From positions 124,001 through 188,000 of the IMG/VR virus record IMGVR_UViG_3300008114_000012: a DNA stretch of 64,000 bases; one strand, given 5' to 3'. The position numbers and the translations under genes are program-made. Of the stretch, positions 1-64,000 are shown in pieces. The notes under the pieces were generated by a model, which was given only the letters and a program-made list of their open reading frames with translations, did not search any database and was not told the origin of the DNA. This DNA is from a virus. Every line of letters starts with the position of its first letter. Within the stretch, counting starts at the first letter, position 1.

Positions 1-2
1 TC

Positions 3-68
3 AGAGAGTTTTACAATTTTATGTGGACTCAAAGAGGATATTGGGAACCAAGATTGAAAAATGCTTAA
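3..68 (+). CDS. 3' end of an unidentified protein (partial)
   Basis: An open frame runs in from the left edge and stops with TAA at 66-68. The visible 21 residues are aromatic and basic (…FMWTQRGYWEPRLKNA), which looks like real protein. It overlaps the next start codon (61) by eight bases, as other genes here do. The rest of the gene lies outside the window, so no function can be given. Confidence 0.55.
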   Translation, partial: REFYNFMWTQRGYWEPRLKNA

Positions 69-1029
69 AGAAGAAGAAAGTTTTACCAATAGGCTTAAAA
101 GTGAAATTAATACCCAAGCCGGTAGAAGTGGTGTCGTACATAAGTATGGTAGTGACGCGGTAATGTCAATTAATAAACTTACACAATCTTTAGGTGAGGA
201 TGAAATGGAAGAGGACTGGTCTGAAAAGTATAAAAAAAGTATTGACTGTAATAACCCAAAAGGATTTAGTCAAAGAGCTCATTGTCAAGGGAGGAAAAAG
301 AAAATGAAAGAAAATATAACCGAAGCCGAAAGAACATTAATGGCAAGATTGAAAGACTTGGCAAGAAAACACGTCAAGGGTGACTCAAAAGATGCTAACC
401 GAAAGGAAAAAATACAAAAAATGTTTGACATGTTAGTAAAACAACTTCACAAAGGTACAAAGGTGGAGATGGAACACGACATGGGTAAAGAGGAGGCTCA
501 AAAAATAGCTTTAGACCATTTGGAGGAATTTCCTGATTATTATACACGTTTAAAAAAGGCGGAGGCGGCTGAAGCCACAGGCTCGGGCTCGGCTGGTGGG
601 TTTGAGGTCCCCTTATTTTCTGAACCAAAAAAACTTGATAGTATGTTCAAATCAGAACAACCTAAAAAGAAAGTTAAAGGAGGTTTTGTTAATGACGAAA
701 CCCCCAAGAAGGTCGAGGCTACCGAAGCTACCAGCTCTTCTTCTGTTGGTGCCTATGACGCACCAGGTTTTGAAGATGTTAAAATGAAAGGTAATAATGA
801 ACGTGGTTCAGGTAGGTCATATAAGAATACACAAATACCTGGTGGAAAATTTGTTAAAGTTAAGGAAAAATGTAAAAAATTTCCTTATTGTAATCAGGGA
901 GATATTAAAGCTTTGAAAATTTGGGAGAATAAGACACTCCAAAAAGTCATAACAGACATAAGTAAAAAACAGAATATTAGTGAGAGTGTAATCAAAAATA
1001 TTATTGCTTACGAACTAGGATTAATTTAA
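61..1029 (+). CDS. Probable virion-associated protein with DUF5661-like region
   Basis: A 322-residue highly charged protein. Residues about 52-80 carry a Cys-containing segment (SIDCNNPKGFSQRAHC then GRKK) that I recall from other phage structural proteins. Residues about 85-170 are helical and contain EMEHDMGKEEAQKIALDHL followed by PDYYTRLKK, which resembles DUF5661. The middle has low-complexity Ala/Gly/Ser linkers (about 168-240), suggesting an extended multi-part protein. It is followed at 31 bp by another long charged gene with a phage-type promoter between. Family recall is moderate; a virion role is inference. Confidence 0.75.
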   Translation: MLKEEESFTNRLKSEINTQAGRSGVVHKYGSDAVMSINKLTQSLGEDEMEEDWSEKYKKSIDCNNPKGFSQRAHCQGRKKKMKENITEAERTLMARLKDLARKHVKGDSKDANRKEKIQKMFDMLVKQLHKGTKVEMEHDMGKEEAQKIALDHLEEFPDYYTRLKKAEAAEATGSGSAGGFEVPLFSEPKKLDSMFKSEQPKKKVKGGFVNDETPKKVEATEATSSSSVGAYDAPGFEDVKMKGNNERGSGRSYKNTQIPGGKFVKVKEKCKKFPYCNQGDIKALKIWENKTLQKVITDISKKQNISESVIKNIIAYELGLI

Positions 1030-1036
1030 TTAAATT

Positions 1037-1052
1037 GATATTTATATAAAAA
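1037..1052 (+). promoter_or_regulatory. Phage-type promoter (GATATTTATATAAAAA)
   Basis: The motif sits 15 nt before the ATG at 1061 and matches the window-wide consensus TATATTTATAATAAAA found before many genes, including 6858, 20257, 24769, 56600 and 61550. No TAnnTTTG host-type box is present here. Confidence 0.55.
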
Positions 1053-1060
1053 AATTAAAG

Positions 1061-2473
1061 ATGAGACAAAAACTTAACGAAACCTATATTAATAGTTTGG
1101 TTGAAAAAATTATCAACGAAACTATCCATGAAAAGGCTGAACAAATCGAAAATATGTTGATGGGTAAGGAGACTGAAGAAGGTAATGCCTTTACAGCAGC
1201 TCTCGCTAAAACTAAAAAAGGAGAAAAATTTAAGGTAGGTGATAATACATTTACCGATACTTCGGATTATAATGAAGGTGAATTGGGTGAGGGTGAAAGT
1301 GTTTGTGAACAATGTGGTGCTAAAGGTCCTATCATGGAAGGAAACATGTGTGAACAGTGTTCAATGAAAGAAGGTGTTTACGAGGAAGAAGATATGGATG
1401 TAATGGATATGGAAGATGATGAGGATGAACAAAACAAAGAGTTTTGTCAATATCAAAAAAGTAAAATCGATAGTGAAGACGATGAAGATGTTAGAAATGA
1501 TATGGTTCAGAGATATGAAGAAAAATGCTCTAGCATGGAAAAGAGCATGAAAGACTTAGCTCGCAGACCAATTAACATGAATGAAAAATTAGTAGGAGGA
1601 CAAAAAAGGTTAGATAAAAACAATAATGGAAGACTTGACTCTGAAGATTTTAAAATGTTGAGAAAAAGTAAAAAAAGTGGTGGCGAAACTAAGGAAATTT
1701 GGGGAGCTTTGGCAGGTGCTGCTGAAGCGGCTTTACCTTATGTGGCTCCGGCGGCAACTGATTGGGCTTTAGACAAAATGTTTGGTGAAAATGTCGAGAA
1801 AAAAAATACAATAACAATGACCGAAGGAGAACTAATTAACTTCATTGAAAAAATTATCAAAGAAGAAAAATTGAAAGCAACTACTAAACATAAAGGATTA
1901 GCGACTTATGAAAAAGCTCACAAAGGTTCAGGTAAAGAGAACGAAGATTATCTAAAGAGTGTCACTAAAAAAATGAAAGACTATTTAAAAGATGGTTCTA
2001 AAGGGGATTATGAAACTGAACCTGACTTTTTCCCAAAAGGAAATGGTGAATTGGGTGATATGAAAAAGAAGGCTTATATACCTTCAGACGCGGTTCAAGA
2101 CTATGTAGATAATCTTACTGCCGCTGGTCAAGAAAACCTTGATTATGATGAAATACATCCTAATGAAGATTGGGTAAGTGATAACATTGAGGGGTCATCA
2201 AGAACAGGTAATAATCCTGAATGGGCAAATACTGGTAAATCTGATGTTAATAAAAAGAGAAACGAGATACGTGAGAAGAATATGTTGGCAAAGATTAAGA
2301 GAAAGGCTTACAATAAAGCACCACAACCTGTTGTTACCGATGAGACTGGCGATACAGGTACTGGTAAGTTAATGATGAAGCTAGAATCTGAAAACGAGAA
2401 GACAACTCAAAAATTGAATGAAGAATTTGATAGAATGAAACAACTTCTCGGTTACAGTCAAAAAACACAATAA
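1061..2473 (+). CDS. Large acidic protein with zinc-ribbon-like motif and two copies of the LTE-type leader
   Basis: 470 residues. The N-terminus (MRQKLNETYINSLVEKIINE) is a variant of the leader shared across the window, and a second copy appears internally near residue 250 (MTEGELINFIEKIIKEE). Residues about 85-110 hold two CxxC pairs (CEQCGAKGP … CEQCSMKEG), a likely zinc ribbon, followed by a very acidic stretch. Residues about 185-200 (LDKNNNGRLDSEDF) look like an EF-hand calcium loop. Near 215-240 is an Ala-rich hydrophobic patch. The second leader could mark an internal processing point. The function is unknown; a head-internal or scaffold role is inference. Confidence 0.8.
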   Translation: MRQKLNETYINSLVEKIINETIHEKAEQIENMLMGKETEEGNAFTAALAKTKKGEKFKVGDNTFTDTSDYNEGELGEGESVCEQCGAKGPIMEGNMCEQCSMKEGVYEEEDMDVMDMEDDEDEQNKEFCQYQKSKIDSEDDEDVRNDMVQRYEEKCSSMEKSMKDLARRPINMNEKLVGGQKRLDKNNNGRLDSEDFKMLRKSKKSGGETKEIWGALAGAAEAALPYVAPAATDWALDKMFGENVEKKNTITMTEGELINFIEKIIKEEKLKATTKHKGLATYEKAHKGSGKENEDYLKSVTKKMKDYLKDGSKGDYETEPDFFPKGNGELGDMKKKAYIPSDAVQDYVDNLTAAGQENLDYDEIHPNEDWVSDNIEGSSRTGNNPEWANTGKSDVNKKRNEIREKNMLAKIKRKAYNKAPQPVVTDETGDTGTGKLMMKLESENEKTTQKLNEEFDRMKQLLGYSQKTQ

Positions 2474-2519
2474 TATACAATTAAATATTATTTCTTATTA
2501 TTTCTCCATAAGGTTTCTT

Positions 2520-2987
2520 ATGGAGAATTTTTTTAATTATGTGACCAAACCGATAAGTCCTGAGGATGTTGATGTATGGTTCAGAAGTAATAATATGATT
2601 GTAGAAAAAATTGAATTGTATCACGATTTTACTCGTTCTTTATATGATTTGATGATGGACACCTATTTTGGTCATGACAGTAAAAGTAATGAAACCAAAA
2701 TAACCATGTCAGATGAGGACAATGAGAAACATTTTAACTGGTGTTGGAGTAAAGTGATTAATAACTTCGAAAAAGAGAGTATTGTATTTGAAGAAACTGG
2801 AGAACACTATGACTACTTCAAGTCATTTTTCGATGAGATATTTTATGAACAAAAAGAAAGTATAATTAGAGAGTCTGTTGGGGATTTTTTCACAGAATTA
2901 TTTGACATCAACAAAGGGTTTACAAAGTCAGATTTAGACATGGTTACATCAATATATAGGGCGTTAGAAAAAAATATTAAAATATAA
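2520..2987 (+). CDS. Hypothetical protein, 155 aa
   Basis: An acidic, aromatic-rich soluble protein with no motif I recognise. It begins at the first ATG after a short AT-rich gap and is followed by a T-rich stretch. Composition and codon use match its neighbours, so it is very likely real. No function is proposed. Confidence 0.75.
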   Translation: MENFFNYVTKPISPEDVDVWFRSNNMIVEKIELYHDFTRSLYDLMMDTYFGHDSKSNETKITMSDEDNEKHFNWCWSKVINNFEKESIVFEETGEHYDYFKSFFDEIFYEQKESIIRESVGDFFTELFDINKGFTKSDLDMVTSIYRALEKNIKI

Positions 2988-3062
2988 AAAATCCTTTTTT
3001 TATTTACATCTAGCACAAAAAAATTAATTTTACTCTATAATAAATCATTAAAAATTGTAACG

Positions 3063-3245
3063 ATGGATACACTAGAACAAATCAAGTCCCTCACAGAAGA
3101 ATTGTCTGTTGATGCGACTAAATTTTTCAAGGGTAATAAGAGTGCCGGTACTAGAGCTAGAAAGTCAGCTCAAGAATTGAAAGCTCTTTTACAAACTTTG
3201 AGAAACGAAATTTTGGACGAAAGAAAAAAAACTGAGGATGCTTAA
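3063..3245 (+). CDS. Histone H1-like (Hc1-family) DNA-binding protein
   Basis: 60 residues with the segment FKGNKSAGTRARKSAQELK, the hallmark of the histone H1-like Hc1 family common in Bacteroidota, where it binds and compacts DNA. It is full length for the short Bacteroidota form. The protein probably binds phage or host DNA in the cytoplasm or within the virion. Its last codons overlap the start of the next gene, suggesting one transcript with 3238-3426. Family assignment rests on motif recall. Confidence 0.85.
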   Translation: MDTLEQIKSLTEELSVDATKFFKGNKSAGTRARKSAQELKALLQTLRNEILDERKKTEDA

Positions 3246-3426
3246 TTTTGAATCTTTATTTTTATTTTGTTTTATATTTTCAGTTTTAAATGTTCTACGA
3301 ACATGTTTTAGGTTAATAAGTGCCCTGCTACAGGCAAACCCACAACAGTTTGTTCTCGGTAGTAGGGAGCTTATTATCCTCGGTATCAGTATTTCATATG
3401 CCTTAACATACATAATAAAGGGTTAA
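3238..3426 (+). CDS. Small membrane protein
   Basis: 62 residues that are mostly hydrophobic. A likely transmembrane helix covers residues about 6-30 and a second about 42-60. The ATG lies inside the end of the H1-like gene (8 bp overlap). A holin-like or membrane-anchor role is possible, but nothing in the sequence decides it. Confidence 0.65.
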   Translation: MLNFESLFLFCFIFSVLNVLRTCFRLISALLQANPQQFVLGSRELIILGISISYALTYIIKG

Positions 3427-3428
3427 TC

Positions 3429-3860
3429 ATGAGTTTATATAAAGAATTTTCAACATTATTTCCATATCTTCAGTCAGTTAGAAAACTACAAAACTTTTTA
3501 AGTTTTGATGTGATGTTTTCTACAACATGGAAATTACCAAAAAAATATGTGGACGAAGAAAAAGTCATGGAACAAGAGTCCAAGACTGCTAATATGAGAT
3601 TGTTTTCTTTTGTTTCAGAAATTGACGAACAATCAATTGAAAAAGTATCAACAAACATTCAGAGTATAATAAATTATAATTTAGAGAGAGAAGAGAAAGA
3701 CCAACTTTTTCAAGAAAAAGTAAATGAGCTTAAAACATTATTTGAAAAACAATCTCTAAAGAATTTAAAGCAACTCAAATTTGAGTTCAAACAAACTAAA
3801 ATAGAATTGGAGGATAATGTAGATGAAATCCGAGAAAGCGCTAAATTGGTTTCAGAGTGA
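3429..3860 (+). CDS. Hypothetical coiled-coil protein, 143 aa
   Basis: The C-terminal half (from about residue 70) is rich in Lys/Glu/Leu with heptad-like spacing and probably forms a coiled coil. It starts two bases after the previous stop and overlaps the next gene by 38 bp in another frame. The close packing suggests co-expression of 3429, 3823 and 3972. No family was recognised. Confidence 0.75.
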   Translation: MSLYKEFSTLFPYLQSVRKLQNFLSFDVMFSTTWKLPKKYVDEEKVMEQESKTANMRLFSFVSEIDEQSIEKVSTNIQSIINYNLEREEKDQLFQEKVNELKTLFEKQSLKNLKQLKFEFKQTKIELEDNVDEIRESAKLVSE

Positions 3861-4005
3861 AGTTGAAAAAGATAAAGTTGATTTAGAAAGAGAAAAATTA
3901 AACTTTATCAATTCAATTAAAACAAAAAATAAAGAAGAAATTATACCACAACCACCCAAAAAACTTAATCTATGGCAGAGAATAATGAAGGTGTTAATAG
4001 GATGA
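3823..4005 (+). CDS. Hypothetical small protein, 60 aa
   Basis: It starts within the previous gene and ends within the next. The protein is helical and charged, with a proline-rich hinge (QPPKKLNLWQ) before a short amphipathic C-terminus. Nested overlaps on both sides are consistent with translational coupling. Function unknown. Confidence 0.6.
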   Translation: MKSEKALNWFQSEVEKDKVDLEREKLNFINSIKTKNKEEIIPQPPKKLNLWQRIMKVLIG

Positions 4006-4223
4006 TGGAGAAGTTCGCTTTACTTGCGGACGCCATGGAAAATATATATCCCCAAGGTAGAGGAGTTGTGGTGTTTGAGTTGAATGAAGATGATTTCAAT
4101 CTAACTCAAAAAGAAATGCTAATACCTACGAATGTAAGTTCCCAATTCAAAGTTGATATTTCAGGGACTGAATTCATTTTTTTGAAACGTGAGTTGTTGA
4201 ATGACGAAACAGATACGATTTAG
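3972..4223 (+). CDS. Hypothetical protein, 83 aa
   Basis: It overlaps the previous gene by 34 bp and converges on the minus-strand gene 4174-4830 with a 50 bp tail-to-tail overlap. The product is small, mixed alpha/beta and acidic. No motif was recognised. Confidence 0.65.
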   Translation: MAENNEGVNRMMEKFALLADAMENIYPQGRGVVVFELNEDDFNLTQKEMLIPTNVSSQFKVDISGTEFIFLKRELLNDETDTI

Positions 4224-4830
4224 GGAAACCTTTTTCTTCTAATATCTTATATAGATATTTTCTTTGTATAGTTGAATGGTCTTTGACAAAAATAGTATCG
4301 TTTCTTTTTTCTAATAGAAAGTGATTGTAAAGAGAGTCTATAAACCTAGATGAATCTTCAATAGTCTTTAGAGTAAATAACTTATAATCGTCATCATTTT
4401 GTATCACAATTTTATTATTTATTGATGACACCATAGACATACGGTTCTTTGGTAAATAAGTTGAGATAAGTTGTTCTAACGATATCTTCTCACCTGTGGA
4501 GTAATCTAAAACTTTATCAGGTATTTTGTAGTTATCTATTTTGATAATCTCGTATTTGTCATCTTCAAGAGTGACTTTACTCTGTCTCCCAAATTCGTCT
4601 TTTGTGTATAATGGAATTTGTTTATTATCATTTAGTTTTATTATTGCCAGTTCGTAATTACATGGCGACCCATTCTCAAAAGATTTCTCAAAAATAACCT
4701 TATTACTTTCTTTAATCATAGTTTCAAACACAGAAACAGTTTTTTTGTGGGTCTGAAACTTGTTGATTATTTTCTTTTTTACTTTATTTTTGAAAAGAAC
4801 AATCTGATAATTAAAATTGGTTTTTTCCAT
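4174..4830 (-). CDS. Hypothetical protein, 218 aa
   Basis: A Lys-rich soluble protein with alternating beta and helical segments and no recognised motif. It is divergent from dnaJ with only 25 bp between start codons, an A/T stretch that must hold both promoters. The long open frame opposite to the neighbours and good codon use support a real gene. Confidence 0.75.
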   Translation of the reverse strand: MEKTNFNYQIVLFKNKVKKKIINKFQTHKKTVSVFETMIKESNKVIFEKSFENGSPCNYELAIIKLNDNKQIPLYTKDEFGRQSKVTLEDDKYEIIKIDNYKIPDKVLDYSTGEKISLEQLISTYLPKNRMSMVSSINNKIVIQNDDDYKLFTLKTIEDSSRFIDSLYNHFLLEKRNDTIFVKDHSTIQRKYLYKILEEKGFPKSYLFRHSTTHVSKK

Positions 4831-4855
4831 AACAAAAATATAATAGAATAAAAAA

Positions 4856-5779
4856 ATGAGTGTAGAAAGTTTTTACGATATTTTGGGTGTAACTGAAACC
4901 GCAACACAAGATGAGATTAAAAAGGCTTATAAGAAGAAAGCAGTTGAGCATCATCCTGATAAAGGTGGGAATGAAGACGTGTTCAAAAAAGTTTCCGAGG
5001 CGTATGATACATTAGGAGATGAAGGGAAACGTAGAAACTACGATAGTCAAAAGAATAATCCATTTGGTCAAACAGGATTTAATCCGTTTGATGACTTCTT
5101 TAATGGCGCTTTTGGACAACAGTTTAATCAAAGACGAGCTGTCCCCGATAAGATTATAGACGTTACAATCGGGGCAATAGAATCTTTTCTTTCAAGGGAT
5201 AAGTCAATTACATATTCTAGACGTACAGAATGTCCTACTTGTCATGGACAAGGTGGTGATAGAATTAACTGTAATCAATGTGCTGGACAAGGATTTACAA
5301 CCACAAGGGTTGGTAATGGAATGTTTATTCAAATGGTTAGACAAACTTGTGGTAGTTGCCAAGGACAAGGATTCACATATAGGACCAGATGTGGAGGATG
5401 TAATGGTGAATGTACAATAGCTTCATTAGAAACAATCAATGTAAAACTACCTCACGGGGTCGATGACGGACAGTTCTTCAAATTACAAGGAAGTGGTGAT
5501 TATATCAATGGTATGTATGGAAATCTTGTAATGAGAGTTAGAATTGTTGCTGAAAATAACTTTGAAAAGGCTGGTAATGATTTGGTGTATAATGCGTTTT
5601 TTAATTTAGAAGAATTACAAAAAGATTCATTCAACATACCTCACCCTGATGGTAATATAGAAATAAAGGTTCCTACAGAATTTGATACGTCAAAACCCCT
5701 TCGAGTTAAATCGAAAGGGTTTAATACTAACGGAGTTGGGGATTTGTTTATTAAACTTTTTGTTAAGTTTAAAAAATAG
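4856..5779 (+). CDS. dnaJ: DnaJ-type co-chaperone
   Basis: 307 residues. The J domain occupies residues about 3-65 with the HPD motif at 33-35, followed by a Gly/Phe-rich stretch (about 68-92). The zinc-binding domain has CPTCHGQG, CNQCAGQG and CGSCQGQG plus a degenerate fourth repeat (CGGCNGE), and is followed by a C-terminal peptide-binding region. Cellular DnaJ is about 370 residues, so this is a compact form. It should stimulate host DnaK ATPase, for phage protein folding or replication-complex remodelling. No dnaK or grpE is visible here, so it must rely on the host partner. Confidence 0.95.
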   Translation: MSVESFYDILGVTETATQDEIKKAYKKKAVEHHPDKGGNEDVFKKVSEAYDTLGDEGKRRNYDSQKNNPFGQTGFNPFDDFFNGAFGQQFNQRRAVPDKIIDVTIGAIESFLSRDKSITYSRRTECPTCHGQGGDRINCNQCAGQGFTTTRVGNGMFIQMVRQTCGSCQGQGFTYRTRCGGCNGECTIASLETINVKLPHGVDDGQFFKLQGSGDYINGMYGNLVMRVRIVAENNFEKAGNDLVYNAFFNLEELQKDSFNIPHPDGNIEIKVPTEFDTSKPLRVKSKGFNTNGVGDLFIKLFVKFKK

Positions 5780-5933
5780 AGATAATGTCCTTCACTAATG
5801 ATACCATTCCGTAGAATGCGAAGAATATTATTGACACGGCAATAATTGCCCCAACTTTTTCCTTTTTTGAAAACTCAAATTCTGGAAATTTTTTCTTACC
5901 ACAACTTGAACAACCTTTTTTCTTTTCTTCCAT
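5769..5933 (-). CDS. Small Cys-rich membrane protein, 54 aa
   Basis: The frame gives MEEKKKGCSSCGKKKFPE, with a CxxC pair (Cys8 and Cys11) in a basic N-terminus. A transmembrane helix follows at about residues 27-47 (VGAIIAVSIIFFAFYGMVSL). It overlaps the 3' end of dnaJ by 11 bp tail to tail. It is too short for most gene finders, but the clean topology supports it. It is probably a single-pass inner-membrane protein of unknown role. Confidence 0.7.
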   Translation of the reverse strand: MEEKKKGCSSCGKKKFPEFEFSKKEKVGAIIAVSIIFFAFYGMVSLVKDIISIF

Positions 5934-6002
5934 ATTATTTTTTTAGTAATAATAAATAAAGGAATAAATTTTTCAATTCAAAATTTGCTTTTTTAAGGTT
6001 TA

Positions 6003-6013
6003 TTGATTATGTT
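6003..6013 (+). promoter_or_regulatory. Host-type promoter -7 box (TATGTTTG)
   Basis: TATGTTTG lies four bases before the ATG at 6020, with TTG-like sequence upstream, matching the Bacteroidota TAnnTTTG element. The spacing implies a leaderless or nearly leaderless transcript. Confidence 0.5.
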
Positions 6014-6019
6014 TGTACC

Positions 6020-6859
6020 ATGTTAAGCTATATAGGAGGTAAATCAAAGATAGGTAAATGGATAGTTCCATATTACCCAAAGGACATGGAAACATATGTT
6101 GAAACATTCGGAGGAATGTTTTGGTGTTTCTTTAATATGGATTTGAAACAATACCCAAATCTCAAACGGGTTGTTTACAATGACTTCAATCCACTAAATT
6201 ACAATTTGTTCATGTGTCTTCAACAACCTGAATTATTATTGTCTGCGGTAAATTCAATACCGTGCCAGCAACAAGGAGTTGAAGTTACACCGGCAATATA
6301 TAAAGAACAGTTTAACGAGTTTCAACAAGAAATATTTGGGGATGGTTTTACAATCAACTATCCTGACTATGATGTCGCGGCAAAATACTCATACGTTCTT
6401 ACACAAGTGTTCAGTGGTTCTAAACCTGAAACAAGTTCGTTTATTGATTTAAAGGGTAAGTACAAATCAAAGTATCTTACGTTCAGAGACAAGTTATCTA
6501 AACCTGATTGGGTAGAACATTTTAACAGGATAAGTCATTTTAGATTGGGTGACTTTGAGAATGTTATTAAGGAGTTTGATAGCTCTACAACTTATTTTTA
6601 TCTTGACCCACCGTATTGGAAAACCGAAAATTACTACTCAAACCATGACTTTGACCGTGATGACCATGAGAGACTGGCAAATGTGTTGAAAACTATTGAA
6701 GGAAAGTTTTCGTTATCTTACTATGATTTCGTACTTTTGTCGGAGTGGTTTCCCCAAGACCAATATAGATGGGAAAAGAAGGAATTTGCTAAGGCCGCCG
6801 CAGCAAAGAAAGGACAATCCCAAAATATGGGTGAGGAGTTGCTAATTATGAATTATTGA
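6020..6859 (+). CDS. Dam-like D12-class adenine-N6 DNA methyltransferase
   Basis: 279 residues. It shows the D12-class layout: an N-terminal YIGGKSKIGKWI segment, the SAM-binding motif ETFGGMFW near residue 33, and the catalytic motif IV DPPYW near residue 196. It should methylate adenine in a short DNA target using S-adenosylmethionine, probably to protect phage DNA from host restriction or to regulate packaging. It is preceded by a host-type promoter, suggesting early expression. The target sequence cannot be told from the protein. Confidence 0.9.
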   Translation: MLSYIGGKSKIGKWIVPYYPKDMETYVETFGGMFWCFFNMDLKQYPNLKRVVYNDFNPLNYNLFMCLQQPELLLSAVNSIPCQQQGVEVTPAIYKEQFNEFQQEIFGDGFTINYPDYDVAAKYSYVLTQVFSGSKPETSSFIDLKGKYKSKYLTFRDKLSKPDWVEHFNRISHFRLGDFENVIKEFDSSTTYFYLDPPYWKTENYYSNHDFDRDDHERLANVLKTIEGKFSLSYYDFVLLSEWFPQDQYRWEKKEFAKAAAAKKGQSQNMGEELLIMNY

Positions 6860-6875
6860 TATATTTATAATAAAA
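6858..6875 (+). promoter_or_regulatory. Phage-type promoter (GATATATTTATAATAAAA)
   Basis: A full match to the window-wide consensus, placed directly after the methylase stop codon and before the ATG at 6884. Together with the host-type box before 6020 it suggests a switch in expression class between these two genes. Confidence 0.6.
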
Positions 6876-6883
6876 AAATAGAC

Positions 6884-8248
6884 ATGAAGTTTACATCACT
6901 TTTAACAAATTTGATTTTGGAAAATTCAAGATTCCAAGTTCTTTACGACAAGATGGTTAAACCTGCTAAGGGTCAAGAAGGAGACGCCAGAAAACCTAAA
7001 GGTTTGATGGACTTTGAAACTTTGAAGCAAATAATTTTTGCTGACCCAACAACCAAAGCACCACAAGGTATGACACCTGAAACTGCAAGTGTTGAGGACA
7101 TGGAAAAAGTTAAAGTTGGTAAGTATAGTCAATGGCTGTTGAAGAATTTTGTAATGCCAACTTTTAATGATGAAAGGACAAATATCGAAAAGGGTACTGC
7201 TGAATACAAAAGAGCGATGGATGAGTATCAAAGATTGTTTATTGAGGACTTGTTTAAAGTTACGGAGGACCTTAAAAAATATGAAAGGTTTAAAAACCAA
7301 TTCCCTCAAGACAAGAGAGATATCAACAAATTAACAGTTGATGATGTTTTTGAATTGACTAAAGATTTGAGTCTTGAGAAGACTAAAGCTACAAAATCTG
7401 AAAAAGAAAAGGCAAAAACAACCTATGAACACCCTGGCGCAGAAATCATGTTTAGAGGCCCAAATTGGACTTTAGTTAAAATTGAAGACCAAGGTACTCT
7501 CGGTTCAGACGCCGCTTCATTCTATGGTGGTTATTATCTTTATAATGAAGGAGAGTCAAGATGGTGTACGTCTCCACATAATTCAAATTATTTCAGAACA
7601 TATATTAAGGATGGTCCTTTGTATGTTGTATTACCTAATGATGATGGAGGTAGTGTTGGGCAAAAGACAGGTCTTCCACAAGAAAGATATCAGTTCCACT
7701 TCCCTTCAGGACAGTTTATGGATAGAGAAGACCGCCAGATTAATTTGGTTGAATATCTCAACGGTAAAATGTCTGAACTCAAAGAATACTTCAAACCTGA
7801 ATTTGCTAAAGGATTGGTAAGTAAAGGTGGTGATAAGGTTGAAATTAACTATCCTGATAGCTCTGCCGGTAAATTCATTGCGTTATATGGTTTTGAAGAT
7901 TTGTTTGAGACATTACCTGAAACAATTGAGAAACTTCTTATTACTAATAAATCTAAAGAACAAATTGCTTTGGATGTACCGGAATCATTGGGTAGATTCA
8001 CTAATCTTGATGGTTTGTTACTTAACAATATTATTAGGTCTTTACCGGAATCGATAAGTAATCTTCAAAAACTTAAATTCTTGTCTTTGAATAATAACAA
8101 AAATCTTGAGTCATTACCGGAAGGTATGGCGGATTTACCAAAATTGGCATTTGTTAATTTGGTTGGTTCTAATCCTAATGTTCAGATACCTGATAGATTG
8201 AAAGAAAAGATGAGTGAAGAAATGCCAGGTTTTTGGCATGTTGATTAA
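6884..8248 (+). CDS. Leucine-rich-repeat protein, probable phage structural or accessory protein
   Basis: 454 residues. The N-terminus (MKFTSLLTNLILENSRF) is a leader-like amphipathic helix. A middle domain (about 175-300) is aromatic-rich (GGYYLYNEGESRWCTS). The C-terminus has leucine-rich repeats from about residue 345 (LPESLGRF, LPESISNL, LPEGMADL spaced about 22-24 residues apart). I recall similar phage proteins with this order of parts, but no activity is established. LRRs suggest protein binding. A phage-type promoter precedes it. Confidence 0.8.
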   Translation: MKFTSLLTNLILENSRFQVLYDKMVKPAKGQEGDARKPKGLMDFETLKQIIFADPTTKAPQGMTPETASVEDMEKVKVGKYSQWLLKNFVMPTFNDERTNIEKGTAEYKRAMDEYQRLFIEDLFKVTEDLKKYERFKNQFPQDKRDINKLTVDDVFELTKDLSLEKTKATKSEKEKAKTTYEHPGAEIMFRGPNWTLVKIEDQGTLGSDAASFYGGYYLYNEGESRWCTSPHNSNYFRTYIKDGPLYVVLPNDDGGSVGQKTGLPQERYQFHFPSGQFMDREDRQINLVEYLNGKMSELKEYFKPEFAKGLVSKGGDKVEINYPDSSAGKFIALYGFEDLFETLPETIEKLLITNKSKEQIALDVPESLGRFTNLDGLLLNNIIRSLPESISNLQKLKFLSLNNNKNLESLPEGMADLPKLAFVNLVGSNPNVQIPDRLKEKMSEEMPGFWHVD

Positions 8249-8297
8249 AAATTTTTTGGCGGTTTGATTTGTTTTTCTATATTTGTAAAAAAAAATT

Positions 8298-8591
8298 ATG
8301 ATGAAAAACGTCGATGTGGAAATTTATGTTAATCAGATGATTTCTTTTTTTGAAAAGAATCCGAATGACCTATCTAATTTGATTGGAGAATCGTTGAAAG
8401 ATAGGTTTTTTGACAAAATCCGAATCAAGTGCTATGAAAACTTGGAAACAGGCGATGAAATTTCTTTAACACAAAAACAACTTATTGACATTGTTGTCGA
8501 ACTTAAAACGGAAGAAATCTCTTCGGGGTCTTCCGTGGTTATTCACGATGTCTTCGAACAAAACAAAGTTGGTATCTTTTGTTTAAATTAA
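8298..8591 (+). CDS. Conserved hypothetical protein, 97 aa
   Basis: A small acidic protein. It has a strong Bacteroidota promoter upstream (TTG at about 8248-8252, TATATTTG at about 8278-8285, 19 bp apart). The start is an ATGATG pair, and either could be used. I recall similar small proteins in Bacteroidota phages and plasmids but no function. Confidence 0.75.
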   Translation: MMKNVDVEIYVNQMISFFEKNPNDLSNLIGESLKDRFFDKIRIKCYENLETGDEISLTQKQLIDIVVELKTEEISSGSSVVIHDVFEQNKVGIFCLN

Positions 8592-8612
8592 TTTGGCAGG
8601 ACAGGATTTCCG

Positions 8613-8620
8613 ATGTATAT
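8613..8620 (+). promoter_or_regulatory. Host-type promoter -7 box (TATATTTG)
   Basis: This TAnnTTTG element lies about 30 bp before the ATG at 8650. It sits inside the longer open frame that begins at 8593, which argues against the upstream TTG start. Confidence 0.55.
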
Positions 8621-8649
8621 TTGTACCACAATTAAAAACAATAAACCCC

Positions 8650-9399
8650 ATGATGACAATCCAAGAACTTCAATCAGCTACCCCATCAGTATTCAACACT
8701 CAAAAGTCAAGTAAACTTTCAGACCGTTACGTGGTTGTACCAACCATTGAGGTTATCAACAACTTCATTGACGCAGGTTGGCAAGTCGCAAGTGCCAAAC
8801 AAGTAGGTCAAGGAATGTTCGCTAAACATTCTGTTCGTCTTCGTAACTCGGACCTTCCTAAAGTAGGTGACTCACTAGTTGAGGCAATCATCACCAACTC
8901 TCACGATGGACGTACCAAACTCCAAGTTGGGGCAGGTCTATACCGACTTGTATGTTCAAACGGACTTGTAGTCCCAATGCAAGAATTGGTTAACATTAAC
9001 CAACGTCATATGAACATTCAGATGGATGAGGTTTACCAAATCACAGAGAAGTTTCTTGAGATTAGTCCTGTGATTGAGCGTTCAGTAAATCGTATGATGG
9101 AGAAGGAAATGTCAATGGATGAAAAGATTGACTTCACAACCAAAGCTATCGGAGTACGTTGGAAGAACACAGAGGACATCTCAACACTGACTCTCGAGTC
9201 AATTGTTAATCCACTCCGTGTTGATGACTTCGAAAGCACTTTGTGGAATACCTTCAATGTAGTCCAAGAGAAGTTGATTCGTGGGGGATTTGTTAAAGAG
9301 CAAGGTCGCAACAAGCGTACAGTGAAACCAATCACTTCACTGAACATGGACACCATGATTAACCAAAAGTTGTGGGAACTTGCCGAAACATTCATCTAA
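8650..9399 (+). CDS. DUF932 phage/plasmid-like protein
   Basis: 249 residues. The sequence resembles DUF932, a family common in phages and plasmids: VVPTIEVINNFIDAGWQV near the start, then RLRNSDLPKVGD, an NSHDGRTKLQVGAGLYRLVCSNGL core and a helical C-terminus. Its biochemical role is unknown; association with DNA replication or modification has been suggested for relatives. The ATG at 8650 is chosen because the promoter box at 8613 lies downstream of the alternative TTG start. GC content is visibly higher than in neighbours, which may mean strong expression. It ends in a very strong terminator. Confidence 0.85.
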   Translation: MMTIQELQSATPSVFNTQKSSKLSDRYVVVPTIEVINNFIDAGWQVASAKQVGQGMFAKHSVRLRNSDLPKVGDSLVEAIITNSHDGRTKLQVGAGLYRLVCSNGLVVPMQELVNINQRHMNIQMDEVYQITEKFLEISPVIERSVNRMMEKEMSMDEKIDFTTKAIGVRWKNTEDISTLTLESIVNPLRVDDFESTLWNTFNVVQEKLIRGGFVKEQGRNKRTVKPITSLNMDTMINQKLWELAETFI

Positions 9400-9446
9400 T
9401 CAAAATGGGGGAGGAAACTCCCCCATTTTGATTATTTGGAATATTG
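9398..9446 (+). terminator. Strong bidirectional terminator
   Basis: A perfect 16-bp inverted repeat (AATCAAAATGGGGGAG, GAAA loop, then its complement at 9418-9433) is followed by a T-rich stretch. It overlaps the DUF932 stop codon and separates it from the convergent gene ending at 9455. The GAAA tetraloop is of the stable GNRA type. Confidence 0.9.
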
Positions 9447-9454
9447 AATTATTT

Positions 9455-10525
9455 TTATTTAGAAACTTCCCACCATTTAGGACCTTCGTTAGATAAAAAG
9501 TCTACCTTTTTTTCATTTTTACCACCCATTGATACAACCCAAGTAATCATAGCTTCTCCATCTTTACTCAGTAATTTAGTTCCTGGAGTTGCTAATCTTT
9601 CCCCATGGACACTATGAAAAATAATCGGAATTCCGTTTTTAATTGCACCTACATAACCAACGTGTGTATTAAAAGTAAATGGTGTTTTGTCTTGATAAAT
9701 ACCGGTTTTGTCTAATTGTCTATTTTGGACAGCTCTTTCACAAAATGCTTTTCCTTTATTACCTGAGTTACCATAGTACATACCAACAATATCCCCAACC
9801 TTTAAAGATGAAAGATTTACGTTTGATTTGGATGGATAAAAACTAGAAATGGTTGATGAAATTTTACTACCATTTTTACAACTTTTATCTTTACCCTCAC
9901 CTTCTAGCTCAAAACAAGAACAAGAGTCCGAGTTTACAAATTTTGAGTTTCTAATATTGTCCCAATTAATCGAACCGTCGGTGAACATATTATATAAAAC
10001 TGACCCTTTAGTTTTTGCGTTAACAAAAGCTTGCCACGCATTTCCAAGATAGTTACCCGTCATTTTTCTAACATATTCAGAACATCCTTCACCACCGCCA
10101 TTACCAATTGTGGACTCATTTTTATCTGAAATTTTATTACAAAGTGTATTATCAACCGCAACACAACTCTCTGTTCCCGACACTTTATTTTTTTCCTCAG
10201 ATTTTTTTTGTAAAGACTTAATACCCATACTCATTACAGTTTTTGTATCTATTTTACCTGTAATTGGTAAGTTATTATCTTTTTGATATTTTTTTAAAGC
10301 GGTTATTGTTTTTCCCCCAAAAATCCCGTCAACTCCGTCTAAATTTTTTCCACTCCTACCCAATAAACTACCATATTTAGGTTTAAGTTTTTTTTGTACG
10401 TCATACACAGTTTGGGAAAAACCTTCATCTAATCTAATTTTATTTTTTGATTTTGAAATGGCTTCTTTGTGTAAATTCAAAATTCTACTTTGTTCTTCTT
10501 CGGATATTAGTAATTTTTTTAACAT
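9455..10525 (-). CDS. Peptidoglycan-binding cell-wall protein
   Basis: 356 residues. The N-terminus (LLISEEEQSRILNLHKEA) belongs to the EEExxRILNLHE leader class seen again at 57143 and 61574. Residues about 40-110 form a PG_binding_1 domain (VDGIFGGKTITALKKYQKDN…ITGKIDTKTVMSMGI). The C-terminal 200 residues contain HVGYVGAIKNGIPIIFHSVHGE, possibly a hydrolase or amidase core with paired histidines and several cysteines. Likely substrate is host peptidoglycan, in lysis or DNA injection. The catalytic class is not certain. Confidence 0.8.
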   Translation of the reverse strand: MLKKLLISEEEQSRILNLHKEAISKSKNKIRLDEGFSQTVYDVQKKLKPKYGSLLGRSGKNLDGVDGIFGGKTITALKKYQKDNNLPITGKIDTKTVMSMGIKSLQKKSEEKNKVSGTESCVAVDNTLCNKISDKNESTIGNGGGEGCSEYVRKMTGNYLGNAWQAFVNAKTKGSVLYNMFTDGSINWDNIRNSKFVNSDSCSCFELEGEGKDKSCKNGSKISSTISSFYPSKSNVNLSSLKVGDIVGMYYGNSGNKGKAFCERAVQNRQLDKTGIYQDKTPFTFNTHVGYVGAIKNGIPIIFHSVHGERLATPGTKLLSKDGEAMITWVVSMGGKNEKKVDFLSNEGPKWWEVSK

Positions 10526-10612
10526 TTTGGGGTTTTTATATAAATATTTAACATACCTATAATTGTTAATAAGTTTATGTAAATTTATTTTTTTTTGGGA
10601 TTGATTTTAACT

Positions 10613-10620
10613 TATCTTTG
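10613..10620 (+). promoter_or_regulatory. Host-type promoter -7 box (TATCTTTG)
   Basis: TATCTTTG lies 19 bp upstream of the ATG at 10640 in a T-rich context typical of Bacteroidota promoters. Confidence 0.5.
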
Positions 10621-10639
10621 TTTTTTTAAAATAAATAAA

Positions 10640-10984
10640 ATGAAAAAAACACTAATAATCTTGGGATTTATAAGTTCATTTATAATATTTTCAATCTTGA
10701 AAAAAGACAAATTGTATTACATACCGTTTGATATTCCTGGTAAACAAATGGCGGCCACAATACCTCCATTCGGTATTTTTATCGAGTCAAAATATCGTTC
10801 TAATGAAGAAATGTTAAGACATGAGTTGGTACATTGGGCTCAATACAAGAGGATGGGAGTTTACGGATTTTACTCTACGTATTTATCTGAGTACAAAAAG
10901 TACGGTAGGTTTGATGGGCCAATGGAAGTAGAAGCTCGAAAATTAAGTAAAATTAAAACAAAACACAAAATGTGTTTTGATTAA
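10640..10984 (+). CDS. Membrane-anchored zinc-metallopeptidase-like protein (HExxH)
   Basis: 114 residues. An N-terminal signal anchor (residues 1-20) is followed by the zinc-binding signature HELVHWAQYKRMG and, about 30 residues later, GPMEVEARK, whose glutamate could be the third zinc ligand of a gluzincin. The ATG at 10640 follows a host-type promoter. The same HExxH…EVEARK layout recurs in 52058-52459, so the two may be distant paralogues. Proteolytic activity is inference; such minimal domains can be inactive. Confidence 0.75.
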   Translation: MKKTLIILGFISSFIIFSILKKDKLYYIPFDIPGKQMAATIPPFGIFIESKYRSNEEMLRHELVHWAQYKRMGVYGFYSTYLSEYKKYGRFDGPMEVEARKLSKIKTKHKMCFD

Positions 10985-11003
10985 CGTATTTTATTTTATT
11001 CTA

Positions 11004-12029
11004 TTATTTTATACAGGATAAACTTTTAGCTGTATTAACGACCTCCTTCAAATATCCTAAACTGCTAATATATTGAATTGTTGGTTCATCTGAAACTAAA
11101 TTAATTGCTTTTTGGGTTACTGTAGTTGTATCAGTTTTGATATTTGGAATATAGTTTTTTATAACTTGGTTTTTATCTACTTTTAGTACCAAATCAGGTT
11201 TATCTTTAGGAAATGGTTGATATACACCATTAATACTATCACACGGAGCCATAAATTCAGGATTGTTTGTTTTACAATATTTTTTCTTAAATCTAGATGA
11301 ACCTAAATTATATGACATAATTGCGGCATCCATAACACTATTATTTGATGAAGATGGATTATCTATGAGTTGACCTTGGTTTATTATTTTAGACGGACTT
11401 TTACTATCATAATATGGGGTTAATTCTTCGTATAAATTTATAAGGTGTTTAGTAACTGCTAAAAGTGAACCTGATAATGACATCAATTCCTCCAAATCTA
11501 CTCCATATTTTTTTGCGATATCTGGAGTCATTTGAGCAATTCCCATACTCGGAACCCAATTATCTTTATTAAAAACTTTTTTAGCCCCATATTTCAAAAC
11601 CTCACTAAAACCCGGTATTGTATCACTAAGCTTATTCATCAAGTATTCTGGTGCTGCTTTAATACCGTACATACCCATAACCTTACCAAAATCAGATTCT
11701 CTACCAATTATTCCTATTGCATATTTTACGTAAAGTGGGTCAAAACCTTCAGAAATTACAGATACCGCAGCTGTTGAAATTTCAGGTGTGGTACAAGTAT
11801 ATTTGTTGAGGTTCAAATCGTATGTTTTGACAACGCTTTGACTTTTAATTGGGGTATTTTGGGTGACTGGTTGTTGTTTGGATACTTGTTGCATTCGATT
11901 CATTCCTTGAGCATATTTTTTTTGTTCTTCAGGCTTCAATGTGTTAGTTTTAAATTTGGTTTGCTCTAAAATTATTTTTTTTACAATTTTAAACAAATCA
12001 GATTCAGTGAGTTTGATAACTTTTTTCAT
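11004..12029 (-). CDS. Lytic transglycosylase-like protein with leader peptide
   Basis: 341 residues. The first 23 are a textbook copy of the shared leader (KVIKLTESDLFKIVKKIILEQ). From about residue 75 the SLT-type lysozyme fold is seen: IIGRESDFGK with the probable catalytic glutamate, then SMGIAQMTPDIAKKYG, then AAIMSYNLGSSRF. It should cut the MurNAc-GlcNAc bond in peptidoglycan. A leader plus a wall enzyme would fit a virion-carried injection lysin. Disordered Lys/Gln/Thr-rich linker covers about residues 25-65. Confidence 0.85.
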   Translation of the reverse strand: MKKVIKLTESDLFKIVKKIILEQTKFKTNTLKPEEQKKYAQGMNRMQQVSKQQPVTQNTPIKSQSVVKTYDLNLNKYTCTTPEISTAAVSVISEGFDPLYVKYAIGIIGRESDFGKVMGMYGIKAAPEYLMNKLSDTIPGFSEVLKYGAKKVFNKDNWVPSMGIAQMTPDIAKKYGVDLEELMSLSGSLLAVTKHLINLYEELTPYYDSKSPSKIINQGQLIDNPSSSNNSVMDAAIMSYNLGSSRFKKKYCKTNNPEFMAPCDSINGVYQPFPKDKPDLVLKVDKNQVIKNYIPNIKTDTTTVTQKAINLVSDEPTIQYISSLGYLKEVVNTAKSLSCIK

Positions 12030-12113
12030 TTGACTATAAAAAAATAAATATGTATCTTATTTCTTAATAAATAGATTTGAAATCAAATTAATACAGTCAG
12101 ATTAACAAAATTA

Positions 12114-12121
12114 CTTATATT
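12114..12121 (+). promoter_or_regulatory. Host-type promoter -7 box (TATATTTG)
   Basis: TATATTTG upstream of the ATG at 12179 in an AT-rich gap between divergent genes. It leaves an unusually long A/T-rich leader of about 50 nt for this window. Confidence 0.45.
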
Positions 12122-12178
12122 TGAAAAAAATTTTTTAAGATATAAAAATCTATATTTAATACTACATAACTTTATTCT

Positions 12179-13885
12179 ATGACTGAACTTCTATCAAAAA
12201 GGTTTGAGACCTTCGTGTCGTTGGAGCATCACGACTTCAATGAGTTAACTTTTACCGAAGAACAAGACGACTTAAATATTTTTTCCCTTTCAAATGGGAG
12301 GTTTTGGGAGGGAAGATTATCGTTCTCACTAAAACAAAAACACACGAGCAAGGAGGTATTTGAGGAAAACTTCAAAAATCCTTTGTATAATCTATTTCAT
12401 AGAAGGATGACTGGTGTTGTTGCTGCGGATGATGAGAGGATAACATTAAAGTTTTTTTTGTATTCAAGAAACCGAAGACCTGATGAGAAGTTTGTAAGAA
12501 TTACTACAAATTGTGTTTACATGACCTATAACTTCAAAAAGAATTGTCTTTATACGGGAATTGTAAATGGATATCATAAAAAGAAAAAAGTTAATAAGTC
12601 AGTTAAGATTGTGTCATTTTCTAACGATACGGTAAATGATTTGTTGGGTAAATACATAACATGGTTTCATTTTGTTCATGAAAATTTACCTGAAAAGAAA
12701 ACCACCAAAAATGGTTTTTATGATTTGTTAAGTACGTTTATAGATAACATACCTGGCGTAGTTTATGACAATGAAAAGTATGGTACTAAAACCATCCATA
12801 AGACTATTTTAACCAAAAAGAATATTAAGTTATCCGACAATTGGTCTTCATTTTCTTGTCATTTTCCCCAACCAAAGGCGAAAGACTTCAAGAAGTATGG
12901 TGATAGATATCTCAATGTGATAATGGAGATTAATGGTTTAAAGGGTGATAAGATACGTAGAGTATTACATAAGATTAAAAACTTTAACCCTTTGGTGTAT
13001 CACAAGGCAGTCCGTTTCTTTGGTAAAGATTATCTTTTGGGAAAGTCTGATGACGAACTACAAAATATATTTGAGACAACTTGTATGGGGGATTTTCTTA
13101 ATATGAATTTTGCCTCAATACACTCAAAGAAAGAACGCAATTGTATTTTTGAAATATTCAAATTGGTTATTAACGATGAAATTAATCCCCAAACATTTGC
13201 GGACCATTTCATTTTCTATACTAACTTGAAAAACTATGAAAACATCAAATGGACCTCGACAACGTATGATGAGTTTAGGGAAGAACATTTGAATTGGACG
13301 GAGTTAAATGACTTTTATACCAAAGGAACGTTCGATAGAATATATAACGATAAATTTGAGAGTGAGGTTACCAAACCAATATTTACAGATGGGAAAACTT
13401 TCTATCCTGTAATTCTGAAAAGTTCCTCAGAATATAATGACGAATCATTTATTCAATCTAACTGTGTTAAAGGTTATATCAAACGACCTGACGCTTTGAT
13501 AGTATCATTGAGAAAAGATAGTCCTGATTCTAAAGAAAGAGCGACTATTGAGTTTAGAATTAGTTTTGATACTGTTATAGAACTTAAGAGAGTACAAACC
13601 CTCGGAAGATTTAATAAATCACTAACTTTGGAATGGGATAACATTTTACCTATATTAGATAAAAGAATTAATGATTTGGTATATACATTTGATACACCAA
13701 AGATAAAGTGTAAAATTGGATATATTGAATTCACATCAGAGTCTAAATTTGTTGATTATAATAAGATAAGACTTAATAGACCATTAATGAGATTTTATGA
13801 TTCTTCGGATAATTCATTGGAGTGGGAGGATAAAAGAGTTAATAACATAAATGATATCGCAATACCTTTGCTAGAAGAATTTTAA
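12179..13885 (+). CDS. PcfJ-like protein
   Basis: 568 residues. The C-terminal third resembles the PcfJ-like family of conjugative elements and phages: FYPVILKSSSEYNDESF, a Cys-containing SNCVKGYI, a conserved SLRKDS segment, then ATIEFRISFD and VQTLGRFNK. PcfJ's biochemical function is not established. The N-terminal 350 residues are unrecognised and rich in basic and aromatic residues. The gene starts a block through 15325 with tight spacing (2 bp to the next gene). Assignment is from memory of the motif pattern and is tentative. Confidence 0.65.
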   Translation: MTELLSKRFETFVSLEHHDFNELTFTEEQDDLNIFSLSNGRFWEGRLSFSLKQKHTSKEVFEENFKNPLYNLFHRRMTGVVAADDERITLKFFLYSRNRRPDEKFVRITTNCVYMTYNFKKNCLYTGIVNGYHKKKKVNKSVKIVSFSNDTVNDLLGKYITWFHFVHENLPEKKTTKNGFYDLLSTFIDNIPGVVYDNEKYGTKTIHKTILTKKNIKLSDNWSSFSCHFPQPKAKDFKKYGDRYLNVIMEINGLKGDKIRRVLHKIKNFNPLVYHKAVRFFGKDYLLGKSDDELQNIFETTCMGDFLNMNFASIHSKKERNCIFEIFKLVINDEINPQTFADHFIFYTNLKNYENIKWTSTTYDEFREEHLNWTELNDFYTKGTFDRIYNDKFESEVTKPIFTDGKTFYPVILKSSSEYNDESFIQSNCVKGYIKRPDALIVSLRKDSPDSKERATIEFRISFDTVIELKRVQTLGRFNKSLTLEWDNILPILDKRINDLVYTFDTPKIKCKIGYIEFTSESKFVDYNKIRLNRPLMRFYDSSDNSLEWEDKRVNNINDIAIPLLEEF

Positions 13886-13887
13886 TT

Positions 13888-14244
13888 ATGGAAAAAGTAC
13901 CACAACATTGTATAGATAAGTTTAGACAGAAGTTTGGACAATATCCCTCAATTATTGAGTTTGATTATGATAGTGTAGATAACTTTGACAAATTGACGAC
14001 AAGGTCATATACTATTTGGTTTAAATCAATTTTCACTGACAAAGGTGTTAATTTTATAGAAAAATATATCGAGTATGACGCGTCAGGTATTCATTTCTAT
14101 GTAGAAAAATTAGGAGAAAATAAAGTCAAAATATTTATAATGACAACACCTGATAGATACAGTGTTGCTGAATTTACAATAAATAATTTAATTAAAGCAA
14201 AAAATGGAAATTACAAGCAAAGAACTCCAAGAGAAAATGAATAA
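13888..14244 (+). CDS. Hypothetical protein, 118 aa
   Basis: It starts two bases after the PcfJ-like gene and overlaps the thioredoxin start by 41 bp, so it is probably co-transcribed with both. Soluble, mixed alpha/beta; no family recognised. Confidence 0.75.
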   Translation: MEKVPQHCIDKFRQKFGQYPSIIEFDYDSVDNFDKLTTRSYTIWFKSIFTDKGVNFIEKYIEYDASGIHFYVEKLGENKVKIFIMTTPDRYSVAEFTINNLIKAKNGNYKQRTPRENE

Positions 14245-14527
14245 TGGTGAAAAATTTATAGTGGATTTTCACGCCGCGTGGTGTGGTCCCTGTAAAATGT
14301 TGAAACCGATTTACGAAAAGGTTGCCCAAGATTTGGCATCAAAAAATTCAGATGTTAAACTTTATACAATGAACGTAGATAACAATCGTGATATGGTTGT
14401 ATCGTTGGGTGTTCGTAGCGTACCAACAATTAAGAGTTTCGCTAACGGAAAAGAAATGAACACAAGAGTTGGTTTGTTACAAGAAAACGCACTTTTGGAC
14501 CTAGCAAACAATTTGTTAAATGGATAA
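14204..14527 (+). CDS. Thioredoxin
   Basis: 107 residues, the usual length. The active site WCGPC is at residues 26-30 and the cis-proline segment RSVPT near 73-77. It reduces disulfides in the cytoplasm, classically feeding ribonucleotide reductase; phages also use thioredoxin as a polymerase processivity factor. It overlaps the upstream gene by 41 bp and the glutaredoxin downstream by 8 bp, giving a redox pair in one transcript. Confidence 0.95.
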   Translation: MEITSKELQEKMNNGEKFIVDFHAAWCGPCKMLKPIYEKVAQDLASKNSDVKLYTMNVDNNRDMVVSLGVRSVPTIKSFANGKEMNTRVGLLQENALLDLANNLLNG

Positions 14528-14804
14528 GTTAGTTATAGTTTTCACAATGGACGGTTGTCCATTTTGTGAGATGATGAAAACCCAATTGGTTGAGAGTCAG
14601 ATTGAGTTTGTTGAGAGAAATATCAATACTCATGCCGACGAATATCAATTGTTTGTTGAAGCAACTGGTAGTGAGTTTGTTCCGGCATTCATGATTATTG
14701 ATGACCCATATGGGGAACCAAAGTCAGAAGGTTTTGTTCCTGACAAACACTACAATACAATAGAAGAAGGTATTCAAATTATTAAAAATAAATTAAACGG
14801 ATGA
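14520..14804 (+). CDS. Glutaredoxin-like protein
   Basis: 94 residues with the CPFC active site at 13-16 and a possible cis-proline at FVPAF. Relatives use glutathione or thioredoxin-like donors to reduce disulfides, for example in ribonucleotide reductase. A small insertion after the cis-proline (DDPYGEPKSEG) is unusual. Its start overlaps the thioredoxin stop, pointing to coordinated expression. Confidence 0.88.
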   Translation: MDKLVIVFTMDGCPFCEMMKTQLVESQIEFVERNINTHADEYQLFVEATGSEFVPAFMIIDDPYGEPKSEGFVPDKHYNTIEEGIQIIKNKLNG

Positions 14805-15325
14805 ATCTATCATTTAACAAACACGGACAACTACACATACCAATAAAGAAATGGGATTTAGATGACGGAAATATTTTAGTGATATATCAAGGGTCTCGAG
14901 GAGCGAACCCCGATTTGGACTTTATTGTCAAATATAAAGCACCAAACAAAAGATTGAGAGCTCCATCTCACACACATTGGATTGTTGATTTGATTGTTAA
15001 ATCTAGTCATTCATCATCCGATGTGTGTGACTTTGTTTCTGATTGGATTGAATTATATGATAAGATAGAACCATTCAATTCAACCGAGGAGAGAGACAAC
15101 TACGAATTAATCTACAATGAGTATTTCTGTGATACTTATACAACCATAGATAACTTGGGTCATTTATCTGTGGAATTTTTGTCAGCACTTATTGAGTTAT
15201 TCATTAAGTGTGAAAAACAAACTCCTGGTGCTTTCATGTTTAAAAATCTTTTACAGTTAGTTAGGGACTTCTGTAATGGCAAGAAAGATTTTTATCAGGT
15301 GGTTTCTTATTCTAAACGAGTTTAG
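14801..15325 (+). CDS. Hypothetical protein, 174 aa
   Basis: It shares an ATGA start/stop overlap with glutaredoxin and ends in a 4 bp overlap (TTAG) with the convergent gene at 15322. The N-terminal half is beta-rich with a basic patch (YKAPNKRLRAPSHTHW); the C-terminal half is helical. No family recognised. Confidence 0.75.
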   Translation: MNLSFNKHGQLHIPIKKWDLDDGNILVIYQGSRGANPDLDFIVKYKAPNKRLRAPSHTHWIVDLIVKSSHSSSDVCDFVSDWIELYDKIEPFNSTEERDNYELIYNEYFCDTYTTIDNLGHLSVEFLSALIELFIKCEKQTPGAFMFKNLLQLVRDFCNGKKDFYQVVSYSKRV

Positions 15326-16185
15326 ATAATATATAATTCAGATATCTTGTCACCAACTAACCAAGGTTTGGTTTCTAGTTGTGTGTCTAAATCATTACTT
15401 ATATCGTAACCCTTGAGATATTTTTTCTCAAATCTTTGAATATTAAAATCGAACACGTCCAATACCATCGATTTAATTTTCTCATTCATATATGGGGAGT
15501 TACTTAATATATCGATAATAGGGTCGTTTGTTTCCTCATCAATAACGTCGGTATATTTTATTGACATGTTTGTTGCTTTAATTGCTTTGAATAGCTGATA
15601 CGCGATGTATTCACAGTAATAAAATGCAGACCTACCGTTGTTTAGACTATACCCATATGGGAACTCAGACTGTCTTGAACCTCTAATGTCTTTAAATGAA
15701 TAATCTATTGGTTTTTCAATGTATTCATTGGTGTATATCAAAAGCTTATCCGTGTAATCTACCGCTTCCCAAATGTCAGAATGATTATATACATAATTTA
15801 AAACTCTCTCATGGAATATAGGTCTTACACTATTGAAAAATTCAAAACAAAATTCTTTCTTTTCTCGATGTAAGTATTCACAGTCATATTTGATTAAATC
15901 AATCGTATTAATGTTTTTGATACCTAATGTAGATAATTGAGATTTCATCTTTTCAAAAAATGATTCTTTGATTGAATCTAAATCAATTATTTTCTTTGAT
16001 GATGTTTTGCCCTCAACAACAAAGAATGGCTCAAATTGTGTTACTCTAATTTCAGTGTATGGATTACCATCTTTAGATATTTCCGACATGATATAATCAG
16101 CGAATTTATTAACGATACCGATTCTGTAATTAGGATAAATATACTTCATAAAACTGTTTTGAAATTGATAGTGAAAAAAATCCAC
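15322..16185 (-). CDS. Hypothetical protein, 287 aa
   Basis: A long soluble protein rich in aromatic residues. Segments such as FFVVEGKTSSKKIIDLDSI and SLNNGRSAFYYCEYIAYQLF suggest a folded enzyme-like domain, but I cannot assign it. It converges on 14801-15325 with a 4 bp stop overlap. Confidence 0.75.
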   Translation of the reverse strand: MDFFHYQFQNSFMKYIYPNYRIGIVNKFADYIMSEISKDGNPYTEIRVTQFEPFFVVEGKTSSKKIIDLDSIKESFFEKMKSQLSTLGIKNINTIDLIKYDCEYLHREKKEFCFEFFNSVRPIFHERVLNYVYNHSDIWEAVDYTDKLLIYTNEYIEKPIDYSFKDIRGSRQSEFPYGYSLNNGRSAFYYCEYIAYQLFKAIKATNMSIKYTDVIDEETNDPIIDILSNSPYMNEKIKSMVLDVFDFNIQRFEKKYLKGYDISNDLDTQLETKPWLVGDKISELYII

Positions 16186-16196
16186 ATATTAAATAG

Positions 16197-16230
16197 AAAA
16201 AGGGGAATAAATTCCCCCTTTAATTTTTTT
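16197..16230 (-). terminator. Terminator hairpin
   Basis: AAAGGGGAATAAATTCCCCCTTT is nearly self-complementary and flanked by A and T runs, so it could act in both directions. It closes the small gene 16253-16396 on the minus strand. Confidence 0.7.
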
Positions 16231-16252
16231 TACACCCAACATCCCATTCATA

Positions 16253-16396
16253 TTATTTCTTATAATACTTCTCAACAACCTTATTTACCTGTTCTTGAAC
16301 AGTTTGGTTATTTTGAGGCGTTTGAATTTGACCAGGTGCTGGTTGAGCAGGTGCCGCTTGAGCTTCTGCCTGTTTGTTTTTACATCCACATCCCAT
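16253..16396 (-). CDS. Small Cys/Ala/Gln-rich protein, 47 aa
   Basis: Starts MGCGCKNKQAEAQ, then an Ala/Pro/Gln-rich low-complexity stretch and a charged helix ending VEKYYKK. The ATG at 16396 is preferred over an upstream start because the upstream extension is AT-derived and atypical. The paired cysteines in GCGC recall the micro-ORF at 60893 (GGGCGCGK). Function unknown. Confidence 0.6.
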   Translation of the reverse strand: MGCGCKNKQAEAQAAPAQPAPGQIQTPQNNQTVQEQVNKVVEKYYKK

Positions 16397-16512
16397 GTGA
16401 TTAGTTTTTTTAGGTAGTTTATTTCTTATCGTTATAAACATAAATATCTTTATTTGAGACAATTTGTAAAGAATATTGCTTTATTTACGAAATAAAAATA
16501 TTTATCAGTACT

Positions 16513-17966
16513 ATGGGTAAAATAAGCTTGTCGAGCAAAGTGAGGAAGAATACTACAAAATTTCACCAGAAGAATTTTCAGAGTTGATGAAGTTCGGTGG
16601 ATATCACGGAAAAAGTGTAACAAAATTAAAAATGTTTGGAGGTAAACCAATTTGGATTACTGGTGATTTGATTTTAAATGATACACCTACCGATTCATTA
16701 GGTAATGTTAAATATATTGAGGGTAGATTAGATATTAGACATACAAACATAAGTGATTTGTCAGGTGTTGAAGTTAAAAATTATACTTGGGACTCTGGAA
16801 CACCGAGGGAGGCAAGACGTAAAGCTGAAGAAAGAAGAAAAAAATTACAAAGCGCCGAGGAGAGAAGATTCAATAAGGAGTGGGATATCGATAATCCTGA
16901 TATTACTGAACTAGGTGAAAAGGCAAATGCTCTATATGATATGTTGGTTAAAGATAGAGAAATCGAAGAACCTGATGAAGAACAACTTGATGAATTAAAG
17001 AATCTTGAAAATGAAATCAGGAGAGTTACTAATGAGATGGAACAGAGTGAGGACGAAGAAAGGGCTAAACAGTTATACAACACTTTATCTGAATTACAAG
17101 ACAGAGTCGAAGAATTAAGAGGTGAAATGGTAACAGTATATAACCTAATACCACTATACTACGATTATCATGGACTCCAACAATTTGAAGTTATTAGTAG
17201 TGACGCGGAAGGTAGAGAATATGCGGTTGGTGATGAAGATGAAATGGATGATGCGGCATTTGAATACGCTAAAAATTATATTGATGAGGTTGGGGTTGAA
17301 GGTTTTAGAATGCATTTTTTAGAAAATTATTTGGACACTGACTCCATTGAAGATTATTTCAGAGATGTTTTTTACGATGATGTAAGACAGAATCCTGAAG
17401 TATATTTTGATGAAAGTGAAATGCCGACCACCGAAGAACAGGATAGACGTAGAGAAGAACTGGAAGAGAATCCTGAAGTATATTTTGATGAAAGTGAAAT
17501 GCCGACCACCGAAGAACAGGATAGACGTAGAGAAGAACTGGAAGAATATATTGAAAATGTTAAAGGTGTCATTGAAAAGTTAAAAAGAAAACAAGATGAC
17601 CTTAACAATACGATTGAAGACTTTGATGAATATAAAAAACAATGGGATGAAATTGAAGAAAAGATAAGGATAATTCAAGGACATATTGATGACTCACAAG
17701 AAGAAATTGATAATATGGTTCCTGAAGGTGAAGTTACAACTCAAATGGTGGAAGACAAAGTTGAATATTGGGTCTCTGAAAAAATGGCAGACCCAAGGGC
17801 GTCATTGGACGAATTTGGTGCGGATATAAGTGAATATATTGATATGGATGCCTTGGCTCGAGGTTTAGTAGAAAGTGATGGATATGCTATTATGGGTTCA
17901 TATGACGGTGTTGTTGATACGGAAAAAGTTAATGGTACGCATTACTATATCATGAGAATTAATTAA
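16513..17966 (+). CDS. Acidic coiled-coil phage protein with probable frameshift near its start
   Basis: The clear open frame begins at 16584 (460 aa), but homologous-looking coding extends upstream in the same frame (LVEQSEEEYYKISPEEFSEL) with no start codon. The natural ATG at 16513, placed correctly after a TATTTATC promoter, is one frame off. The two frames meet at the AAAA run 16519-16522. The N-terminal part (GGKPIWITGDLILNDTPTDS) resembles a short beta-repeat domain; a long Arg/Glu coiled coil follows. A 78-bp tandem duplication lies at 17391-17546. The product is probably structural, which is inference. Confidence 0.7.
17391..17546 (+). repeat. 78-bp tandem duplication inside a coding region
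   Basis: Two copies (17391-17468 and 17469-17546), identical except near the last base, each encode 26 residues including NPEVYFDESEMPTTEEQ then DRRREELEE. The near-identity indicates a recent duplication. Being a multiple of three it keeps the frame. Confidence 0.95.
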
Positions 17967-18007
17967 ATCTTTTTTTTATCATTTTTATTTTGTATATTTT
18001 CTGTAGT

Positions 18008-18793
18008 ATGAATAAGACCCAGAAAATAAAGTTTGCCATGGACCCCGAATGGATTATTACGGGGTCAATCGATGCTGAACAAAAAGAATACAAGTTGATG
18101 GCTTATTTTCAGAAAATGAATGTTTTCTTGGAAGAAATTAAGTTATACCCAATGTTCATTGAGGTTTCCGTTCATTTGGGTAACATCCAAACAATCATCA
18201 ATCAAAATAGAATTTTAAAAACCAAAAAAAAGTTTTTATCTCACGATGACGAACTGGTGGTTACTGATTTAGTTGTACATGACTTACCGGTAATGTCAGA
18301 TGAAGAACAGGTAGAATTCAAAAAAATATTAAAAAATGTCCAACCAAAGTTATTTGATTACTTCAATATGGTTAAAGCTATATGGACTTTAGTATATGAT
18401 TCTTTGACTGTTAATATCAAAAGAAATAGAAACAATCTTAAATCTAAATCAGGGTTTTTTTATTACAGAGATGAGGGTATGACTTATGTTTGGAGATATG
18501 ATATTCGGAGAGTTAGGAATTCTTTTAATCTAACAAAGACACATGTTAAAATGATGTATAATGGTGATGGAGAGGATTTGACTATAACACAATTAATCTC
18601 TAAATTTTCTAAAACCTATAAAACCAAGAAAGAAAAAAGTTTTCCGGTGTTTGAAATTTTATCCACACAAAAATTTCCAATTGCTGAAACTTTGGTTCCG
18701 ATTGCTAAAAGAAAGATAGTATCTTTGATTAATCAAAGTGCGAAGATTGAAAGGTTAGAGAGAGAAAAAAAACTAATAACAAATGGGGTTTAA
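18008..18793 (+). CDS. Hypothetical protein, 261 aa
   Basis: The ATG at 18008 is preferred over the upstream TTG at 17990, which overlaps a promoter-like TATATTTT. The protein is Lys-rich and soluble with a basic middle (residues about 140-165). Its end overlaps the next gene by 11 bp. No family recognised. Confidence 0.75.
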   Translation: MNKTQKIKFAMDPEWIITGSIDAEQKEYKLMAYFQKMNVFLEEIKLYPMFIEVSVHLGNIQTIINQNRILKTKKKFLSHDDELVVTDLVVHDLPVMSDEEQVEFKKILKNVQPKLFDYFNMVKAIWTLVYDSLTVNIKRNRNNLKSKSGFFYYRDEGMTYVWRYDIRRVRNSFNLTKTHVKMMYNGDGEDLTITQLISKFSKTYKTKKEKSFPVFEILSTQKFPIAETLVPIAKRKIVSLINQSAKIERLEREKKLITNGV

Positions 18794-18983
18794 TAAAAGA
18801 TTCATATCGGAGGAAACGATTTCTAATACATTAAAAAATGGAGATTCGTTAAAAAGATTATTTTCCGCCGATGCGTTGTTATTTATGGATAATAAAGCTA
18901 GTGAAGTGTATCAACTTTATCAACAAGGATTAAGTGATACTAATATTAAACTTTTTATCGATGGAAAAAAACACAATAATTGA
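18783..18983 (+). CDS. Hypothetical protein, 66 aa
   Basis: A small helical protein overlapping both neighbours (11 and 23 bp), consistent with a coupled set 18008-20218. Not recognised. Confidence 0.65.
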   Translation: MGFNKRFISEETISNTLKNGDSLKRLFSADALLFMDNKASEVYQLYQQGLSDTNIKLFIDGKKHNN

Positions 18984-19152
18984 AAAACTCCTGTCTAAAT
19001 TAAGACAACCTGTGCATATTACTTACATATCTAAACATTTGTTGAGAACATCAATGACTGAAACCGAAAGATTGATTAGTGAAATGATAGAGGAAGGATT
19101 GATTGAGGAGAGTAAGTATGGAAAGGGGTATTACGTTGTAAAAAGTAAATAA
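18961..19152 (+). CDS. Winged-helix-like small protein
   Basis: 63 residues. The pattern VHITYISKHLLRTSMTETE, then LISEMIEEGLIEES and a beta hairpin (YGKGYYVVK), fits a winged helix-turn-helix: recognition helix followed by a wing. It may bind DNA as a regulator. The ATG at 18961 is chosen as the first in a good context; the longer frame from 18934 lies inside the previous gene. Confidence 0.7.
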   Translation: MEKNTIIEKLLSKLRQPVHITYISKHLLRTSMTETERLISEMIEEGLIEESKYGKGYYVVKSK

Positions 19153-19154
19153 TT

Positions 19155-19379
19155 ATGTCAAAAGAAATGGTTAATCATCCTGACCACTATGGTGGGGAGG
19201 AAAATGCGTATGAGGTTGTAAAGGTTGCGGAAGCATGGGGACTTGACCATGACGCATATCTATTCAATGTGGTTAAATATGTGGCTCGTGCCGGTAAAAA
19301 GGACCCAAGTAAAGAACTACAAGATTTAAAAAAGGCTTTATGGTATTTGGACAGAAAAATTCAAAATTTAGAAAAATGA
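19155..19379 (+). CDS. DUF3310 protein (SaV-like)
   Basis: 74 residues matching the phage family DUF3310: NHPDHYGG at the start, then EAWGLDHDAYLFNVVKYVAR, then GKKDPSKELQDLKKALWYLD. The family is frequent in phage replication regions and often neighbours nucleotide-metabolism genes, but its function is unproven. Its stop overlaps the methylase start (ATGA). Confidence 0.9.
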   Translation: MSKEMVNHPDHYGGEENAYEVVKVAEAWGLDHDAYLFNVVKYVARAGKKDPSKELQDLKKALWYLDRKIQNLEK

Positions 19380-20218
19380 TAGAAAATTATATAAATAAAG
19401 TAATCAACGGTGATTGTGTTGAAGTAATGAGAGAGATGCCCGATTCATTCGTTGACTTGATTGTCACCTCACCACCTTACGGAGTAAACATTAAATATGA
19501 TGTCCACGATGATGATATGGAGATAAGTCAATATTTGGATTTTACTCGTAACTGGATGGCCGAAGCCTACAAGGTATTAAAGGATGATGGTCGTATTGCT
19601 GTTAATATTCCATATGAAATTAATCGTCAAGAAAAGGGTGGAAGAATCTTTTTGGTGTCTGAAGTTTATCAGGTGATGAAAGAAATTGGATTTAAGTTTT
19701 TCGGTATTGTAGATTTGGAAGAAGATAGTCCACACCGCAGTAAGACAACCGCTTGGGGAAGTTGGATGAGTCCATCAAGTCCTTATATCTATAACCCAAA
19801 GGAGTGTGTAATTCTTGCTTATAAGAAACATCATATTAAGAAAGTGAAGGGAGAGCCACAATGGAAAGGAGAACCAATTCAAACCGAGGAAGGTAAAACT
19901 AAAATGTTGTATACTGAACAGGATAAGAAAGAATTTATGGAATTGGTGTTCGGTCAATGGAAGTACCTCAACGATAGTAGACCAATGACAAAGGCGACAT
20001 TTTCAATGGATATCCCAACAAAGGCAATTAAGATATTGAGTTATAAAAATGACGTTATTCTTGACCCATTCAACGGGAGCGGTACAAGTTGTGTGGCGGC
20101 AGAAACTTTAGATAGAAGATGGATAGGAATTGAGTTAAGTCATAATTATGCTGAAATATCTCGAGAACGAATACAATCGTTTATCAATCTAAAAAAACAA
20201 CAAGAAATAGAATTTTAA
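19376..20218 (+). CDS. DNA methyltransferase, beta class (N4-cytosine or N6-adenine)
   Basis: 280 residues. Catalytic motif IV appears early (TSPPYG, near residue 36) and the SAM-binding motif late (DPFNGSGTSCVAAETLDRRWIGIEL), the permuted beta-class order. The TSPPY form is common in N4-cytosine enzymes but also in some N6-adenine ones, so the base is uncertain. The ATG at 19376 overlaps the DUF3310 stop. It probably protects phage DNA from restriction. No cognate nuclease is adjacent. Confidence 0.92.
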   Translation: MIENYINKVINGDCVEVMREMPDSFVDLIVTSPPYGVNIKYDVHDDDMEISQYLDFTRNWMAEAYKVLKDDGRIAVNIPYEINRQEKGGRIFLVSEVYQVMKEIGFKFFGIVDLEEDSPHRSKTTAWGSWMSPSSPYIYNPKECVILAYKKHHIKKVKGEPQWKGEPIQTEEGKTKMLYTEQDKKEFMELVFGQWKYLNDSRPMTKATFSMDIPTKAIKILSYKNDVILDPFNGSGTSCVAAETLDRRWIGIELSHNYAEISRERIQSFINLKKQQEIEF

Positions 20219-20224
20219 TATTGG

Positions 20225-20251
20225 GGTCACATTTTGTGACCTCTTTTTTTT
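20225..20251 (+). terminator. Rho-independent terminator
   Basis: GGTCAC-ATTTT-GTGACC followed by a run of T. It ends the methylase transcript immediately before a phage-type promoter at 20257. Confidence 0.85.
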
Positions 20252-20256
20252 GTTTA

Positions 20257-20272
20257 GATATTTATAATAAAA
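20257..20272 (+). promoter_or_regulatory. Phage-type promoter (GATATTTATAATAAAA)
   Basis: A full consensus match 7 nt before the ATG at 20279. The terminator-promoter arrangement marks a new transcription unit. Confidence 0.65.
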
Positions 20273-20278
20273 AATCCT

Positions 20279-21364
20279 ATGTCGAAAACACTTAACGAAT
20301 CAGAGTTACAGGAAAAAATGGTTCAAATCTACAAAGAAGAACAAAAAAAAGTTATTGAAGAAAAATGGCAAAAATTGTCAAATAAAGATAAAAAAATGGT
20401 ATTGGAGATGTTAAAAATCCAATATCCTGAAAAATCAATTTTAATTAGCGAATCAAAGTGGTACAATACTTTGGGGGATATTGTTGGCATATTTGACCCA
20501 ACTGGTGTGGTTGATTTAATTAACGGTATTAGTTATTGGAGACAAGGTGATAAGTTATTTGCCGTTTTGTCATGGATTTCCGTATTACCTTATGTAGGTG
20601 ACTTAATTGCTAAACCAGTTATTGGTTTGTTTAAGATGGGAGGGGCTTCAGCGAAAGCATTCAAAGCCGCATCATTGGCCGGTGATGCCACTAAGATGGC
20701 TCAAATTGCTAAAAAAGGAGGACCGTTAGCAGGTCTTCTTACTAAAGTTAATACTTGGGCACCAAAAGTACTTGAACCTTTGGCAAAAGGAGTTAAAAAG
20801 ATACCAGGTGTAGGACCGGGTTTTGTTAAAGGTGTTGAGGATTATATCAAATTATTTAAAGATGCTAATAATACTATGTCAGCAGGTGCAAAAACTGCGA
20901 CAAGGCTTACTGCAAAATCAAGTAAGTTGGCGAAACAAGGTTCAAAATTAAGTGCTGCTGAGGCAAAACAATTAAAAGCCGCATTGGATTCGGCGACGAC
21001 ATATAGAGGGTTTAGAGACTTCAAAGGGGGACAAAGTTGGTTAAAATACATGAAGTCAGACGCTACTTTATCATCTAAAATATCTGCCGGAGTTCCTAGA
21101 TTGTGGGGAAATCCAGCAACAAGAGCTTTGATGAGAAAAACTAATTTTGTTGGTCCTGATGAACTTGAAAATAAAATTGAAGATTTGGATTCTAAAATGG
21201 CCGAATACAATAATACGCCAGAGGCTCAACAAAATTGGAATGAAGATATCCAAACTACAGAACAACCGTCTCCCGAATATTCTCAGGAAGTTTCGGCGCC
21301 TGAACCACCAAAAGAAACAAATAATAAAAGTGGCGATGATATCTTTGGATTTTTATTTACATGA
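20279..21364 (+). CDS. Membrane-interacting protein with leader-like N-terminus
   Basis: 361 residues. It starts with a leader variant (SKTLNESELQEKMVQIYKEE). Residues about 60-115 are hydrophobic (GDIVGIFDPTGVVDLINGI, then LFAVLSWISVLPYVGDLI), likely membrane-inserting. An Ala/Gly/Lys-rich region follows and a Pro/Gln-rich acidic tail ends the protein. A similar hydrophobic motif (VPYIGPYLVAAKG) occurs in 27964-28503. The layout resembles pore-forming or injected virion proteins; that role is inference. ATGA overlap with the next gene. Confidence 0.75.
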   Translation: MSKTLNESELQEKMVQIYKEEQKKVIEEKWQKLSNKDKKMVLEMLKIQYPEKSILISESKWYNTLGDIVGIFDPTGVVDLINGISYWRQGDKLFAVLSWISVLPYVGDLIAKPVIGLFKMGGASAKAFKAASLAGDATKMAQIAKKGGPLAGLLTKVNTWAPKVLEPLAKGVKKIPGVGPGFVKGVEDYIKLFKDANNTMSAGAKTATRLTAKSSKLAKQGSKLSAAEAKQLKAALDSATTYRGFRDFKGGQSWLKYMKSDATLSSKISAGVPRLWGNPATRALMRKTNFVGPDELENKIEDLDSKMAEYNNTPEAQQNWNEDIQTTEQPSPEYSQEVSAPEPPKETNNKSGDDIFGFLFT

Positions 21365-22767
21365 AAAAATTAATTAACGAAAGTGGTATTAGGGATATTA
21401 ATAAATTAGCCCAAAGGTACCCAAAAGCAGAAATATACTTTCACCAAGATTTGGATGGTGTAACAACGGCAATCGCCATGAAGAACTATTTGGAACAACA
21501 TGGTATTAAGGTTGTTGATGCTCACGTAATACAATATGGTGATAAAGAATTCTCCGTTAAGAAGAACGACGCTCAAGGAGATACGATGCCTGTATTGGTA
21601 GATTTCGCACACGGAAAACCAATGTTCGTTATTCATACAGACCACCACGATAGACAAGCGGGCGCCGAAGATACGAAATCAACATCGTTTAGACAGTCAA
21701 GGTCAAACGTTGAAACCATATCACAAATAGTTTCACCAAAAGAAGTATTCCCCAGTGAAGACATACTTCTGATTTCAACTGTGGATTCGGCAAATTTCGC
21801 ATCTCAAAATATCTCAATTGATGATGTGATTAATTATGTTTTTCGTTTAGATAAAGATAATTCCTTAAAACGGAATAAAATGATGTTAGGACTTGTTACT
21901 AACAAATTGTTATTAGCATTCAAAAACAAACCAGGGTTTCTTGAGGAATTGGTTATGGTGTGTAAACCATCTATAATGAGTATTCTTCAAAACATTAAAA
22001 GAATAATGGTTGAGAAGGGATATGCTAAAATACCTGAATTGGAGAAGAACAAAGAGATGTATTTTCAACAGATGAAAGACTCACCAAATGTTAAAATCGA
22101 CGGAAACATAATTGTACAATATGGTGGTGATAGTATGGTGAAACCAGGTTCTTATGATAGATACACACCTTTTAAAAATAATCCTGATAAGGATTTCTTA
22201 GTTATTGCTTGGCCAATGGGATTAGTACAAGCATCATGTAATCCTTTTAAGAAAGAAAGGGCGTTAAAAGGAATCGATTTAGGAAAAATCAAAGATGAGG
22301 TATTATCTAAATGGGAAAGCCAACTCAAGGAGAGAGAAATACCAATCTCAACAATTAAATGGATTTCTGAAAATACGAAAGGATTTGGTCCTGAGTCGGT
22401 AGGTTTTACATTTAAGGATTTTGTGGCATTGTATGGTAAGAATTATAAGACCAAAGAAAACGGTAGAGAAGAATTGGTCCACATTGGTGAGATGATGGAA
22501 GTACCTTTTAGTGAATTACCTGAAGAACATAGAGAGATGTTAGATAAGGTAACTGTAAACGCTTGGGATTTAATTGACGCGAGTTCAGGGGGTCATAAAT
22601 GTATAACTAACATATCAGGTCTTAATTATTTGGGTAGAAGTAATAGACCACCAAAAGGTAAGTACAAGTATGACCCTGATAAGGATGATAGTCCATATGT
22701 TAAATTTACAAAAATGATACAGAATGAGTTTGTTAGACTGTTAAAAGAAAAGATAACAAATTCTTAA
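21361..22767 (+). CDS. DHH-family phosphoesterase
   Basis: 468 residues. Motif I is HQDLDGVTTAI (28-38) and the DHH motif is HTDHHDR (92-98), the metal-binding core of the RecJ/nanoRNase/oligoribonuclease superfamily; a DHHA1-like C-terminus may be present (SSGGHKCITN). It probably hydrolyses short nucleic acids or nucleotides with Mn2+. The N-terminal MKKLINESGIRDINKLAQR is leader-like. The substrate cannot be told. It overlaps the upstream gene (ATGA) and converges with DUF192 by 4 bp. Confidence 0.85.
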   Translation: MKKLINESGIRDINKLAQRYPKAEIYFHQDLDGVTTAIAMKNYLEQHGIKVVDAHVIQYGDKEFSVKKNDAQGDTMPVLVDFAHGKPMFVIHTDHHDRQAGAEDTKSTSFRQSRSNVETISQIVSPKEVFPSEDILLISTVDSANFASQNISIDDVINYVFRLDKDNSLKRNKMMLGLVTNKLLLAFKNKPGFLEELVMVCKPSIMSILQNIKRIMVEKGYAKIPELEKNKEMYFQQMKDSPNVKIDGNIIVQYGGDSMVKPGSYDRYTPFKNNPDKDFLVIAWPMGLVQASCNPFKKERALKGIDLGKIKDEVLSKWESQLKEREIPISTIKWISENTKGFGPESVGFTFKDFVALYGKNYKTKENGREELVHIGEMMEVPFSELPEEHREMLDKVTVNAWDLIDASSGGHKCITNISGLNYLGRSNRPPKGKYKYDPDKDDSPYVKFTKMIQNEFVRLLKEKITNS

Positions 22768-23105
22768 AACTCAACGAAGTCACCTTCAGATATATTCATC
22801 CTTTTACAACTACCGCCCCTCAATTCTAAAATAGTATCGCCCTCGCTACAGTAGTTTTTACAGTCATCACCTTTACATGGGGGACAACTGTGAAATATTT
22901 TTGTGATTTGGTTATCTTTAATGAATACTATATCTAAATCGATTACACAGTTTTTCATCCAAAAACAATTTTCAGAATTATCCATTAAAAATAACATTCC
23001 GTTAAAATCAGGACCGAATTTTCTACCCATCATTCCCTTTTGAGTGTGTTCAGGAGTGAAAACAGTTTTGACTTTGAATTTTCGATTATTTATACTTATA
23101 ATCAT
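22764..23105 (-). CDS. DUF192 protein
   Basis: 113 residues from the ATG at 23105. It fits DUF192: TPEHTQKGMMGRKFGPDFNG, MLFLMDNS, FWMKNCVIDLDIVFI and a C-terminal GSCKRMNISEGDFVEF. An inserted Cys-rich loop (CPPCKGDDCKNYC) is extra relative to the usual family and could bind metal. Function unknown. It shares a 24 bp divergent promoter gap with the Nudix gene. Confidence 0.85.
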   Translation of the reverse strand: MIISINNRKFKVKTVFTPEHTQKGMMGRKFGPDFNGMLFLMDNSENCFWMKNCVIDLDIVFIKDNQITKIFHSCPPCKGDDCKNYCSEGDTILELRGGSCKRMNISEGDFVEF

Positions 23106-23129
23106 AAACATAAATATAACGAAAACTGA

Positions 23130-23555
23130 ATGGAGAACATAAAAAGGTACGCTGGGATAATTGTTAAGCACAAAGATGAAGTTTTATTGTGTAAAAGAAA
23201 CGCTGATAATGATTTACCTGGTGTTTGGTCCATACCTGCCGGAAGATTAGAAGATGATGAAAACCCTACTTTGGGGGCTAAAAGAGAATTTCATGAAGAG
23301 ACAAATGTTAAAGTAAAAGATAAGATTGAGCTTTGTGGGTTTATTAATAGAACAACTCGTGACGGTAAAAAAGTAAAAGGGTTGATGTATGTGTTTTTAT
23401 GGGAGGTAAATAAGAAAGTAAAACCTGATTTGGAAAACGCTATTGACGGAGACGAACATACTGAATGTGGGTATTTTGGTATAGATAATTTACCCGAACA
23501 CGATGAAAATGATAAATTGATGTCGTTAATCAAAAATATTTTGAAAAAATCGTGA
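23130..23555 (+). CDS. Nudix hydrolase
   Basis: 141 residues. The Nudix box is present as GRLEDDENPTLGAKREFHEE with the conserved REFHEE core. It hydrolyses a nucleoside diphosphate linked to another group, for example oxidised dNTPs, nucleotide sugars or RNA caps. Substrate specificity cannot be read from the sequence. Divergent from DUF192. Confidence 0.92.
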   Translation: MENIKRYAGIIVKHKDEVLLCKRNADNDLPGVWSIPAGRLEDDENPTLGAKREFHEETNVKVKDKIELCGFINRTTRDGKKVKGLMYVFLWEVNKKVKPDLENAIDGDEHTECGYFGIDNLPEHDENDKLMSLIKNILKKS

Positions 23556-23627
23556 ATTTTTCAAAATTACAATATATTTATCTTTCACAAACGCCCAACA
23601 ACCCTTTCTTTATAGTTGGTAATATTG

Positions 23628-23675
23628 AACCCTAACATTTTTTTGAAAGAAAAACTGTTAGGGTTTTTCTTTTTT
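23628..23675 (+). terminator. Rho-independent terminator
   Basis: CCCTAACA and its complement TGTTAGGG (23630-23637 and 23656-23663) enclose an 18-nt loop and are followed by a T-rich run. Located between the Nudix gene and smpB. Confidence 0.75.
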
Positions 23676-23678
23676 GAT

Positions 23679-23686
23679 TATCTTTG
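23679..23686 (+). promoter_or_regulatory. Host-type promoter -7 box (TATCTTTG)
   Basis: Seven bases before the smpB ATG at 23694; implies a nearly leaderless mRNA read by the host sigma factor. Confidence 0.55.
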
Positions 23687-23693
23687 TCACATT

Positions 23694-24110
23694 ATGAAAA
23701 ATTTCGAAGTAAAATTACAGAAAGTTAAGTTTGAATATGACTTCATCGAGACCTATGATGCGGGAATAGTACTTAAAGGAATTGAGGTGAAGGAAATAAA
23801 GAAAAGGCATTTTTCGTTTATTGATGGATATTGTTATTTCAAAGACGGAGAACTTTTTGTTAAAAATGTCATAATAAATAACGCCGAAGAACCTAACAGA
23901 GACAAAAAACTTTTGTTAAAAAAACATGAATTAACAAAATTGGAAAAAGAATTAACAAAAGGTTTGACAATGGTACCTTTCAGTTTCTTTACTAATGATA
24001 GAGGTAGTATTAAATGTACGATAGTTTTGGGACGTAGAAACAAAAGTTACGAAAAGAAACAAAAACTAAAAGAAAAAGATTTAGAAAGAGAAAAAAAGTT
24101 GGAGGATTAA
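23694..24110 (+). CDS. smpB: SmpB-like tmRNA-binding protein
   Basis: 138 residues, near the usual length. It matches SmpB in order: an N-terminal FEYDFIETYDAGIVLKGIEV segment, YCYFKDGELFVKNV, DKKLLLKKHELTKLEKEL, GLTMVPFSFF, and the basic C-terminal tail that enters the ribosomal mRNA channel. SmpB delivers tmRNA to stalled ribosomes. I found no tmRNA gene here, so it would act with host tmRNA or on phage RNA. The ATG at 23694 follows a host-type promoter. Confidence 0.88.
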   Translation: MKNFEVKLQKVKFEYDFIETYDAGIVLKGIEVKEIKKRHFSFIDGYCYFKDGELFVKNVIINNAEEPNRDKKLLLKKHELTKLEKELTKGLTMVPFSFFTNDRGSIKCTIVLGRRNKSYEKKQKLKEKDLEREKKLED

Positions 24111-24120
24111 GTTTTTTGAC

Positions 24121-24128
24121 TATCTTTG
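24121..24128 (+). promoter_or_regulatory. Host-type promoter -7 box (TATCTTTG)
   Basis: Fifteen bases before the ATG at 24144; same box as before smpB. Confidence 0.5.
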
Positions 24129-24143
24129 TAAAAATTATCACTG

Positions 24144-24419
24144 ATGACAACAATAACCCACACCGTAAAAATTCAGAACGAAAAGTTTGGCACAATCCTC
24201 AACGAGAATTTTGTTGACCCAATACAATTCAAGTTATTCTTAAAGATGATACAAGGTTGTATTGAGCTCAAGAATGATTTGTCATTCTTTAATGGAGTTG
24301 AGTTTTTGGTACATATTCCTCACAGAATTTTAGTTGATTCTATTATTACAACTTCAATTGAAACTCTTGGAGTGTCAGATATTGTAAAAAGTAAAATTGA
24401 AGCACTCGTAACACGATGA
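24144..24419 (+). CDS. Hypothetical protein, 91 aa
   Basis: A small soluble protein with its own host-type promoter; ends in an ATGA overlap with a membrane protein, implying coupled translation. No family recognised. Confidence 0.75.
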   Translation: MTTITHTVKIQNEKFGTILNENFVDPIQFKLFLKMIQGCIELKNDLSFFNGVEFLVHIPHRILVDSIITTSIETLGVSDIVKSKIEALVTR

Positions 24420-24688
24420 TATTAGATTCAAATACATTTGGATGGTTATTGGCAACGGGGATTGCTGTCTTCATCATAACTAAACATTGGAAACGTCTTA
24501 TCAAACTTTTGATATTCGCAGGTGCTACTATGTTTGTATTGTTTGTTGTACAAATTAAAACAATGTATGATGCGGTTGTACTGGGTGAACCAAAAGAAAA
24601 ACCAAAGGATGAAATAGAAATTAAGGCAGAATTGGATACTTTGAATAAAACTATCCACATTAAAGACGTACAGGTTAAACATAAATAA
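24416..24688 (+). CDS. Small membrane protein, 90 aa
   Basis: Two hydrophobic helices (about residues 8-22 and 28-48) separated by a basic turn (KHWKRL), then a charged tail. Likely a two-pass inner-membrane protein. Translationally coupled to 24144-24419. Confidence 0.7.
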   Translation: MILDSNTFGWLLATGIAVFIITKHWKRLIKLLIFAGATMFVLFVVQIKTMYDAVVLGEPKEKPKDEIEIKAELDTLNKTIHIKDVQVKHK

Positions 24689-24740
24689 TGGTTTCTTGAT
24701 TTGTCCTAAAATTAAGTGGTGGACCCAAAGGAACGGGCTC

Positions 24741-24770
24741 AAAAAAAGGAGAGAAATCTCCTTTTTTTTA
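24741..24770 (+). terminator. Rho-independent terminator
   Basis: AAAAAAAGGAGA-GAAA-TCTCCTTTTTTT forms a near-perfect hairpin with a GNRA loop, followed directly by a phage-type promoter. Confidence 0.85.
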
Positions 24771-24784
24771 TATTTATAATAAAA
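24769..24784 (+). promoter_or_regulatory. Phage-type promoter (TATATTTATAATAAAA)
   Basis: The clearest copy of the consensus, abutting the terminator at 24741-24770 and 7 nt before the ATG at 24792. Confidence 0.65.
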
Positions 24785-24791
24785 GAACACA

Positions 24792-25097
24792 ATGAAAAAT
24801 ATCCTGATTACCCAAGAACAATTAAATAAGTTAGTTAATATCGTGAAGGAAAATCACGAAGGTGAAGATTCTATAACTAAAAAACAATTATTCACAATTG
24901 CCACGTTGGCTTATAAAATGTGGGAATCGATGGATGATAATGAACAGTTGGAAGACTGGGAAGAAAGTAAGATTGCTCAATGTGAGCAGAGTATCATTGC
25001 TGTGGTGAAGAATTATATGTATGATGAATTTGTTGATGACAATCAAACAACAGGGATGGATAAACTTAATTATGATGAGTTGGTGATAGGTAAATGA
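24792..25097 (+). CDS. Leader-bearing hypothetical protein, 101 aa
   Basis: The N-terminus (KNILITQEQLNKLVNIVKE) is the ITE/ITQ class of the shared leader. The rest is acidic and helical with no recognised domain. It is driven by a phage-type promoter, in line with other tagged genes. Confidence 0.75.
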   Translation: MKNILITQEQLNKLVNIVKENHEGEDSITKKQLFTIATLAYKMWESMDDNEQLEDWEESKIAQCEQSIIAVVKNYMYDEFVDDNQTTGMDKLNYDELVIGK

Positions 25098-25104
25098 TAA
25101 CCTT

Positions 25105-25554
25105 ATGGACACTAAAAGTTTGAAGTTGATAAAGATACAGTATGCGCTTGGAATAGAGGCGTTAGACAAACTATTGTATCAAAAGATGACGGAGGAAGAA
25201 AAGAAATGGACAAGAGAGTTGTCTGAAAAAGTGCCAAATGAAAGCATTATAGATGATTATGACGTTGTTCATGATATTCTACTGGTGGATGAAGAAAACA
25301 AAAAGAAAGTAGAAAAAATGCTTAATAGATTGGAGTTAATCTTTGATATCTATGATATTTCTGATGTATATTTCAAATATCCCGAATTAATCGGAAAAAA
25401 GTTATTTGAAGATATTGATAGTTTCGTTAAAAGTAATATTTTTTTAGATGATGTGTTAGACCATATCAATGAAGTTGGTCTTGATAACATCAATGAATTC
25501 GAAAAAAGATACTTGGCGATAACAGATGGAGATGATTCTAAAAATACACAGTAA
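25105..25554 (+). CDS. Hypothetical protein, 149 aa
   Basis: Acidic and helical, seven bases after the previous gene and overlapping the next by 29 bp. No motif recognised. Confidence 0.75.
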   Translation: MDTKSLKLIKIQYALGIEALDKLLYQKMTEEEKKWTRELSEKVPNESIIDDYDVVHDILLVDEENKKKVEKMLNRLELIFDIYDISDVYFKYPELIGKKLFEDIDSFVKSNIFLDDVLDHINEVGLDNINEFEKRYLAITDGDDSKNTQ

Positions 25555-25801
25555 AAACCCAATCGTTATACCTTTACCAAAAGGTGAAACAATAGAGGTT
25601 TTTTTGGATTATTACGAAAAAGATAACACTGACACAATCTTACCAACTTACCATAAATTCAAAGGGTTTTATTACGATAAACCATCTCTCGGTTACCTCA
25701 CAGACAAAATCATAAATTACTACGTTTATAAGTTTTTCAAGAGCCACGTAAGATTTTTCTCAATCGAAGGTGATGTTGCCCTGAAATTAGACAAAAGGTA
25801 A
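25526..25801 (+). CDS. Hypothetical protein, 91 aa
   Basis: Starts inside the previous gene at an ATGGAGATG doublet. Tyr/Phe/Lys-rich with a likely mixed fold. Not recognised. Confidence 0.7.
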   Translation: MEMILKIHSKNPIVIPLPKGETIEVFLDYYEKDNTDTILPTYHKFKGFYYDKPSLGYLTDKIINYYVYKFFKSHVRFFSIEGDVALKLDKR

Positions 25802-25822
25802 TATTTATAGTAAAATATTCAA

Positions 25823-26278
25823 ATGAAAGACGAATCTAAATTAAAACAAGCCCTCCTCGAAGAAGTTAAGAAGAGAGGATTGTTAGAACAGGAAGAAAAA
25901 CCATCAGGAGGAATGAAAGACATTATATCGGCGGCATTACACTCCAGAACTCAAGTACATATTTTTCATCTTCAAACGGACTCACAATCATCATTTGCTG
26001 AACATATGGCGTTAGGTGGATACTACGATGGTATAGGTGACTTGATTGACGGTTTAGTTGAAAGTTACCAAGGAAAACACGGAATTATCAAAGGATATAG
26101 TATCGATAAGACACAAGATTATGAGAACGTAAAACAAGTTATATCTTATCTTGAGAAGGTTGATTCGATTATTGAGAAATCACGTAAATCAGTTAAAGAA
26201 TCATACCTACAAAATCAAATAGATACCGTTCAGGAGTTAATCTATTCGACATTATACAAACTTAAGTTTTTGAAGTAA
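25823..26278 (+). CDS. DUF5856-like (ferritin/Dps-like helical) protein with leader
   Basis: 151 residues. The N-terminal 25 residues (KDESKLKQALLEEVKKRGLLEQ) end in an LLEQ signature like other leaders. The body, from ALHSRTQVHIFHLQTDS to FAEHMALGGYYDGIGDLIDG and VESYQGKHG, matches my memory of DUF5856, a helical-bundle family related in appearance to Dps/ferritin. Conserved His and Glu residues could bind metal. Leader plus Dps-like body suggests a DNA-protecting virion protein, as inference. Confidence 0.75.
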   Translation: MKDESKLKQALLEEVKKRGLLEQEEKPSGGMKDIISAALHSRTQVHIFHLQTDSQSSFAEHMALGGYYDGIGDLIDGLVESYQGKHGIIKGYSIDKTQDYENVKQVISYLEKVDSIIEKSRKSVKESYLQNQIDTVQELIYSTLYKLKFLK

Positions 26279-26298
26279 AACAATTATTCTTATCTTTG

Positions 26299-26328
26299 AC
26301 CCTCACTTAACAGTGGGGGTTTATTTTT
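26299..26328 (+). terminator. Terminator-like hairpin preceded by a host-type -7 box
   Basis: ACCCTCAC-TTAACA-GTGGGGGT followed by T-rich sequence. A TATCTTTG box (26291-26298) lies directly upstream, so either the box is fortuitous or a very short RNA is made here. Confidence 0.6.
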
Positions 26329-26332
26329 TAAT

Positions 26333-26344
26333 GATATTTATAAA
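26333..26344 (+). promoter_or_regulatory. Phage-type promoter (GATATTTATAAA)
   Basis: Only a few bases before the ATG at 26348, so the transcript should be leaderless if initiation is about 7 nt downstream of the box. Confidence 0.5.
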
Positions 26345-26347
26345 CAA

Positions 26348-26893
26348 ATGAACAGATTAGATAATTCAGTACTATCATACATTTCTACCGTTTCAGACGT
26401 TTCTGATTGCGATTTGAAAATCGAAGAACATGATGGGCAGAAGTTTTTGATTCTATACGTTGATGTCCCAAAAATTGACTACAATAATCCTAGTTTTGAT
26501 ACGAATTATCGTCGAAAAATTTTAGGGACTGACCTTAGAATGGCTCACCGAATACCAGGATTGGTTTCCTCAAGAGTATTTTTAAATCGTATGGTGAATG
26601 AAGCAAAAAAGTTTTTTGGAGATGAAATAAAGTATGAAACGGCTTTCTTTCCAAAGAATTACGAGTATTTAGATGAATATGAAAAGGAAATAGAAAAAAT
26701 TGCTAAGGAAGTTGAACCACAAATGGATATTGAGATTGTTTGGGACCAAGATTATGCTGTACCTATTTTGAAATTTTATTTCAATGGTAAGATGGATATT
26801 GAAACAAAAGACAAACTTTCGAAAAAAATAAAAGAAAGAATTAATTTAGATACTTTCAGAACAATTTTGGTTCACAACCCAAAAAAATCTTAA
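26348..26893 (+). CDS. Hypothetical protein, 181 aa
   Basis: A soluble alpha/beta protein. The C-terminal half (DIEIVWDQDYAVPILKFYF, then KKIKERI) suggests a ferredoxin-like fold. It converges on 26890-27564 with a TTAA 4 bp stop overlap. No family recognised. Confidence 0.75.
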   Translation: MNRLDNSVLSYISTVSDVSDCDLKIEEHDGQKFLILYVDVPKIDYNNPSFDTNYRRKILGTDLRMAHRIPGLVSSRVFLNRMVNEAKKFFGDEIKYETAFFPKNYEYLDEYEKEIEKIAKEVEPQMDIEIVWDQDYAVPILKFYFNGKMDIETKDKLSKKIKERINLDTFRTILVHNPKKS

Positions 26894-27564
26894 AACTCAA
26901 CGTAACCAACTGTTCCATCACTTAATTCATCCTCAACGTTTTCTTCATAGTCCAATTCGATTGTTCTTTCTTTAGAATTTATAATGAATTTACCTTGAGA
27001 ACCCTCATTAATTTCCCAACCACCTGGTAATTTGTCGTAACACCAATCTTCTAAAGAGGCGGGAACTGGTTTATTACCAACACCGAAAACTTCCATGTGG
27101 TCGCCAATATAACCTGAATCACCACCACCGTTGAATTCTAATTTTGCGGTATCACCACCCAATTCATTAAATACATCATCCATAACACCCTCGAAATCAC
27201 CTTCCTCATCGGACCATTCATATTTAGAGTCGTTAGTAGAATATTCTTTGTGATATCCATCAATCTTCAATTTACGTTCATTTACATCTATTTCGAATAT
27301 TAATGTTCCATTTCCTTCATAATCGTAATAATCTAACATTTCTGTGCCACGAATAATATATTCTATCAAATCACTAATCTTATCGTAAGTGTCGATTCTT
27401 GTGCCACTATCTGAATACCAATAGTTATCTACGTAGTCTATAGTACCATATTCGGCTAGATAAACATACCCGAAGGCGGTTTTAGCTCCGTGACTACCAC
27501 AATAATATGAGAACAATTTAAGTGTTTTTAATTGTTCAGGACTTAAGTTCAAATTTTTTACCAT
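26890..27564 (-). CDS. Hypothetical protein, 224 aa
   Basis: Acidic, Gly/Tyr-rich protein. A glycine-rich segment (EFNGGGDSGYIGDHMEV) might be a binding loop. It precedes an apparent C-terminal beta domain (KFIINSKERTIELDYEE). Tandem upstream neighbour 27578 has the same direction. Not recognised. Confidence 0.75.
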   Translation of the reverse strand: MVKNLNLSPEQLKTLKLFSYYCGSHGAKTAFGYVYLAEYGTIDYVDNYWYSDSGTRIDTYDKISDLIEYIIRGTEMLDYYDYEGNGTLIFEIDVNERKLKIDGYHKEYSTNDSKYEWSDEEGDFEGVMDDVFNELGGDTAKLEFNGGGDSGYIGDHMEVFGVGNKPVPASLEDWCYDKLPGGWEINEGSQGKFIINSKERTIELDYEENVEDELSDGTVGYVEF

Positions 27565-27577
27565 ACCAATAAATATT

Positions 27578-27928
27578 CTAATCTAAATTTAAGTCCAATG
27601 TTCGTAACATCCACATTGGTTTTTCTTTGGATTCTATGGCTTGTATCCATTCACGAGCCGATGGTATATGATTATAACAATCCTCCTTAACGTGTTGCTC
27701 CCCAACGTAACGAGTATATACAGTTTTACCGTCACTATTTACGAATGACATACCAAACTTCTTTTCACACTCAAATATTCCTTCAGAGTGGTGTCTCATT
27801 ATTCTATGATATGAACTACCAATCCATGCTTTGGTTTCATCGAACCAATTGTGAATATCTATGTAATCTTCTACCTTACCACCAAACTTTTTGACTGAAG
27901 ATTTTGCGTGTTGTAATGGGTGAGCCAT
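27578..27928 (-). CDS. DUF6915-like protein
   Basis: 116 residues. The pattern HPLQHAKSSVKKFGGKVEDY, then HNWFDETKAW, RIMRHHSEGIFECEKKFG, RYVGEQHVKEDC and IPSAREWIQAI matches my memory of DUF6915, found in bacteria and phages. Several conserved histidines suggest metal binding. No function is established. Confidence 0.8.
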   Translation of the reverse strand: MAHPLQHAKSSVKKFGGKVEDYIDIHNWFDETKAWIGSSYHRIMRHHSEGIFECEKKFGMSFVNSDGKTVYTRYVGEQHVKEDCYNHIPSAREWIQAIESKEKPMWMLRTLDLNLD

Positions 27929-27963
27929 ACCTAAAAATAGTAATTACGATTATATTTATCAAT

Positions 27964-28503
27964 ATGAAGTTTATTATTAACGAACGCCAATATAAAATCA
28001 TAAATGAACAGTTAGGATATTCTTCAGGAGGTTATCCTGAAGTTATGAAAACTAGTCAAAAAGAATTTGAAAAGCAATATCCTACTTTAACAAATTTTTT
28101 AAGAGATTTATCCTTATGGTTTGTTCCATATATCGGTCCGTATTTGGTGGCGGCCAAAGGTACTTATGAAGGTATTGAATCCATAAAAAAAGGAGATAAT
28201 TTTATGGGTATGGTACAATTAATAACCAGCCCTTTGGCATTAGGAAAATATTTGAGGTTTGCCAAATTATACGGAATGGAACAAAATGAATTTATGAAAA
28301 TGTTAGAAATGATATATAAAAGTGGACTACCTGTTTTAAAAAATGAAGGGGTAGAGCAATTTTTTAGGTGGGGACAACAAAATTTCGGAACGACCAAATT
28401 TAATGCTTTTGTCGAAAACATAAAAGATACAACACAATTACAGAGTTTTTTAAACAGTTTAAATGATGAAGAAAAGAAAAAAATTGAAATTAAAAAAACA
28501 TAA
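27964..28503 (+). CDS. Leader-bearing protein with hydrophobic segments
   Basis: 179 residues from the ATG at 27964, which directly follows TATTTATC. The leader KFIINERQYKIINEQ ends in INEQ. A hydrophobic segment (SLWFVPYIGPYLVAAKG, about residues 45-62) resembles one in 20279-21364, and a second follows (MVQLITSPLALGKYL). It may insert into membranes; the resemblance between the two proteins is visible but short. Confidence 0.75.
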   Translation: MKFIINERQYKIINEQLGYSSGGYPEVMKTSQKEFEKQYPTLTNFLRDLSLWFVPYIGPYLVAAKGTYEGIESIKKGDNFMGMVQLITSPLALGKYLRFAKLYGMEQNEFMKMLEMIYKSGLPVLKNEGVEQFFRWGQQNFGTTKFNAFVENIKDTTQLQSFLNSLNDEEKKKIEIKKT

Positions 28504-28505
28504 TT

Positions 28506-29057
28506 ATGAAGTTTATAATCACTGAAGAACAACAAGATAGATTAAGTGCTTACGACAAAGCTCAAAAAATGTTTTTTAAGTATTGGGATAAGAATGGACC
28601 CAAAGTTGACGATATGTTTTTTAAGTTGTTTGGTTTTACCAATTTTGGTTTAGAAATAGGTGGAAATGTCTTGAGGAGGGGTAATATCTATAGAATGTTA
28701 ATAAATTGGTATGGAGGTAAAAATGCGAAATTAAAGGCGATTGAAATGTTGAAAGAAAAAAACTTCACCGTTAATTATTGTGGTGGTTATAACTTTGATT
28801 TTAGTGTTATTGATTATACGGTTGAGGAAGATACGGGTGAAATTTATGTAACTGCCAAACCTGACATTGAAAACGGCACTGTAATATTAATCATGGTAGG
28901 AGGTGAGAGTCAATCATTAAAAGATGCTTTGAATAACGAAGAGTATGGATGGGAGATAGAAGGAGAAATAGCCGATTGTATCTATGAATTATTACATCAA
29001 AAAATCACAGAAACAACCGGCTATGAGATAGGAGTTGAAAAATTAATTATCGATTAA
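28506..29057 (+). CDS. Leader-bearing hypothetical protein, 183 aa
   Basis: Begins KFIITEEQQDRLSAYDKAQ, the ITE leader class. The body has a compact alpha/beta appearance with a Gly-rich region. It starts two bases after the previous tagged gene and converges on 29054 with a TTAA overlap. Confidence 0.75.
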   Translation: MKFIITEEQQDRLSAYDKAQKMFFKYWDKNGPKVDDMFFKLFGFTNFGLEIGGNVLRRGNIYRMLINWYGGKNAKLKAIEMLKEKNFTVNYCGGYNFDFSVIDYTVEEDTGEIYVTAKPDIENGTVILIMVGGESQSLKDALNNEEYGWEIEGEIADCIYELLHQKITETTGYEIGVEKLIID

Positions 29058-29662
29058 GAAATATCAGTCGATTCCAACAAAGTGTATGAGAATTTGTTAC
29101 CGTGAATTTTAGCGGCTTTTCTACAAATTGACATAAACGCATCAAAATCCTTTACTCTTTTGAATACTTGACAACCTTCAGACCAGTTTTCAACCCACTG
29201 AGAGTCTTGACCTGCTTTGTGAATATTAATACCGAATACACCAGTATCGGTAACTTTTTCTTCAAAAATTAAATCTTTGTTAGCGTCTCTCCAAACGGTA
29301 ACTTCACCTAATCTTTGGCAAAGAGCCTCATATTTTCCCTGATGTTTGTCTATTTTCCAAACACCTCTGTATTGGTTAGGAACCAATCTAGCAACACCTT
29401 TTTTATTGTGGAATTGTTGAACCCCTTTCTTACCTGGGTCAGTCGTTGCGTTCCAACAGTAAAACTGCCAGTTTCCTGATTCATCTTTGTATGAGATTGT
29501 AAGACAATCATCAAATACATTTGTAACTTTGTTTTTAATTGATGGATGACTATTTCTAACACCAACAATGTTAACATCATAACCTTGATTATCTGCGTCT
29601 TCAAACCATTTGTAATTCTTTGATTTTACCGCTCTTTCAATTTGTTCTCTTGTGTAGCACAT
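29054..29662 (-). CDS. L,D-transpeptidase-like protein (possible endolysin)
   Basis: 202 residues. The C-terminal half has GVFGINIHKAG followed by ENWSEGCQVFKR, the arrangement of the L,D-transpeptidase (YkuD-like) catalytic site with His, a Ser-x-Gly-Cys core and nearby aromatic residues. Such a domain acts on the peptide stems of peptidoglycan. In phages related proteins serve as lysins. No signal peptide is seen, so a holin or virion would be needed to deliver it. Family assignment rests on the motif. Confidence 0.7.
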   Translation of the reverse strand: MCYTREQIERAVKSKNYKWFEDADNQGYDVNIVGVRNSHPSIKNKVTNVFDDCLTISYKDESGNWQFYCWNATTDPGKKGVQQFHNKKGVARLVPNQYRGVWKIDKHQGKYEALCQRLGEVTVWRDANKDLIFEEKVTDTGVFGINIHKAGQDSQWVENWSEGCQVFKRVKDFDAFMSICRKAAKIHGNKFSYTLLESTDIS

Positions 29663-29717
29663 AATAATTATTTTTTTGTTTTATTTAACGATAAATATTT
29701 ATTAAAATATAAAGTGA

Positions 29718-30113
29718 ATGAGAAAAATCAGACAAATAATATTAGAAACGGCAGCTGAAAGGTTAATTGAGTTAATTAAAGATGACTTAAAAGGTAACAA
29801 AGAATATAAAGGTCGTTATAGTTTACCTTACTCTGATTCTAATGATGACATGGTTGATTTTATTATCACTTATCATGTCACCAAAGTTAAACTTTGGAAA
29901 ACATTGACCCCACAATTTAGTTGTGCTTTTGAAGGCACCGTTTATATATCGGTCGACAACGTTTCAGTTGGTTTTGAAGGAACTGAGGATTGGGAAACCG
30001 CACATATACACGACTTACCAAGTTGGGTGGAGGAAGATTTCCAATATTCAATAGAAGAAAGATTAAAAATGTATCCAATCTGTGTAGATGTTGATTATGA
30101 TACTCAAAAATAA
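29718..30113 (+). CDS. Leader-like hypothetical protein, 131 aa
   Basis: Starts RKIRQIILETAAERLIELIK, an amphipathic helix related to the leader classes. The body has beta-rich segments. It follows a TATTTATTA promoter and ends at a bidirectional terminator. Confidence 0.7.
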   Translation: MRKIRQIILETAAERLIELIKDDLKGNKEYKGRYSLPYSDSNDDMVDFIITYHVTKVKLWKTLTPQFSCAFEGTVYISVDNVSVGFEGTEDWETAHIHDLPSWVEEDFQYSIEERLKMYPICVDVDYDTQK

Positions 30114-30116
30114 AAA

Positions 30117-30147
30117 AACCCCTCGTTTCGGAGGGGTTAATTTTTTT
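30117..30147 (+). terminator. Bidirectional terminator
   Basis: AACCCCTC-GTTTC-GGAGGGGTT with flanking A and T runs, placed between the convergent ends at 30113 and 30159. Confidence 0.9.
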
Positions 30148-30158
30148 AGTCTATCAGT

Positions 30159-30518
30159 TTAGGCCTTAATTTTATAAGTCCTCAAACAATGTGCTGACCA
30201 AGCCAACAGACCGATTAAAATCGGCATGAAGACACCGTAACCTTTCAGATAAGAAAGGTGTAGAGCTACCGCTCCTGACATCATTGCGGTAATTCCAATT
30301 GCTCCAAAGATGGACGTTCTTGGATAAACCAAGAGAGCTAATGATGTCAATTCAAAAGCACCAATCCATGTCATGTGAGGAACCAACCAAAATAAAGTTA
30401 GATTCATTGTCATTTCCTCTGTGTGAGCAATTTTACCAAAACCGCTCATCCCAAGCATAAACACCACAACTGCGGTGATAAGCCATCCTAAATTTTTAAG
30501 TGTTAGATATTTTTTCAT
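30159..30518 (-). CDS. DoxX-like membrane protein
   Basis: 119 residues with four predicted transmembrane helices (about 10-27, 42-60, 66-84, 92-110). The pattern SGFGKI and WIGAFELTSLALLVYPRTS fits the DoxX-like family, quinone-linked or unassigned membrane proteins. It resembles host genes and may have been acquired. The ATG at 30518 lies 4 nt after a TATATTTG box; the longer frame to 30707 is not supported. Confidence 0.8.
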   Translation of the reverse strand: MKKYLTLKNLGWLITAVVVFMLGMSGFGKIAHTEEMTMNLTLFWLVPHMTWIGAFELTSLALLVYPRTSIFGAIGITAMMSGAVALHLSYLKGYGVFMPILIGLLAWSAHCLRTYKIKA

Positions 30519-30520
30519 AC

Positions 30521-30530
30521 GGCAAATATA
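30521..30530 (-). promoter_or_regulatory. Host-type promoter -7 box (TATATTTG)
   Basis: On the minus strand just upstream of the DoxX-like ATG at 30518. The divergent gene at 30565 begins in the same 45 bp gap. Confidence 0.55.
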
Positions 30531-30564
30531 CACAACAAATGTTATTATGTCAATATTTATGAAT

Positions 30565-31686
30565 ATGAGTTTGAAAATGTACGAACAAGAAGAACCAAAG
30601 AAATCATCAAAAGATGAAGCATTGTTAAGTTTAATTGATGACTTCAATAATAACGAACTTGATTTAGAATTTTTGGATAATTTCATGGGTGGTTTGGAAA
30701 ACTTCATATCACTTTTACAAAAGAAAGGTTGGTTAGATTTATTAGACCCTTTTGCTGAAGGGGCTCAATATATTCAAAATTCGTTATTATATTCTTTCTA
30801 TAAAAATGACCCTGACTTTATATATGAAATTATAGAACATTACTTATCTGATATTACAAAAGTCGGAGAAGAATATTATTATGACGCTGATTATTCCGAA
30901 CTCGCAAGCATGTTTCAAAGAGGTAATAGAGACATCGGTGAAAAAACAATTGAAGATATTTTGAGCGGTGAATATGATATCTATCAACATGGAGGTTATG
31001 ATTCGGATGATGAATATAGAGACGTGTATGATAATTTGGACCACTACGCGAAAAGTGTGGTTGATGAGTTTATTGTAAATGAACTCAAAGCTATGGGAGT
31101 TCTGAAATTTTCTATATATAAAAGAACACCTGAATCATTAAAAGAAATTGCCGAGGAACAAGGTAGTGAAAATGAAATAAAATTGACCGATGAAATAATC
31201 ACCCGTTTGATGTCAGATGACGAGTGTCTTGAATATTTGATTAATAAAGAATTGGATGAGGTGAGAAGTAATTTGAATATGATATTTTCAAGTTGTTATG
31301 GAGATGGTTTGGTTGATTCGTGGTATAAAAGTTTATGGTATGAATTAGAAGGTGTTGTTGTTGATAATAAAGAAGGGGAGGTTTACACTTATAAAAAATA
31401 TGGTTGGTCTAAAAATAATACAAGAGAAACCATCACGGCTTACGGTAAAAGATTTAAGGTAACCAAATGTGTTTATGATGTTGTTAAGGGTTGGTTGGAT
31501 AGGAATAAAGGTAGAGATGGATACAGCGATAATACAATTGAATATTTTGCTACCTACACTAATCTACTTAAAGATTCTATGGATTACGGACCCATGAATT
31601 GGTTGAGAGTACCACATTTAGCTGAATGGCCTGACAATAGAGAGTTTGAGAAGTGTATGAATAATAGTGTTGAAAGTTATTTTTAA
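30565..31686 (+). CDS. Hypothetical acidic protein, 373 aa
   Basis: The ATG at 30565 follows ATATTTATGA. Alternative ATG codons occur both upstream and downstream. The protein is strongly acidic and Tyr-rich (YYYDADYSELASMF, YQHGGYDSDDEYRD), mostly helical, without recognised motifs. Its stop overlaps the next ATG by one base (TAATG). Confidence 0.75.
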   Translation: MSLKMYEQEEPKKSSKDEALLSLIDDFNNNELDLEFLDNFMGGLENFISLLQKKGWLDLLDPFAEGAQYIQNSLLYSFYKNDPDFIYEIIEHYLSDITKVGEEYYYDADYSELASMFQRGNRDIGEKTIEDILSGEYDIYQHGGYDSDDEYRDVYDNLDHYAKSVVDEFIVNELKAMGVLKFSIYKRTPESLKEIAEEQGSENEIKLTDEIITRLMSDDECLEYLINKELDEVRSNLNMIFSSCYGDGLVDSWYKSLWYELEGVVVDNKEGEVYTYKKYGWSKNNTRETITAYGKRFKVTKCVYDVVKGWLDRNKGRDGYSDNTIEYFATYTNLLKDSMDYGPMNWLRVPHLAEWPDNREFEKCMNNSVESYF

Positions 31687-32084
31687 TGGAATACAAAATT
31701 GAAGAAAATAGAATCAATAATTTAGTTTTCGATTTCTTGGAAGACTATTTTAAGAGTGATGAGATTCATTACCATAATCCATACGACCAATATAGAGATG
31801 AGTGGGGAGATGAGGTTGAGGGCGAAAACCCCAATGTAATTGAATATTATATAGGTGATTACTATGAAGACGATTTATTATTCAGATTATACTTCAAAGA
31901 TTATTGGACTGGTACAAACTCAACTGCCGACAAGAGAAGAAGTGAATCGCCATTATTAACAATAGCGGATAATGATTTAGAAGATTCATTGAATGGAATG
32001 TTCAGCGAACAGAAAGTTTGGGAAGAAGGATTCAAAGTTTGGTTTACTCACAAATTTGATTTGAAAATAAACAGAATTAGATAA
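31686..32084 (+). CDS. Hypothetical acidic protein, 132 aa
   Basis: Coupled to the previous gene (TAATG). Starts YKIEENRINNLVFDFLEDYF, similar in shape to the ITESKL paralogues at 48.8-51 kb (…NLVFDYLNNQDF), which suggests a distant member of that family. Acidic and aromatic-rich. Confidence 0.7.
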   Translation: MEYKIEENRINNLVFDFLEDYFKSDEIHYHNPYDQYRDEWGDEVEGENPNVIEYYIGDYYEDDLLFRLYFKDYWTGTNSTADKRRSESPLLTIADNDLEDSLNGMFSEQKVWEEGFKVWFTHKFDLKINRIR

Positions 32085-32114
32085 ATTTGTATATATTTGT
32101 AAAAAAAATCAAAA

Positions 32115-32498
32115 ATGAAGAATTTTATAATCACAATCCTGTTTTCACTTCTCACACTAATTTCTTTTTCACAAGATACAAGATTTGGTAGAGCTTATAT
32201 GTATTACACTGGTTACAATGATGGTACCGAAGTAGTATGGAATCAATACCCAACCAAGTGTGATGTACTAGTACAGATAGAACCTGCTGAAATAAACATT
32301 TACAGCGAAATACCGCAAACGTACCACATCATTCAAATTGATGTGAGAGAAGAAAATATGGCACGATGGACCGCAGTTAATAAAGATGGTGTCCGTTGTT
32401 ATGTATATATGGGAAAATATGGTGAGTCAAATGAATTGGGTCTTACCATAGAGTTTAACGATTACGCTTGGACTTACGTTGTGGTATCTACTGATTAA
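32115..32498 (+). CDS. Secreted hypothetical protein with signal peptide
   Basis: 127 residues. A typical signal peptide (residues 1-20, KNFIITILFSLLTLISFSQ) has a probable cleavage after SFS. The mature part is beta-rich. A TATATTTG promoter lies about 15 nt upstream. It is exported to the periplasm or envelope; the function is unknown. TTAA overlap with the convergent gene. Confidence 0.75.
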   Translation: MKNFIITILFSLLTLISFSQDTRFGRAYMYYTGYNDGTEVVWNQYPTKCDVLVQIEPAEINIYSEIPQTYHIIQIDVREENMARWTAVNKDGVRCYVYMGKYGESNELGLTIEFNDYAWTYVVVSTD

Positions 32499-33277
32499 CT
32501 TAAATGTCTTGAAAGACAAATCGCAGCTTCTCTAGCATCCTTCCAATCTTTAATAACCTTTTTACCACGTTTATTAAACGGGATAACAGATTTGATACCA
32601 TCAGAAATCATCCACTTCTTATCAAATGGGTCTGCCTTATCCAATGAATTCTGATAATCGTAATAGAATTTATCCCATTCTTGTTGAGTGTAATCACTTC
32701 TGTTTGGTAAATAATAGTTATCGAAAACTCTGTCACCTATTTTGAACAACGCACCACTACGGTGGGTATAACCAAAATAACCCTCAACATTATCGTTTTC
32801 AATTTGCTCGGTCACAAAATGCTCATACTCATCAAGTATATAATTTTTTAATCTAATGTTTGGGGTATATGTTTTCAATTTCAAAGCAACACCGGAAGGG
32901 TATTCCTGACAAACATAAAACTTGTTGTTGTAATACCACCAACCTGTTTTAATATCACCGATATACACCCCATTACTTGACATAAATGAATTTGGAAGTT
33001 GATTTTCCCCATCTCGGGAAGTATAAGTTCCAATCTTACCACCAGTATATTTGGTAATTAACTTAATACATTCACTATTAACAATCCATCCTTCCTCATT
33101 ACGATAAGGTATCATACGGCTAACTAATTTGGTAAAACCAAGATTGAGATGTATTTTATTCAATAAACCACCACTACCACCTATGTAATGTGGGTATTTT
33201 TCAAATTTTAGCTTTATATTTCCTACGTATGGTGTGTGGTTCTTTATCATACGCAAAATATAATCAAATCTGAACAT
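32495..33277 (-). CDS. Hypothetical protein, 260 aa
   Basis: Rich in Tyr, Gly and beta segments (KTGWWYYNNKFYVCQEYPSG). The C-terminus (KGKKVIKDWKDAREAAICLS) is helical and basic. An alternative ATG at 33250 lies just after a TATATTTTG element and may be the true start. Not recognised. Confidence 0.75.
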   Translation of the reverse strand: MFRFDYILRMIKNHTPYVGNIKLKFEKYPHYIGGSGGLLNKIHLNLGFTKLVSRMIPYRNEEGWIVNSECIKLITKYTGGKIGTYTSRDGENQLPNSFMSSNGVYIGDIKTGWWYYNNKFYVCQEYPSGVALKLKTYTPNIRLKNYILDEYEHFVTEQIENDNVEGYFGYTHRSGALFKIGDRVFDNYYLPNRSDYTQQEWDKFYYDYQNSLDKADPFDKKWMISDGIKSVIPFNKRGKKVIKDWKDAREAAICLSRHLS

Positions 33278-33307
33278 AAAATCAAACCTTAATATTTATA
33301 TTATACA

Positions 33308-33757
33308 ATGGAAAATCCCGAATTACCCGAAAATATTAGAAAAGGAGTTGATTTATCTGTAAAGGCCCTCAAAAAAGTATATCCCTTTATTCTTGGTTGG
33401 GAATTGAGTGATACTTGGTATCAGTATAATACAACATTATATATTGAGTTAATAATGGATTTTGAAAAACTATCAGAAATTTTTACTTGGGAACCCTCAC
33501 GGTATTTTATGAATAGAGTAGAAAGGGGTGAAGAAGTAAAATCCCCCGCAACACTGGTACCATTTGAATGGGGTGAGTATGGTTCTGAAGAATTTGAAAC
33601 AAAATCGGAAATATCACATAAGTTGGGTAAAGACATTCGTAAAGCTCTAAATCAAGCTTATGATTTCTTACCTGATGGATATAAGAAAACTTGGGAAACT
33701 AGCTTCGGGAAAAGTCAATCAGAACTCGGAGTTGATTATTACATATTCAAACCCTGA
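33308..33757 (+). CDS. Hypothetical protein, 149 aa
   Basis: Preceded by ATATTTATATTATA ten bases before the ATG. Trp- and Tyr-rich soluble protein. It overlaps the convergent gene by 19 bp. Not recognised. Confidence 0.75.
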   Translation: MENPELPENIRKGVDLSVKALKKVYPFILGWELSDTWYQYNTTLYIELIMDFEKLSEIFTWEPSRYFMNRVERGEEVKSPATLVPFEWGEYGSEEFETKSEISHKLGKDIRKALNQAYDFLPDGYKKTWETSFGKSQSELGVDYYIFKP

Positions 33758-34116
33758 TTTTCGTGTAACCATTTAATGGTGATATCACCAATACCGTTCT
33801 TATCATTTATAAATGACATCATAGATTTTACCTCCTTTTCAATAATAACCCTGAGTTGTTTATTGGCCACTATTTTACCCCTTCTAAATCCTTTAGGGGG
33901 TGAATGCCAAACGTTAGATATGGACCACCACTGACATTCGTTTAAATTAACGGTAATGTCGTATTTGGTGTCATATCGACTATAATAATCCTCAACTACA
34001 TACTTAAGTTTTTTTTCTTTGACTTTAACCAAAGTAAATTTTCCTTTGAATATTTGAGTTCTAAAAACAAATTCTTGACCCAAGATATATTTTTTGAAAT
34101 TGCTAATGTTACTCAT
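33739..34116 (-). CDS. Hypothetical protein, 125 aa
   Basis: Basic protein; a Lys-rich N-terminal half with beta-strand character (FRTQIFKGKFTLVKVKEKK) and a helical C-terminus ending KWLHENQGLNM. A host-type box lies just upstream on the minus strand (TATCTTTG at about 34121-34128). Not recognised. Confidence 0.7.
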   Translation of the reverse strand: MSNISNFKKYILGQEFVFRTQIFKGKFTLVKVKEKKLKYVVEDYYSRYDTKYDITVNLNECQWWSISNVWHSPPKGFRRGKIVANKQLRVIIEKEVKSMMSFINDKNGIGDITIKWLHENQGLNM

Positions 34117-34162
34117 GAGGCAAAGATATGAAAAAATATTTTATACTTTATATTTATAGACA

Positions 34163-34837
34163 ATGAAACTTCAGAAATTTTTTAAATTATTACCTGACTT
34201 TATTAAAGATATTAATGTAGAAGGTATTATTATTAAACATACTGGTGAGTTTATCACCACCCCATACTCACGAAGATATGAAGTTGAAGTTCCGGTATAT
34301 ACGATAGAAAATCCTAATGATTTACCATATACCAAGGAATCTTTGACCACATGGCTGGCGGAAGAGTATTTAGGGTTTCAAAGATTTGTGAATATTTTAG
34401 CCGGAGGACCAATAACGTACTTCGTTGAATTTGACAATTCGGTTAAGGATATATACATACCAAAACAAATTAAGGAAGAAATTGATAATTGTTTAGAATC
34501 TAAAAATTTCAATAAAGTGGCTTGGAGAAATCCTGAAAGTATCAGAGTTATTGGTGAATTCAAACGGTATAACACATTTGATACTGAAGACGATAGAATT
34601 ATATGGCAAGTTGATTTTAAACCTCATAGAATTGAAATTGTTGATGAATCCGGAGTATTCAAAAAAGAAGTTAGTAAATCGGACTATGATTACATTTTTG
34701 AAACATTGAGAGAGGATATAGAATTTTTCGAAAACAATATCTGGTCTTGTATTCAATATAAATTGGCCAATAGAAAGACATTCATAGATTTTGATTGGAT
34801 GAGTTGGTATACCCACGTAGATAACGTAAATTACTAA
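34163..34837 (+). CDS. Hypothetical protein, 224 aa
   Basis: Preceded by TATATTTATA about 10 nt before the ATG. Begins KLQKFFKLLPDFIKDINVEG, weakly leader-like. Alternating strands and helices; no family recognised. Its stop overlaps the short minus-strand ORF below by 4 bp (CTAA). Confidence 0.75.
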   Translation: MKLQKFFKLLPDFIKDINVEGIIIKHTGEFITTPYSRRYEVEVPVYTIENPNDLPYTKESLTTWLAEEYLGFQRFVNILAGGPITYFVEFDNSVKDIYIPKQIKEEIDNCLESKNFNKVAWRNPESIRVIGEFKRYNTFDTEDDRIIWQVDFKPHRIEIVDESGVFKKEVSKSDYDYIFETLREDIEFFENNIWSCIQYKLANRKTFIDFDWMSWYTHVDNVNY

Positions 34838-34953
34838 CCTTTTCCTTCAACCCTACCCAATCTTTCCCTGATGACATCATTCATTGTCAAATCAGTTTGA
34901 TTCATAATTTTTTGTAATTCTTGTTCAGTCAATCCTGATAAAATATCTTTCAT
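34834..34953 (-). CDS. Very short protein, 39 aa
   Basis: Reads MKDILSGLTEQELQKIMNQ and continues VIRERLGRVEGKG. The LTEQELQKIM segment resembles the shared leader, as if a leader were encoded with almost no cargo. It lies 3 bp downstream of the secreted-protein gene 34957-35457 in the same direction. It is shorter than usual gene-finder limits. Confidence 0.55.
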   Translation of the reverse strand: MKDILSGLTEQELQKIMNQTDLTMNDVIRERLGRVEGKG

Positions 34954-34956
34954 ACC

Positions 34957-35457
34957 TTATTTCTTTCCACCAAAAGTTTTGATTGTAAAATACCAACTTG
35001 GTTTTATGTGTTTTGGGTCTTCTATAACCACATAGATTCTACCTGTTTCTAACCCTGTATTATCATCAGAAACCGCATCTTTACCAACGGCAACTGTCCA
35101 AATATATCCCTCTTCATCCTTTACCATACTTTGGATATACATTGAGTAACGGCTAAACCATTTCTCAACAATAAATCCATTGTTAGGTAATCCCTCTGAA
35201 CTAAGTGTAAGTTTAGATGGATATTTGATACCAATCAAGGTTCCCTTGTTAGAAATATCAACATAAATCGCATGTTTCCCAGCCTTTACCTTCTTCTGTT
35301 CCCAATTTATTGAAATGGTGTCAGGAGGAATAAATGTTCCTTCTTCAAATGTTTGAACTACCCACAAATCTGATTTAAAAGACACCGGGTCTTTGTAAGT
35401 TTGTGAGAATGCGTTAAGCGTTACTATGGTGAATAGTAATAAAAATACGTGTTTCAT
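34957..35457 (-). CDS. Secreted hypothetical protein, 166 aa
   Basis: Signal peptide at residues 1-19 (KHVFLLLFTIVTLNAFSQ), then a beta-rich mature domain. Similar in architecture to 32115-32498 and 59248-59841: short exported proteins beside unrelated phage genes. Function unknown. Confidence 0.75.
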   Translation of the reverse strand: MKHVFLLLFTIVTLNAFSQTYKDPVSFKSDLWVVQTFEEGTFIPPDTISINWEQKKVKAGKHAIYVDISNKGTLIGIKYPSKLTLSSEGLPNNGFIVEKWFSRYSMYIQSMVKDEEGYIWTVAVGKDAVSDDNTGLETGRIYVVIEDPKHIKPSWYFTIKTFGGKK

Positions 35458-35524
35458 TTATTAGGTTTTATAGTAAATATCTTAAACAAAACGCGAGTTA
35501 AGATAGACTATAATTTTTTAGTTG

Positions 35525-35596
35525 TAGTCGGTAGGGGATTCGAACCCCTATGACAAGAATGAAAATCTTGTATCCTAACCCTTAGATGAACCGACC
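35525..35596 (-). tRNA. tRNA-Glu (TTC)
   Basis: A complete cloverleaf on the minus strand. The 7-bp acceptor is GGTCGGT/ACCGACT with one G-T pair, and the D-arm and anticodon stem CAAGA/TCTTG are intact. The loop TTTTCAT gives anticodon TTC, and the T-arm is GGGGTTCGAATCCCC. The CCA end is not encoded. It decodes GAA/GAG, codons very common in this AT-rich, Glu-rich genome. Confidence 0.93.
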
Positions 35597-35815
35597 ATAT
35601 GTTAACACCCTCCTTTATCCAACTAACAGGTGTTGTGGCTGTCCTCAATTACTTGAGTTAGGAATAAACTGTCTTGCTCCCCTTCGTGATGGGTCTTACC
35701 GACCTTAGTAGTCAACTAGAAGGTAATATATATACAAACCTTCAACTCTTCCCTATGGCTATCACACCATTTCTCATCGTATGGGACATACTATCCGATG
35801 ATTAGTCGGAACGTG
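35597..35815 (-). other. Non-coding spacer in RNA block with small hairpins
   Basis: 219 bp without a credible gene. On the minus strand it holds CTCAAGTAATTGAG (5-bp stem, GNRA-type loop), GGTCGGTAAGACC and a long AACACC/GGTGTT pairing. These could be parts of a processed transcript or a structured RNA. I recognise no RNA family. Confidence 0.4.
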
Positions 35816-35868
35816 TAGTCAGAACAGGACCCTCACCACCTGCTCTTAACCATTAGAGCTACCTGACT
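35816..35868 (-). tRNA. tRNA-like element lacking one arm (53 nt)
   Basis: Acceptor strands AGTCAGG and TCTGACT pair (one G-T). A good D-arm is present (GCTC-TAATGGTTAA-GAGC), but only one further hairpin (CAGG…CCTG) follows, so either the anticodon arm or the T-arm is missing and no TTCRA motif is seen. It may be a decayed tRNA or an unusual short RNA. No amino acid can be assigned. Confidence 0.45.
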
Positions 35869-35923
35869 AACGAGAGTTATTAAGATTTTTGAATAGGTCT
35901 TTACTCTCAAATAAACCTACGAG

Positions 35924-36018
35924 TAGTCAGGACAGGAATCGAACCTGTATGATAACACGCCCTTTTATATTAACGATTGTTATCTACGTATAGCGTCTAC
36001 CAATTCCGCCACCTGACT
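35924..36018 (-). tRNA. tRNA-Leu-like element with abnormal anticodon region
   Basis: 95 nt. Acceptor AGTCAGG/CCTGACT, the Leu-type D-arm (GCGGAATTGGTAGACGC) and T-arm (ACAGGTTCGATTCCTGT) are intact. The 44 nt between them do not form a normal 17-nt anticodon arm. The best pairing is GATAACA with TGTTATC around a 20-nt loop. A TAA triplet sits in an unpaired position. The length is about 8 nt more than usual for a class II tRNA. Confidence 0.6.
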
Positions 36019-36025
36019 ATATTTT

Positions 36026-36124
36026 TTACTTCGCTCTGCCGTAAATTAAATACCTTTCATATTCACCTTCGGCCAACACTACATACTGACCTGCAATTTT
36101 TACTACATACATTCTTTCTTTCAT
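36026..36124 (-). CDS. 32-aa ORF between tRNA-like elements
   Basis: Reads MKERMYVVKIAGQYVVLAEGE and ends RYLIYGRAK. The alternating hydrophobic pattern suggests beta strands, and the codons look real. It fills nearly the whole gap between two tRNA-like elements on the same strand. Function unknown. Confidence 0.5.
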   Translation of the reverse strand: MKERMYVVKIAGQYVVLAEGEYERYLIYGRAK

Positions 36125-36140
36125 AACATTTTATTTTTTG

Positions 36141-36238
36141 TAGTCAGGACAGGAATCGAACCTGATATCGCCCATTTGGATGCCTACTCCACCATAAGTG
36201 TCTCGGACTTGGTGCGTATGCCAACACGCCACCTGACT
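36141..36238 (-). tRNA. tRNA-like element with abnormal anticodon region
   Basis: 98 nt. Acceptor AGTCAGG/CCTGACT and T-loop TTCGATT are identical to those at 35924-36018, and a D-arm with GG is present (GCG-TGTTGGCATA-CGC). The central 49 nt pair only as CACCA/TGGTG around a 15-nt loop, within which AAGT/ACTT closes CCGAGAC. If that is the anticodon loop it would read GAG (Leu), but position 33 would be C, not T. Confidence 0.55.
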
Positions 36239-36262
36239 ATATCTTATTTCAAATAACTTCTA

Positions 36263-36293
36263 CAAATATATGGTGGATTTTCTATCCCACCAA
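36263..36293 (-). promoter_or_regulatory. Host-type promoter (TATATTTG with TTTGG upstream)
   Basis: On the minus strand: TATATTTG at 36263-36270 with a TTTGGTGG box about 20 bp upstream. Nearly the same sequence occurs at 36717-36747 and 37051-37077, so this is a repeated promoter. It would drive the elements at 36141 and below. Confidence 0.6.
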
Positions 36294-36314
36294 ATCTAAT
36301 TTGTTAAATTTTTG

Positions 36315-36435
36315 TGGCCAGGGTGAGACTCGAACTCACAACGATGCAACCCTATTACTTCTCGTGTCCAAATGGTTATGGACCGTGGTGTCTTTGGGAT
36401 GTGATAGCCGTTTCCACATTACGCATTACCTGACC
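36315..36435 (-). tRNA. Over-long tRNA-like element (121 nt)
   Basis: A 7-bp acceptor (GGTCAGG/CCTGGCC, one T-G pair) and a perfect T-arm (GTGAG-TTCGAGT-CTCAC) bracket about 90 nt. A D-arm-like CGT-AATGTGGAA-ACG is visible. A later hairpin GTCCA…TGGAC and a GG-TCCATAA-CC loop (possible CAT anticodon) are present but do not make a canonical arm. An insertion or intron in a tRNA is one reading; decay is another. Confidence 0.5.
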
Positions 36436-36716
36436 AATTTGGGTGGGTTAATGAGTGGTTTCCCCCACCTCTTTTTACTCTGTATCAATCTACTTGCGAA
36501 GTAGTATCAAATTTTGAGGATGAGAATCCCTCTGTGTTGTAGTGATGACTCTAGTGTCACTAAGCTCTACTCCTTTCCTTTCTCAAGGGAACAACACACA
36601 AGTATAGGATAAGTAGAAGATGGGGGAGTGGACATCTACTTTTACGATTGGCGTTTCTCGCTATTGTGCTAGCCCCAAAATCCCAATCAACCTTTTAGTA
36701 TCTCAAAGAACTTCTA
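36436..36716 (-). other. Non-coding leader of the RNA block
   Basis: 281 bp with no convincing gene. It contains an AGTGATGACTCTAGTGTCACT hairpin-like stretch near 36541 and GTAGAAG…CATCTAC pairing near 36615-36645. It lies downstream (minus strand) of a host-type promoter at 36717, so it is probably transcribed. It may hold further degenerate tRNA-like or structured RNA. Confidence 0.4.
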
Positions 36717-36747
36717 CAAATATAAGGAGAATCTTTTATTCTACCAA
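36717..36747 (-). promoter_or_regulatory. Host-type promoter driving the RNA block
   Basis: TATATTTG (36717-36724, minus strand) with a TTTGG box about 20 bp upstream. The surrounding 40 bp closely repeats the promoter at 36263. It points toward the tRNA cluster. Confidence 0.6.
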
Positions 36748-37044
36748 ATCTTTTTCAATTACTTCATCCCAATCCTCAACCACAAACTTCAAACTAATCC
36801 ACTCAACATCATCTTTGTTATTGTATGTGGCGTAAAATCCGCCTATTGCAATTGACATCTTTTCCTTAACGGCTTGTGTCAATAATCTTCTTGCCTCCGT
36901 GCGAATTTCACATTCATCGGGAACCCTCATACCGTCATCAATACTTATCCATTTCCAATCGAGAGCTACCATTACCTTATGAACTCGACCAAAGTCAAAG
37001 TAGTCCATAACTTTACCAATTGCGTTAAATTCTTTTTCTTTCAT
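36736..37044 (-). CDS. Hypothetical protein, 102 aa
   Basis: Soluble alpha/beta protein (VALDWKWISIDDGMRVP, then a helical EARRLLTQAVKEK and SIAIGGFYATY). Its host-type promoter TATATTTG (37051-37058) is 6 nt upstream. I recall similar small proteins in other phages but no function. Confidence 0.75.
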   Translation of the reverse strand: MKEKEFNAIGKVMDYFDFGRVHKVMVALDWKWISIDDGMRVPDECEIRTEARRLLTQAVKEKMSIAIGGFYATYNNKDDVEWISLKFVVEDWDEVIEKDLVE

Positions 37045-37067
37045 TTGACAAATATATGGTGACTTTT

Positions 37068-37208
37068 TTAGATGACCAAATCTTTTTTTGTGATTTTACT
37101 AAACTCGTAACCTTCGTGAAACATTCTATCAAGAAGCTCAACAGTGATTTCATCAAGGTCAATCATACCAATCATTTTGCTTTTTTTGTAAACGCCAACG
37201 TACTCCAT
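37068..37208 (-). CDS. Hypothetical protein, 46 aa
   Basis: Reads MEYVGVYKKSKMIGMIDLDE, then a helical VELLDRMFHEGYEF and ends KDLVI. A TATATTTG box lies about 10-17 nt upstream (complement of CAAATATA near 37217). Short but clean; likely real. Function unknown. Confidence 0.65.
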   Translation of the reverse strand: MEYVGVYKKSKMIGMIDLDEITVELLDRMFHEGYEFSKITKKDLVI

Positions 37209-37279
37209 AGTTTTTATTTTTAAGTAGGCAAATATACAACAAAATAGGTTACGGTAACATTAAGTTATTGACAAATTAA

Positions 37280-37699
37280 TTAAAATTTGTAGTCGAATGT
37301 TAGGCCATCATGGCATACAATATTCTTATCAACGATATCCCTCAATTTATCGGTAGGATAAGGACCCATTAATCTTTTTTTACATTCTTCTACATTATCT
37401 TCCATTAGGTCAACACCATATGTGGTGGATAATGCTTCTTCTAATGAACATCCACTTCTTTCCATCTTTCGTATAACAATCTCACCCAAAAACTCACCAT
37501 CACCGCAGCTGTTATCAATGAATGTTTTGGTTGGGTCAGTGAATAATGACGGCTCTTGTTCTTCTAACTTATCAATCATTTCAATAACTAAATGATTGGG
37601 AGTAAAAACCTCGGCAGTTTGCTTAATCCTAAGTTTGTCCCTATCAACACCGGACATATAAGTTCGGTTTCTAATGTGATTAATATAATCATTTAACAT
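37280..37699 (-). CDS. N6-adenine DNA methylase-like protein, short form
   Basis: 139 residues from the ATG at 37699. AEVFTPNHLVIEMIDKL is the FTP helix that opens type I/IIG-type N-6 methylases, and DNSCGDGEFLGEIVIRKM is the SAM-binding motif I. The catalytic NPPY motif is absent; the protein ends after GVDLMEDNVEECKKR. It may be a truncated gene or a SAM-binding partner of the methylase encoded just upstream, with which it overlaps by 11 bp. Confidence 0.8.
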   Translation of the reverse strand: MLNDYINHIRNRTYMSGVDRDKLRIKQTAEVFTPNHLVIEMIDKLEEQEPSLFTDPTKTFIDNSCGDGEFLGEIVIRKMERSGCSLEEALSTTYGVDLMEDNVEECKKRLMGPYPTDKLRDIVDKNIVCHDGLTFDYKF

Positions 37700-38876
37700 T
37701 ATTTTCAATATATTGAATTTCTAAGTCAGTTAATTCAAATTTTTTGTATAAATCATAATCACTATAATTTGTGTCACTTGATATTTTTGGTATATTTTTG
37801 AGTACTTCACCGTGAAAAAATCCTGAAAACTTACTCAAATTTAAACAATGTTTATATAGTTTTGTATTTAGCAATTTAATCAAAAATTCCGCATCCGCTT
37901 TGGAGTCAAATATGTGAAAAAAACTGTGTTGAGTTGTATTACAATTAGTATCTATTATAGGATTTAGATATCCACTGTCACTAATTACTACTTTTAATTT
38001 GGGATAATTTTCAGTCATAAAGCTTGAGTAGATTATTTTGCTGGCGTGATATGTTTTATATTTAAAAACATCATCTTTAGTAACCGATAACAAATGTTTT
38101 TTGTTAGTTTTATGTAATTGACTATTACTTTCAAAGGTATACTTTTCTTTTTTGGAAAAAAATTTATTAAAAATTGAAAAATCAATCGGGTTAGATGAGT
38201 TAGGTAATATTTTATCTTTAAGACTTATGGATTCTCCACCAATTTTACACAATCCATCATAATTTTTAGACCAATAATAATAACAAGCTTGAGTACCCAC
38301 ACCAATAAAAGGGGATTCATCGAATATTTTTAGTAATTTTAAACCTCCACTTTCATACATTTTTTTCAAAACTAAGTGATTTGGTGATAAAAAACTTGGT
38401 GGAGTTATAAAAAAAACATTATCGGAAATTTCCATAGATTTTATAATAAATTTGGACCAAAGGTTATTAGCACCGCCTTTACCACCACCCTTACTTTTAC
38501 CGTTATTATCAACTTCTTGATATGGAGGGTTACCAATCACAACATCAAATTTCATTTTAATTTTATCACTTAAAAAATCTTTATGATGGATATTAACATA
38601 ACCTCTTCTTTTGAGTTTGTTAATGTATTTTATACGGATTTCATAACCGTAAACTCTAGATTTAGCGTCCAACTCACTATATCCATAAATATCAACCAAA
38701 CGTCTCACAATCTCAGAAAGGAATGTCCCTGTGCCCATGCAAGGGTCTAAAAAGTTTGATTTTGAATTTAACCATACATCTGAAGGAATCTCATCTAAAA
38801 TAAGATTAACCAATTCGATAGGGGTAAATACTTCACCTTTAGAAGGGTCTGGCTTCCATTTTTTTAAGTTGTCCAT
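37689..38876 (-). CDS. N6-adenine DNA methyltransferase (Eco57I/type IIG-like) with probable target-recognition domain
   Basis: 395 residues. EVFTPIELVNLIL (about 15-28), motif I DPCMGTGTFLSEI (about 44-56) and the catalytic NPPYQ (about 115-119) are all present. The C-terminal 200 residues, with dispersed aromatic and Lys residues, look like a target-recognition domain. It starts one base after the helicase stop, so it is surely co-expressed. It probably methylates adenine in a sequence set by the C-terminus. Confidence 0.9.
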   Translation of the reverse strand: MDNLKKWKPDPSKGEVFTPIELVNLILDEIPSDVWLNSKSNFLDPCMGTGTFLSEIVRRLVDIYGYSELDAKSRVYGYEIRIKYINKLKRRGYVNIHHKDFLSDKIKMKFDVVIGNPPYQEVDNNGKSKGGGKGGANNLWSKFIIKSMEISDNVFFITPPSFLSPNHLVLKKMYESGGLKLLKIFDESPFIGVGTQACYYYWSKNYDGLCKIGGESISLKDKILPNSSNPIDFSIFNKFFSKKEKYTFESNSQLHKTNKKHLLSVTKDDVFKYKTYHASKIIYSSFMTENYPKLKVVISDSGYLNPIIDTNCNTTQHSFFHIFDSKADAEFLIKLLNTKLYKHCLNLSKFSGFFHGEVLKNIPKISSDTNYSDYDLYKKFELTDLEIQYIENNVK

Positions 38877-38877
38877 C

Positions 38878-41088
38878 TTACAAAGATAAAGTGTTTTCTT
38901 GTTTGTTGTAGGACGTAATAATAGTGTTCAATAGTTTCTCAGACAAGGCTCCACCGAGGATGAGTTTTTTAACCGTATAAGAGTTAACACCAACTTCATA
39001 AATAAGCTCCTCACCTAACTTCTTATCCTCAATCATATCAAGTACTTCAATAATGTTGTTTGATTCACAGTTGTTAATTTCAGATATCTCAACAATGTTT
39101 TTAACTATATTTGATAATACTTCTTTCAGTTTAATTCTGAGGTTATCAATTACAACAGTATTTTGAGAAGAATTGTTTTCAGTCTCTTCATCTACTGACC
39201 TTTTAACTTTAGATGAATCAATACCTTCAATTTTATCTTTTGATGAGTTATCACTAATCTCAACACCTGTCAATACTTTTACCATTTCTGAATCATTTAT
39301 AACGGAATCGACATTAACTGATTCTGAACCGATACGAATAAGTGAAGTAGAGTTAACTAATTTGTCGGCATATTCATCTAGAACAATCGGAGACATAACA
39401 CCATTATCATTAACAAATATATTTACAGAACGAAGGACTCGTAAAATGCCATCGGTTAATTCTTGAACCTGAACTCGTTCACCTTCATATACCAAATATT
39501 CATCAATCGGACTAATCTCTTCTCTATTAGGGTCAAGTGACAATGATATAACGTTACCAATGGTTTTAGGTTCACCATTATAAGTTAAACCTGGTGTTAA
39601 TACCCTTGAAACTTTTTGGGCAACTGACGAATATGAGCCTCTATCAAACATTAACATTACCGTATCGATTTCAGGTATAGAGAAACTTCTTGAAGCCATG
39701 TCCTTACTTATGAAAACAACTTTCTTTCCTTGTCGTTTAGCAATTGCCACAATCTCCTTCGCCTCCTTCTCCGATTCGCGGTTAGAGGTTTCATCGCTAT
39801 TAAACAATTTAACCATATATTGAGGTCCTAATGTATCTTGAACTAGTTTATAAAACTTATTCTGTTCCTTACGATTAGGAGTACTGGCGAAAATCATTGT
39901 AACGTCTTTAGGAGATAACTCATCGGTATTTAAATCAACCAAATAAGTCATTCTACCATTATATGCACCAAATAATGATTTAATCAAATCAGTAAGAATA
40001 CCTTTAGATTTTGAAACATCCATTAAAAGTTTATTCCAATCTGTACGGTACTCTTCAGGTATAGAATTAAATCTATCAATAATACCACCAATTGATAACT
40101 TTAAAAACTGAGGAGTTACGATACCACTTACCGATGATATGGATTCAGTTTTATTAGACAAATTGGCTTGTGACGGATGTAACCCATTCTTAACCATAAG
40201 CATGTCGGTATACGACCAATGGATTATGTTATCACGAAGATTTGTAAGAGGGGCTGATACTTTCTCAAGACCGGTACCTGACATGTAAATATTCAAGTGG
40301 CAATCCAAGTACTCAATCTTATCTAAACTATTAATCCTGTGAGCTCCGAAGTCGGCTTCATCTATAATTGACATCTTTTCATTTGACGGAATATTTCTTA
40401 ATGTTTCTAGCTTAGACTGATGTTCGGTCATGTGAAGAGAGGCGGCGACCACAATCATCTTATCACCGTAGTAATCATTGATTGATTCTTCTAAATCAGT
40501 AATATCGTCAACGAATACCATTGAGTCCGAAAACCCTTTAAATTTATAAAAATCAACTTCAAATGACGAGATTGCGGTCAGAACGTAGCTAGGAATAATA
40601 CAAACCTTAATACCTTTTTCAAGATATAAATTTTTAATCAGATTTAAAGACCATAATGTTTTACCGAATCTTGGTGCTAACTCTAAAGCAAAATCAATTT
40701 TTTTATATCCCGATTGAATTTCTGAGTTGTATTTGTTTAGAAACAAATCACTTACAAAAGATTGAAAAAAACGAGTTTTAAATTCTACACGAGTATCTGA
40801 ACCTGATTCAGATATTATTTTACTAACAGATGCCACGACTTCATCGTCAGATTTGAATCCACCAACCCATTCACGGGTTACTTTATGATAACCTAAAAGA
40901 CGCAATGATTGTCTTACTTCATGGTCTGATAATGTAGTTTCACATTCAAAAATTGTTATAAATTCTTCAGATGAGCCGGTTTTTTGTTGACCAATTCTTT
41001 TTTTGGCGGTTTGTTTTCTAGACTCACCAATTTTGTATCGACCAAGTGACCTGTTGTATTCAGTGGTATAAATGTAGATTGTATTCAT
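38878..41088 (-). CDS. GIY-YIG/T5orf172-helicase fusion
   Basis: 736 residues. Residues 1-80 (IYIYTTEYNR, RYKIGESRK, KRIGQQKTGSS, REWVGG) match the GIY-YIG-related T5orf172 domain. A superfamily-2 helicase follows: Walker A APRFGKT (138-144), DEAD box IIDEADF (241-247), motif III MSGTG (269-273) and a motif VI-like QKVSRVLTPG. The C-terminal 200 residues are helical and unrecognised. It resembles the nuclease-translocase half of a restriction enzyme, with the methylase in the next gene, but could instead serve phage recombination. Confidence 0.85.
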   Translation of the reverse strand: MNTIYIYTTEYNRSLGRYKIGESRKQTAKKRIGQQKTGSSEEFITIFECETTLSDHEVRQSLRLLGYHKVTREWVGGFKSDDEVVASVSKIISESGSDTRVEFKTRFFQSFVSDLFLNKYNSEIQSGYKKIDFALELAPRFGKTLWSLNLIKNLYLEKGIKVCIIPSYVLTAISSFEVDFYKFKGFSDSMVFVDDITDLEESINDYYGDKMIVVAASLHMTEHQSKLETLRNIPSNEKMSIIDEADFGAHRINSLDKIEYLDCHLNIYMSGTGLEKVSAPLTNLRDNIIHWSYTDMLMVKNGLHPSQANLSNKTESISSVSGIVTPQFLKLSIGGIIDRFNSIPEEYRTDWNKLLMDVSKSKGILTDLIKSLFGAYNGRMTYLVDLNTDELSPKDVTMIFASTPNRKEQNKFYKLVQDTLGPQYMVKLFNSDETSNRESEKEAKEIVAIAKRQGKKVVFISKDMASRSFSIPEIDTVMLMFDRGSYSSVAQKVSRVLTPGLTYNGEPKTIGNVISLSLDPNREEISPIDEYLVYEGERVQVQELTDGILRVLRSVNIFVNDNGVMSPIVLDEYADKLVNSTSLIRIGSESVNVDSVINDSEMVKVLTGVEISDNSSKDKIEGIDSSKVKRSVDEETENNSSQNTVVIDNLRIKLKEVLSNIVKNIVEISEINNCESNNIIEVLDMIEDKKLGEELIYEVGVNSYTVKKLILGGALSEKLLNTIITSYNKQENTLSL

Positions 41089-41116
41089 GATACAAATGTA
41101 ATGGTAAAAAAGTTAA

Positions 41117-41323
41117 CTAAAGTAAATCCCTCAAATGACGCTGAAGTGTAAAGTATTTTACTCTCCACTCATTTGCTTCATCCATATACTTCTTCATCAT
41201 AATAGAATCGTTATAACGAAGATTTTCGATTCTATCAATTATTTCATTAGAAAGATTAAACTCTTTAAGGTTTCTTTCCCAATGGCTACTCAATGGTAGT
41301 CTTTCTTCTGTAATGTTTTCCAT
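41117..41323 (-). CDS. Hypothetical protein, 68 aa
   Basis: A charged helical protein (NEIIDRIENLRYNDSIMMKK), three bases after the next upstream gene 41327 on the minus strand. Same direction as the helicase cassette and possibly in its transcript. Not recognised. Confidence 0.65.
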   Translation of the reverse strand: MENITEERLPLSSHWERNLKEFNLSNEIIDRIENLRYNDSIMMKKYMDEANEWRVKYFTLQRHLRDLL

Positions 41324-41326
41324 ACC

Positions 41327-41596
41327 TCAAATATACTTGTTAAACAAATTTTCTAAAGTATCAATGTCATCAACTGACATTTGATGATATTTTTGAGAAA
41401 GTGATGTTAATTTCTCAACAAACTTTTCTTCCTGTGAGGTCATTTTAGTTTCATCAGGAACACCAAATTTACTCAAATAACCCTGATTAGAAAGGTACTT
41501 CAAAAGATTTTCAATATCTCTTGTACTACAAGAATCAACAAATTCATCAATTTCTATGTCAACATCAATGTCGACTGTGGTGTAAATGGACGCCAT
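41327..41596 (-). CDS. Hypothetical protein, 89 aa
   Basis: Acidic, helical, beginning ASIYTTVDIDVDIEIDEFV. A TATATTTG box lies upstream within the short ORF 41599-41703. Likely the first gene of the minus-strand run toward the helicase. Not recognised. Confidence 0.7.
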   Translation of the reverse strand: MASIYTTVDIDVDIEIDEFVDSCSTRDIENLLKYLSNQGYLSKFGVPDETKMTSQEEKFVEKLTSLSQKYHQMSVDDIDTLENLFNKYI

Positions 41597-41598
41597 AA

Positions 41599-41703
41599 TT
41601 ATTTATTTTTTTCGGTTTTGATTGTTATTACTAAAACTAGGAACAAATATACGTAAAAAGATATAATTGCCAAAGCAAGATATAAATTTTCATTCGTTGT
41701 CAT
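41599..41703 (-). CDS. Very short membrane protein, 34 aa
   Basis: MTTNENLYLALAIISFYVYL then a hydrophobic stretch and TIKTEKNK: one transmembrane helix with a charged tail. It contains the TATATTTG box for the next gene, so overlap of coding and promoter is possible. Moderate support only. Confidence 0.45.
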   Translation of the reverse strand: MTTNENLYLALAIISFYVYLFLVLVITIKTEKNK

Positions 41704-41739
41704 CGAACAAACTTAAATAAAAAAAACCGAATGGTCAAA

Positions 41740-42096
41740 TTACTGTGGAATAATATCAGAACAAGTTTCTAACAATTGAATCAAACCAATGTTGATATCT
41801 TCTGACTCTAACTTCTTGATGATTCTTTTTAAACTTAAACCAACGATGAAGTGGTCCACACCACCTGCAGTGATTAAACCTATGAAGGCGAATGCCCATA
41901 TTGCCAAAGGCCACGATTGACCCATTATTGCTATAGATAAGACCGCAATAAAACTAATACCAAATGAAGTTTTTATTACGTTTTTATTTCTCTCCATCCA
42001 TCTTAAGATTCCTAAATCAAAGTATTCCTCACTGAATACTTTTTTTACTCTGTTAATTTCTAATTGTGTCATAACTTTAATCTTATTTATATTCAT
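41740..42096 (-). CDS. Small membrane protein, 118 aa
   Basis: Two transmembrane helices in the middle (IKTSFGISFIAVLSIAIMG and PLAIWAFAFIGLITAGG), flanked by soluble helices. It overlaps the gene 42083-42598 by 14 bp. Function unknown. Confidence 0.75.
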   Translation of the reverse strand: MNINKIKVMTQLEINRVKKVFSEEYFDLGILRWMERNKNVIKTSFGISFIAVLSIAIMGQSWPLAIWAFAFIGLITAGGVDHFIVGLSLKRIIKKLESEDINIGLIQLLETCSDIIPQ

Positions 42097-42598
42097 CAGG
42101 TATTATTCTCAAAACTTCTTCATCACTAACTCCACCCTTAATGTATTCAAAACTTTTACCATTTATTGATTCGGCATATATCCAAACCATTTTATCGTTT
42201 AACTTATTATCATTGAATGAACCTACGGCAACTTCACCACCCATATCTGACAGGTAATCATCCAACCAAGTTAATAACATTTGCATGAGTGCTGGTGATT
42301 TTTGAATTTCAGGTATTATAACATCAACCGTGGCGTTATAATGATTAAAATCGTCTACATCTATTGCTTCTAAATCAGTCAATATAAAATTCAAAGAAAA
42401 CATAACCATTTCTCCGTCCTCACCCTCGGCGGAACAATCCATAGAACCACCAAGTTTGGTCTGTATCATCGCATATAAATAAGGATATTTTTTTGTTACA
42501 TTCAATAACTCATGAACACTACCAAAGAATTTGGCAACATCAAAAACACTTTGACCCTTGTCTAACATTGATATTATGTTTTCGGCAACTCTGCTCAT
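42083..42598 (-). CDS. Hypothetical protein, 171 aa
   Basis: Acidic soluble protein with a helical N-terminus (SRVAENIISMLDKGQSVFDV) and a mixed body. Overlaps the downstream membrane-protein gene. Not recognised. Confidence 0.75.
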   Translation of the reverse strand: MSRVAENIISMLDKGQSVFDVAKFFGSVHELLNVTKKYPYLYAMIQTKLGGSMDCSAEGEDGEMVMFSLNFILTDLEAIDVDDFNHYNATVDVIIPEIQKSPALMQMLLTWLDDYLSDMGGEVAVGSFNDNKLNDKMVWIYAESINGKSFEYIKGGVSDEEVLRIIPDEYK

Positions 42599-42661
42599 AC
42601 CGTATAAATATCCCCAAGTATTATTTAGGTTTTTTCAATATTTATATTAAACGTATTTAGA

Positions 42662-42790
42662 ATGGCAAAAGCAAGAAAAGAAACAAAGAAAAAAGGTAAC
42701 CGTGTGAATATCGTTAAAAATCTGAAAAGGATTGAAGAAAACGATAGAGTGTTGAAAATGTTGGTTGAGAAGATGGTGACCAAAAAATAA
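42662..42790 (+). CDS. Short basic protein, 42 aa
   Basis: Reads MAKARKETKKKGNRVNIVKN, then a charged helix ending EKMVTKK. Preceded by TATTTATATTAAA. Strongly basic; may bind nucleic acid or be a small virion protein. Short, but it has a clear start, stop and promoter. Confidence 0.6.
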   Translation: MAKARKETKKKGNRVNIVKNLKRIEENDRVLKMLVEKMVTKK

Positions 42791-42810
42791 ACCACTTAAA
42801 AAACAAAAAA

Positions 42811-43080
42811 ATGGATTTTCCTTTATTGTGGGCATGTATTTGGAAAACTTGGAAGTATCATCTTTCAGGTTGTATGTTTATTTTAACAATGTATATCTTT
42901 AATGAATGTGGAGTTTGGGAAGATGAGTTCAGTCTTTGGTATGTTTATGGACCTGTAAGTTTACTTATTCCACTTATCGTTGTGGTACCAGCCATTCTAA
43001 TGGTCAGAGATTCATATAAACATTACTTGGACATAAAAAAATACTATCCCAACGGATATAAAAACAGAGAAAAGAAATGA
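42811..43080 (+). CDS. Membrane protein, 89 aa
   Basis: Two or three hydrophobic segments (about 18-32 and 45-66), Trp-rich N-terminus and a charged C-terminal tail. ATGA overlap with the next membrane-protein gene, suggesting a paired complex. Confidence 0.7.
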   Translation: MDFPLLWACIWKTWKYHLSGCMFILTMYIFNECGVWEDEFSLWYVYGPVSLLIPLIVVVPAILMVRDSYKHYLDIKKYYPNGYKNREKK

Positions 43081-43469
43081 ATCTAATACATGTAATTCTA
43101 TGTTTGATTGGTGCGGGATATGCTAAAGGTAGATTGGACCATATCGCTGACACAGGACAAAAGGGTGATGATTGGAAGAACAAATATAAACAAAAGGACG
43201 GACAACTCGTACCTTCAGGAAATCATTGGTGGTACTTTGGTTTATATAAACCAAACTTTCAAGAAAGGTTTCCATTCAGTTCAACTGTTATGGTTTTCGT
43301 AACTGATAGATGGCATTGGTGGCAATTTGCTATGTTGAGGTATTTTTATTTGGCGATTGCTTATGGCGTTGCGGATAACTTTATACATCAGATGTTATTG
43401 ACATTTGTGGTATTCCCCATTGTTCTTGGAGTGACATTCGAGTTAGTATATAAGTGTAAGAAGAAATGA
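43077..43469 (+). CDS. Conserved membrane protein, 130 aa
   Basis: A hydrophobic N-terminal helix, a soluble Lys/Trp-rich central segment (DDWKNKYKQKDGQ, HWWYFGLYKPNFQERFPFSS) and two C-terminal helices. I recall similar proteins in other Bacteroidota phages. Coupled by ATGA overlaps on both sides. Confidence 0.75.
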   Translation: MNLIHVILCLIGAGYAKGRLDHIADTGQKGDDWKNKYKQKDGQLVPSGNHWWYFGLYKPNFQERFPFSSTVMVFVTDRWHWWQFAMLRYFYLAIAYGVADNFIHQMLLTFVVFPIVLGVTFELVYKCKKK

Positions 43470-43867
43470 AATTTTTAATCACCGAACAACAAAATGAAAA
43501 GATAGTTGAGTTTGTGCTTAACAAAGAAATGCCCAAAAAGTTTGATTGGTGGAAAGGACTCAAAGTAGTTGACTTTAAAAGAATGATGACCCTAAGACCC
43601 AAGCTTGTTAAATTGGAAGGGGTTTTAACGGTTGATTCAGAATGGGCGGATAAACAGTGGCCAAGATTTAATCGTGATAAAGAACCATCTTTCGGTGATA
43701 TAGAACACCCTACGTTGTTATCTGAAATTGTTTCAGTTGGAGAGGCGGATGACGTTAGAGATGCTATTAGTGATGTTCTTACTTATACGTTGGGTGAAGA
43801 AACATTTACACCATCATTAAACCATATAGAAATTAAGTTACAATACTCTGATGATACTGACAAATAA
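43466..43867 (+). CDS. Leader-bearing hypothetical protein, 133 aa
   Basis: Starts KFLITEQQNEKIVEFVLNKE, the ITE leader class. The remainder is a compact alpha/beta protein ending in a strand-rich region (NHIEIKLQYSD). It overlaps the next gene by 17 bp. Confidence 0.75.
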   Translation: MKFLITEQQNEKIVEFVLNKEMPKKFDWWKGLKVVDFKRMMTLRPKLVKLEGVLTVDSEWADKQWPRFNRDKEPSFGDIEHPTLLSEIVSVGEADDVRDAISDVLTYTLGEETFTPSLNHIEIKLQYSDDTDK

Positions 43868-44186
43868 GTTATTAGATAAGTTATTAAATAGTGATTTAAT
43901 CAAACAGGTATATCCTATGGTTGACAATATTAAAACCAGAGTGCTTTGGGATGGGGATGAAGAACTTCCTTTTTATGATATTGCTGTAAAAATATACGTT
44001 AATGATGAGGATATGACCACGTTCAATATGTTTGAAAAAGGGTTGGACCCTCATTATTTAATTGACTTTTATATGATAGATTTACTTAAATTTGTTAATG
44101 TATCAAGAAGAGAACTTAATCAAGTATATATTAGAGTGCTCGGCCCAAATGGGGAATCAATCTATGGTGAAATTGGTATAGTTTAA
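43851..44186 (+). CDS. Hypothetical protein, 111 aa
   Basis: Starts ILTNKLLDKLLNSDLIKQVY, which could be a diverged leader. The C-terminal half resembles that of 43466 in ending with strand-rich sequence. Not recognised. Confidence 0.7.
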   Translation: MILTNKLLDKLLNSDLIKQVYPMVDNIKTRVLWDGDEELPFYDIAVKIYVNDEDMTTFNMFEKGLDPHYLIDFYMIDLLKFVNVSRRELNQVYIRVLGPNGESIYGEIGIV

Positions 44187-44190
44187 TAAT

Positions 44191-45006
44191 ATGAATCTGA
44201 AAGAAACAATAAAAAAAATATTAAGGGAAGAGATGAGACCTTATAAAGCAATGAGAAGAACTAGCTTAATTGATAGTGAAATCGTAAGGTTATTAGATAT
44301 AGTATATTATGATAAAAGAATTTGTGGAAGGTATGAGGACGCGGACATGTTTGTTCGTGTTGTAACTGAGGCTGTGGTCGAGAACCTATACTTCAATACA
44401 TTTTATATGATGGATGATACGTCAGAAGAATGGGAGAAATCAGTTGATTTTATATATGATTATATCAAAGATAGCCACGGAAAAAATCTAAAAGATTACT
44501 TCAATAATATGTGTAATGAACGGGTTGAGATAGATGAATCACTAGTAACGGAACAAATCGAAGATTTTGGAGAAAAAACCAAATTAGAAAAATCAGTAAT
44601 GAGATTTATTAATGCGTATCTTAAAGGTAAAGAACTACCTGAAAACTTTTATGGTGTTGTTGCCGACACATTTGGTGGAAAATACGGAGAAGGTTGTACC
44701 ATCACATTTTTAATGAAAAAACCATTCAAAGTACAAGACTCGGATGATTTACAAGAATTGGGGTTAGATGTAAAAAAATTAATCAAAGATTTTTTTTCAG
44801 ATGAATTTAGATATGGTATTAATATATCAACAACTACCGTCGAACACTATAAAGAATTAAAAAATCGTTTCTTTAATAAACAGAAGGGTGAGTTTACTGA
44901 AGGCGAAATAACAGAAAAGTGCTGGCCAGGTTATACACAAAAAGGAATGAAGACAATGTTTGGTAAAAGATACCCAAACTGCGTAAAGAAAACAAAGAAG
45001 AATTAA
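44191..45006 (+). CDS. Leader-bearing protein with internal ExQ processing-like site
   Basis: 271 residues. Starts NLKETIKKILREE, the KES…ILREE leader. Near residue 115 is DESLVTEQIEDFG, a second hydrophobic-x-E-Q signature at the boundary between two apparent domains. The C-terminus ends in a basic patch (CWPGYTQKGMKTMFGKRYP, then CVKKTKKN) that I recall from other phage proteins. Possibly a two-module precursor. TTAA overlap with the convergent gene. Confidence 0.75.
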   Translation: MNLKETIKKILREEMRPYKAMRRTSLIDSEIVRLLDIVYYDKRICGRYEDADMFVRVVTEAVVENLYFNTFYMMDDTSEEWEKSVDFIYDYIKDSHGKNLKDYFNNMCNERVEIDESLVTEQIEDFGEKTKLEKSVMRFINAYLKGKELPENFYGVVADTFGGKYGEGCTITFLMKKPFKVQDSDDLQELGLDVKKLIKDFFSDEFRYGINISTTTVEHYKELKNRFFNKQKGEFTEGEITEKCWPGYTQKGMKTMFGKRYPNCVKKTKKN

Positions 45007-45416
45007 TAAACAGGAGGTTTGTCTCGTTTGGGATAAATTGATACCTCATCAATATCAACTCCAAACTTTTCGCTAACCCAATCGGCAACTATATCTATTA
45101 CTTTTGTTTCCCTAATCAAAATCATCTGACGCATTGTGTCGATAATATTAGGATGTACTTGTAACAGTCCATGACCGTAATGTTTTGTCCCTTCACCACC
45201 TGGACCCCAATCGTCGTATTCACCAGTCCCGAAGAAGTAATATGCGATTTTTTCAGAACCTGTATTGGCGAACAATTCAATTCTATATGCGTCAGGATTG
45301 TGGGCATTTACAATTTTTTTACCATCTGATTCTGAAAACTTCTCATCTAAATAATTGTAGATGATTGAATGTAATTGACCTTGTGTAATAAAGTATCTCA
45401 TATAATATAAATACAA
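45003..45416 (-). CDS. Leader-bearing hypothetical protein, 137 aa
   Basis: An ITQ-type leader lies at the second Met (RYFITQGQLHSIIYNYLDEKF), which suggests the true start is about 45401 (MRYF…) rather than 45416. The rest is similar in outline to the ITESKL paralogues at 48.8-51 kb: beta-rich, ending in a WVSEKFGVDIDEVSIYP segment. A distant member of that family. Confidence 0.7.
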   Translation of the reverse strand: MYLYYMRYFITQGQLHSIIYNYLDEKFSESDGKKIVNAHNPDAYRIELFANTGSEKIAYYFFGTGEYDDWGPGGEGTKHYGHGLLQVHPNIIDTMRQMILIRETKVIDIVADWVSEKFGVDIDEVSIYPKRDKPPVY

Positions 45417-45466
45417 AGATAAATCATTTCCGTTTTATGACAAAAATGGGAATAAAAGGAAATAAA

Positions 45467-45495
45467 AAACCCCACTCATGAGGTGGGGTTTAATT
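45467..45495 (-). terminator. Terminator hairpin
   Basis: AACCCCACCTCATGAG-type palindrome (45467-45491) flanked by A and T runs; closes the minus-strand gene 45496-45801. Confidence 0.8.
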
Positions 45496-45801
45496 TTATT
45501 GTTTTCTTAATTTGGCTCGTTTGATTGTAGGGGAGTTCTTGGAATAGAACTTTTTATACATAGGGTCGATAACATCATCATCTACATCCCTAGTAGAGAT
45601 GTTCTCAATATCAAGTTCATCATCTGAATATTCTTCGGGTTCACCCTGATTCATAAAAGAATTTTTATACCACTTTCCACTACCCATAGATGATGGGTCA
45701 TGGTAGAGATAATCATTATCCTGTTCTTCTTCACTTTCTTTTATAATTCTTTTAACGAGTTTAATCAAATCAGATTCAGTTAATCTTACAACTTTTTTCA
45801 T
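45496..45801 (-). CDS. Leader-bearing protein, 101 aa
   Basis: Starts at the ATG at 45801 with KKVVRLTESDLIKLVKRIIK, a canonical leader, followed by an acidic low-complexity region (SEEEQDNDYLYHD) and a basic tail. The short acidic body resembles T4-type internal proteins in size and composition. Function unknown. Confidence 0.75.
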   Translation of the reverse strand: MKKVVRLTESDLIKLVKRIIKESEEEQDNDYLYHDPSSMGSGKWYKNSFMNQGEPEEYSDDELDIENISTRDVDDDVIDPMYKKFYSKNSPTIKRAKLRKQ

Positions 45802-45894
45802 AGCATAATTTTTATATATAAATATACCCACCTTTACTTAAATACCATTTTCAACTATCCTTACCACAGAAAATAAAAGTTAAACAATAATACA

Positions 45895-46524
45895 ATGGAA
45901 TTATTAAAGTCATTACAGTGGAGATATGCCACAAAGAAAATGAATGGGGAGAAAATCCCCCAAGATAAGTTAGACCGAATTTTAGAAGCAACACGACTTG
46001 CTCCAAGTTCATACGGTCTAACACCATACCAAATCATTGTGGTGGAGAATCAAGAACTAAAGGAGCAACTTGTGCCGGCTTGCTATGGTCAAACACAACT
46101 GGCCGACTCATCTGCGGTATTGGTATTTGCAACATGGGACACAATCACGGAATCATCTGTGGATAAGTACATGAATGAAATCGCTACACAGAGAAACATC
46201 AGCGTTGATATGTTGGGAGATTTCAGTGGTATGGTTAAAGGTACGGTTAATAGTTTGACCGAAGAACAGAAAATCACATGGGCTCAAAAACAGGCATACA
46301 TCGGACTTGGATTTGCTTTGGTTGCTGCGGCAACGGAAGAAGTTGACTCAACACCAATGGAGGGATTTGTTCCGACAAAGGTGGATGAGGTATTGGGTCT
46401 TAATGAAATGGGTCTGAAGTCATGTGTTATTCTTACATTGGGTTACAGAGATTCGGACAATGATTATCTATCGGCTCTGAAGAAAGTAAGATGGGATAGC
46501 GAGAGTTTGTTTTTGCGTAAGTAA
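45895..46524 (+). CDS. Nitroreductase-family NAD(P)H-dependent flavoprotein
   Basis: 209 residues. LQWRYATKKMNGEKIPQDKL and LEATRLAPSSYGLTPYQIIV are the N-terminal FMN-binding segments of NfsB-like nitroreductases, and LALG/LGYRDSDNDY-like C-terminal parts are present. It reduces quinones or nitro compounds with an FMN cofactor. GC content is somewhat higher than its neighbours, so recent acquisition from a host is plausible. A terminator follows. Confidence 0.9.
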   Translation: MELLKSLQWRYATKKMNGEKIPQDKLDRILEATRLAPSSYGLTPYQIIVVENQELKEQLVPACYGQTQLADSSAVLVFATWDTITESSVDKYMNEIATQRNISVDMLGDFSGMVKGTVNSLTEEQKITWAQKQAYIGLGFALVAAATEEVDSTPMEGFVPTKVDEVLGLNEMGLKSCVILTLGYRDSDNDYLSALKKVRWDSESLFLRK

Positions 46525-46548
46525 TTTAACAAGAACATTAATAAGAAT

Positions 46549-46576
46549 GGGGACTCAATTTGGGTCCCCTTTTTTC
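46549..46576 (+). terminator. Rho-independent terminator
   Basis: GGGGAC-TCAATTTGG-GTCCCC followed by TTTTTT; ends the nitroreductase transcript. Confidence 0.9.
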
Positions 46577-46600
46577 TGTATATTAGGTATTTATTATAGT

Positions 46601-48457
46601 ATGAATCTCAAAGAATCAATTAAAAGAATATTAAGGGAAGAAACCGATATACCACTTAAAATTAGAAGGAGGATTTTACCCAAACTAATTGAAAATGCGT
46701 TTCAAACGGCATTGGACGGTAATACAATGTTGAAAACCAAGCCAGGTTCCATGTTACACAAAGCTTCTTTTATAACGTTCGCAAATTTCGTTATTGATGA
46801 TATGGTTGAGTATATGGAGGACCAAATAAACATGGATGGAAATTCATATTATTATGGTAATGACGATGCTTATATCGAAGAAGTGAGAAACCCGCTCCTT
46901 AAACATTATGGTGATAGAATAAAAAAGAGATATGATGATATTGTTGGGGGGGATGTTTTTGAATCAGTATTAGAAGAAACAAATATACCACTCCAAGTTA
47001 AAAGGAGGATTAATGGTGACTCATTGGCCGAATTAATACATGATATTAAAAGTTTAATTGATTCTGGCTACGATGAGTCAGATGCGATATACGATACGGT
47101 AAGACAATTTATCGCTTCAAAACAATTCAAACTTAACAATGATTCAGAACAATCTTATTGGGATTCATACATTGAAGTGGAAGAACCATTAGTTGATTAT
47201 CTGAAAAGTAAATTGAATATACGAGAGTCCGTATTAAGGGAAGAAACCGAAGAATATAAAGTAAAATTGGTTACAAATATAATCTATACTTTATATGATA
47301 ATATATCATTTATAAAACAATCAACTTTCAACGGAAAACCTTTACTTATAATTTATTTTGACTCTGATGATACTGCAGCAAACATTGAGTCGTGGTTTGA
47401 TGAAAAAATATCAAGAGATATTGAGGAATGGACTTCAGGAAATATTGTTGTTTGTCCAGATTGGATATTTAATTGGGATTCGAGAAAGAAAAATGCTGAT
47501 GTGTTTATAAACACTGAACTTATAAAATATGATAACTTGGGGAATGTTGTTAATGAGTCAATATTAAGGGAAGAAATGAGCTCAATGATGAGAAGAATAT
47601 TCAGAAGGGTTGACCCCGAAAAGATGGACGGAATATTCGGAGAAGGTCTTGATACAATGACAACAAGATACATTCAGAACCAACATAATTGGCACGCAAT
47701 GAACTTAGATAAGTTTAAGTCAGGTATTGTATCATATGTTATTGTTGATTTATGTATGAAATACTCTGACGTATGTTTTGGAGCTGGGGATTTTTACAAC
47801 CAAGTATGGGAATTCTTATTGAGTCATTATTCGGATGTAATGGAAGAAAGATGGAATGAGATTATGTCGGGAGAGGTTAATGAATCGGTATTAAAGGAAG
47901 ATAGAAAGGCAAAAGAAACTATAAGTGATTTGGTTAAAGAGTTTGGTTTGATTAAAACTTCAGATATGGTTGGGTTGTCGATATCACAAATTGTTAAAGT
48001 AACTAATATACCGATTGATTCAGATACCGCCAACCAAATTTTGGTCGAAATGATGAATAACGATGAATTGAAAACCAAATACAAAGATTTTAATATTCAC
48101 GCAAGTTCAAATGACGTGTTTTATTGGGAAGCAATGGTAAAAACAGGACATTTCCATGATGATATGATTGAAAACATAACAGTTGCGGCAACACCATTTT
48201 GGGATGGAGTCAAATATACACCTGTTGAAATAGAATGGTATACATTACTTAATTATTATGGGGTAACTGTTTATGAAACATCAGGTGAAGGAAATTTTTA
48301 TAAAGAACTTAAACATCAAACAAATTTTGAAAGTGTTGATGAGTTATTGAATTGGTATGAGGAATTCTATTTACCTGAAGTGTATAATATGGTAATGAAT
48401 ACGTTATTACCAAAAATGCATAAGTTGGTTGATTACGAAATAAAACAAAGAGGTTAG
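46601..48457 (+). CDS. Modular polyprotein-like gene with repeated leader signatures
   Basis: 618 residues starting NLKESIKRILREETDIPLKI. The signature recurs at module ends: ESVLEETNIPLQVKRRI (about 123), ESVLREETEEYK (about 208), NESILREEMSSMMRRI (about 310) and NESVLKEDRKAKETI (about 425). This divides the protein into about five modules of 80-190 residues. Modules 1, 2 and 4 look related (IRRRI/VKRRI/MRRIF openings, and similar helical bodies). I infer a fused set of leader-cargo units that may be cleaved by a phage protease. The ATG at 46601 follows TATTTATTATAG. Confidence 0.75.
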   Translation: MNLKESIKRILREETDIPLKIRRRILPKLIENAFQTALDGNTMLKTKPGSMLHKASFITFANFVIDDMVEYMEDQINMDGNSYYYGNDDAYIEEVRNPLLKHYGDRIKKRYDDIVGGDVFESVLEETNIPLQVKRRINGDSLAELIHDIKSLIDSGYDESDAIYDTVRQFIASKQFKLNNDSEQSYWDSYIEVEEPLVDYLKSKLNIRESVLREETEEYKVKLVTNIIYTLYDNISFIKQSTFNGKPLLIIYFDSDDTAANIESWFDEKISRDIEEWTSGNIVVCPDWIFNWDSRKKNADVFINTELIKYDNLGNVVNESILREEMSSMMRRIFRRVDPEKMDGIFGEGLDTMTTRYIQNQHNWHAMNLDKFKSGIVSYVIVDLCMKYSDVCFGAGDFYNQVWEFLLSHYSDVMEERWNEIMSGEVNESVLKEDRKAKETISDLVKEFGLIKTSDMVGLSISQIVKVTNIPIDSDTANQILVEMMNNDELKTKYKDFNIHASSNDVFYWEAMVKTGHFHDDMIENITVAATPFWDGVKYTPVEIEWYTLLNYYGVTVYETSGEGNFYKELKHQTNFESVDELLNWYEEFYLPEVYNMVMNTLLPKMHKLVDYEIKQRG

Positions 48458-48837
48458 ACGATACGTCCGCTTCTTACATCAAAGACCTTATAGTCGGGGA
48501 GCATAGATTCAAAAGCATCAGAGATAAAGTATTTACCATTGGTCATCCAAACAGGGTGAGGTAACATCTCCTCAAAAAACCCATCATACTTATGGCTGTA
48601 GTATAAATCACCCGTTTTACCATCACTAAAAATAGAAAACATCATCATAGGATTACCGGCTGAATCGTATAGGACAATTCTATTACTATCCTCACTATAT
48701 GATTCAATCTCATCAACAATATAAGGAACGATGATATGTTTAAACTTATTGTATAGGTCCTCATACTCAAAATCCATCCAATGACGTTCAAGTTCGGATA
48801 TAAGATTAAGTTGTGATTCGGTGATAAGGTATTTCAT
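48454..48837 (-). CDS. ITESxL paralogue, 127 aa
   Basis: Leader KYLITESQLNLISELERHW, then an acidic alpha/beta body. First of a minus-strand series to 50992. Its ATG is preceded by TATTTATCTTAT, a three-base gap. Ends in a TTAG overlap with the polyprotein gene. Confidence 0.75.
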   Translation of the reverse strand: MKYLITESQLNLISELERHWMDFEYEDLYNKFKHIIVPYIVDEIESYSEDSNRIVLYDSAGNPMMMFSIFSDGKTGDLYYSHKYDGFFEEMLPHPVWMTNGKYFISDAFESMLPDYKVFDVRSGRIV

Positions 48838-48849
48838 ATAAGATAAATA

Positions 48850-49185
48850 TTACATTGATAGTTCGGCGTCACCTATCAGACCACCGTATACTTTGACATC
48901 CGAAGGTTCAATCTTACCGGAGTTAGAGTTTTCCTCAACAAAATGGGTGAGAATTAATTCGGCCTCATCCTTATCAATAGAAAAGAATTCACATACACTG
49001 TTTATAAAATCTTCGGATATTATTAAAGTACCTGACCTTCTTCTATACCTCATAACGGCGTGTGTATCGTCTAAAGAATAAACAAAACTTATATAACTTG
49101 TCCAATAAACCGCCTCAAGATTTAGTGAATTAATATAATTAAAAATAATACTGTTTAATTTAGATTCGGTGATTAGGAATTTCAT
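48850..49185 (-). CDS. ITESxL paralogue, 111 aa
   Basis: Leader KFLITESKLNSIIFNYINS, then strands around a Tyr/Arg-rich stretch and a C-terminal ELILTHFVEENSNSG helix. It shares the plan of 49201, 49972, 50286 and 50669: leader, a strand pair, FFSxD helix (FFSIDKDEAELI) and a final strand. Confidence 0.75.
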   Translation of the reverse strand: MKFLITESKLNSIIFNYINSLNLEAVYWTSYISFVYSLDDTHAVMRYRRRSGTLIISEDFINSVCEFFSIDKDEAELILTHFVEENSNSGKIEPSDVKVYGGLIGDAELSM

Positions 49186-49200
49186 ATAAGATAAATATAA

Positions 49201-49512
49201 TTAATACCCAACAATCGGACTGGCAACTTCCACATTAATAGATTTTATTCCGAGTTTATTTTCAATCCATTTATTAATTACATTAATGGAGTCCCCATAA
49301 TCTAAAGAAAAGAATTTGCTAACTTCGTCGACCAAGTCGTAGTGTATTGTACACCAGCGGTCTTTCGGATGATATCTAACTTGAGCATATTCATCATCTT
49401 CAGAGTTGACATAGTATAATCTATTCCCCATTTTAATTACAACGAAGTCCTGATTGTCAAGATACTTAAAAACTATACTATCAAATTTAGATTCGGTGAT
49501 AAGATATTTCAT
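49201..49512 (-). CDS. ITESxL paralogue, 103 aa
   Basis: Leader KYLITESKFDSIVFKYLDNQDF, then DDEYAQVRY, a VSKFFSLDYGDSINVINKWI helix and a final SINVEVASP strand. The NQDF ending of the leader is shared with 49972, 50286 and 50669. Preceded by TATTTATCTTAT. Confidence 0.75.
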   Translation of the reverse strand: MKYLITESKFDSIVFKYLDNQDFVVIKMGNRLYYVNSEDDEYAQVRYHPKDRWCTIHYDLVDEVSKFFSLDYGDSINVINKWIENKLGIKSINVEVASPIVGY

Positions 49513-49544
49513 ATAAGATAAATATATGTAATATTTATTATCAT

Positions 49545-49970
49545 ATGAGTATTAAAGAATCCATAAGAAGAATATTAAGGGAAGAAACTTTACTTAAAAC
49601 CAATATAAAAGACATGATTTCCAAACATGGATTTTATATAACGTCCAAAATGTTAGGTGGAGTTGATATTATGAATAGTATTCTTAATATAAAAGGTTCA
49701 CAGGAAGAAATGATTTTCATTGTTAAAGCCATAATGGAACATGATGTTGAAGTTTTGGGTAATGTATGTAACTATCAAATAGTTCCGACCATGTACTCAT
49801 TTAAACTATATGTAGAAATACCAAAATATTATCCCAACCATTCCGATGATTATTACCCAAACAAACAAAAAACATTTGAGGCGAGAGATTATATATCTGA
49901 CTTAATAAAAAAGTTTGGAAATGAAAAGGTGAGAGGATATAATATATACGTTCAGGTAGGAAATTGTTAA
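49545..49970 (+). CDS. Leader-bearing hypothetical protein, 141 aa
   Basis: Starts SIKESIRRILREETLLKTNI, the KES…REE leader class. It is a single plus-strand gene inside the minus-strand paralogue series. The body resembles a module of the polyprotein at 46601-48457 (GFYITSKMLGGVD versus GLIKTSDMVGLSI), so it may be a free-standing module. Confidence 0.75.
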   Translation: MSIKESIRRILREETLLKTNIKDMISKHGFYITSKMLGGVDIMNSILNIKGSQEEMIFIVKAIMEHDVEVLGNVCNYQIVPTMYSFKLYVEIPKYYPNHSDDYYPNKQKTFEARDYISDLIKKFGNEKVRGYNIYVQVGNC

Positions 49971-49971
49971 A

Positions 49972-50289
49972 TTAGTCAGCTCCGTAATCAGAGAAGATAT
50001 AGTCAAAATCAAAATCAATTTTGGTTTTAATCCATTCACCAATAATATTCAAAGCGGTCTCCAAGTCCAAACTAAAGAATGATGCGACCTCAACAACTAA
50101 ATCTGAACTTACAAAACATTCTTTATTAACACGATTTGTGTTGATTGATATATATCCACCACTTTCCCAACTCTCCTTAGAGTCCCAAAAGACATAACCA
50201 GAGTGATACTTCATTTTATAAAAGTCCTGGTTATTTAAGTAGTCAAAGACAAGATTAGTAAGTTTAGATTCGGTGATAAGGAATTTCAT
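49972..50289 (-). CDS. ITESxL paralogue, 105 aa
   Basis: Leader KFLITESKLTNLVFDYLNNQDF, then the same plan as its neighbours (VASFFSLDLETALNIIGEWI helix). It overlaps 50286-50651 by 4 bp. Confidence 0.75.
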   Translation of the reverse strand: MKFLITESKLTNLVFDYLNNQDFYKMKYHSGYVFWDSKESWESGGYISINTNRVNKECFVSSDLVVEVASFFSLDLETALNIIGEWIKTKIDFDFDYIFSDYGAD

Positions 50290-50651
50290 TCGGTTTTAAC
50301 AATTAATCTGTGAGAAGACCCACTGTTGATAGTGTTTTCTATTTTACCAACCTTAATACCCAAAGTATCACTAACCCATACTTTTATTATCTCTAAACAA
50401 TCCAAATCATCAATAGAGAAGAAATCAGATAATTCCTTAATTAAATCATAATTCACATATACCCAATTCCTAACAAAACCAAAAGAGTTTATGTGATAAA
50501 CACTAATCTGAGCGTAAAGGTCGGACTCATTGTTTAAGAAGTATATGTAGTTGTCAAATTTCTTCTTGTTGTCATATACTATAAAATCCTGATTATCCAA
50601 ATACATAGACACTGTATTATACAATTTAGATTCTGTGATTAAGTATTTCAT
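50286..50651 (-). CDS. ITESxL paralogue, 121 aa
   Basis: Leader KYLITESKLYNTVSMYLDNQDF, a slightly longer body with ESDLYAQISVYH and LSDFFSIDDLDCLEIIKVWV, and a Ser-rich tail. Coupled to 49972 by a 4 bp overlap. Confidence 0.75.
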   Translation of the reverse strand: MKYLITESKLYNTVSMYLDNQDFIVYDNKKKFDNYIYFLNNESDLYAQISVYHINSFGFVRNWVYVNYDLIKELSDFFSIDDLDCLEIIKVWVSDTLGIKVGKIENTINSGSSHRLIVKTE

Positions 50652-50668
50652 ATGATAATAAATATGAT

Positions 50669-50992
50669 TTAGTTAGGTATTACCAACGCATAACCTGAAC
50701 TCGGAGCAACACCGATGCTTTCGACCTCCATTTTTATGATATTCTCAACCCATTTAACAATAACTTTATCAAAGTCAGAATCTTGTAAAGAAAAGAACAT
50801 AGAAATTTCATTATATAAATCGTAAGATACGTAACACCGACCATCTTTGTCAAATCTTATTTGAGCATATTCATCTGATTCAGAATTGACAAAGTATATG
50901 CTTTCTCTATTTTTAAACCGAATAAAGTCCTGATTGTCCAAATACTGAAGGATAATACTATCCAATTTAGATTCGGTGATTAGGTATTTCAT
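50669..50992 (-). CDS. ITESxL paralogue, 107 aa
   Basis: Leader KYLITESKLDSIILQYLDNQDF, then ESDEYAQIRFDKDGRCYVSY and ISMFFSLQDSDFDKVIVKWV. Very close to 49201-49512 in sequence, indicating recent duplication. It is the most upstream gene of the series and borders the non-coding region. Confidence 0.75.
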   Translation of the reverse strand: MKYLITESKLDSIILQYLDNQDFIRFKNRESIYFVNSESDEYAQIRFDKDGRCYVSYDLYNEISMFFSLQDSDFDKVIVKWVENIIKMEVESIGVAPSSGYALVIPN

Positions 50993-51786
50993 ATGATAAT
51001 AAATATAAAGAAATTACGAACTAAACAAACTCACTCATTCATCCCCCACTTTGTGGGTCGTTCCGTTCCACTAGCGTTTCACTCCACTGATGTATTCGTT
51101 CATTTGTTTATTTCCTAATTTCTCCCCCATTAATTAAGGACACATATGAGGGGACAATATATTATACCTTATGGTATAATACTGAAAGGTATAAAAGAAT
51201 ACCCTATCGGGTATTAATTTGTGGTATACATGTGGTATTATACCTTATCGGGTATAGAGTAACCCACAACCCACACTATATTGTGATTTATATGTAACAT
51301 TGTAATGTTATGATAACAAACTATGGTAAATCCATATTATAGTGTGATTTTAACAGGGTTATATAGTTGTCCCCATATAAGGTGTCAGTGTTGAAGGGGA
51401 ATATAATACCCCACTAAAGTGGTCTCGTTGAAGAATTATTAATGGTCTATTTAGGGTCTATCCTAACACACTACGTGTTTCCCCGCTCCACATACTATAA
51501 CTTACATTTTTTGCTGGGGTTTATATACATATAAAAAACTGGTCCTTACGACCCCTACAGAGGGGAAAAATCCCCATTCTAATACCCTACATGACCAATA
51601 GTGGTGGTAAATTGTGGTAAGACATGGTGGTAAAAGGTGGGAGAAAAGTGTCAGAGGGGATTATCCCCATCGTCAAGTGAGACTGACATTTTGACAAAAT
51701 CAAGTTTTTTAACATAATTAACAAAGAAAAATTACACCTGACATGATGTCATCCCCAACCTGATTGACTTTTTACTACATGTTATT
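50993..51786. other. Palindrome-rich non-coding region
   Basis: About 790 bp with no credible gene. It contains perfect short palindromes: ATTATACC-TTAT-GGTATAAT (51161-51180), AATACCC-TATC-GGGTATT (51198-51215) and a GGTAT-T-ATACC unit with CCTTATCGGGTATA near 51233-51255. There are repeated ACATTGTAATGT-like pieces and TTGTCCCC/GGGGACAA near 51150 and 51370. It could be an origin, an operator array or a recombination scar. Confidence 0.6.
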
Positions 51787-52104
51787 ATGTTTAGTTATAT
51801 GTACCTTAATAACTTTAGAACCGATGTTACAAGACACGGGGATGACTACATCGTTAATTATGAGGGTGATGACTCATATGGACATTGTATATACAAACAG
51901 TTAGACCTTACGGGGAGTAACAAACCTATACGACAGAATGTGATGTTATTAACACACTGTCAGATGGGGGGAATAATAGATAACATAAATAAAAAGTCCC
52001 CACTCAAAGAGGGGGACCATGACAACCTGTCCAAAGAGATTAGGGAACACTCGTTATCTATTTTGACATCTTACCTCGAAGGTCAGACAGAAGATAACGA
52101 TTAA
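51787..52104 (+). CDS. Hypothetical protein, 105 aa (uncertain)
   Basis: Starts FSYMYLNNFRTDVTRHGDDY. No leader and no recognised family. A GTCCCC…GGGGAC hairpin lies within it (51995-52016), and it overlaps the convergent gene by 47 bp, so coding status is not secure. Confidence 0.45.
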   Translation: MFSYMYLNNFRTDVTRHGDDYIVNYEGDDSYGHCIYKQLDLTGSNKPIRQNVMLLTHCQMGGIIDNINKKSPLKEGDHDNLSKEIREHSLSILTSYLEGQTEDND

Positions 52105-52459
52105 GTTTCTTCTCCATCTTTCGAGCTTCCACTTCAAAGGGGTTGTTCCAATAACCAAACTCTGCGTTGGCCGAAGCATACTTGGTGGTGACAGGTTGTA
52201 AGTAGTGAGTATATTCATGAATGAAGGTGGAGGTCAAACGTCCAACTGTCTTACACTCATTCACACATATGCGAATGTGATTAACGTATGGACAATAGAA
52301 ACCATAGAACCCTTCCCCATCATTACCATAAGAATATGTTAGGTCGCTACGCTTTCTGTTATTAACCCCCATATTCTCATGACACCATTTAGCACAGAAC
52401 CGAAGAACTTTCTTTACTTGTTTCTTGGATAAGGTTGAGGTTTTTGTGTTGCTGTACAT
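52058..52459 (-). CDS. Metallopeptidase-like protein (HEYTH)
   Basis: 133 residues. STFIHEYTHYLQPVTTKYA carries an HExxH zinc signature (H-E-Y-T-H), followed about 20 residues later by NNPFEVEARKMEKK. This is the same layout as 10640-10984. CPYVNHIRICVNECKTVGRL precedes the active site. Proteolysis is possible but unproven. It overlaps the upstream gene by 71 bp. Confidence 0.7.
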   Translation of the reverse strand: MYSNTKTSTLSKKQVKKVLRFCAKWCHENMGVNNRKRSDLTYSYGNDGEGFYGFYCPYVNHIRICVNECKTVGRLTSTFIHEYTHYLQPVTTKYASANAEFGYWNNPFEVEARKMEKKLNRYLLSDLRGKMSK

Positions 52460-52811
52460 TGGTTTTCTTTTTATAGGTTATCTTTCCGAGTTTCGATGAG
52501 TGGATATTGTAGAACTTTAATAAGGTATGAAGGAGGGTATTGTTATATGACCAATAGATATCGTTGTTCCTTCTACGGGTGATGAGAGCTTGACTACGTC
52601 CCCACTGTTTATAGTTGATACACATCTTGGAGTCCTCAATGATATCAACTTCAACATTGACAACACCCCAACTATAACCTTCCCCATAGTTATATGCTAG
52701 CTCCCTAATGGAAACGAAGCGAAAGGTTCCCTTCATAGTTCCATACTCAAAGGGGAAGGTCTGCTTACCGAGTCCCTTCTTAATAATCTTGGTGAGTTGT
52801 TTGTTATCCAT
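52389..52811 (-). CDS. Hypothetical basic protein, 140 aa
   Basis: N-terminus DNKQLTKIIKKGLGKQTFPF is helical and basic; the middle has strands (YSWGVVNVEVDIIEDSKMC). The last about 23 residues overlap the next gene in another frame. A CAAATATA (TATATTTG on the minus strand) lies just upstream of the start. Not recognised. Confidence 0.65.
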   Translation of the reverse strand: MDNKQLTKIIKKGLGKQTFPFEYGTMKGTFRFVSIRELAYNYGEGYSWGVVNVEVDIIEDSKMCINYKQWGRSQALITRRRNNDIYWSYNNTLLHTLLKFYNIHSSKLGKITYKKKTNVQQHKNLNLIQETSKESSSVLC

Positions 52812-53312
52812 GACACAAATATACGGCGAAACTCTTCTCCCACAATGGAATAGTCAAGTAGTTATCAACAAATAAAAATGTTAAATCTCTTGGTTGGTAT
52901 TCATTCCCGCCGTAACTTTGGTTGATGCTTTTCTGTGTGGGGGAAACAATAAAGCATCATGCTAAGTTACGGCCCCCAAGGTTATCCACCAAACAATTTA
53001 ACATATAAACTTCGTTCCTCAGGTCGAGAAGTTATTAACAATGCTTGTATATGTCCCCATTCTGACATGACATCATTAGAGACCATTACAGACAGGGGGG
53101 ACCTATTCTGTCAGACTGTCATAACGGTAGGGGGACTCCCTCATTTACCCCCTATACACGGGGGATACCCCTCCCCTCCCCGTATCCTCCCCCCATATAT
53201 GACATTTTGACGGTCAAAAAGGGGGGGATAATCCCCTAATCAAAGTATGTATATAAAAAAACTTCCAGAAAAATTTTTGGAAAATTTTGGGTATTTATTA
53301 TAAAACACTAAT
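52812..53312. other. G/C-run-rich non-coding region
   Basis: About 500 bp. It contains many runs of four to seven G or C between about 52965 and 53235, e.g. near 53095, 53135 and 53220, in contrast to the AT-rich surroundings. An open frame at 52959-53210 has Pro/Gly-biased composition from these runs and is not convincing. A phage-type TATTTATTATAAAA promoter lies at its right end before 53313. Confidence 0.6.
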
Positions 53313-53690
53313 ATGAAAAAAACAGTTAGACTTACAGAATCAGATTTAGTTAATTTGATTAAGAGAATTATAAAAGAAGAAGAGGGAACGGACTTATCTA
53401 ATGTTAGAGCCGAGTTTATAGATTTAATAAAGAGTATGAATTGGGAGTTTAATCCAAATCATAACATGTCAGGGTTTGCGTTTGTCCCTAAAAAAGGGGA
53501 CATTGGATATAGTGGGTTTAAGCAAGACAGTTTCAATATGTATATTGGCAAACCATTAATCTTTAATGGTAGTGATGATAATGAATATTGTTATTTAGAT
53601 AAGAATAATAATTTTGTTCTCAAGAGATTTGGTAAAAAGTCAACCTCCCCTTTATCATCAGGGATTGGTGGTATTAAGAATTTATTGTGA
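53313..53690 (+). CDS. Leader-bearing protein, 125 aa
   Basis: Leader KKTVRLTESDLVNLIKRIIK then EEEG. The body (EFIDLIKSMNWEFNPNHNMS…) is mixed alpha/beta. Preceded by TATTTATTATAAAA. First of a run of tagged short genes to 58036; ends before a terminator. Confidence 0.75.
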   Translation: MKKTVRLTESDLVNLIKRIIKEEEGTDLSNVRAEFIDLIKSMNWEFNPNHNMSGFAFVPKKGDIGYSGFKQDSFNMYIGKPLIFNGSDDNEYCYLDKNNNFVLKRFGKKSTSPLSSGIGGIKNLL

Positions 53691-53726
53691 GATATTAACC
53701 CCTCCGATGATAGTATTGTCGGACCG

Positions 53727-53752
53727 ACCCCTCCCACAAAGAGGGGTTTTTT
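53727..53752 (+). terminator. Rho-independent terminator
   Basis: ACCCCTC-CCACAAA-GAGGGGT followed by TTTTTATTTT. Confidence 0.85.
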
Positions 53753-53858
53753 ATTTTCCCGTATATTGACCCCCCATTCTATAAAGGTCCCATATACTGA
53801 AAAAAAATTTCTGGAAAAAATTTGATAAATTGGGAACTGTGTATTATCCTTATACTCT

Positions 53859-53984
53859 ATGAAAAATTTCTTTATTAAATATAAGAAACCTATTGTGGTA
53901 ACATTGTCTATAACCATCCTTCAACTGCTTTTTGGGTTTGACCCCAAGTTTACATTGATTAATATTATTTGGTTATTTCTATAA
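53859..53984 (+). CDS. Short membrane protein, 41 aa
   Basis: Reads MKNFFIKYKKPIVVTLSITI and continues through a second hydrophobic stretch (LINIIWLFL). A basic N-terminus followed by one or two membrane helices. Its size fits a small holin or anchor. It is too short for many gene finders but has a clear ATG and stop. Confidence 0.55.
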   Translation: MKNFFIKYKKPIVVTLSITILQLLFGFDPKFTLINIIWLFL

Positions 53985-54059
53985 TTTTTTCCCTTCGGGT
54001 TGTCAATCCCCCTACCCCCTTTTTTGTTTTATGATATATTTATATATAAAATTAATAAT
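53985..54059 (+). repeat. C-rich leader cassette, copy 1
   Basis: ATTTTTTCCCTTCGGG, then a CCCCCTACCCCC tract, TTTTTT and a phage-type promoter. Similar cassettes precede 54538, 54909, 55310 and 55920. CCCTTCGGG can form a tiny hairpin with a UUCG loop. Confidence 0.7.
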
Positions 54060-54434
54060 ATGAAAAAAGTTATAAGATTAACCGAATCGGATTTAGTTCG
54101 TTTAGTAAAACAAGTTATAAATGAGCAATCTATTCCTGAACCCGAAAAGATTTCCGCTGACCATGCTAAATTTGAGGAATATGTAAAGACAAAATGGGGT
54201 TGGAAGGAAGACCCTTATGCTTCAATTGACTTTGAAGGAGGTGATAACAAGTTTACAATATGTGATGGTCCGTGTGGTTCACTTATTCCTGGTACAGATG
54301 TTAATAGTGTTACATGGGATGGAAAAACTAAAACGGTATATGGAACCGTATCATTTGGAGTTGACCCCAAACCAATTTCATGGAGTTATAAATTTAACCA
54401 AATGAAAACATGGTTTGATTCTTCTTTCGGATAA
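54060..54434 (+). CDS. Leader-bearing protein, 124 aa
   Basis: Starts at the ATG at 54060 with KKVIRLTESDLVRLVKQVIN then EQ, a canonical leader with INEQ end. The body is beta-rich (DNKFTICDGPCGSLIPG, KTVYGTVSFGVDP), with a Cys pair. A terminator follows at 54461. Confidence 0.78.
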   Translation: MKKVIRLTESDLVRLVKQVINEQSIPEPEKISADHAKFEEYVKTKWGWKEDPYASIDFEGGDNKFTICDGPCGSLIPGTDVNSVTWDGKTKTVYGTVSFGVDPKPISWSYKFNQMKTWFDSSFG

Positions 54435-54460
54435 ATCAAATATGATTCATTAAAAATACA

Positions 54461-54488
54461 CCCCCTATTCAATGAGTAGGGGTTTTTT
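54461..54488 (+). terminator. Rho-independent terminator
   Basis: CCCCTA-TTCAATGAG-TAGGGG then TTTTTT. Confidence 0.8.
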
Positions 54489-54537
54489 GTTTTCTATAAC
54501 ACGACCCCCTTTTTTATTCTGATATATTTATTCTTAT

Positions 54538-54846
54538 ATGAGATATATTATAACGGAAGAACAAAATAATATTATTCGTGTCCTACGAAGAATTGACCAA
54601 GACCATGATTTGATTCAGGATATTGTTGTTGAGGGAATGGAAATGTATTTGTGTGATTATGACCCCTTTAATTATTTTTATGAATTTTTATGTCGGAACT
54701 CAGCATTTACTTATCTTTTAAATTATTTTGATAACCCACGTCAAGAAGGGTTCATGAAAATGGAAGATTATATGACTGATTATATTAAGGAAAACTTTAA
54801 GGAAATGATTGTTACCTATTGGGAAGATAATAAGGAATATTGTTAA
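54538..54846 (+). CDS. Leader-bearing hypothetical protein, 102 aa
   Basis: Leader RYIITEEQNNIIRVLRRIDQ; acidic, aromatic-rich helical body. Preceded by a partial C-rich cassette and TATTTATTCTTAT, three bases before the ATG. Confidence 0.72.
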   Translation: MRYIITEEQNNIIRVLRRIDQDHDLIQDIVVEGMEMYLCDYDPFNYFYEFLCRNSAFTYLLNYFDNPRQEGFMKMEDYMTDYIKENFKEMIVTYWEDNKEYC

Positions 54847-54847
54847 A

Positions 54848-54908
54848 AAATTTTTTTCCGTTCCGATTCCCCCTACCCCCTTTTTTATTTTGATGTATTT
54901 ATTGTTAT
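54848..54908 (+). repeat. C-rich leader cassette, copy 3
   Basis: TTTTTTTCCGTTCCGATT, then CCCCCTACCCCC, TTTTTT and TGTATTTATTGTTAT, directly before the ATG at 54909. Compare 53985-54059 and 55248-55309. A shorter relative (copy 2) is at 54495-54537. Confidence 0.7.
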
Positions 54909-55247
54909 ATGAATCTCACAGAATTATCACATGTTTTAACGAAGGTGTATAACAAACTTGGAAACAAGTATCTTGTTGATAATTATATTACCGAGCCGTT
55001 TGAGTTTGAGGTTAAGGTAAAATATGGTGACCCATATGAATATTATAAGTATTATGCCGAGGTTTATAGTATTCCTGATATGCCACATGATTTTAGGTAT
55101 AGACCTGAAGTTAGAAAAGAAAAAAAGAAGTATGCCGTTGGAGCCGATATTAGCGTTGTTGGGAGTGATTTTAAAAGTATGATTGAATATGTTGACCCTG
55201 AAAAGAAACAGTCCATTGGTGTTAACTTTATGAATGTTAAAAAATAA
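54909..55247 (+). CDS. Hypothetical protein, 112 aa
   Basis: Starts NLTELSHVLTKVYNKLGNKY, a weaker leader-like helix. Tyr-rich body with strands. Located among the tagged genes and driven by the same cassette type. Confidence 0.7.
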   Translation: MNLTELSHVLTKVYNKLGNKYLVDNYITEPFEFEVKVKYGDPYEYYKYYAEVYSIPDMPHDFRYRPEVRKEKKKYAVGADISVVGSDFKSMIEYVDPEKKQSIGVNFMNVKK

Positions 55248-55309
55248 TTTTTTCCCTTCGGGTTTGTAATCCCCCTACCCCCTTTTTTGTTTGAGATATA
55301 TTTATCTAT
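55248..55309 (+). repeat. C-rich leader cassette, copy 4
   Basis: TTTTTTCCCTTCGGG, CCCCCTACCCCC, TTTTTT, then GATATATTTATCTAT ending at the ATG at 55310. Nearly identical to copy 1. Confidence 0.75.
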
Positions 55310-55849
55310 ATGAAATACATTCTTACGGAGTCACAGTATGCTGGGCTGATGAAACTAATTAAAAAACAAGAAGAGGATTTGAGTTTTTTGAAAAGTAGTG
55401 TGGTCTCTACAATCGAACATGACGTAACAGATTTTTTAAACTCCAAGTTTCAAGGTAGATTTGGACACTATGGTTATACGCAATATCCCGTATTTTTTAT
55501 TTATCCTGATAAATTAACCTCTGAACTTACAAAATATAATAGGAGAGAACCGGCTTTGGTTATTGCTTATAATATAAAAAAATCTACAGGCAAAGTTGAA
55601 ATTAATATTTTTTGGAATACTAAAGTGAGTTTTAATTATAAAACAGAAGATGGTAAATGGAAAAGAAATAAGTATCCCCAAAATACCATTAAGTGGGATT
55701 ATATGAATAACCCTGACGGAGAAGAGGAATTCTTATCTAAATTGGAAAAGACCATTAACGGAAGAATAAGTGAAAGGGCTCAAAACAAAATTATTGATGA
55801 TTTTGAAAAACTTTATAGAGAAGAATATCAAACTAGTATATTAAATTAA
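55310..55849 (+). CDS. Leader-bearing hypothetical protein, 179 aa
   Basis: Leader KYILTESQYAGLMKLIKKQ. The body has strands (YPVFFIYPDKL, EINIFWNTKVSF) and a helical C-terminus. No family recognised. Confidence 0.75.
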   Translation: MKYILTESQYAGLMKLIKKQEEDLSFLKSSVVSTIEHDVTDFLNSKFQGRFGHYGYTQYPVFFIYPDKLTSELTKYNRREPALVIAYNIKKSTGKVEINIFWNTKVSFNYKTEDGKWKRNKYPQNTIKWDYMNNPDGEEEFLSKLEKTINGRISERAQNKIIDDFEKLYREEYQTSILN

Positions 55850-55919
55850 TTTTCTAAAATTTTTTCCTTCGGGCCGGCAATCCCATACCCACTTTTTTAT
55901 TTCCGATATATTTATATAT
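55850..55919 (+). repeat. C-rich leader cassette, copy 5 (diverged)
   Basis: TTTTTTCCTTCGGGCC, a shorter CCCATACCC tract, TTTTTT and GATATATTTATATAT up to the ATG at 55920. Confidence 0.65.
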
Positions 55920-56291
55920 ATGAAAAAGATAATTAGACTTACCGAATCCGAACTAATCAAAGTTGTAAAACGTATTATTAACGAACAGCATTTTGATGAA
56001 TTTATGACATCATCTGAAACATCTTCAGTCTCTAATGTCGTACAAAATCTTGAAAGAGAAATGGGTGATTACAAAAATAAAATGGATGGATTTTTATCCG
56101 ATTTGAAATCATCAGGTGATATTGATTGGAATAGATTCTTGAAGCAAGTTAGAAATCAAACAAGTGAAATATTTCATAAGTATGATGATGAATCTTTATC
56201 TAGGGAGGACTCATTAAACCTCTTCAATACATTCTCCCAACTCCAATCAAACCTTCTTAATCATTATAAAGGACAATACAGAAATTCTTAA
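55920..56291 (+). CDS. Leader-bearing protein, 123 aa
   Basis: Leader KKIIRLTESELIKVVKRIIN then EQ. The body is a helical, Ser/Asn-rich protein, possibly a coiled coil. INEQ end as in 54060 and 57143. Confidence 0.75.
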   Translation: MKKIIRLTESELIKVVKRIINEQHFDEFMTSSETSSVSNVVQNLEREMGDYKNKMDGFLSDLKSSGDIDWNRFLKQVRNQTSEIFHKYDDESLSREDSLNLFNTFSQLQSNLLNHYKGQYRNS

Positions 56292-56304
56292 TTAATATAA
56301 TATT

Positions 56305-56583
56305 ATGAAAAAGATAATTAGACTTACAGAATCAGATTTAACAAGAATTGTTAAACGTGCTATTAACGAATCGGACCGAGCTTATGGTCATGAAGAAATA
56401 GGTAAACTATATTCTAAATTGGGAGACGATGAGGATGTTGAATTGAGTGACGAGTCTGGCGAATTGTCAGGTGGGATTGTTAAGAAGATTGACTATGTAA
56501 AGAATATGCTGAGAAAAGCCATAAAGAATGAGGATTGGGAAATGGTTAATAGAGCCATGAGTTATCTTAACATGAAATTATAA
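56305..56583 (+). CDS. Leader-bearing protein, 92 aa
   Basis: Leader KKIIRLTESDLTRIVKRAIN then ES. Short acidic body and a helical C-terminus (LRKAIKNEDWEMVNRAMSYL). The leader DNA is nearly identical to that of 55920, suggesting duplication of this segment. Confidence 0.75.
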   Translation: MKKIIRLTESDLTRIVKRAINESDRAYGHEEIGKLYSKLGDDEDVELSDESGELSGGIVKKIDYVKNMLRKAIKNEDWEMVNRAMSYLNMKL

Positions 56584-56599
56584 AAAATAGTTTTTTCAT

Positions 56600-56615
56600 T
56601 ATATTTATAATAAAA
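56600..56615 (+). promoter_or_regulatory. Phage-type promoter (TATATTTATAATAAAA)
   Basis: Perfect consensus, eight bases before the ATG at 56624. Confidence 0.65.
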
Positions 56616-56623
56616 CAATTATA

Positions 56624-56878
56624 ATGGGAAAAAAAATTCGATTGACCGAATCTGAGTTAACCAAATTAATAAAGAAAATGATTTCGGAAGACTTGGAAAT
56701 GATGGACGTTTCCTCAGATTCTGATTATTATAAAGCAAGAAAACGAGAAGTATCCATACCCAAAGACGATTTGGCGTTACTAGGTCATATGGCCACAAGG
56801 TATTGTGAAAGAAAAGAAAATCTACCAGATTGTCAAAGAGTTCAGGATTTGTATTCCCGTTATCAATTATTTATGTAA
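56624..56878 (+). CDS. Leader-bearing protein, 84 aa
   Basis: Leader GKKIRLTESELTKLIKKMIS then ED. Short body with two Cys and a helical end (MATRYCERKENLPDCQRV). Confidence 0.72.
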   Translation: MGKKIRLTESELTKLIKKMISEDLEMMDVSSDSDYYKARKREVSIPKDDLALLGHMATRYCERKENLPDCQRVQDLYSRYQLFM

Positions 56879-56889
56879 AATTAAAGAAA

Positions 56890-57138
56890 ATGAAAAAACC
56901 TATTAGATTAACCGAATCCGACCTTAATAGAATTGTTAAAAAAACAATTATGGAAATGGGAGGTATGACCAATTCAATTGAGATGTATGACTTCAATAAA
57001 AGAAAAATGATAAATGGATTACATCAATTGAAATCCTCCATAGATAGTGGAGATAATGAAACTGCATCACATATTGTACAAGTTTTACTTTTAACATTAA
57101 ACGAACTTGATTCTTATGTTGATGAAATGAAAAGATAA
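56890..57138 (+). CDS. Leader-bearing protein, 82 aa
   Basis: Starts at the ATG at 56890 with KKPIRLTESDLNRIVKKTI then MEM. Helical body resembling that of 56305 in its C-terminal pattern (HQLKSSIDSGDNETASHI versus a similar KAIKNEDWEMVNRAM helix). Confidence 0.72.
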   Translation: MKKPIRLTESDLNRIVKKTIMEMGGMTNSIEMYDFNKRKMINGLHQLKSSIDSGDNETASHIVQVLLLTLNELDSYVDEMKR

Positions 57139-57142
57139 CATT

Positions 57143-58036
57143 ATGAAAAATTTATATTTTTTAGACAACTCAGAAAGAGAAAGAATTCTCAATCTACATG
57201 AATCGGCAACCAAGAATCAATATTTGATTAACGAACAATCGGCAGATAAAGATATTGCCGGTAGAATATATAAAGCATCGTATGGACCTGGTACAGGTAG
57301 TGATTTTTTAACCGCAATACAAGCAATATCTAGTTTACAACAATTGAAAAATGTTGATGCTCTTTTGAAGAGTGGTTATGGTCAACTTGGTCTACAAGGT
57401 CAAATTAACGATGAATTTAACCCACAAGAAGCAACCGATAGAGCAAGCTTAAAGGCGTTTCAGAGTCACTTGGCTAAACTTGGTGCTACGATGACATTCG
57501 ACCAAAATAGAAACGAAAGTGTTGTTATTAATTACCAATCAACCGTTCAAGCTCAACCTGAGACACAAAAAACAGAAGAGCAACAAGTGGCTGATTGGTC
57601 ACAAAAATTCCCATGTGTTGTAAACTATCCCGGAGCCCAAAAAATTGCCAATCCCCGTACCGATACTAATGTTTCAGGCACTGTTGCTTATAAAATAGGT
57701 GAATTTACTTATTTTATTGATGGTAACCAATATGGTAAAGGAAGTTATAGTACCTACACATGTGATGATGCATTTTTCAAAAATTCGTCAAGAGTACAAG
57801 CCAATCCAGAACAAAAGGGAGGTAAGACAAGTGGTGCTCCACAACCTTACAAACATGCTCAACATGTAACAAATGTTCAGAACAAATTAAAGGAGATTGA
57901 CCCGGCCTTCGCTGGTGGAGTTACAAAAACAGGTCAAATGGACCAAGCTACTATAAACAAGCTCATGGAAATACTTATGTCAAAAAAGATGCCTGAGACT
58001 AAAGTTGAGACACCGGCTCCTGAAGCTGAAGGTTAA
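57143..58036 (+). CDS. Peptidoglycan-binding-like protein with leader
   Basis: 297 residues. N-terminus LDNSERERILNLHESATKNQ then YLINEQS, a leader of the RILNLHE class ending in INEQ. The C-terminus (VQNKLKEIDPAFAGGVTKTG, then MDQATINKLMEI) resembles a PG_binding_1 domain. A middle region has DWSQKFPCVVNYPGA and a Cys pair. It probably binds the cell wall or is a virion component. Confidence 0.75.
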   Translation: MKNLYFLDNSERERILNLHESATKNQYLINEQSADKDIAGRIYKASYGPGTGSDFLTAIQAISSLQQLKNVDALLKSGYGQLGLQGQINDEFNPQEATDRASLKAFQSHLAKLGATMTFDQNRNESVVINYQSTVQAQPETQKTEEQQVADWSQKFPCVVNYPGAQKIANPRTDTNVSGTVAYKIGEFTYFIDGNQYGKGSYSTYTCDDAFFKNSSRVQANPEQKGGKTSGAPQPYKHAQHVTNVQNKLKEIDPAFAGGVTKTGQMDQATINKLMEILMSKKMPETKVETPAPEAEG

Positions 58037-58050
58037 AAAAGATACCAATT

Positions 58051-59262
58051 ATGAAATTTATAATTACCGAAGAGGAAAAAAAATATATTAAGGGACTCTA
58101 TGGGTTGATAACTGAACAGACCAATGTTTCTAATGTTGTCATACCCGACAATATTTTGGAATATTCATATGACGAATGGGTAAAATGGTATAATGAAAAT
58201 ATAAAACCATTCAACTCTACAACTCTAAGGAAAATAGTAAAAAATCGTATACCCGATAACCCTGATTTATTATTATCAGATGGTATAAGAAGCATCACTA
58301 AAACTCCGGATGATAGAAGTAAATTCAATGGATTATTGAAAAAGTTTAACACTCCTCTATCTTCAAGTGCGACTATTTCAGAAAGAGATTCATTAATTTC
58401 AGCCTTCGAGCTAGCTCAAAATCTTGTTAATGAAGTTTATGAAAAATGGAATGATAGTTTGAAAAAAAATATGGTATTAACCATAACAGAAACAACAGAA
58501 ACCGTTCCTGGCGAATCTATCGGTGGTACGGTAGAATTCCCAATTGAATGGAATCCTGATACCAATATTCAGTTATATGTTAATAATGAGTGGGAGTTGT
58601 CTCCAGAAGCCATTGAATCTTATAATCAAAATATTCTAAGTAAAGTAAATATTGCGAAAGAACAATTCCCAAATGCGATAATATCATTGAAGTCATTGGA
58701 TATTCAAACTTCTGCATCAAGATATAGAAATACCGGGCGGGCATCCGATTTAACTTTTCAAGAGCTATCAGGATATAGAAACAATTCTGCCAAAGATTAT
58801 ATAATTAATTCATTAAAAGAAAATGGTGTCACCGAGACGGATACCGTAACCCCAACTCAACAATATTTAGGAAGTAATGGTGATGGTACCACAGGACCTA
58901 ATCCTCCTGAGCCAAATGCTTATGTTAATGGAGGTAATGTTAAAATGAATACAACATCTACCGAACCAAGAAACCAATTTGGAGAACCTCACGCAACACC
59001 TGAAGAATATAACCAATACAAATATTTAAAAGTGAAAATTGTTTTAGCCGCCACGATAGAGACAGAGGAAACCACACAGTCACCTGTTGAAGTTTTCAAT
59101 TACTCATTGGATATTGACGGTAAAATTATACCACCACCAACTCCGGTTAAAAGACCAAAACCAAAAGGTAAGTCATCCTCATTTAATTTCAGGGATAAAT
59201 TAGCAGGATTTTTGAGTATAAATCCTAAATTATGTGCCGCTTATCAATCAGGAGGAAACTAA
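58051..59262 (+). CDS. Leader-bearing large protein, 403 aa
   Basis: Leader KFIITEEEKKYIKGLYGLIT then EQT. The body includes an OmpA-like or outer-surface-like stretch (SKVNIAKEQFPNAIISLKSL, then SASRYRNTGRASDLTF) reminiscent of a substrate-binding fold, a Gly/Pro-rich linker (near 285-300) and a basic end. I cannot name the family. It converges on 59248 with 15 bp overlap. Confidence 0.75.
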   Translation: MKFIITEEEKKYIKGLYGLITEQTNVSNVVIPDNILEYSYDEWVKWYNENIKPFNSTTLRKIVKNRIPDNPDLLLSDGIRSITKTPDDRSKFNGLLKKFNTPLSSSATISERDSLISAFELAQNLVNEVYEKWNDSLKKNMVLTITETTETVPGESIGGTVEFPIEWNPDTNIQLYVNNEWELSPEAIESYNQNILSKVNIAKEQFPNAIISLKSLDIQTSASRYRNTGRASDLTFQELSGYRNNSAKDYIINSLKENGVTETDTVTPTQQYLGSNGDGTTGPNPPEPNAYVNGGNVKMNTTSTEPRNQFGEPHATPEEYNQYKYLKVKIVLAATIETEETTQSPVEVFNYSLDIDGKIIPPPTPVKRPKPKGKSSSFNFRDKLAGFLSINPKLCAAYQSGGN

Positions 59263-59841
59263 TACAAAACAAGCGACCATTTCGTTTTCTTTATTGTATG
59301 AGATGCCCACTGCAAAAGTTTGACCATCACTCAATAATGTGTCATTATGACCAGGACTTAATATCCAGCATTTTAACACTACCAAACTCAAACAGTCATA
59401 ATAATTCATTCCTTCTTCATAAACAATAAGGACGGGATAAATCATGTGACCCATCATTAGGTTTTCACGAACGTCAACATAATTAACACCATACAAATCG
59501 CATCTCTCATCAACGTCTTCTTTTGAAGATGTAGGTTGTTTGTGGTCCAAGTAACCATTCTTCAAACAGTAAGAAGATTGTTCAGTTGCAACCTTTACGA
59601 TTGATTTATCGTATGAAACAAATTCTAAACCTTTTGATTTACGGTATTTATTGTAATTTTTTTCAAAATACACATTGAATGAATCAATCGAGAACGTCTT
59701 TACGTTCGGTTTAATAACCAACATAGTTTTTTCTAATTCGTCAACTGTCATTACTTTATTGCCCAAAGTTTTTTCTGTGGATTGACAGTATGAAAAAATG
59801 TTCAGGGACAAAAAAAGTGAGGTAATTAATAGTGGTTTCAT
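59248..59841 (-). CDS. Secreted CAP (SCP/PR-1)-domain-like protein
   Basis: 197 residues. Signal peptide at residues 1-19. The mature protein shows the CAP-like series: FEKNYNKYRKSKGLEFVSYD, a YCLKNGYLDHKQP helix, RENLMMG and CWILSPGHNDTLLSDGQTFA with a conserved His, then a final strand. CAP proteins are secreted and have lipid- or peptide-related roles. Unusual for a phage; possibly an envelope-modifying factor. Confidence 0.78.
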   Translation of the reverse strand: MKPLLITSLFLSLNIFSYCQSTEKTLGNKVMTVDELEKTMLVIKPNVKTFSIDSFNVYFEKNYNKYRKSKGLEFVSYDKSIVKVATEQSSYCLKNGYLDHKQPTSSKEDVDERCDLYGVNYVDVRENLMMGHMIYPVLIVYEEGMNYYDCLSLVVLKCWILSPGHNDTLLSDGQTFAVGISYNKENEMVACFVLVSS

Positions 59842-60218
59842 TTTGTTATATGATATTCTAAAGTATCTAAAATTTGTACAACACCTACAGTATTATAATC
59901 CCAAAATTCACTCCCAACAGGAATGGTTTGTTCGTATGTTAAATTATTACGCAAATCTAATACCAAAAAACGATTTTTGGGTAAGGTGTCGATAAAAATA
60001 CTATCTACGATAATAAATTCTACATCAACATTTGTGTTCTCAAGAAGTTTTACATCATCTTCAGTTACTTCTGACAAACTTTGTTCAAATGAATTATCAA
60101 TAATACGTTCGTATTTTTTTTTACTAATACGAGAACCGTCAGACAACTGAACATTCTTTCTTGTTACACAAGATGATGTTAGTAGAATTACTATGATATA
60201 TGTGAATATATTTTTCAT
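59838..60218 (-). CDS. Lipoprotein, 126 aa
   Basis: Signal and lipobox: KNIFTYIIVILLTSSCVTRK with the lipidated Cys at about 17. The mature domain is mixed alpha/beta. Together with 59248 it forms an exported pair, overlapping by 4 bp. Role unknown; superinfection or envelope function is possible. Confidence 0.78.
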   Translation of the reverse strand: MKNIFTYIIVILLTSSCVTRKNVQLSDGSRISKKKYERIIDNSFEQSLSEVTEDDVKLLENTNVDVEFIIVDSIFIDTLPKNRFLVLDLRNNLTYEQTIPVGSEFWDYNTVGVVQILDTLEYHITK

Positions 60219-60290
60219 TATTTCCTACAAATATACTAAATTTTTTCATATCCAATTTTTTTTCTTAAAATTTTTTCCTATAATTAATTT

Positions 60291-60491
60291 ATGAATATAA
60301 ATTTTGAAACCCCCCAACTAATGTTTAAACTCACCAAGTATTTTGGTGAAATGGAAGATGGACGAACATTTGCTATAGTTGTTCGTTCAGGAGATGATTA
60401 TGATTCAGTGGAAGATATTGAAACTGATGACGATGAATTCACACAAGAAGAGCTTGATGCTATTGAAAAAAGTTTTTATGATTCTTTATAA
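60291..60491 (+). CDS. Hypothetical acidic protein, 66 aa
   Basis: Starts NINFETPQLMFKLTKYFGEM, ends in an acidic helix (DDDEFTQEELDAIEKSFYD). Not recognised. Confidence 0.68.
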   Translation: MNINFETPQLMFKLTKYFGEMEDGRTFAIVVRSGDDYDSVEDIETDDDEFTQEELDAIEKSFYDSL

Positions 60492-60500
60492 TTTATAACT

Positions 60501-60839
60501 ATGAAAAAAGAAAAAGCAAAAATGGCCGCGCCAAAGAAAGAAAAAAAGAAAAAGGTTGCCGAAAAAACAATTGTAACCGCTCCGAAAACAATTTCAGTTA
60601 AAATGGTAGAGTATTATAATACCATGGTTGTACACGAACCAATTGAAATCAATGTTGAGGATTATCCCGAACTAAACGGGATGTCAGAGGAACAAATTAA
60701 GGATTACATTAAAGAGAATTGGTCTGACATGAAATCAACGAATGAGGAATGGTACGAATCCCTTTATGACGAATGTAGTCAATCCGACGTAATGAGAGAA
60801 AAGATTACAGGTGAAGAACAAGAATGTTACTTCGATTAA
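60501..60839 (+). CDS. Hypothetical protein with Lys/Ala-rich N-terminus, 112 aa
   Basis: The first 25 residues are very basic (KKEKAKMAAPKKEKKKKVAE), suited to DNA or RNA binding; the rest is acidic. Ten bases after the previous gene. Not recognised. Confidence 0.68.
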   Translation: MKKEKAKMAAPKKEKKKKVAEKTIVTAPKTISVKMVEYYNTMVVHEPIEINVEDYPELNGMSEEQIKDYIKENWSDMKSTNEEWYESLYDECSQSDVMREKITGEEQECYFD

Positions 60840-60892
60840 TTGAATTATAGTACTATTTATAAGTAATAAACCATTAACAAAAAAATAGTACT

Positions 60893-60928
60893 ATGAAAAA
60901 CGGTGGTGGTTGTGGTTGTGGAAAATAA
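60893..60928 (+). CDS. 11-residue micro-ORF (Gly/Cys)
   Basis: ATG to TAA reads MKNGGGCGCGK. A TATTTATAA element lies about 35 nt upstream and a terminator follows, so a very short transcript carries only this ORF. GCGC recalls MGCGCKNK at 16396. It may be a metal-binding peptide or a leader peptide. Weak evidence. Confidence 0.3.
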   Translation: MKNGGGCGCGK

Positions 60929-60955
60929 TTTCCCAAACACGTTAAACAGAACAAA

Positions 60956-60981
60956 GGGAAGAGTAATCTTCCCTTTTTTTT
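60956..60981 (+). terminator. Rho-independent terminator
   Basis: GGGAAGA-GTAA-TCTTCCC with a GNRA loop followed by eight T. Confidence 0.9.
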
Positions 60982-61003
60982 CATATAAACTATAATTATT
61001 TTT

Positions 61004-61192
61004 ATGACAAACGAACAAAAAGCACAACAATACGGAGAGTTATTGAACGAACACACAAGATTGGGTAATCAGATTAACGAAATTAAAGGACAAAGTATTG
61101 ATTTGAATCAAAATCAGTTGAGTCAAATCGGAAGACTGGAAACCCAACAAATTCGAATTATGAATTACATTAATAGACTGCTCTCACAGTAA
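61004..61192 (+). CDS. Small coiled-coil protein, 62 aa
   Basis: Gln/Asn/Leu/Ile-rich with heptads (LLNEHTRLGNQINEIKGQSI, LSQIGRLETQQIRIMNYINR). Likely an oligomerising helix. Not recognised. Confidence 0.65.
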   Translation: MTNEQKAQQYGELLNEHTRLGNQINEIKGQSIDLNQNQLSQIGRLETQQIRIMNYINRLLSQ

Positions 61193-61215
61193 TCATCTAT
61201 TGTATATTTATATAC

Positions 61216-61545
61216 ATGAAGATTGTATTAACAGAATCTCAAATGGAAAAGTTGATTGATGAGCAATTGACTAAACCTAAAGAGACCGAGGATTTTTCAG
61301 AGTATATCAGAAAATTTAACACGATTAAACTTAATAATAAGACATTTACTCCTGACGATTTTTTATCGAAGTTAAATAATTCACCAATCCAACTTAATTT
61401 ATTCCATATTCAAACAGATGGGTATAATATCGGAACGGGAGCTTTATCTGCTAAAGGTAAAATTGGTAATCTCAATTTGATATTGAGTGTGAAACCGGTA
61501 GGAGATTTCAAAACAGGTTTGGTTACAATAACAAAAACGATATAA
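61216..61545 (+). CDS. Leader-bearing protein, 109 aa
   Basis: Leader KIVLTESQMEKLIDEQLTKP with an IDEQ signature. Strand-rich body (LFHIQTDGYNIGTGAL, NLNLILSVKPVG). Preceded by TATATTTATATAC. Confidence 0.75.
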   Translation: MKIVLTESQMEKLIDEQLTKPKETEDFSEYIRKFNTIKLNNKTFTPDDFLSKLNNSPIQLNLFHIQTDGYNIGTGALSAKGKIGNLNLILSVKPVGDFKTGLVTITKTI

Positions 61546-61549
61546 ACCT

Positions 61550-61565
61550 TATATTTATTATAAAA
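61550..61565 (+). promoter_or_regulatory. Phage-type promoter (TATATTTATTATAAAA)
   Basis: Eight bases before the ATG at 61574. Confidence 0.6.
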
Positions 61566-61573
61566 CAAAAGAT

Positions 61574-61987
61574 ATGAAACATTTATTGAATGACTTATCC
61601 GAAGAGGAAAAAAATAGAATTCGTGAGCAACACACTGGCGGTAAGAAACTTGTAATCGAAAATTTCGATAAACTTGTTAATACCAAACTTGGTGATGTTA
61701 AACCATTGTTGCGGGAACAAACTGAGGAAGCAAATATTACAAAATCTATTCAGTGTTTTTTAAATAAAAGAATGAATGCGGGTTTAGTAGTTGATGGTTT
61801 AGCCGGTGATAATACAAGTAAAGCCGTTGAAAAATACCAAAGTAACATTGGAGTTTTTCCTACTGATGGGATATTGGGCCCCGATACAAAAGATAAAATG
61901 CCACAATCTGACGTTAAAATATTAGAGGAATGTATAAATGAACATTCGGATATTATTGATAAAGTATTAAGGTGGTTTGGATTTTAA
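61574..61987 (+). CDS. Peptidoglycan-binding protein with leader
   Basis: 137 residues. N-terminus LNDLSEEEKNRIREQHTGG, a relative of the EEExxRILNLHE leader, with PLLREQ near residue 50. Residues about 60-115 form a PG_binding_1 domain (VDGLAGDNTSKAVEKYQSNI, then DGILGPDTKDKM). Likely wall-binding and possibly virion-borne. Confidence 0.82.
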   Translation: MKHLLNDLSEEEKNRIREQHTGGKKLVIENFDKLVNTKLGDVKPLLREQTEEANITKSIQCFLNKRMNAGLVVDGLAGDNTSKAVEKYQSNIGVFPTDGILGPDTKDKMPQSDVKILEECINEHSDIIDKVLRWFGF

Positions 61988-61993
61988 AACTAT

Positions 61994-62019
61994 AAAAGGG
62001 GTCTTATGACCCCTTTTTT
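61994..62019 (+). terminator. Bidirectional terminator
   Basis: AAAAGGGGTC-TTAT-GACCCCTTTT between the convergent ends at 61987 and 62018. Confidence 0.88.
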
Positions 62020-62218
62020 AATGACGGTTACACGGAGCTTTGAAATGAACCAAGTCGTTTCCTTTATTCATTTTCTGAACTTTCTTTGAATGCTTTTGTC
62101 CTCGTTTTGCATGTGCCGAATAATTGTAACCACGTTGAGGTGATGAACAAGAACCGAGAAACAGGATTGACAAAATGATTGTTGCGAACAGAACAAATGC
62201 TTTGAATGGGTTTTTCAT
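62018..62218 (-). CDS. Small lipoprotein, 66 aa
   Basis: Signal and lipobox FATIILSILFLGSCSSPQRG with the lipidated Cys at 24. The mature part is basic (HAKRGQKHSKKVQKMNKG). Fits a short envelope lipoprotein. Confidence 0.75.
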   Translation of the reverse strand: MKNPFKAFVLFATIILSILFLGSCSSPQRGYNYSAHAKRGQKHSKKVQKMNKGNDLVHFKAPCNRH

Positions 62219-62295
62219 AATTGTATGGGTTTAAAATTGTGGTACAAATATACTTCACTTTTTTAAATCTACAAATATTTTTTATAAAAAAACTT

Positions 62296-62967
62296 ATGAA
62301 CATAGTACATAGTCCAGGAGGACCGGTGGTTAAAGAACTTGATGATTTTTTGAGGAGTGATAGATGTCCTGTCTCCGAATACCCAATACAAGTAAGACAT
62401 TCTCATGGGGATGAAAAACACATAACTTTTATGATTGAACAATTAACCGAAGATATTGTGAAAGACCCTATGGTATTAGGCCCACTACATAGGGATGCGG
62501 TCCATGAAGTTTGGACATTTAGCGAATACAACATTCATCTAATGAATCAAGCGGGGATTACTAAAGCGAGATTGATTAAATTAGAACCTACCGATGAGTA
62601 TAGGGCGGAAATTCTTTCATACAATCCTGACAACACTTATGACTATGATGTATCTTTCTTTGGTTGGATGAGTGAAAGAAGATACAATATGATGTACCAA
62701 TTACAAAGTAGAGGATTGAGGGTTATGTATGGACAGGATGGTTGGGGTGAGCATAGAGACAGAATTATTGCTAAAAGCAAAGTTATGGTTAACGTACATT
62801 ATGCGGAAGATTTTAAATGTTTTGAACAAATCAGATGTTTTCCTTGGATGTGTACCGGTAAAATAGTTGTGAGTGAAACTAGTTATGATACGGACGAAAG
62901 AGTAATATTCGCCGATTATGACAAATTAGCCGATACTGTTGCCGAAGTAATTAGAACAAGATTTTAA
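62296..62967 (+). CDS. Glycosyltransferase-like protein (GT-B C-terminal-type)
   Basis: 223 residues from the ATG at 62296. The C-terminal half reads GWGEHRDRIIAKSKVMVNVH, then FEQIRCFPWMCTGKIVVSE and a final SYDTDERVIFADYDKLADTV. This is the nucleotide-sugar half of CgeB/YkvP-like GT-B transferases, with the expected loop and acidic residue. Only this half plus a shorter N-terminus is present, so it is a compact form. May glycosylate phage DNA, virions or host surface. Confidence 0.7.
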   Translation: MNIVHSPGGPVVKELDDFLRSDRCPVSEYPIQVRHSHGDEKHITFMIEQLTEDIVKDPMVLGPLHRDAVHEVWTFSEYNIHLMNQAGITKARLIKLEPTDEYRAEILSYNPDNTYDYDVSFFGWMSERRYNMMYQLQSRGLRVMYGQDGWGEHRDRIIAKSKVMVNVHYAEDFKCFEQIRCFPWMCTGKIVVSETSYDTDERVIFADYDKLADTVAEVIRTRF

Positions 62968-62975
62968 AAAAAACA

Positions 62976-62991
62976 ATATTTATTATAAAAT
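62976..62991 (+). promoter_or_regulatory. Phage-type promoter (ATATTTATTATAAAA)
   Basis: Just before the GTG start at 62998. Confidence 0.55.
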
Positions 62992-62997
62992 AATATT

Positions 62998-63417
62998 GTG
63001 ATTAACTTAAATGAAGAAGTAAGAAAGTTTGGATACCTTTCATTGTATAAAAGAGGTGTGGTTATTTCCGAACAAACAACAGGCACAACTAGTACTAGCG
63101 GTGTAACTTCAGGTTTAACTACAGTAGAAACTACCTTACTCGGTTTTCTAAATGACGTTGTTCAAAAAAGTTTAACCCAAGACCCATCAAATGTTTCTTT
63201 CAGTGGATTAACCGATGATGTCGAGAAAAGAAAACAAATGACTGATTTGAGTAATCAATTAATACAAAAAAGAGATACTGGTTCGGTAGATGTAAATCAA
63301 AGTAATTTTCAATTATATCTCAATACGATGAACAGTATGTTTCCTAATACGGAAGACAAACTCCCATTTTATCAATTGGGGTTAGGTGTTAAAAAGATGG
63401 AACAGAAAACCATTTAG
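62998..63417 (+). CDS. Leader-like hypothetical protein, 139 aa
   Basis: Probable GTG start at 62998. Starts INLNEEVRKFGYLSLYKRGV then VISEQ, a leader form ending in ISEQ. A Thr/Ser/Gly-rich linker (TTGTTSTSGVTSGL) and a helical body follow. It converges on 63389 with 29 bp overlap. Confidence 0.68.
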   Translation: MINLNEEVRKFGYLSLYKRGVVISEQTTGTTSTSGVTSGLTTVETTLLGFLNDVVQKSLTQDPSNVSFSGLTDDVEKRKQMTDLSNQLIQKRDTGSVDVNQSNFQLYLNTMNSMFPNTEDKLPFYQLGLGVKKMEQKTI

Positions 63418-63871
63418 GTACTAATCCATGTTTCCATACCGCGAAACTTGATTTCGCACCACGGTAATAATTCCTATATGACTCCACAACATCGGATACT
63501 TTATATTCATCAGGCATTGCCTTTGGTGGTTCAGTAAATCCAACATCATTAATTGTTGGTTTATTTGACAAACACCACTCAATAACATCCTGTGATTTAT
63601 GACGTTTTTCGTAACGACTGGTGTATTCTTTACAAAGGGCGAGTCCAAGTTCGCAAAGATAAAGATAGTTCGATAATGAGGACCTGGTCCATATAGAACA
63701 GGGGTGATTCTTGTGGGATAACTTATACGGTACTTGGTCGGTCGGTTGGTCGGTCATGTAATGTGCCGAACAAAGTAGTTGAGCCGTCTCAAGAATCATT
63801 TTGACCACATGTTTATCACAATGGTCTTTAGCACATTTTTCTACATCCCAATCTAAAAAGAAAATATTCAT
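63389..63871 (-). CDS. Conserved phage protein, 160 aa
   Basis: Starts at the ATG at 63871, four nt after a TATCTTTG box. The segment NIFFLDWDVEKCAKDHCDKH then VVKMILETAQLLCSAHY, with later THKNHP-like HKNHPCSIW, is one I recall as a conserved phage protein. Paired Cys/His residues hint at metal binding or catalysis. No function is known to me. Confidence 0.78.
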   Translation of the reverse strand: MNIFFLDWDVEKCAKDHCDKHVVKMILETAQLLCSAHYMTDQPTDQVPYKLSHKNHPCSIWTRSSLSNYLYLCELGLALCKEYTSRYEKRHKSQDVIEWCLSNKPTINDVGFTEPPKAMPDEYKVSDVVESYRNYYRGAKSSFAVWKHGLVPKWFSVPSF

Positions 63872-63875
63872 AGTA

Positions 63876-63896
63876 CAAAGATATTTATAAAAAAAC
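63876..63896. promoter_or_regulatory. Overlapping divergent promoters
   Basis: On the minus strand TATCTTTG (63876-63883) drives 63389-63871; on the plus strand GATATTTATAAAAAAAC (63880-63896) precedes the ATG at 63903. The two classes physically overlap, so use of one should exclude the other. Confidence 0.6.
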
Positions 63897-63902
63897 AAAG
63901 AT

Positions 63903-64000
63903 ATGAAAAAGTCATTAGTTATGTTATCACTATTCTCATTTTTATTTGCTGGTTGTACATTGACCATTGGAGATGGATGTAAATGTGGTGAGAATGGATG
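63903..64000 (+). CDS. Lipoprotein, 5' end only (partial)
   Basis: Reads MKKSLVMLSLFSFLFAGCTL with a lipobox (FAGC) and then DGCKCGENG before the window ends. The Cys-rich mature start again has CKCG. Continues past the right edge. Confidence 0.75.
   Translation, partial: MKKSLVMLSLFSFLFAGCTLTIGDGCKCGENG

Follow-up and report, generated by a model that had tools for sequence, protein, structure and literature searches.

The closest described counterpart of the leaders reported here is found in phage T4, for which the gp21 cleavage motif L/I-x-E and the function of the CTS have been described (PMC9026906). Ip1-3 have only the leader in common, and at least ten Ip proteins have been reported across T-even relatives (PMC12373910). 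The sites in the T4 record are MELITE↓L in Alt, NELLRE↓S in gp24, FLTE↓A in gp23, and FIAE↓A in IPII and IPIII (arrows mark cleavage sites, which are predictions for the phage studied here). Genomes of bS21-encoding freshwater Bacteroidetes phages reach 331 kb (PMC9723584), and no leaders or capsid cargo are described in the sections of that paper that bear on them.

The window, i.e., the whole stretch of 64,000 nucleotides that was analyzed (positions 124,001 to 188,000 of IMG/VR record IMGVR_UViG_3300008114_000012), comes from a giant uncultured freshwater phage of the T4 superfamily, a bS21-type jumbo phage, the host of which is likely a freshwater Bacteroidetes. Its complete genome comprises 322 kb and encodes 337 proteins. 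The leaders described below (classes A to D) very likely constitute a T4-like system of capsid-targeting propeptides, enlarged to approximately 35-40 cargoes in one jumbo phage; cleavage and packaging are inferred. A preliminary description had proposed such a system for about thirty unrelated proteins of the window, with leaders ending in a hydrophobic-x-E-Q signature. Every open reading frame it listed is present with the N-terminus it gave, and the sharing of leaders by many proteins was confirmed, as the general motif M-x(2-6)-[IL]-[TSN]-E at the start codon occurs in 42 of the 337 proteins against 6.2 ± 2.4 in shuffles (maximum 14 in 300 shuffles). Twenty-eight of the 42 fall inside the window. 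Approximately six of the 42 matches are expected from chance alone. When counted at any place within residues 3-32, the short motif [IL]xE shows only slight enrichment (121 vs 98.8 expected, z 3.3); it is therefore weak alone, and the leader context is required. The list was incomplete, since it lacked the genes starting at 20279, 21361, and 62998, probably those at 6884, 25823, and 29718 as well, and an internal class A copy in 1061-2473.

The class A leaders of the window, and the protein with the internal copy, are as follows.

11964-12029, minus strand: leader MKKVIKLTESDLFKIVKKIILE↓, gene 11004-12029 (341 aa)
45736-45801, minus strand: leader MKKVVRLTESDLIKLVKRIIKE↓, gene 45496-45801
53313-53378, plus strand: leader MKKTVRLTESDLVNLIKRIIKE↓, gene 53313-53690
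54060-54125, plus strand: leader MKKVIRLTESDLVRLVKQVINE↓, gene 54060-54434
55920-55985, plus strand: leader MKKIIRLTESELIKVVKRIINE↓, gene 55920-56291
56305-56370, plus strand: leader MKKIIRLTESDLTRIVKRAINE↓, gene 56305-56583
56624-56689, plus strand: leader MGKKIRLTESELTKLIKKMISE↓, gene 56624-56878
56890-56955, plus strand: leader MKKPIRLTESDLNRIVKKTIME↓, gene 56890-57138
1061-2473, plus strand: protein of 470 aa, starting with MRQKLNETYINSLVEKIINE↓ and then T

Across IMG/VR, the class A leader is present on 134 proteins, and 131 class A bodies fall into 106 unrelated clusters, so that the claim of unrelated bodies held for this class. A class A HMM gave 13 N-terminal matches above 20 bits in the source phage and its relatives and none above 20 bits on composition-matched decoys, while a tblastn search of GenBank phages with 25 residues of a class A leader found no match, even with E allowed up to 10. 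The cultured relative immuto, a Flavobacterium phage, encodes a prohead protease, has the MCP site IVSE↓A, and has two proteins that share MKKQILSEQF(K/R)RMQ(F/K)LAGIITE↓S; its leader-type starts are few (6 vs 2.8 expected), a low count that weighs against the propeptide reading. The sequences show both the site and the modularity of the leader. Each of the 134 class A leaders has a second [ILV]xE (P3 being I, L, or V), and conservation amounts to 3.9 bits at the E and to 1.3 and 0.8 bits directly after it. The Q of the claimed signature, which directly follows the conserved E in 42 of 130 class A leaders (~32%), is a preference only. Eleven leaders with different spacing still keep the [ILV]xE site, and the predicted site stays at the border of conservation despite the change in leader length. 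Furthermore, leader swaps on one cargo reach up to the predicted cut, and the leader of one cargo was seen in four different forms or shortened to seven residues. The body encoded by 11004-12029 had no Pfam match and no PDB sequence match; a lytic-transglycosylase type is a possibility guessed by eye. Leader copies also occur inside proteins: the product of 1061-2473, possibly a core protein or a polyprotein, carries ITMTEGELINFIEKIIKE↓E at approximately residues 250-270, and the same internal element is present in a relative in L150.

The conserved element could instead be a DNA- or RNA-level signal for translation or expression, perhaps linked to the phage bS21, with the peptide as a by-product. 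In favor of this explanation, the leader lies at the extreme 5' end of every gene, and TATTTAT sits 11-13 or 20-24 bases 5' of many start codons. Oriented TATTTAT was found upstream of 29 of 42 tagged genes, 13 of 25 head and tail genes, and 1 of 17 replication-type genes. That tagged genes carry it no less often than head and tail genes counts in favor of the propeptide reading, and its frequency upstream of untagged genes in related loci (33%) counts against that reading. The T4 late promoter TATAAATA showed no enrichment upstream of tagged genes. Against a DNA- or RNA-level role, synonymous codons vary freely in the leaders (Leu, Thr, Ser, and Arg each use at least four codons at conserved positions), the [ILV]xE end survives length changes, and the copies within proteins do not fit such a signal, which renders this explanation very unlikely.

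The class B proteins of the window are as follows.

24792-25097, plus strand: class B-like MKNILITQEQLNKLVNIVKE↓, with Q at the first site (LITQ) and VKE later
27964-28503, plus strand: class B protein MKFIINERQYKIINE↓Q
28506-29057, plus strand: class B protein MKFIITE↓EQ
43466-43867, plus strand: class B protein MKFLITE↓QQ
45003-45401, minus strand: class B-like MRYFITQGQ, with Q replacing E at the predicted site
48454-50992, minus strand: six class B genes (48454, 48850, 49201, 49972, 50286, and 50669), each starting MK(Y/F)LITE↓S
54538-54846, plus strand: class B protein MRYIITE↓EQ
55310-55849, plus strand: class B protein MKYILTE↓SQ
58051-59262, plus strand: class B protein MKFIITEEEKKYIKGLYGLITE↓Q
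61216-61545, plus strand: class B protein MKIVLTESQMEKLIDE↓Q

Class B membership as first proposed held in part, the exceptions being 24792 (LITQ) and 45003 (FITQ), which have Q for E. The array 48454-50992 is largely one paralogous family; the claim of unrelated bodies therefore failed for most of it, and the independent cargoes of the window number fewer than thirty. An AlphaFold model of 50669-50992 has a mean pLDDT of 91, with the first helix beginning at residue 7, and in this big class B family helix 7-19 is predicted to be a confident part of the folded domain, so that only MKYLITE would be removable. No PDB match was found for the family model. An unbiased sample of class B starts has E in 32 of 45 (~80% when unrelated look-alikes are excluded), and some family members carry D, N, K, or Q in its place. 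Because class B tolerates loss of the E, a need for cleavage there is not shown.

Class C, class D, and further tagged proteins are as follows.

44191-45006, plus strand: class C protein MNLKETIKKILRE↓E; SLVTE↓Q and GEITE↓K are additional sites
46601-48457, plus strand: polyprotein-like class C gene encoding 618 aa, with leader MNLKESIKRILRE↓E
49545-49970, plus strand: class C protein MSIKESIRRILRE↓E
9455-10525, minus strand: class D protein MLKKLLISEEEQSRILNLHKEA...IRLDE↓G, PG_binding_1 domain
57143-58036, plus strand: class D protein MKNLYFLDNSERERILNLHESATKNQYLINE↓Q
61574-61987, plus strand: class D protein MKHLLNDLSEEEKNRIRE↓Q, PG_binding_1 domain
20279-21364, plus strand: tagged protein MSKTLNE↓SELQEKMVQIYKE↓E
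21361-22767, plus strand: DHH-family protein, minimal leader MKKLINE↓SGIRDI
25823-26278, plus strand: DUF5856 protein, leader MKDESKLKQALLEEVKKRGLLE↓QE
62998-63417, plus strand: tagged protein MINLNEEVRKFGYLSLYKRGVVISE↓QTTG

The C-terminal KCWPGYTQKGMK...PNCVK module of 44191-45006 recurs on other tagged proteins. In 46601-48457, four ES(V/I)L(R/E/K)E sites lie between modules after the leader, and modules 1 and 4 are homologous; the product is likely a polyprotein, its cleavage being inferred. The plus-strand gene 49545 sits among the minus-strand genes of the class B array. Class D is the loosest of the four groups. An ortholog of the DHH-family protein bears a complete class A leader, with ITE↓SGIRDI at its end. 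The label "Dps-like" was not supported, as the protein (25823-26278) matches DUF5856. The cargoes include superoxide dismutase, wall-active proteins, and the probable polyprotein, and a Pfam search of 150 cargo representatives matched only ten families, with one member each.

These data bear on a second alternative, already recognized in the preliminary description, that the leader is merely the conserved first helix of a fold common to paralogs, without processing. The folded helix 7-19 and the replacement of E in some members speak for it, and it partly holds for the big class B family. It fails for class A, in view of the 106 unrelated body clusters, and for class C, in which residues 1-11 of the structure model have pLDDT below 50 and the leader is thus predicted to be unfolded. 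The end of conservation at the E and the occurrence of one cargo with four different leaders or a seven-residue one also argue against it. As a general explanation, we regard it as very improbable.

The preliminary description had suggested looking for a prohead protease gene. PF03420 had no match in the window's own record, a fragment of 200 kb that lacks head genes. The search of the complete genome was positive: it encodes a gp21-type S77 prohead protease at G001:117086-117811 (E 1.5e-25), labeled "head maturation protease" in a second search (2.8e-43). The protein shows 32% identity to T4 gp21 and retains the aligned His85 and Ser140. The gp23 capsid protein gene adjoins it, and this capsid protein has LINE↓A at the position where T4 gp23 has its own site; (F/H)LINE↓A is present in the capsid protein of three relatives. 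The protease and the capsid site are evident in the sequence, and cleavage of the capsid protein is inferred. S77 was found in 16 of 26 leader-bearing records and in six of six of those larger than 290 kb. A third alternative is that the leader is an address to the tail, the membrane, or a phage-made compartment, with the E end cut by another protease or left uncut. The head destination is indeed inferred, and wall-active cargoes might act in lysis or on the tail. In contrast, the site matches the reported gp21-family specificity (PMC9026906) and the capsid protein's own propeptide site, and the form of the leader tracks the protease clade (3 vs 14 records). Such an address is therefore very unlikely.

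The capsid-targeting propeptide reading is thus supported, with cleavage and the presence of cargo in the virion inferred only; no virion proteomics was found for the source phage. In the proposed mechanism, the tagged proteins would be made late in infection, and the N-terminal leader, which consists of a short hydrophobic stretch plus, in class A, an amphipathic helix, would bind the scaffold core of the assembling prohead. The S77 (gp21-type) protease may then cut inside the prohead after the E of [L/I/V]-x-E, freeing the mature proteins inside the head during expansion and DNA packaging. The mature cargo could be ejected with the genome into the next host bacterium, where it may serve as early effectors or DNA-protecting proteins. 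Core binding, ejection, and effector roles are likewise inferences. The leader as a copy of a scaffold segment, STMKEEIKELVKESLNEQ, was considered and rejected: the match looked good by eye but fell short of significance (hhalign P 0.025 and 2% probability), with approximately 2.8 equal scores expected for the leader helix in a shuffled proteome. A bolder reading, which we are inclined to doubt slightly more than to accept, is that of a general, transferable head-export system in widespread uncultured T4-superfamily jumbo phages, in which any gene that acquires a leader then encodes an effector delivered by the virion, the leaders evolve together with the protease, and some polyprotein cargoes are cut in the head by the prohead protease into separate effectors.

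If the propeptide reading is true, the cargo that a phage delivers to the cell can be read from sequence, and the leader marks approximately 40 candidate effectors in the source genome and hundreds across uncultured phages, nearly all without a known family. The T4 counterparts are anti-restriction inhibitors and an ADP-ribosyltransferase (PMC9026906, PMC12373910); the tagged set may therefore be rich in candidate proteins for anti-defence and takeover directed against Bacteroidetes. As tags, the leaders might also be used to load proteins into large phage heads.

As in T4 IPI-III and Alt, the source phage combines short N-terminal leaders on unrelated proteins with an L/I-x-E site, a gp21-type protease, and gp23, and Alt MELITE↓L resembles class B in form. 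T4 has four cargoes, whereas the source genome has approximately 40, most of which are unknown; it also has several types of leader and a candidate polyprotein in which sites lie internally. Past the h-x-E end, the leaders of classes A-D show no alignment with T4 MKTYQEFIAE (by eye; the sequences are too short to settle homology), and we call the two, by analogy, functionally alike and not homologous. The bS21 gene, which we take to be the 62-aa ORF at G001:116317-116505 (identified by eye), lies on the reverse strand among the terminase, portal, protease, and capsid genes, as in the bS21 freshwater Bacteroidetes phages (PMC9723584). In the jumbo phages phiKZ (gp175) and SPN3US (gp245), a diverged gp21-like protease similarly removes N-terminal propeptides after x-x-E, and many head proteins are cleaved and some ejected. 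Unlike in the source phage, the substrates number at least 19 in phiKZ and nine in SPN3US, and the SPN3US propeptides are mostly long (111-254 residues), with no single shared short leader. The polyvalent proteins and virion-packaged ARTs of myoviruses (PMC9503650) are also predicted head-packaged effectors; their packaging was deduced from domain fusions and gene neighbourhood, whereas for the source phage it is inferred from a leader that is short and transferable and carries a protease site.

The ORFs and N-termini on which the preliminary description had based a shared leader in four classes (A, LTESDLxxIVKRxI; B, LITE/LTES; C, KES...ILREE; D, EEExxRILNLHE) were present as it had listed them. 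The parent IMG/VR record of the window comprises 200,114 bases, and G001 (IMGVR_UViG_3300031951_000001, 322,372 bases) was used as the full genome of the window phage because the tail sheaths are 100% identical and gene order and proteins are common to both records throughout. The start motif M-x(2-6)-[IL]-[TSN]-E was found in 42 of the 337 G001 proteins, 28 of them within the window, against 6.2 ± 2.4 (maximum 14) in shuffles preserving composition and Met positions. The leader HMM search proposed in the preliminary description, run for class A, gave 13 N-terminal matches above 20 bits and none among decoys. The leader pattern is real. The following loci were also observed:

Window 35524-35596: tRNA-Glu (ttc), the only tRNA gene in the window
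Window 37280-41088, minus strand: two adjoining DNA-methyltransferase-like ORFs and a helicase/nuclease-like ORF, all untagged, by eye resembling a restriction-modification-type cassette

A DNA-pattern scan of IMG/VR yielded at least 134 distinct class A proteins, of which 131 bodies fell into 106 clusters. Among 150 cluster representatives, the consensus leader is MKKIIxLTESDLxxxVKRVIxE, and no position beyond it is conserved. The information content per column is 3.9 bits for the terminal E, against 1.4 for the residue before it and 1.3, 0.8 and 0.6 for the three that follow. All 134 leaders end in [ILV]xE, 123 with standard spacing and 11 with other spacing, mostly due to a longer helix. 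This terminal site was not directly selected for, because the scan pattern ended upstream of it, although an HMM threshold was nonetheless applied. The class B pattern MK(Y/F)xITE(S/N/E)(Q/K) occurs on 207 proteins, the bodies of which form 59 clusters. In one big paralogous class B family, helix 7-19 is part of the domain, and the propeptide is therefore limited to MKYLITE at most; E is wholly missing in some class B members. The leader is a module, and leaders are swapped on one and the same cargo. The window DHH protein begins MKKLINE/SGIRDI (slash, predicted cut), and its orthologs begin MKRIIKE/TGIRNI, MKRVITE/TGLRDI or MKILLE/SGLRDI, or, in one case, carry a full class A leader ending MITE/SGIRDI. 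Likewise, the YMFFSNLEQ-starting cargo carries a class A leader or any of three others, the YGSVEET-containing cargo class A or B, and the YSPAGK cargo class C or B. Leader codons differ synonymously, and thus the protein, not the DNA, is under conservation.

Pfam recognized only ten families, with one member each, among the 150 cargo representatives. Tagged cargoes in this genome are as follows:

Fe/Mn superoxide dismutase, leader MKNIEKKIDTLTKSILKE/E
PG_binding_1 proteins, DHH, DUF5856, LRR and a GH19-like enzyme
Window 46601-48457: leader MNLKESIKRILRE/E, then four ES(V/I)L(R/E/K)E sites between modules

In relatives, PHROGs further identified endolysins and a nucleoside deoxyribosyltransferase. 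In the structure model of the YSPAGK cargo, residues 1-11 are unfolded, and the best match of the body is Tpt1/KptA of the ART superfamily (probability 0.98, TM 0.45, E 0.06), a model-based prediction that is a mere suggestion. The 46601-48457 product, modules 1 and 4 of which are homologous (~1e-9), is the sole protein of its kind in the ORF set and, judged from sequence alone, is probably a polyprotein. Outside the window, in the product of G001:C1:212077-213618 (window record 31012-32553), a superoxide dismutase is joined to a second domain that looks nuclease-like by eye, and an internal start-like segment, STVMKKLITE/G, lies between the two. Several otherwise different tagged proteins (window 44191-45006; records L178, L198 and L150) share the C-terminal module CW(P/K)GYxQKGMKxxxGKRYPNCVK, preceded by GEITE or AELTE.

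The prohead protease gene for which the preliminary description had proposed a search was found in G001 and not in the window's own 200,114-base record, where the search was negative because the record lacks head genes. The G001 enzyme, of family S77 and annotated by PHROGs as head maturation protease, is 32% identical to T4 gp21 and retains the aligned His85 and Ser140, which we take to be catalytic. It adjoins a portal, a gp23-type capsid protein and a 62-aa opposite-strand ORF consistent with bS21; the freshwater Bacteroidetes phages of PMC9723584 show the same arrangement. In three relatives, the capsid protein has HLINE/A or FLINE/A near residue 60, the counterpart of FLTE/A at 65 in T4 gp23. 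S77 is encoded in 16 of 26 leader-bearing records, including all six above 290 kb, and most of those without it are smaller fragments. The longer-helix class A leaders are those of three records whose diverged S77 proteases group in a single clade (100/100); this match is a single split and therefore one event, not many. L278, L281 and L284 (412 kb and others) make up a phage group of their own, in which the S77 protease and the scaffold are diverged and the leader helix is longer.

Correctly oriented TATTTAT lies within 60 bases upstream of 29/42 tagged, 13/25 head/tail, 1/17 replication-type and 60/272 other G001 genes (hand-assembled groups; tagged versus rest, p about 1e-9). The contrast is smaller in other phages (class A 60%, class B 43%, others 33%). 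Oriented copies occur throughout G001, for example upstream of window 48454-50992, mostly 11-13 or 20-24 bases 5' of the start codon. This distribution would fit late expression but supports nothing beyond that, and the motif may be a late promoter or a translation signal.

The best explanation of the pattern, and a likely one, is a T4-like capsid-targeting propeptide system in enlarged form, with cleavage, packaging and injection inferred rather than shown by experiment. T4 gp21 cleaves after L/I-x-E, the ten N-terminal residues of IPIII are enough to bring it into the head, and with Asp at the cut, processing is blocked while targeting persists (PMC9026906); by analogy, targeting without processing may account for class B members without E. 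In form, class B resembles T4 Alt (MELITE/L) and class C gp24 (MAKINELLRE/S), and IPII and IPIII begin MKTYQEFIAE/A, all with cut positions placed by motif. G001:C1:127606-128337 encodes a protein that begins with the leader MLSEIIKKVLRE/A and also has a leader-like sequence, NESLEKLVKKIIREIVQD, at its C-terminus, which recalls the reported C-terminal processing of Alt. Ip1-3, which have only the leader in common, act as inhibitors of distinct type IV restriction systems (PMC12373910), and protease substrates number nine in SPN3US and at least 19 in phiKZ (PMC10052503). No paper describing the present leaders was found in the literature searched, most subscription journals lying outside the search. 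New relative to these systems are the scale, the types of leader, and the large set of unknown cargoes and its spread in uncultured phages.
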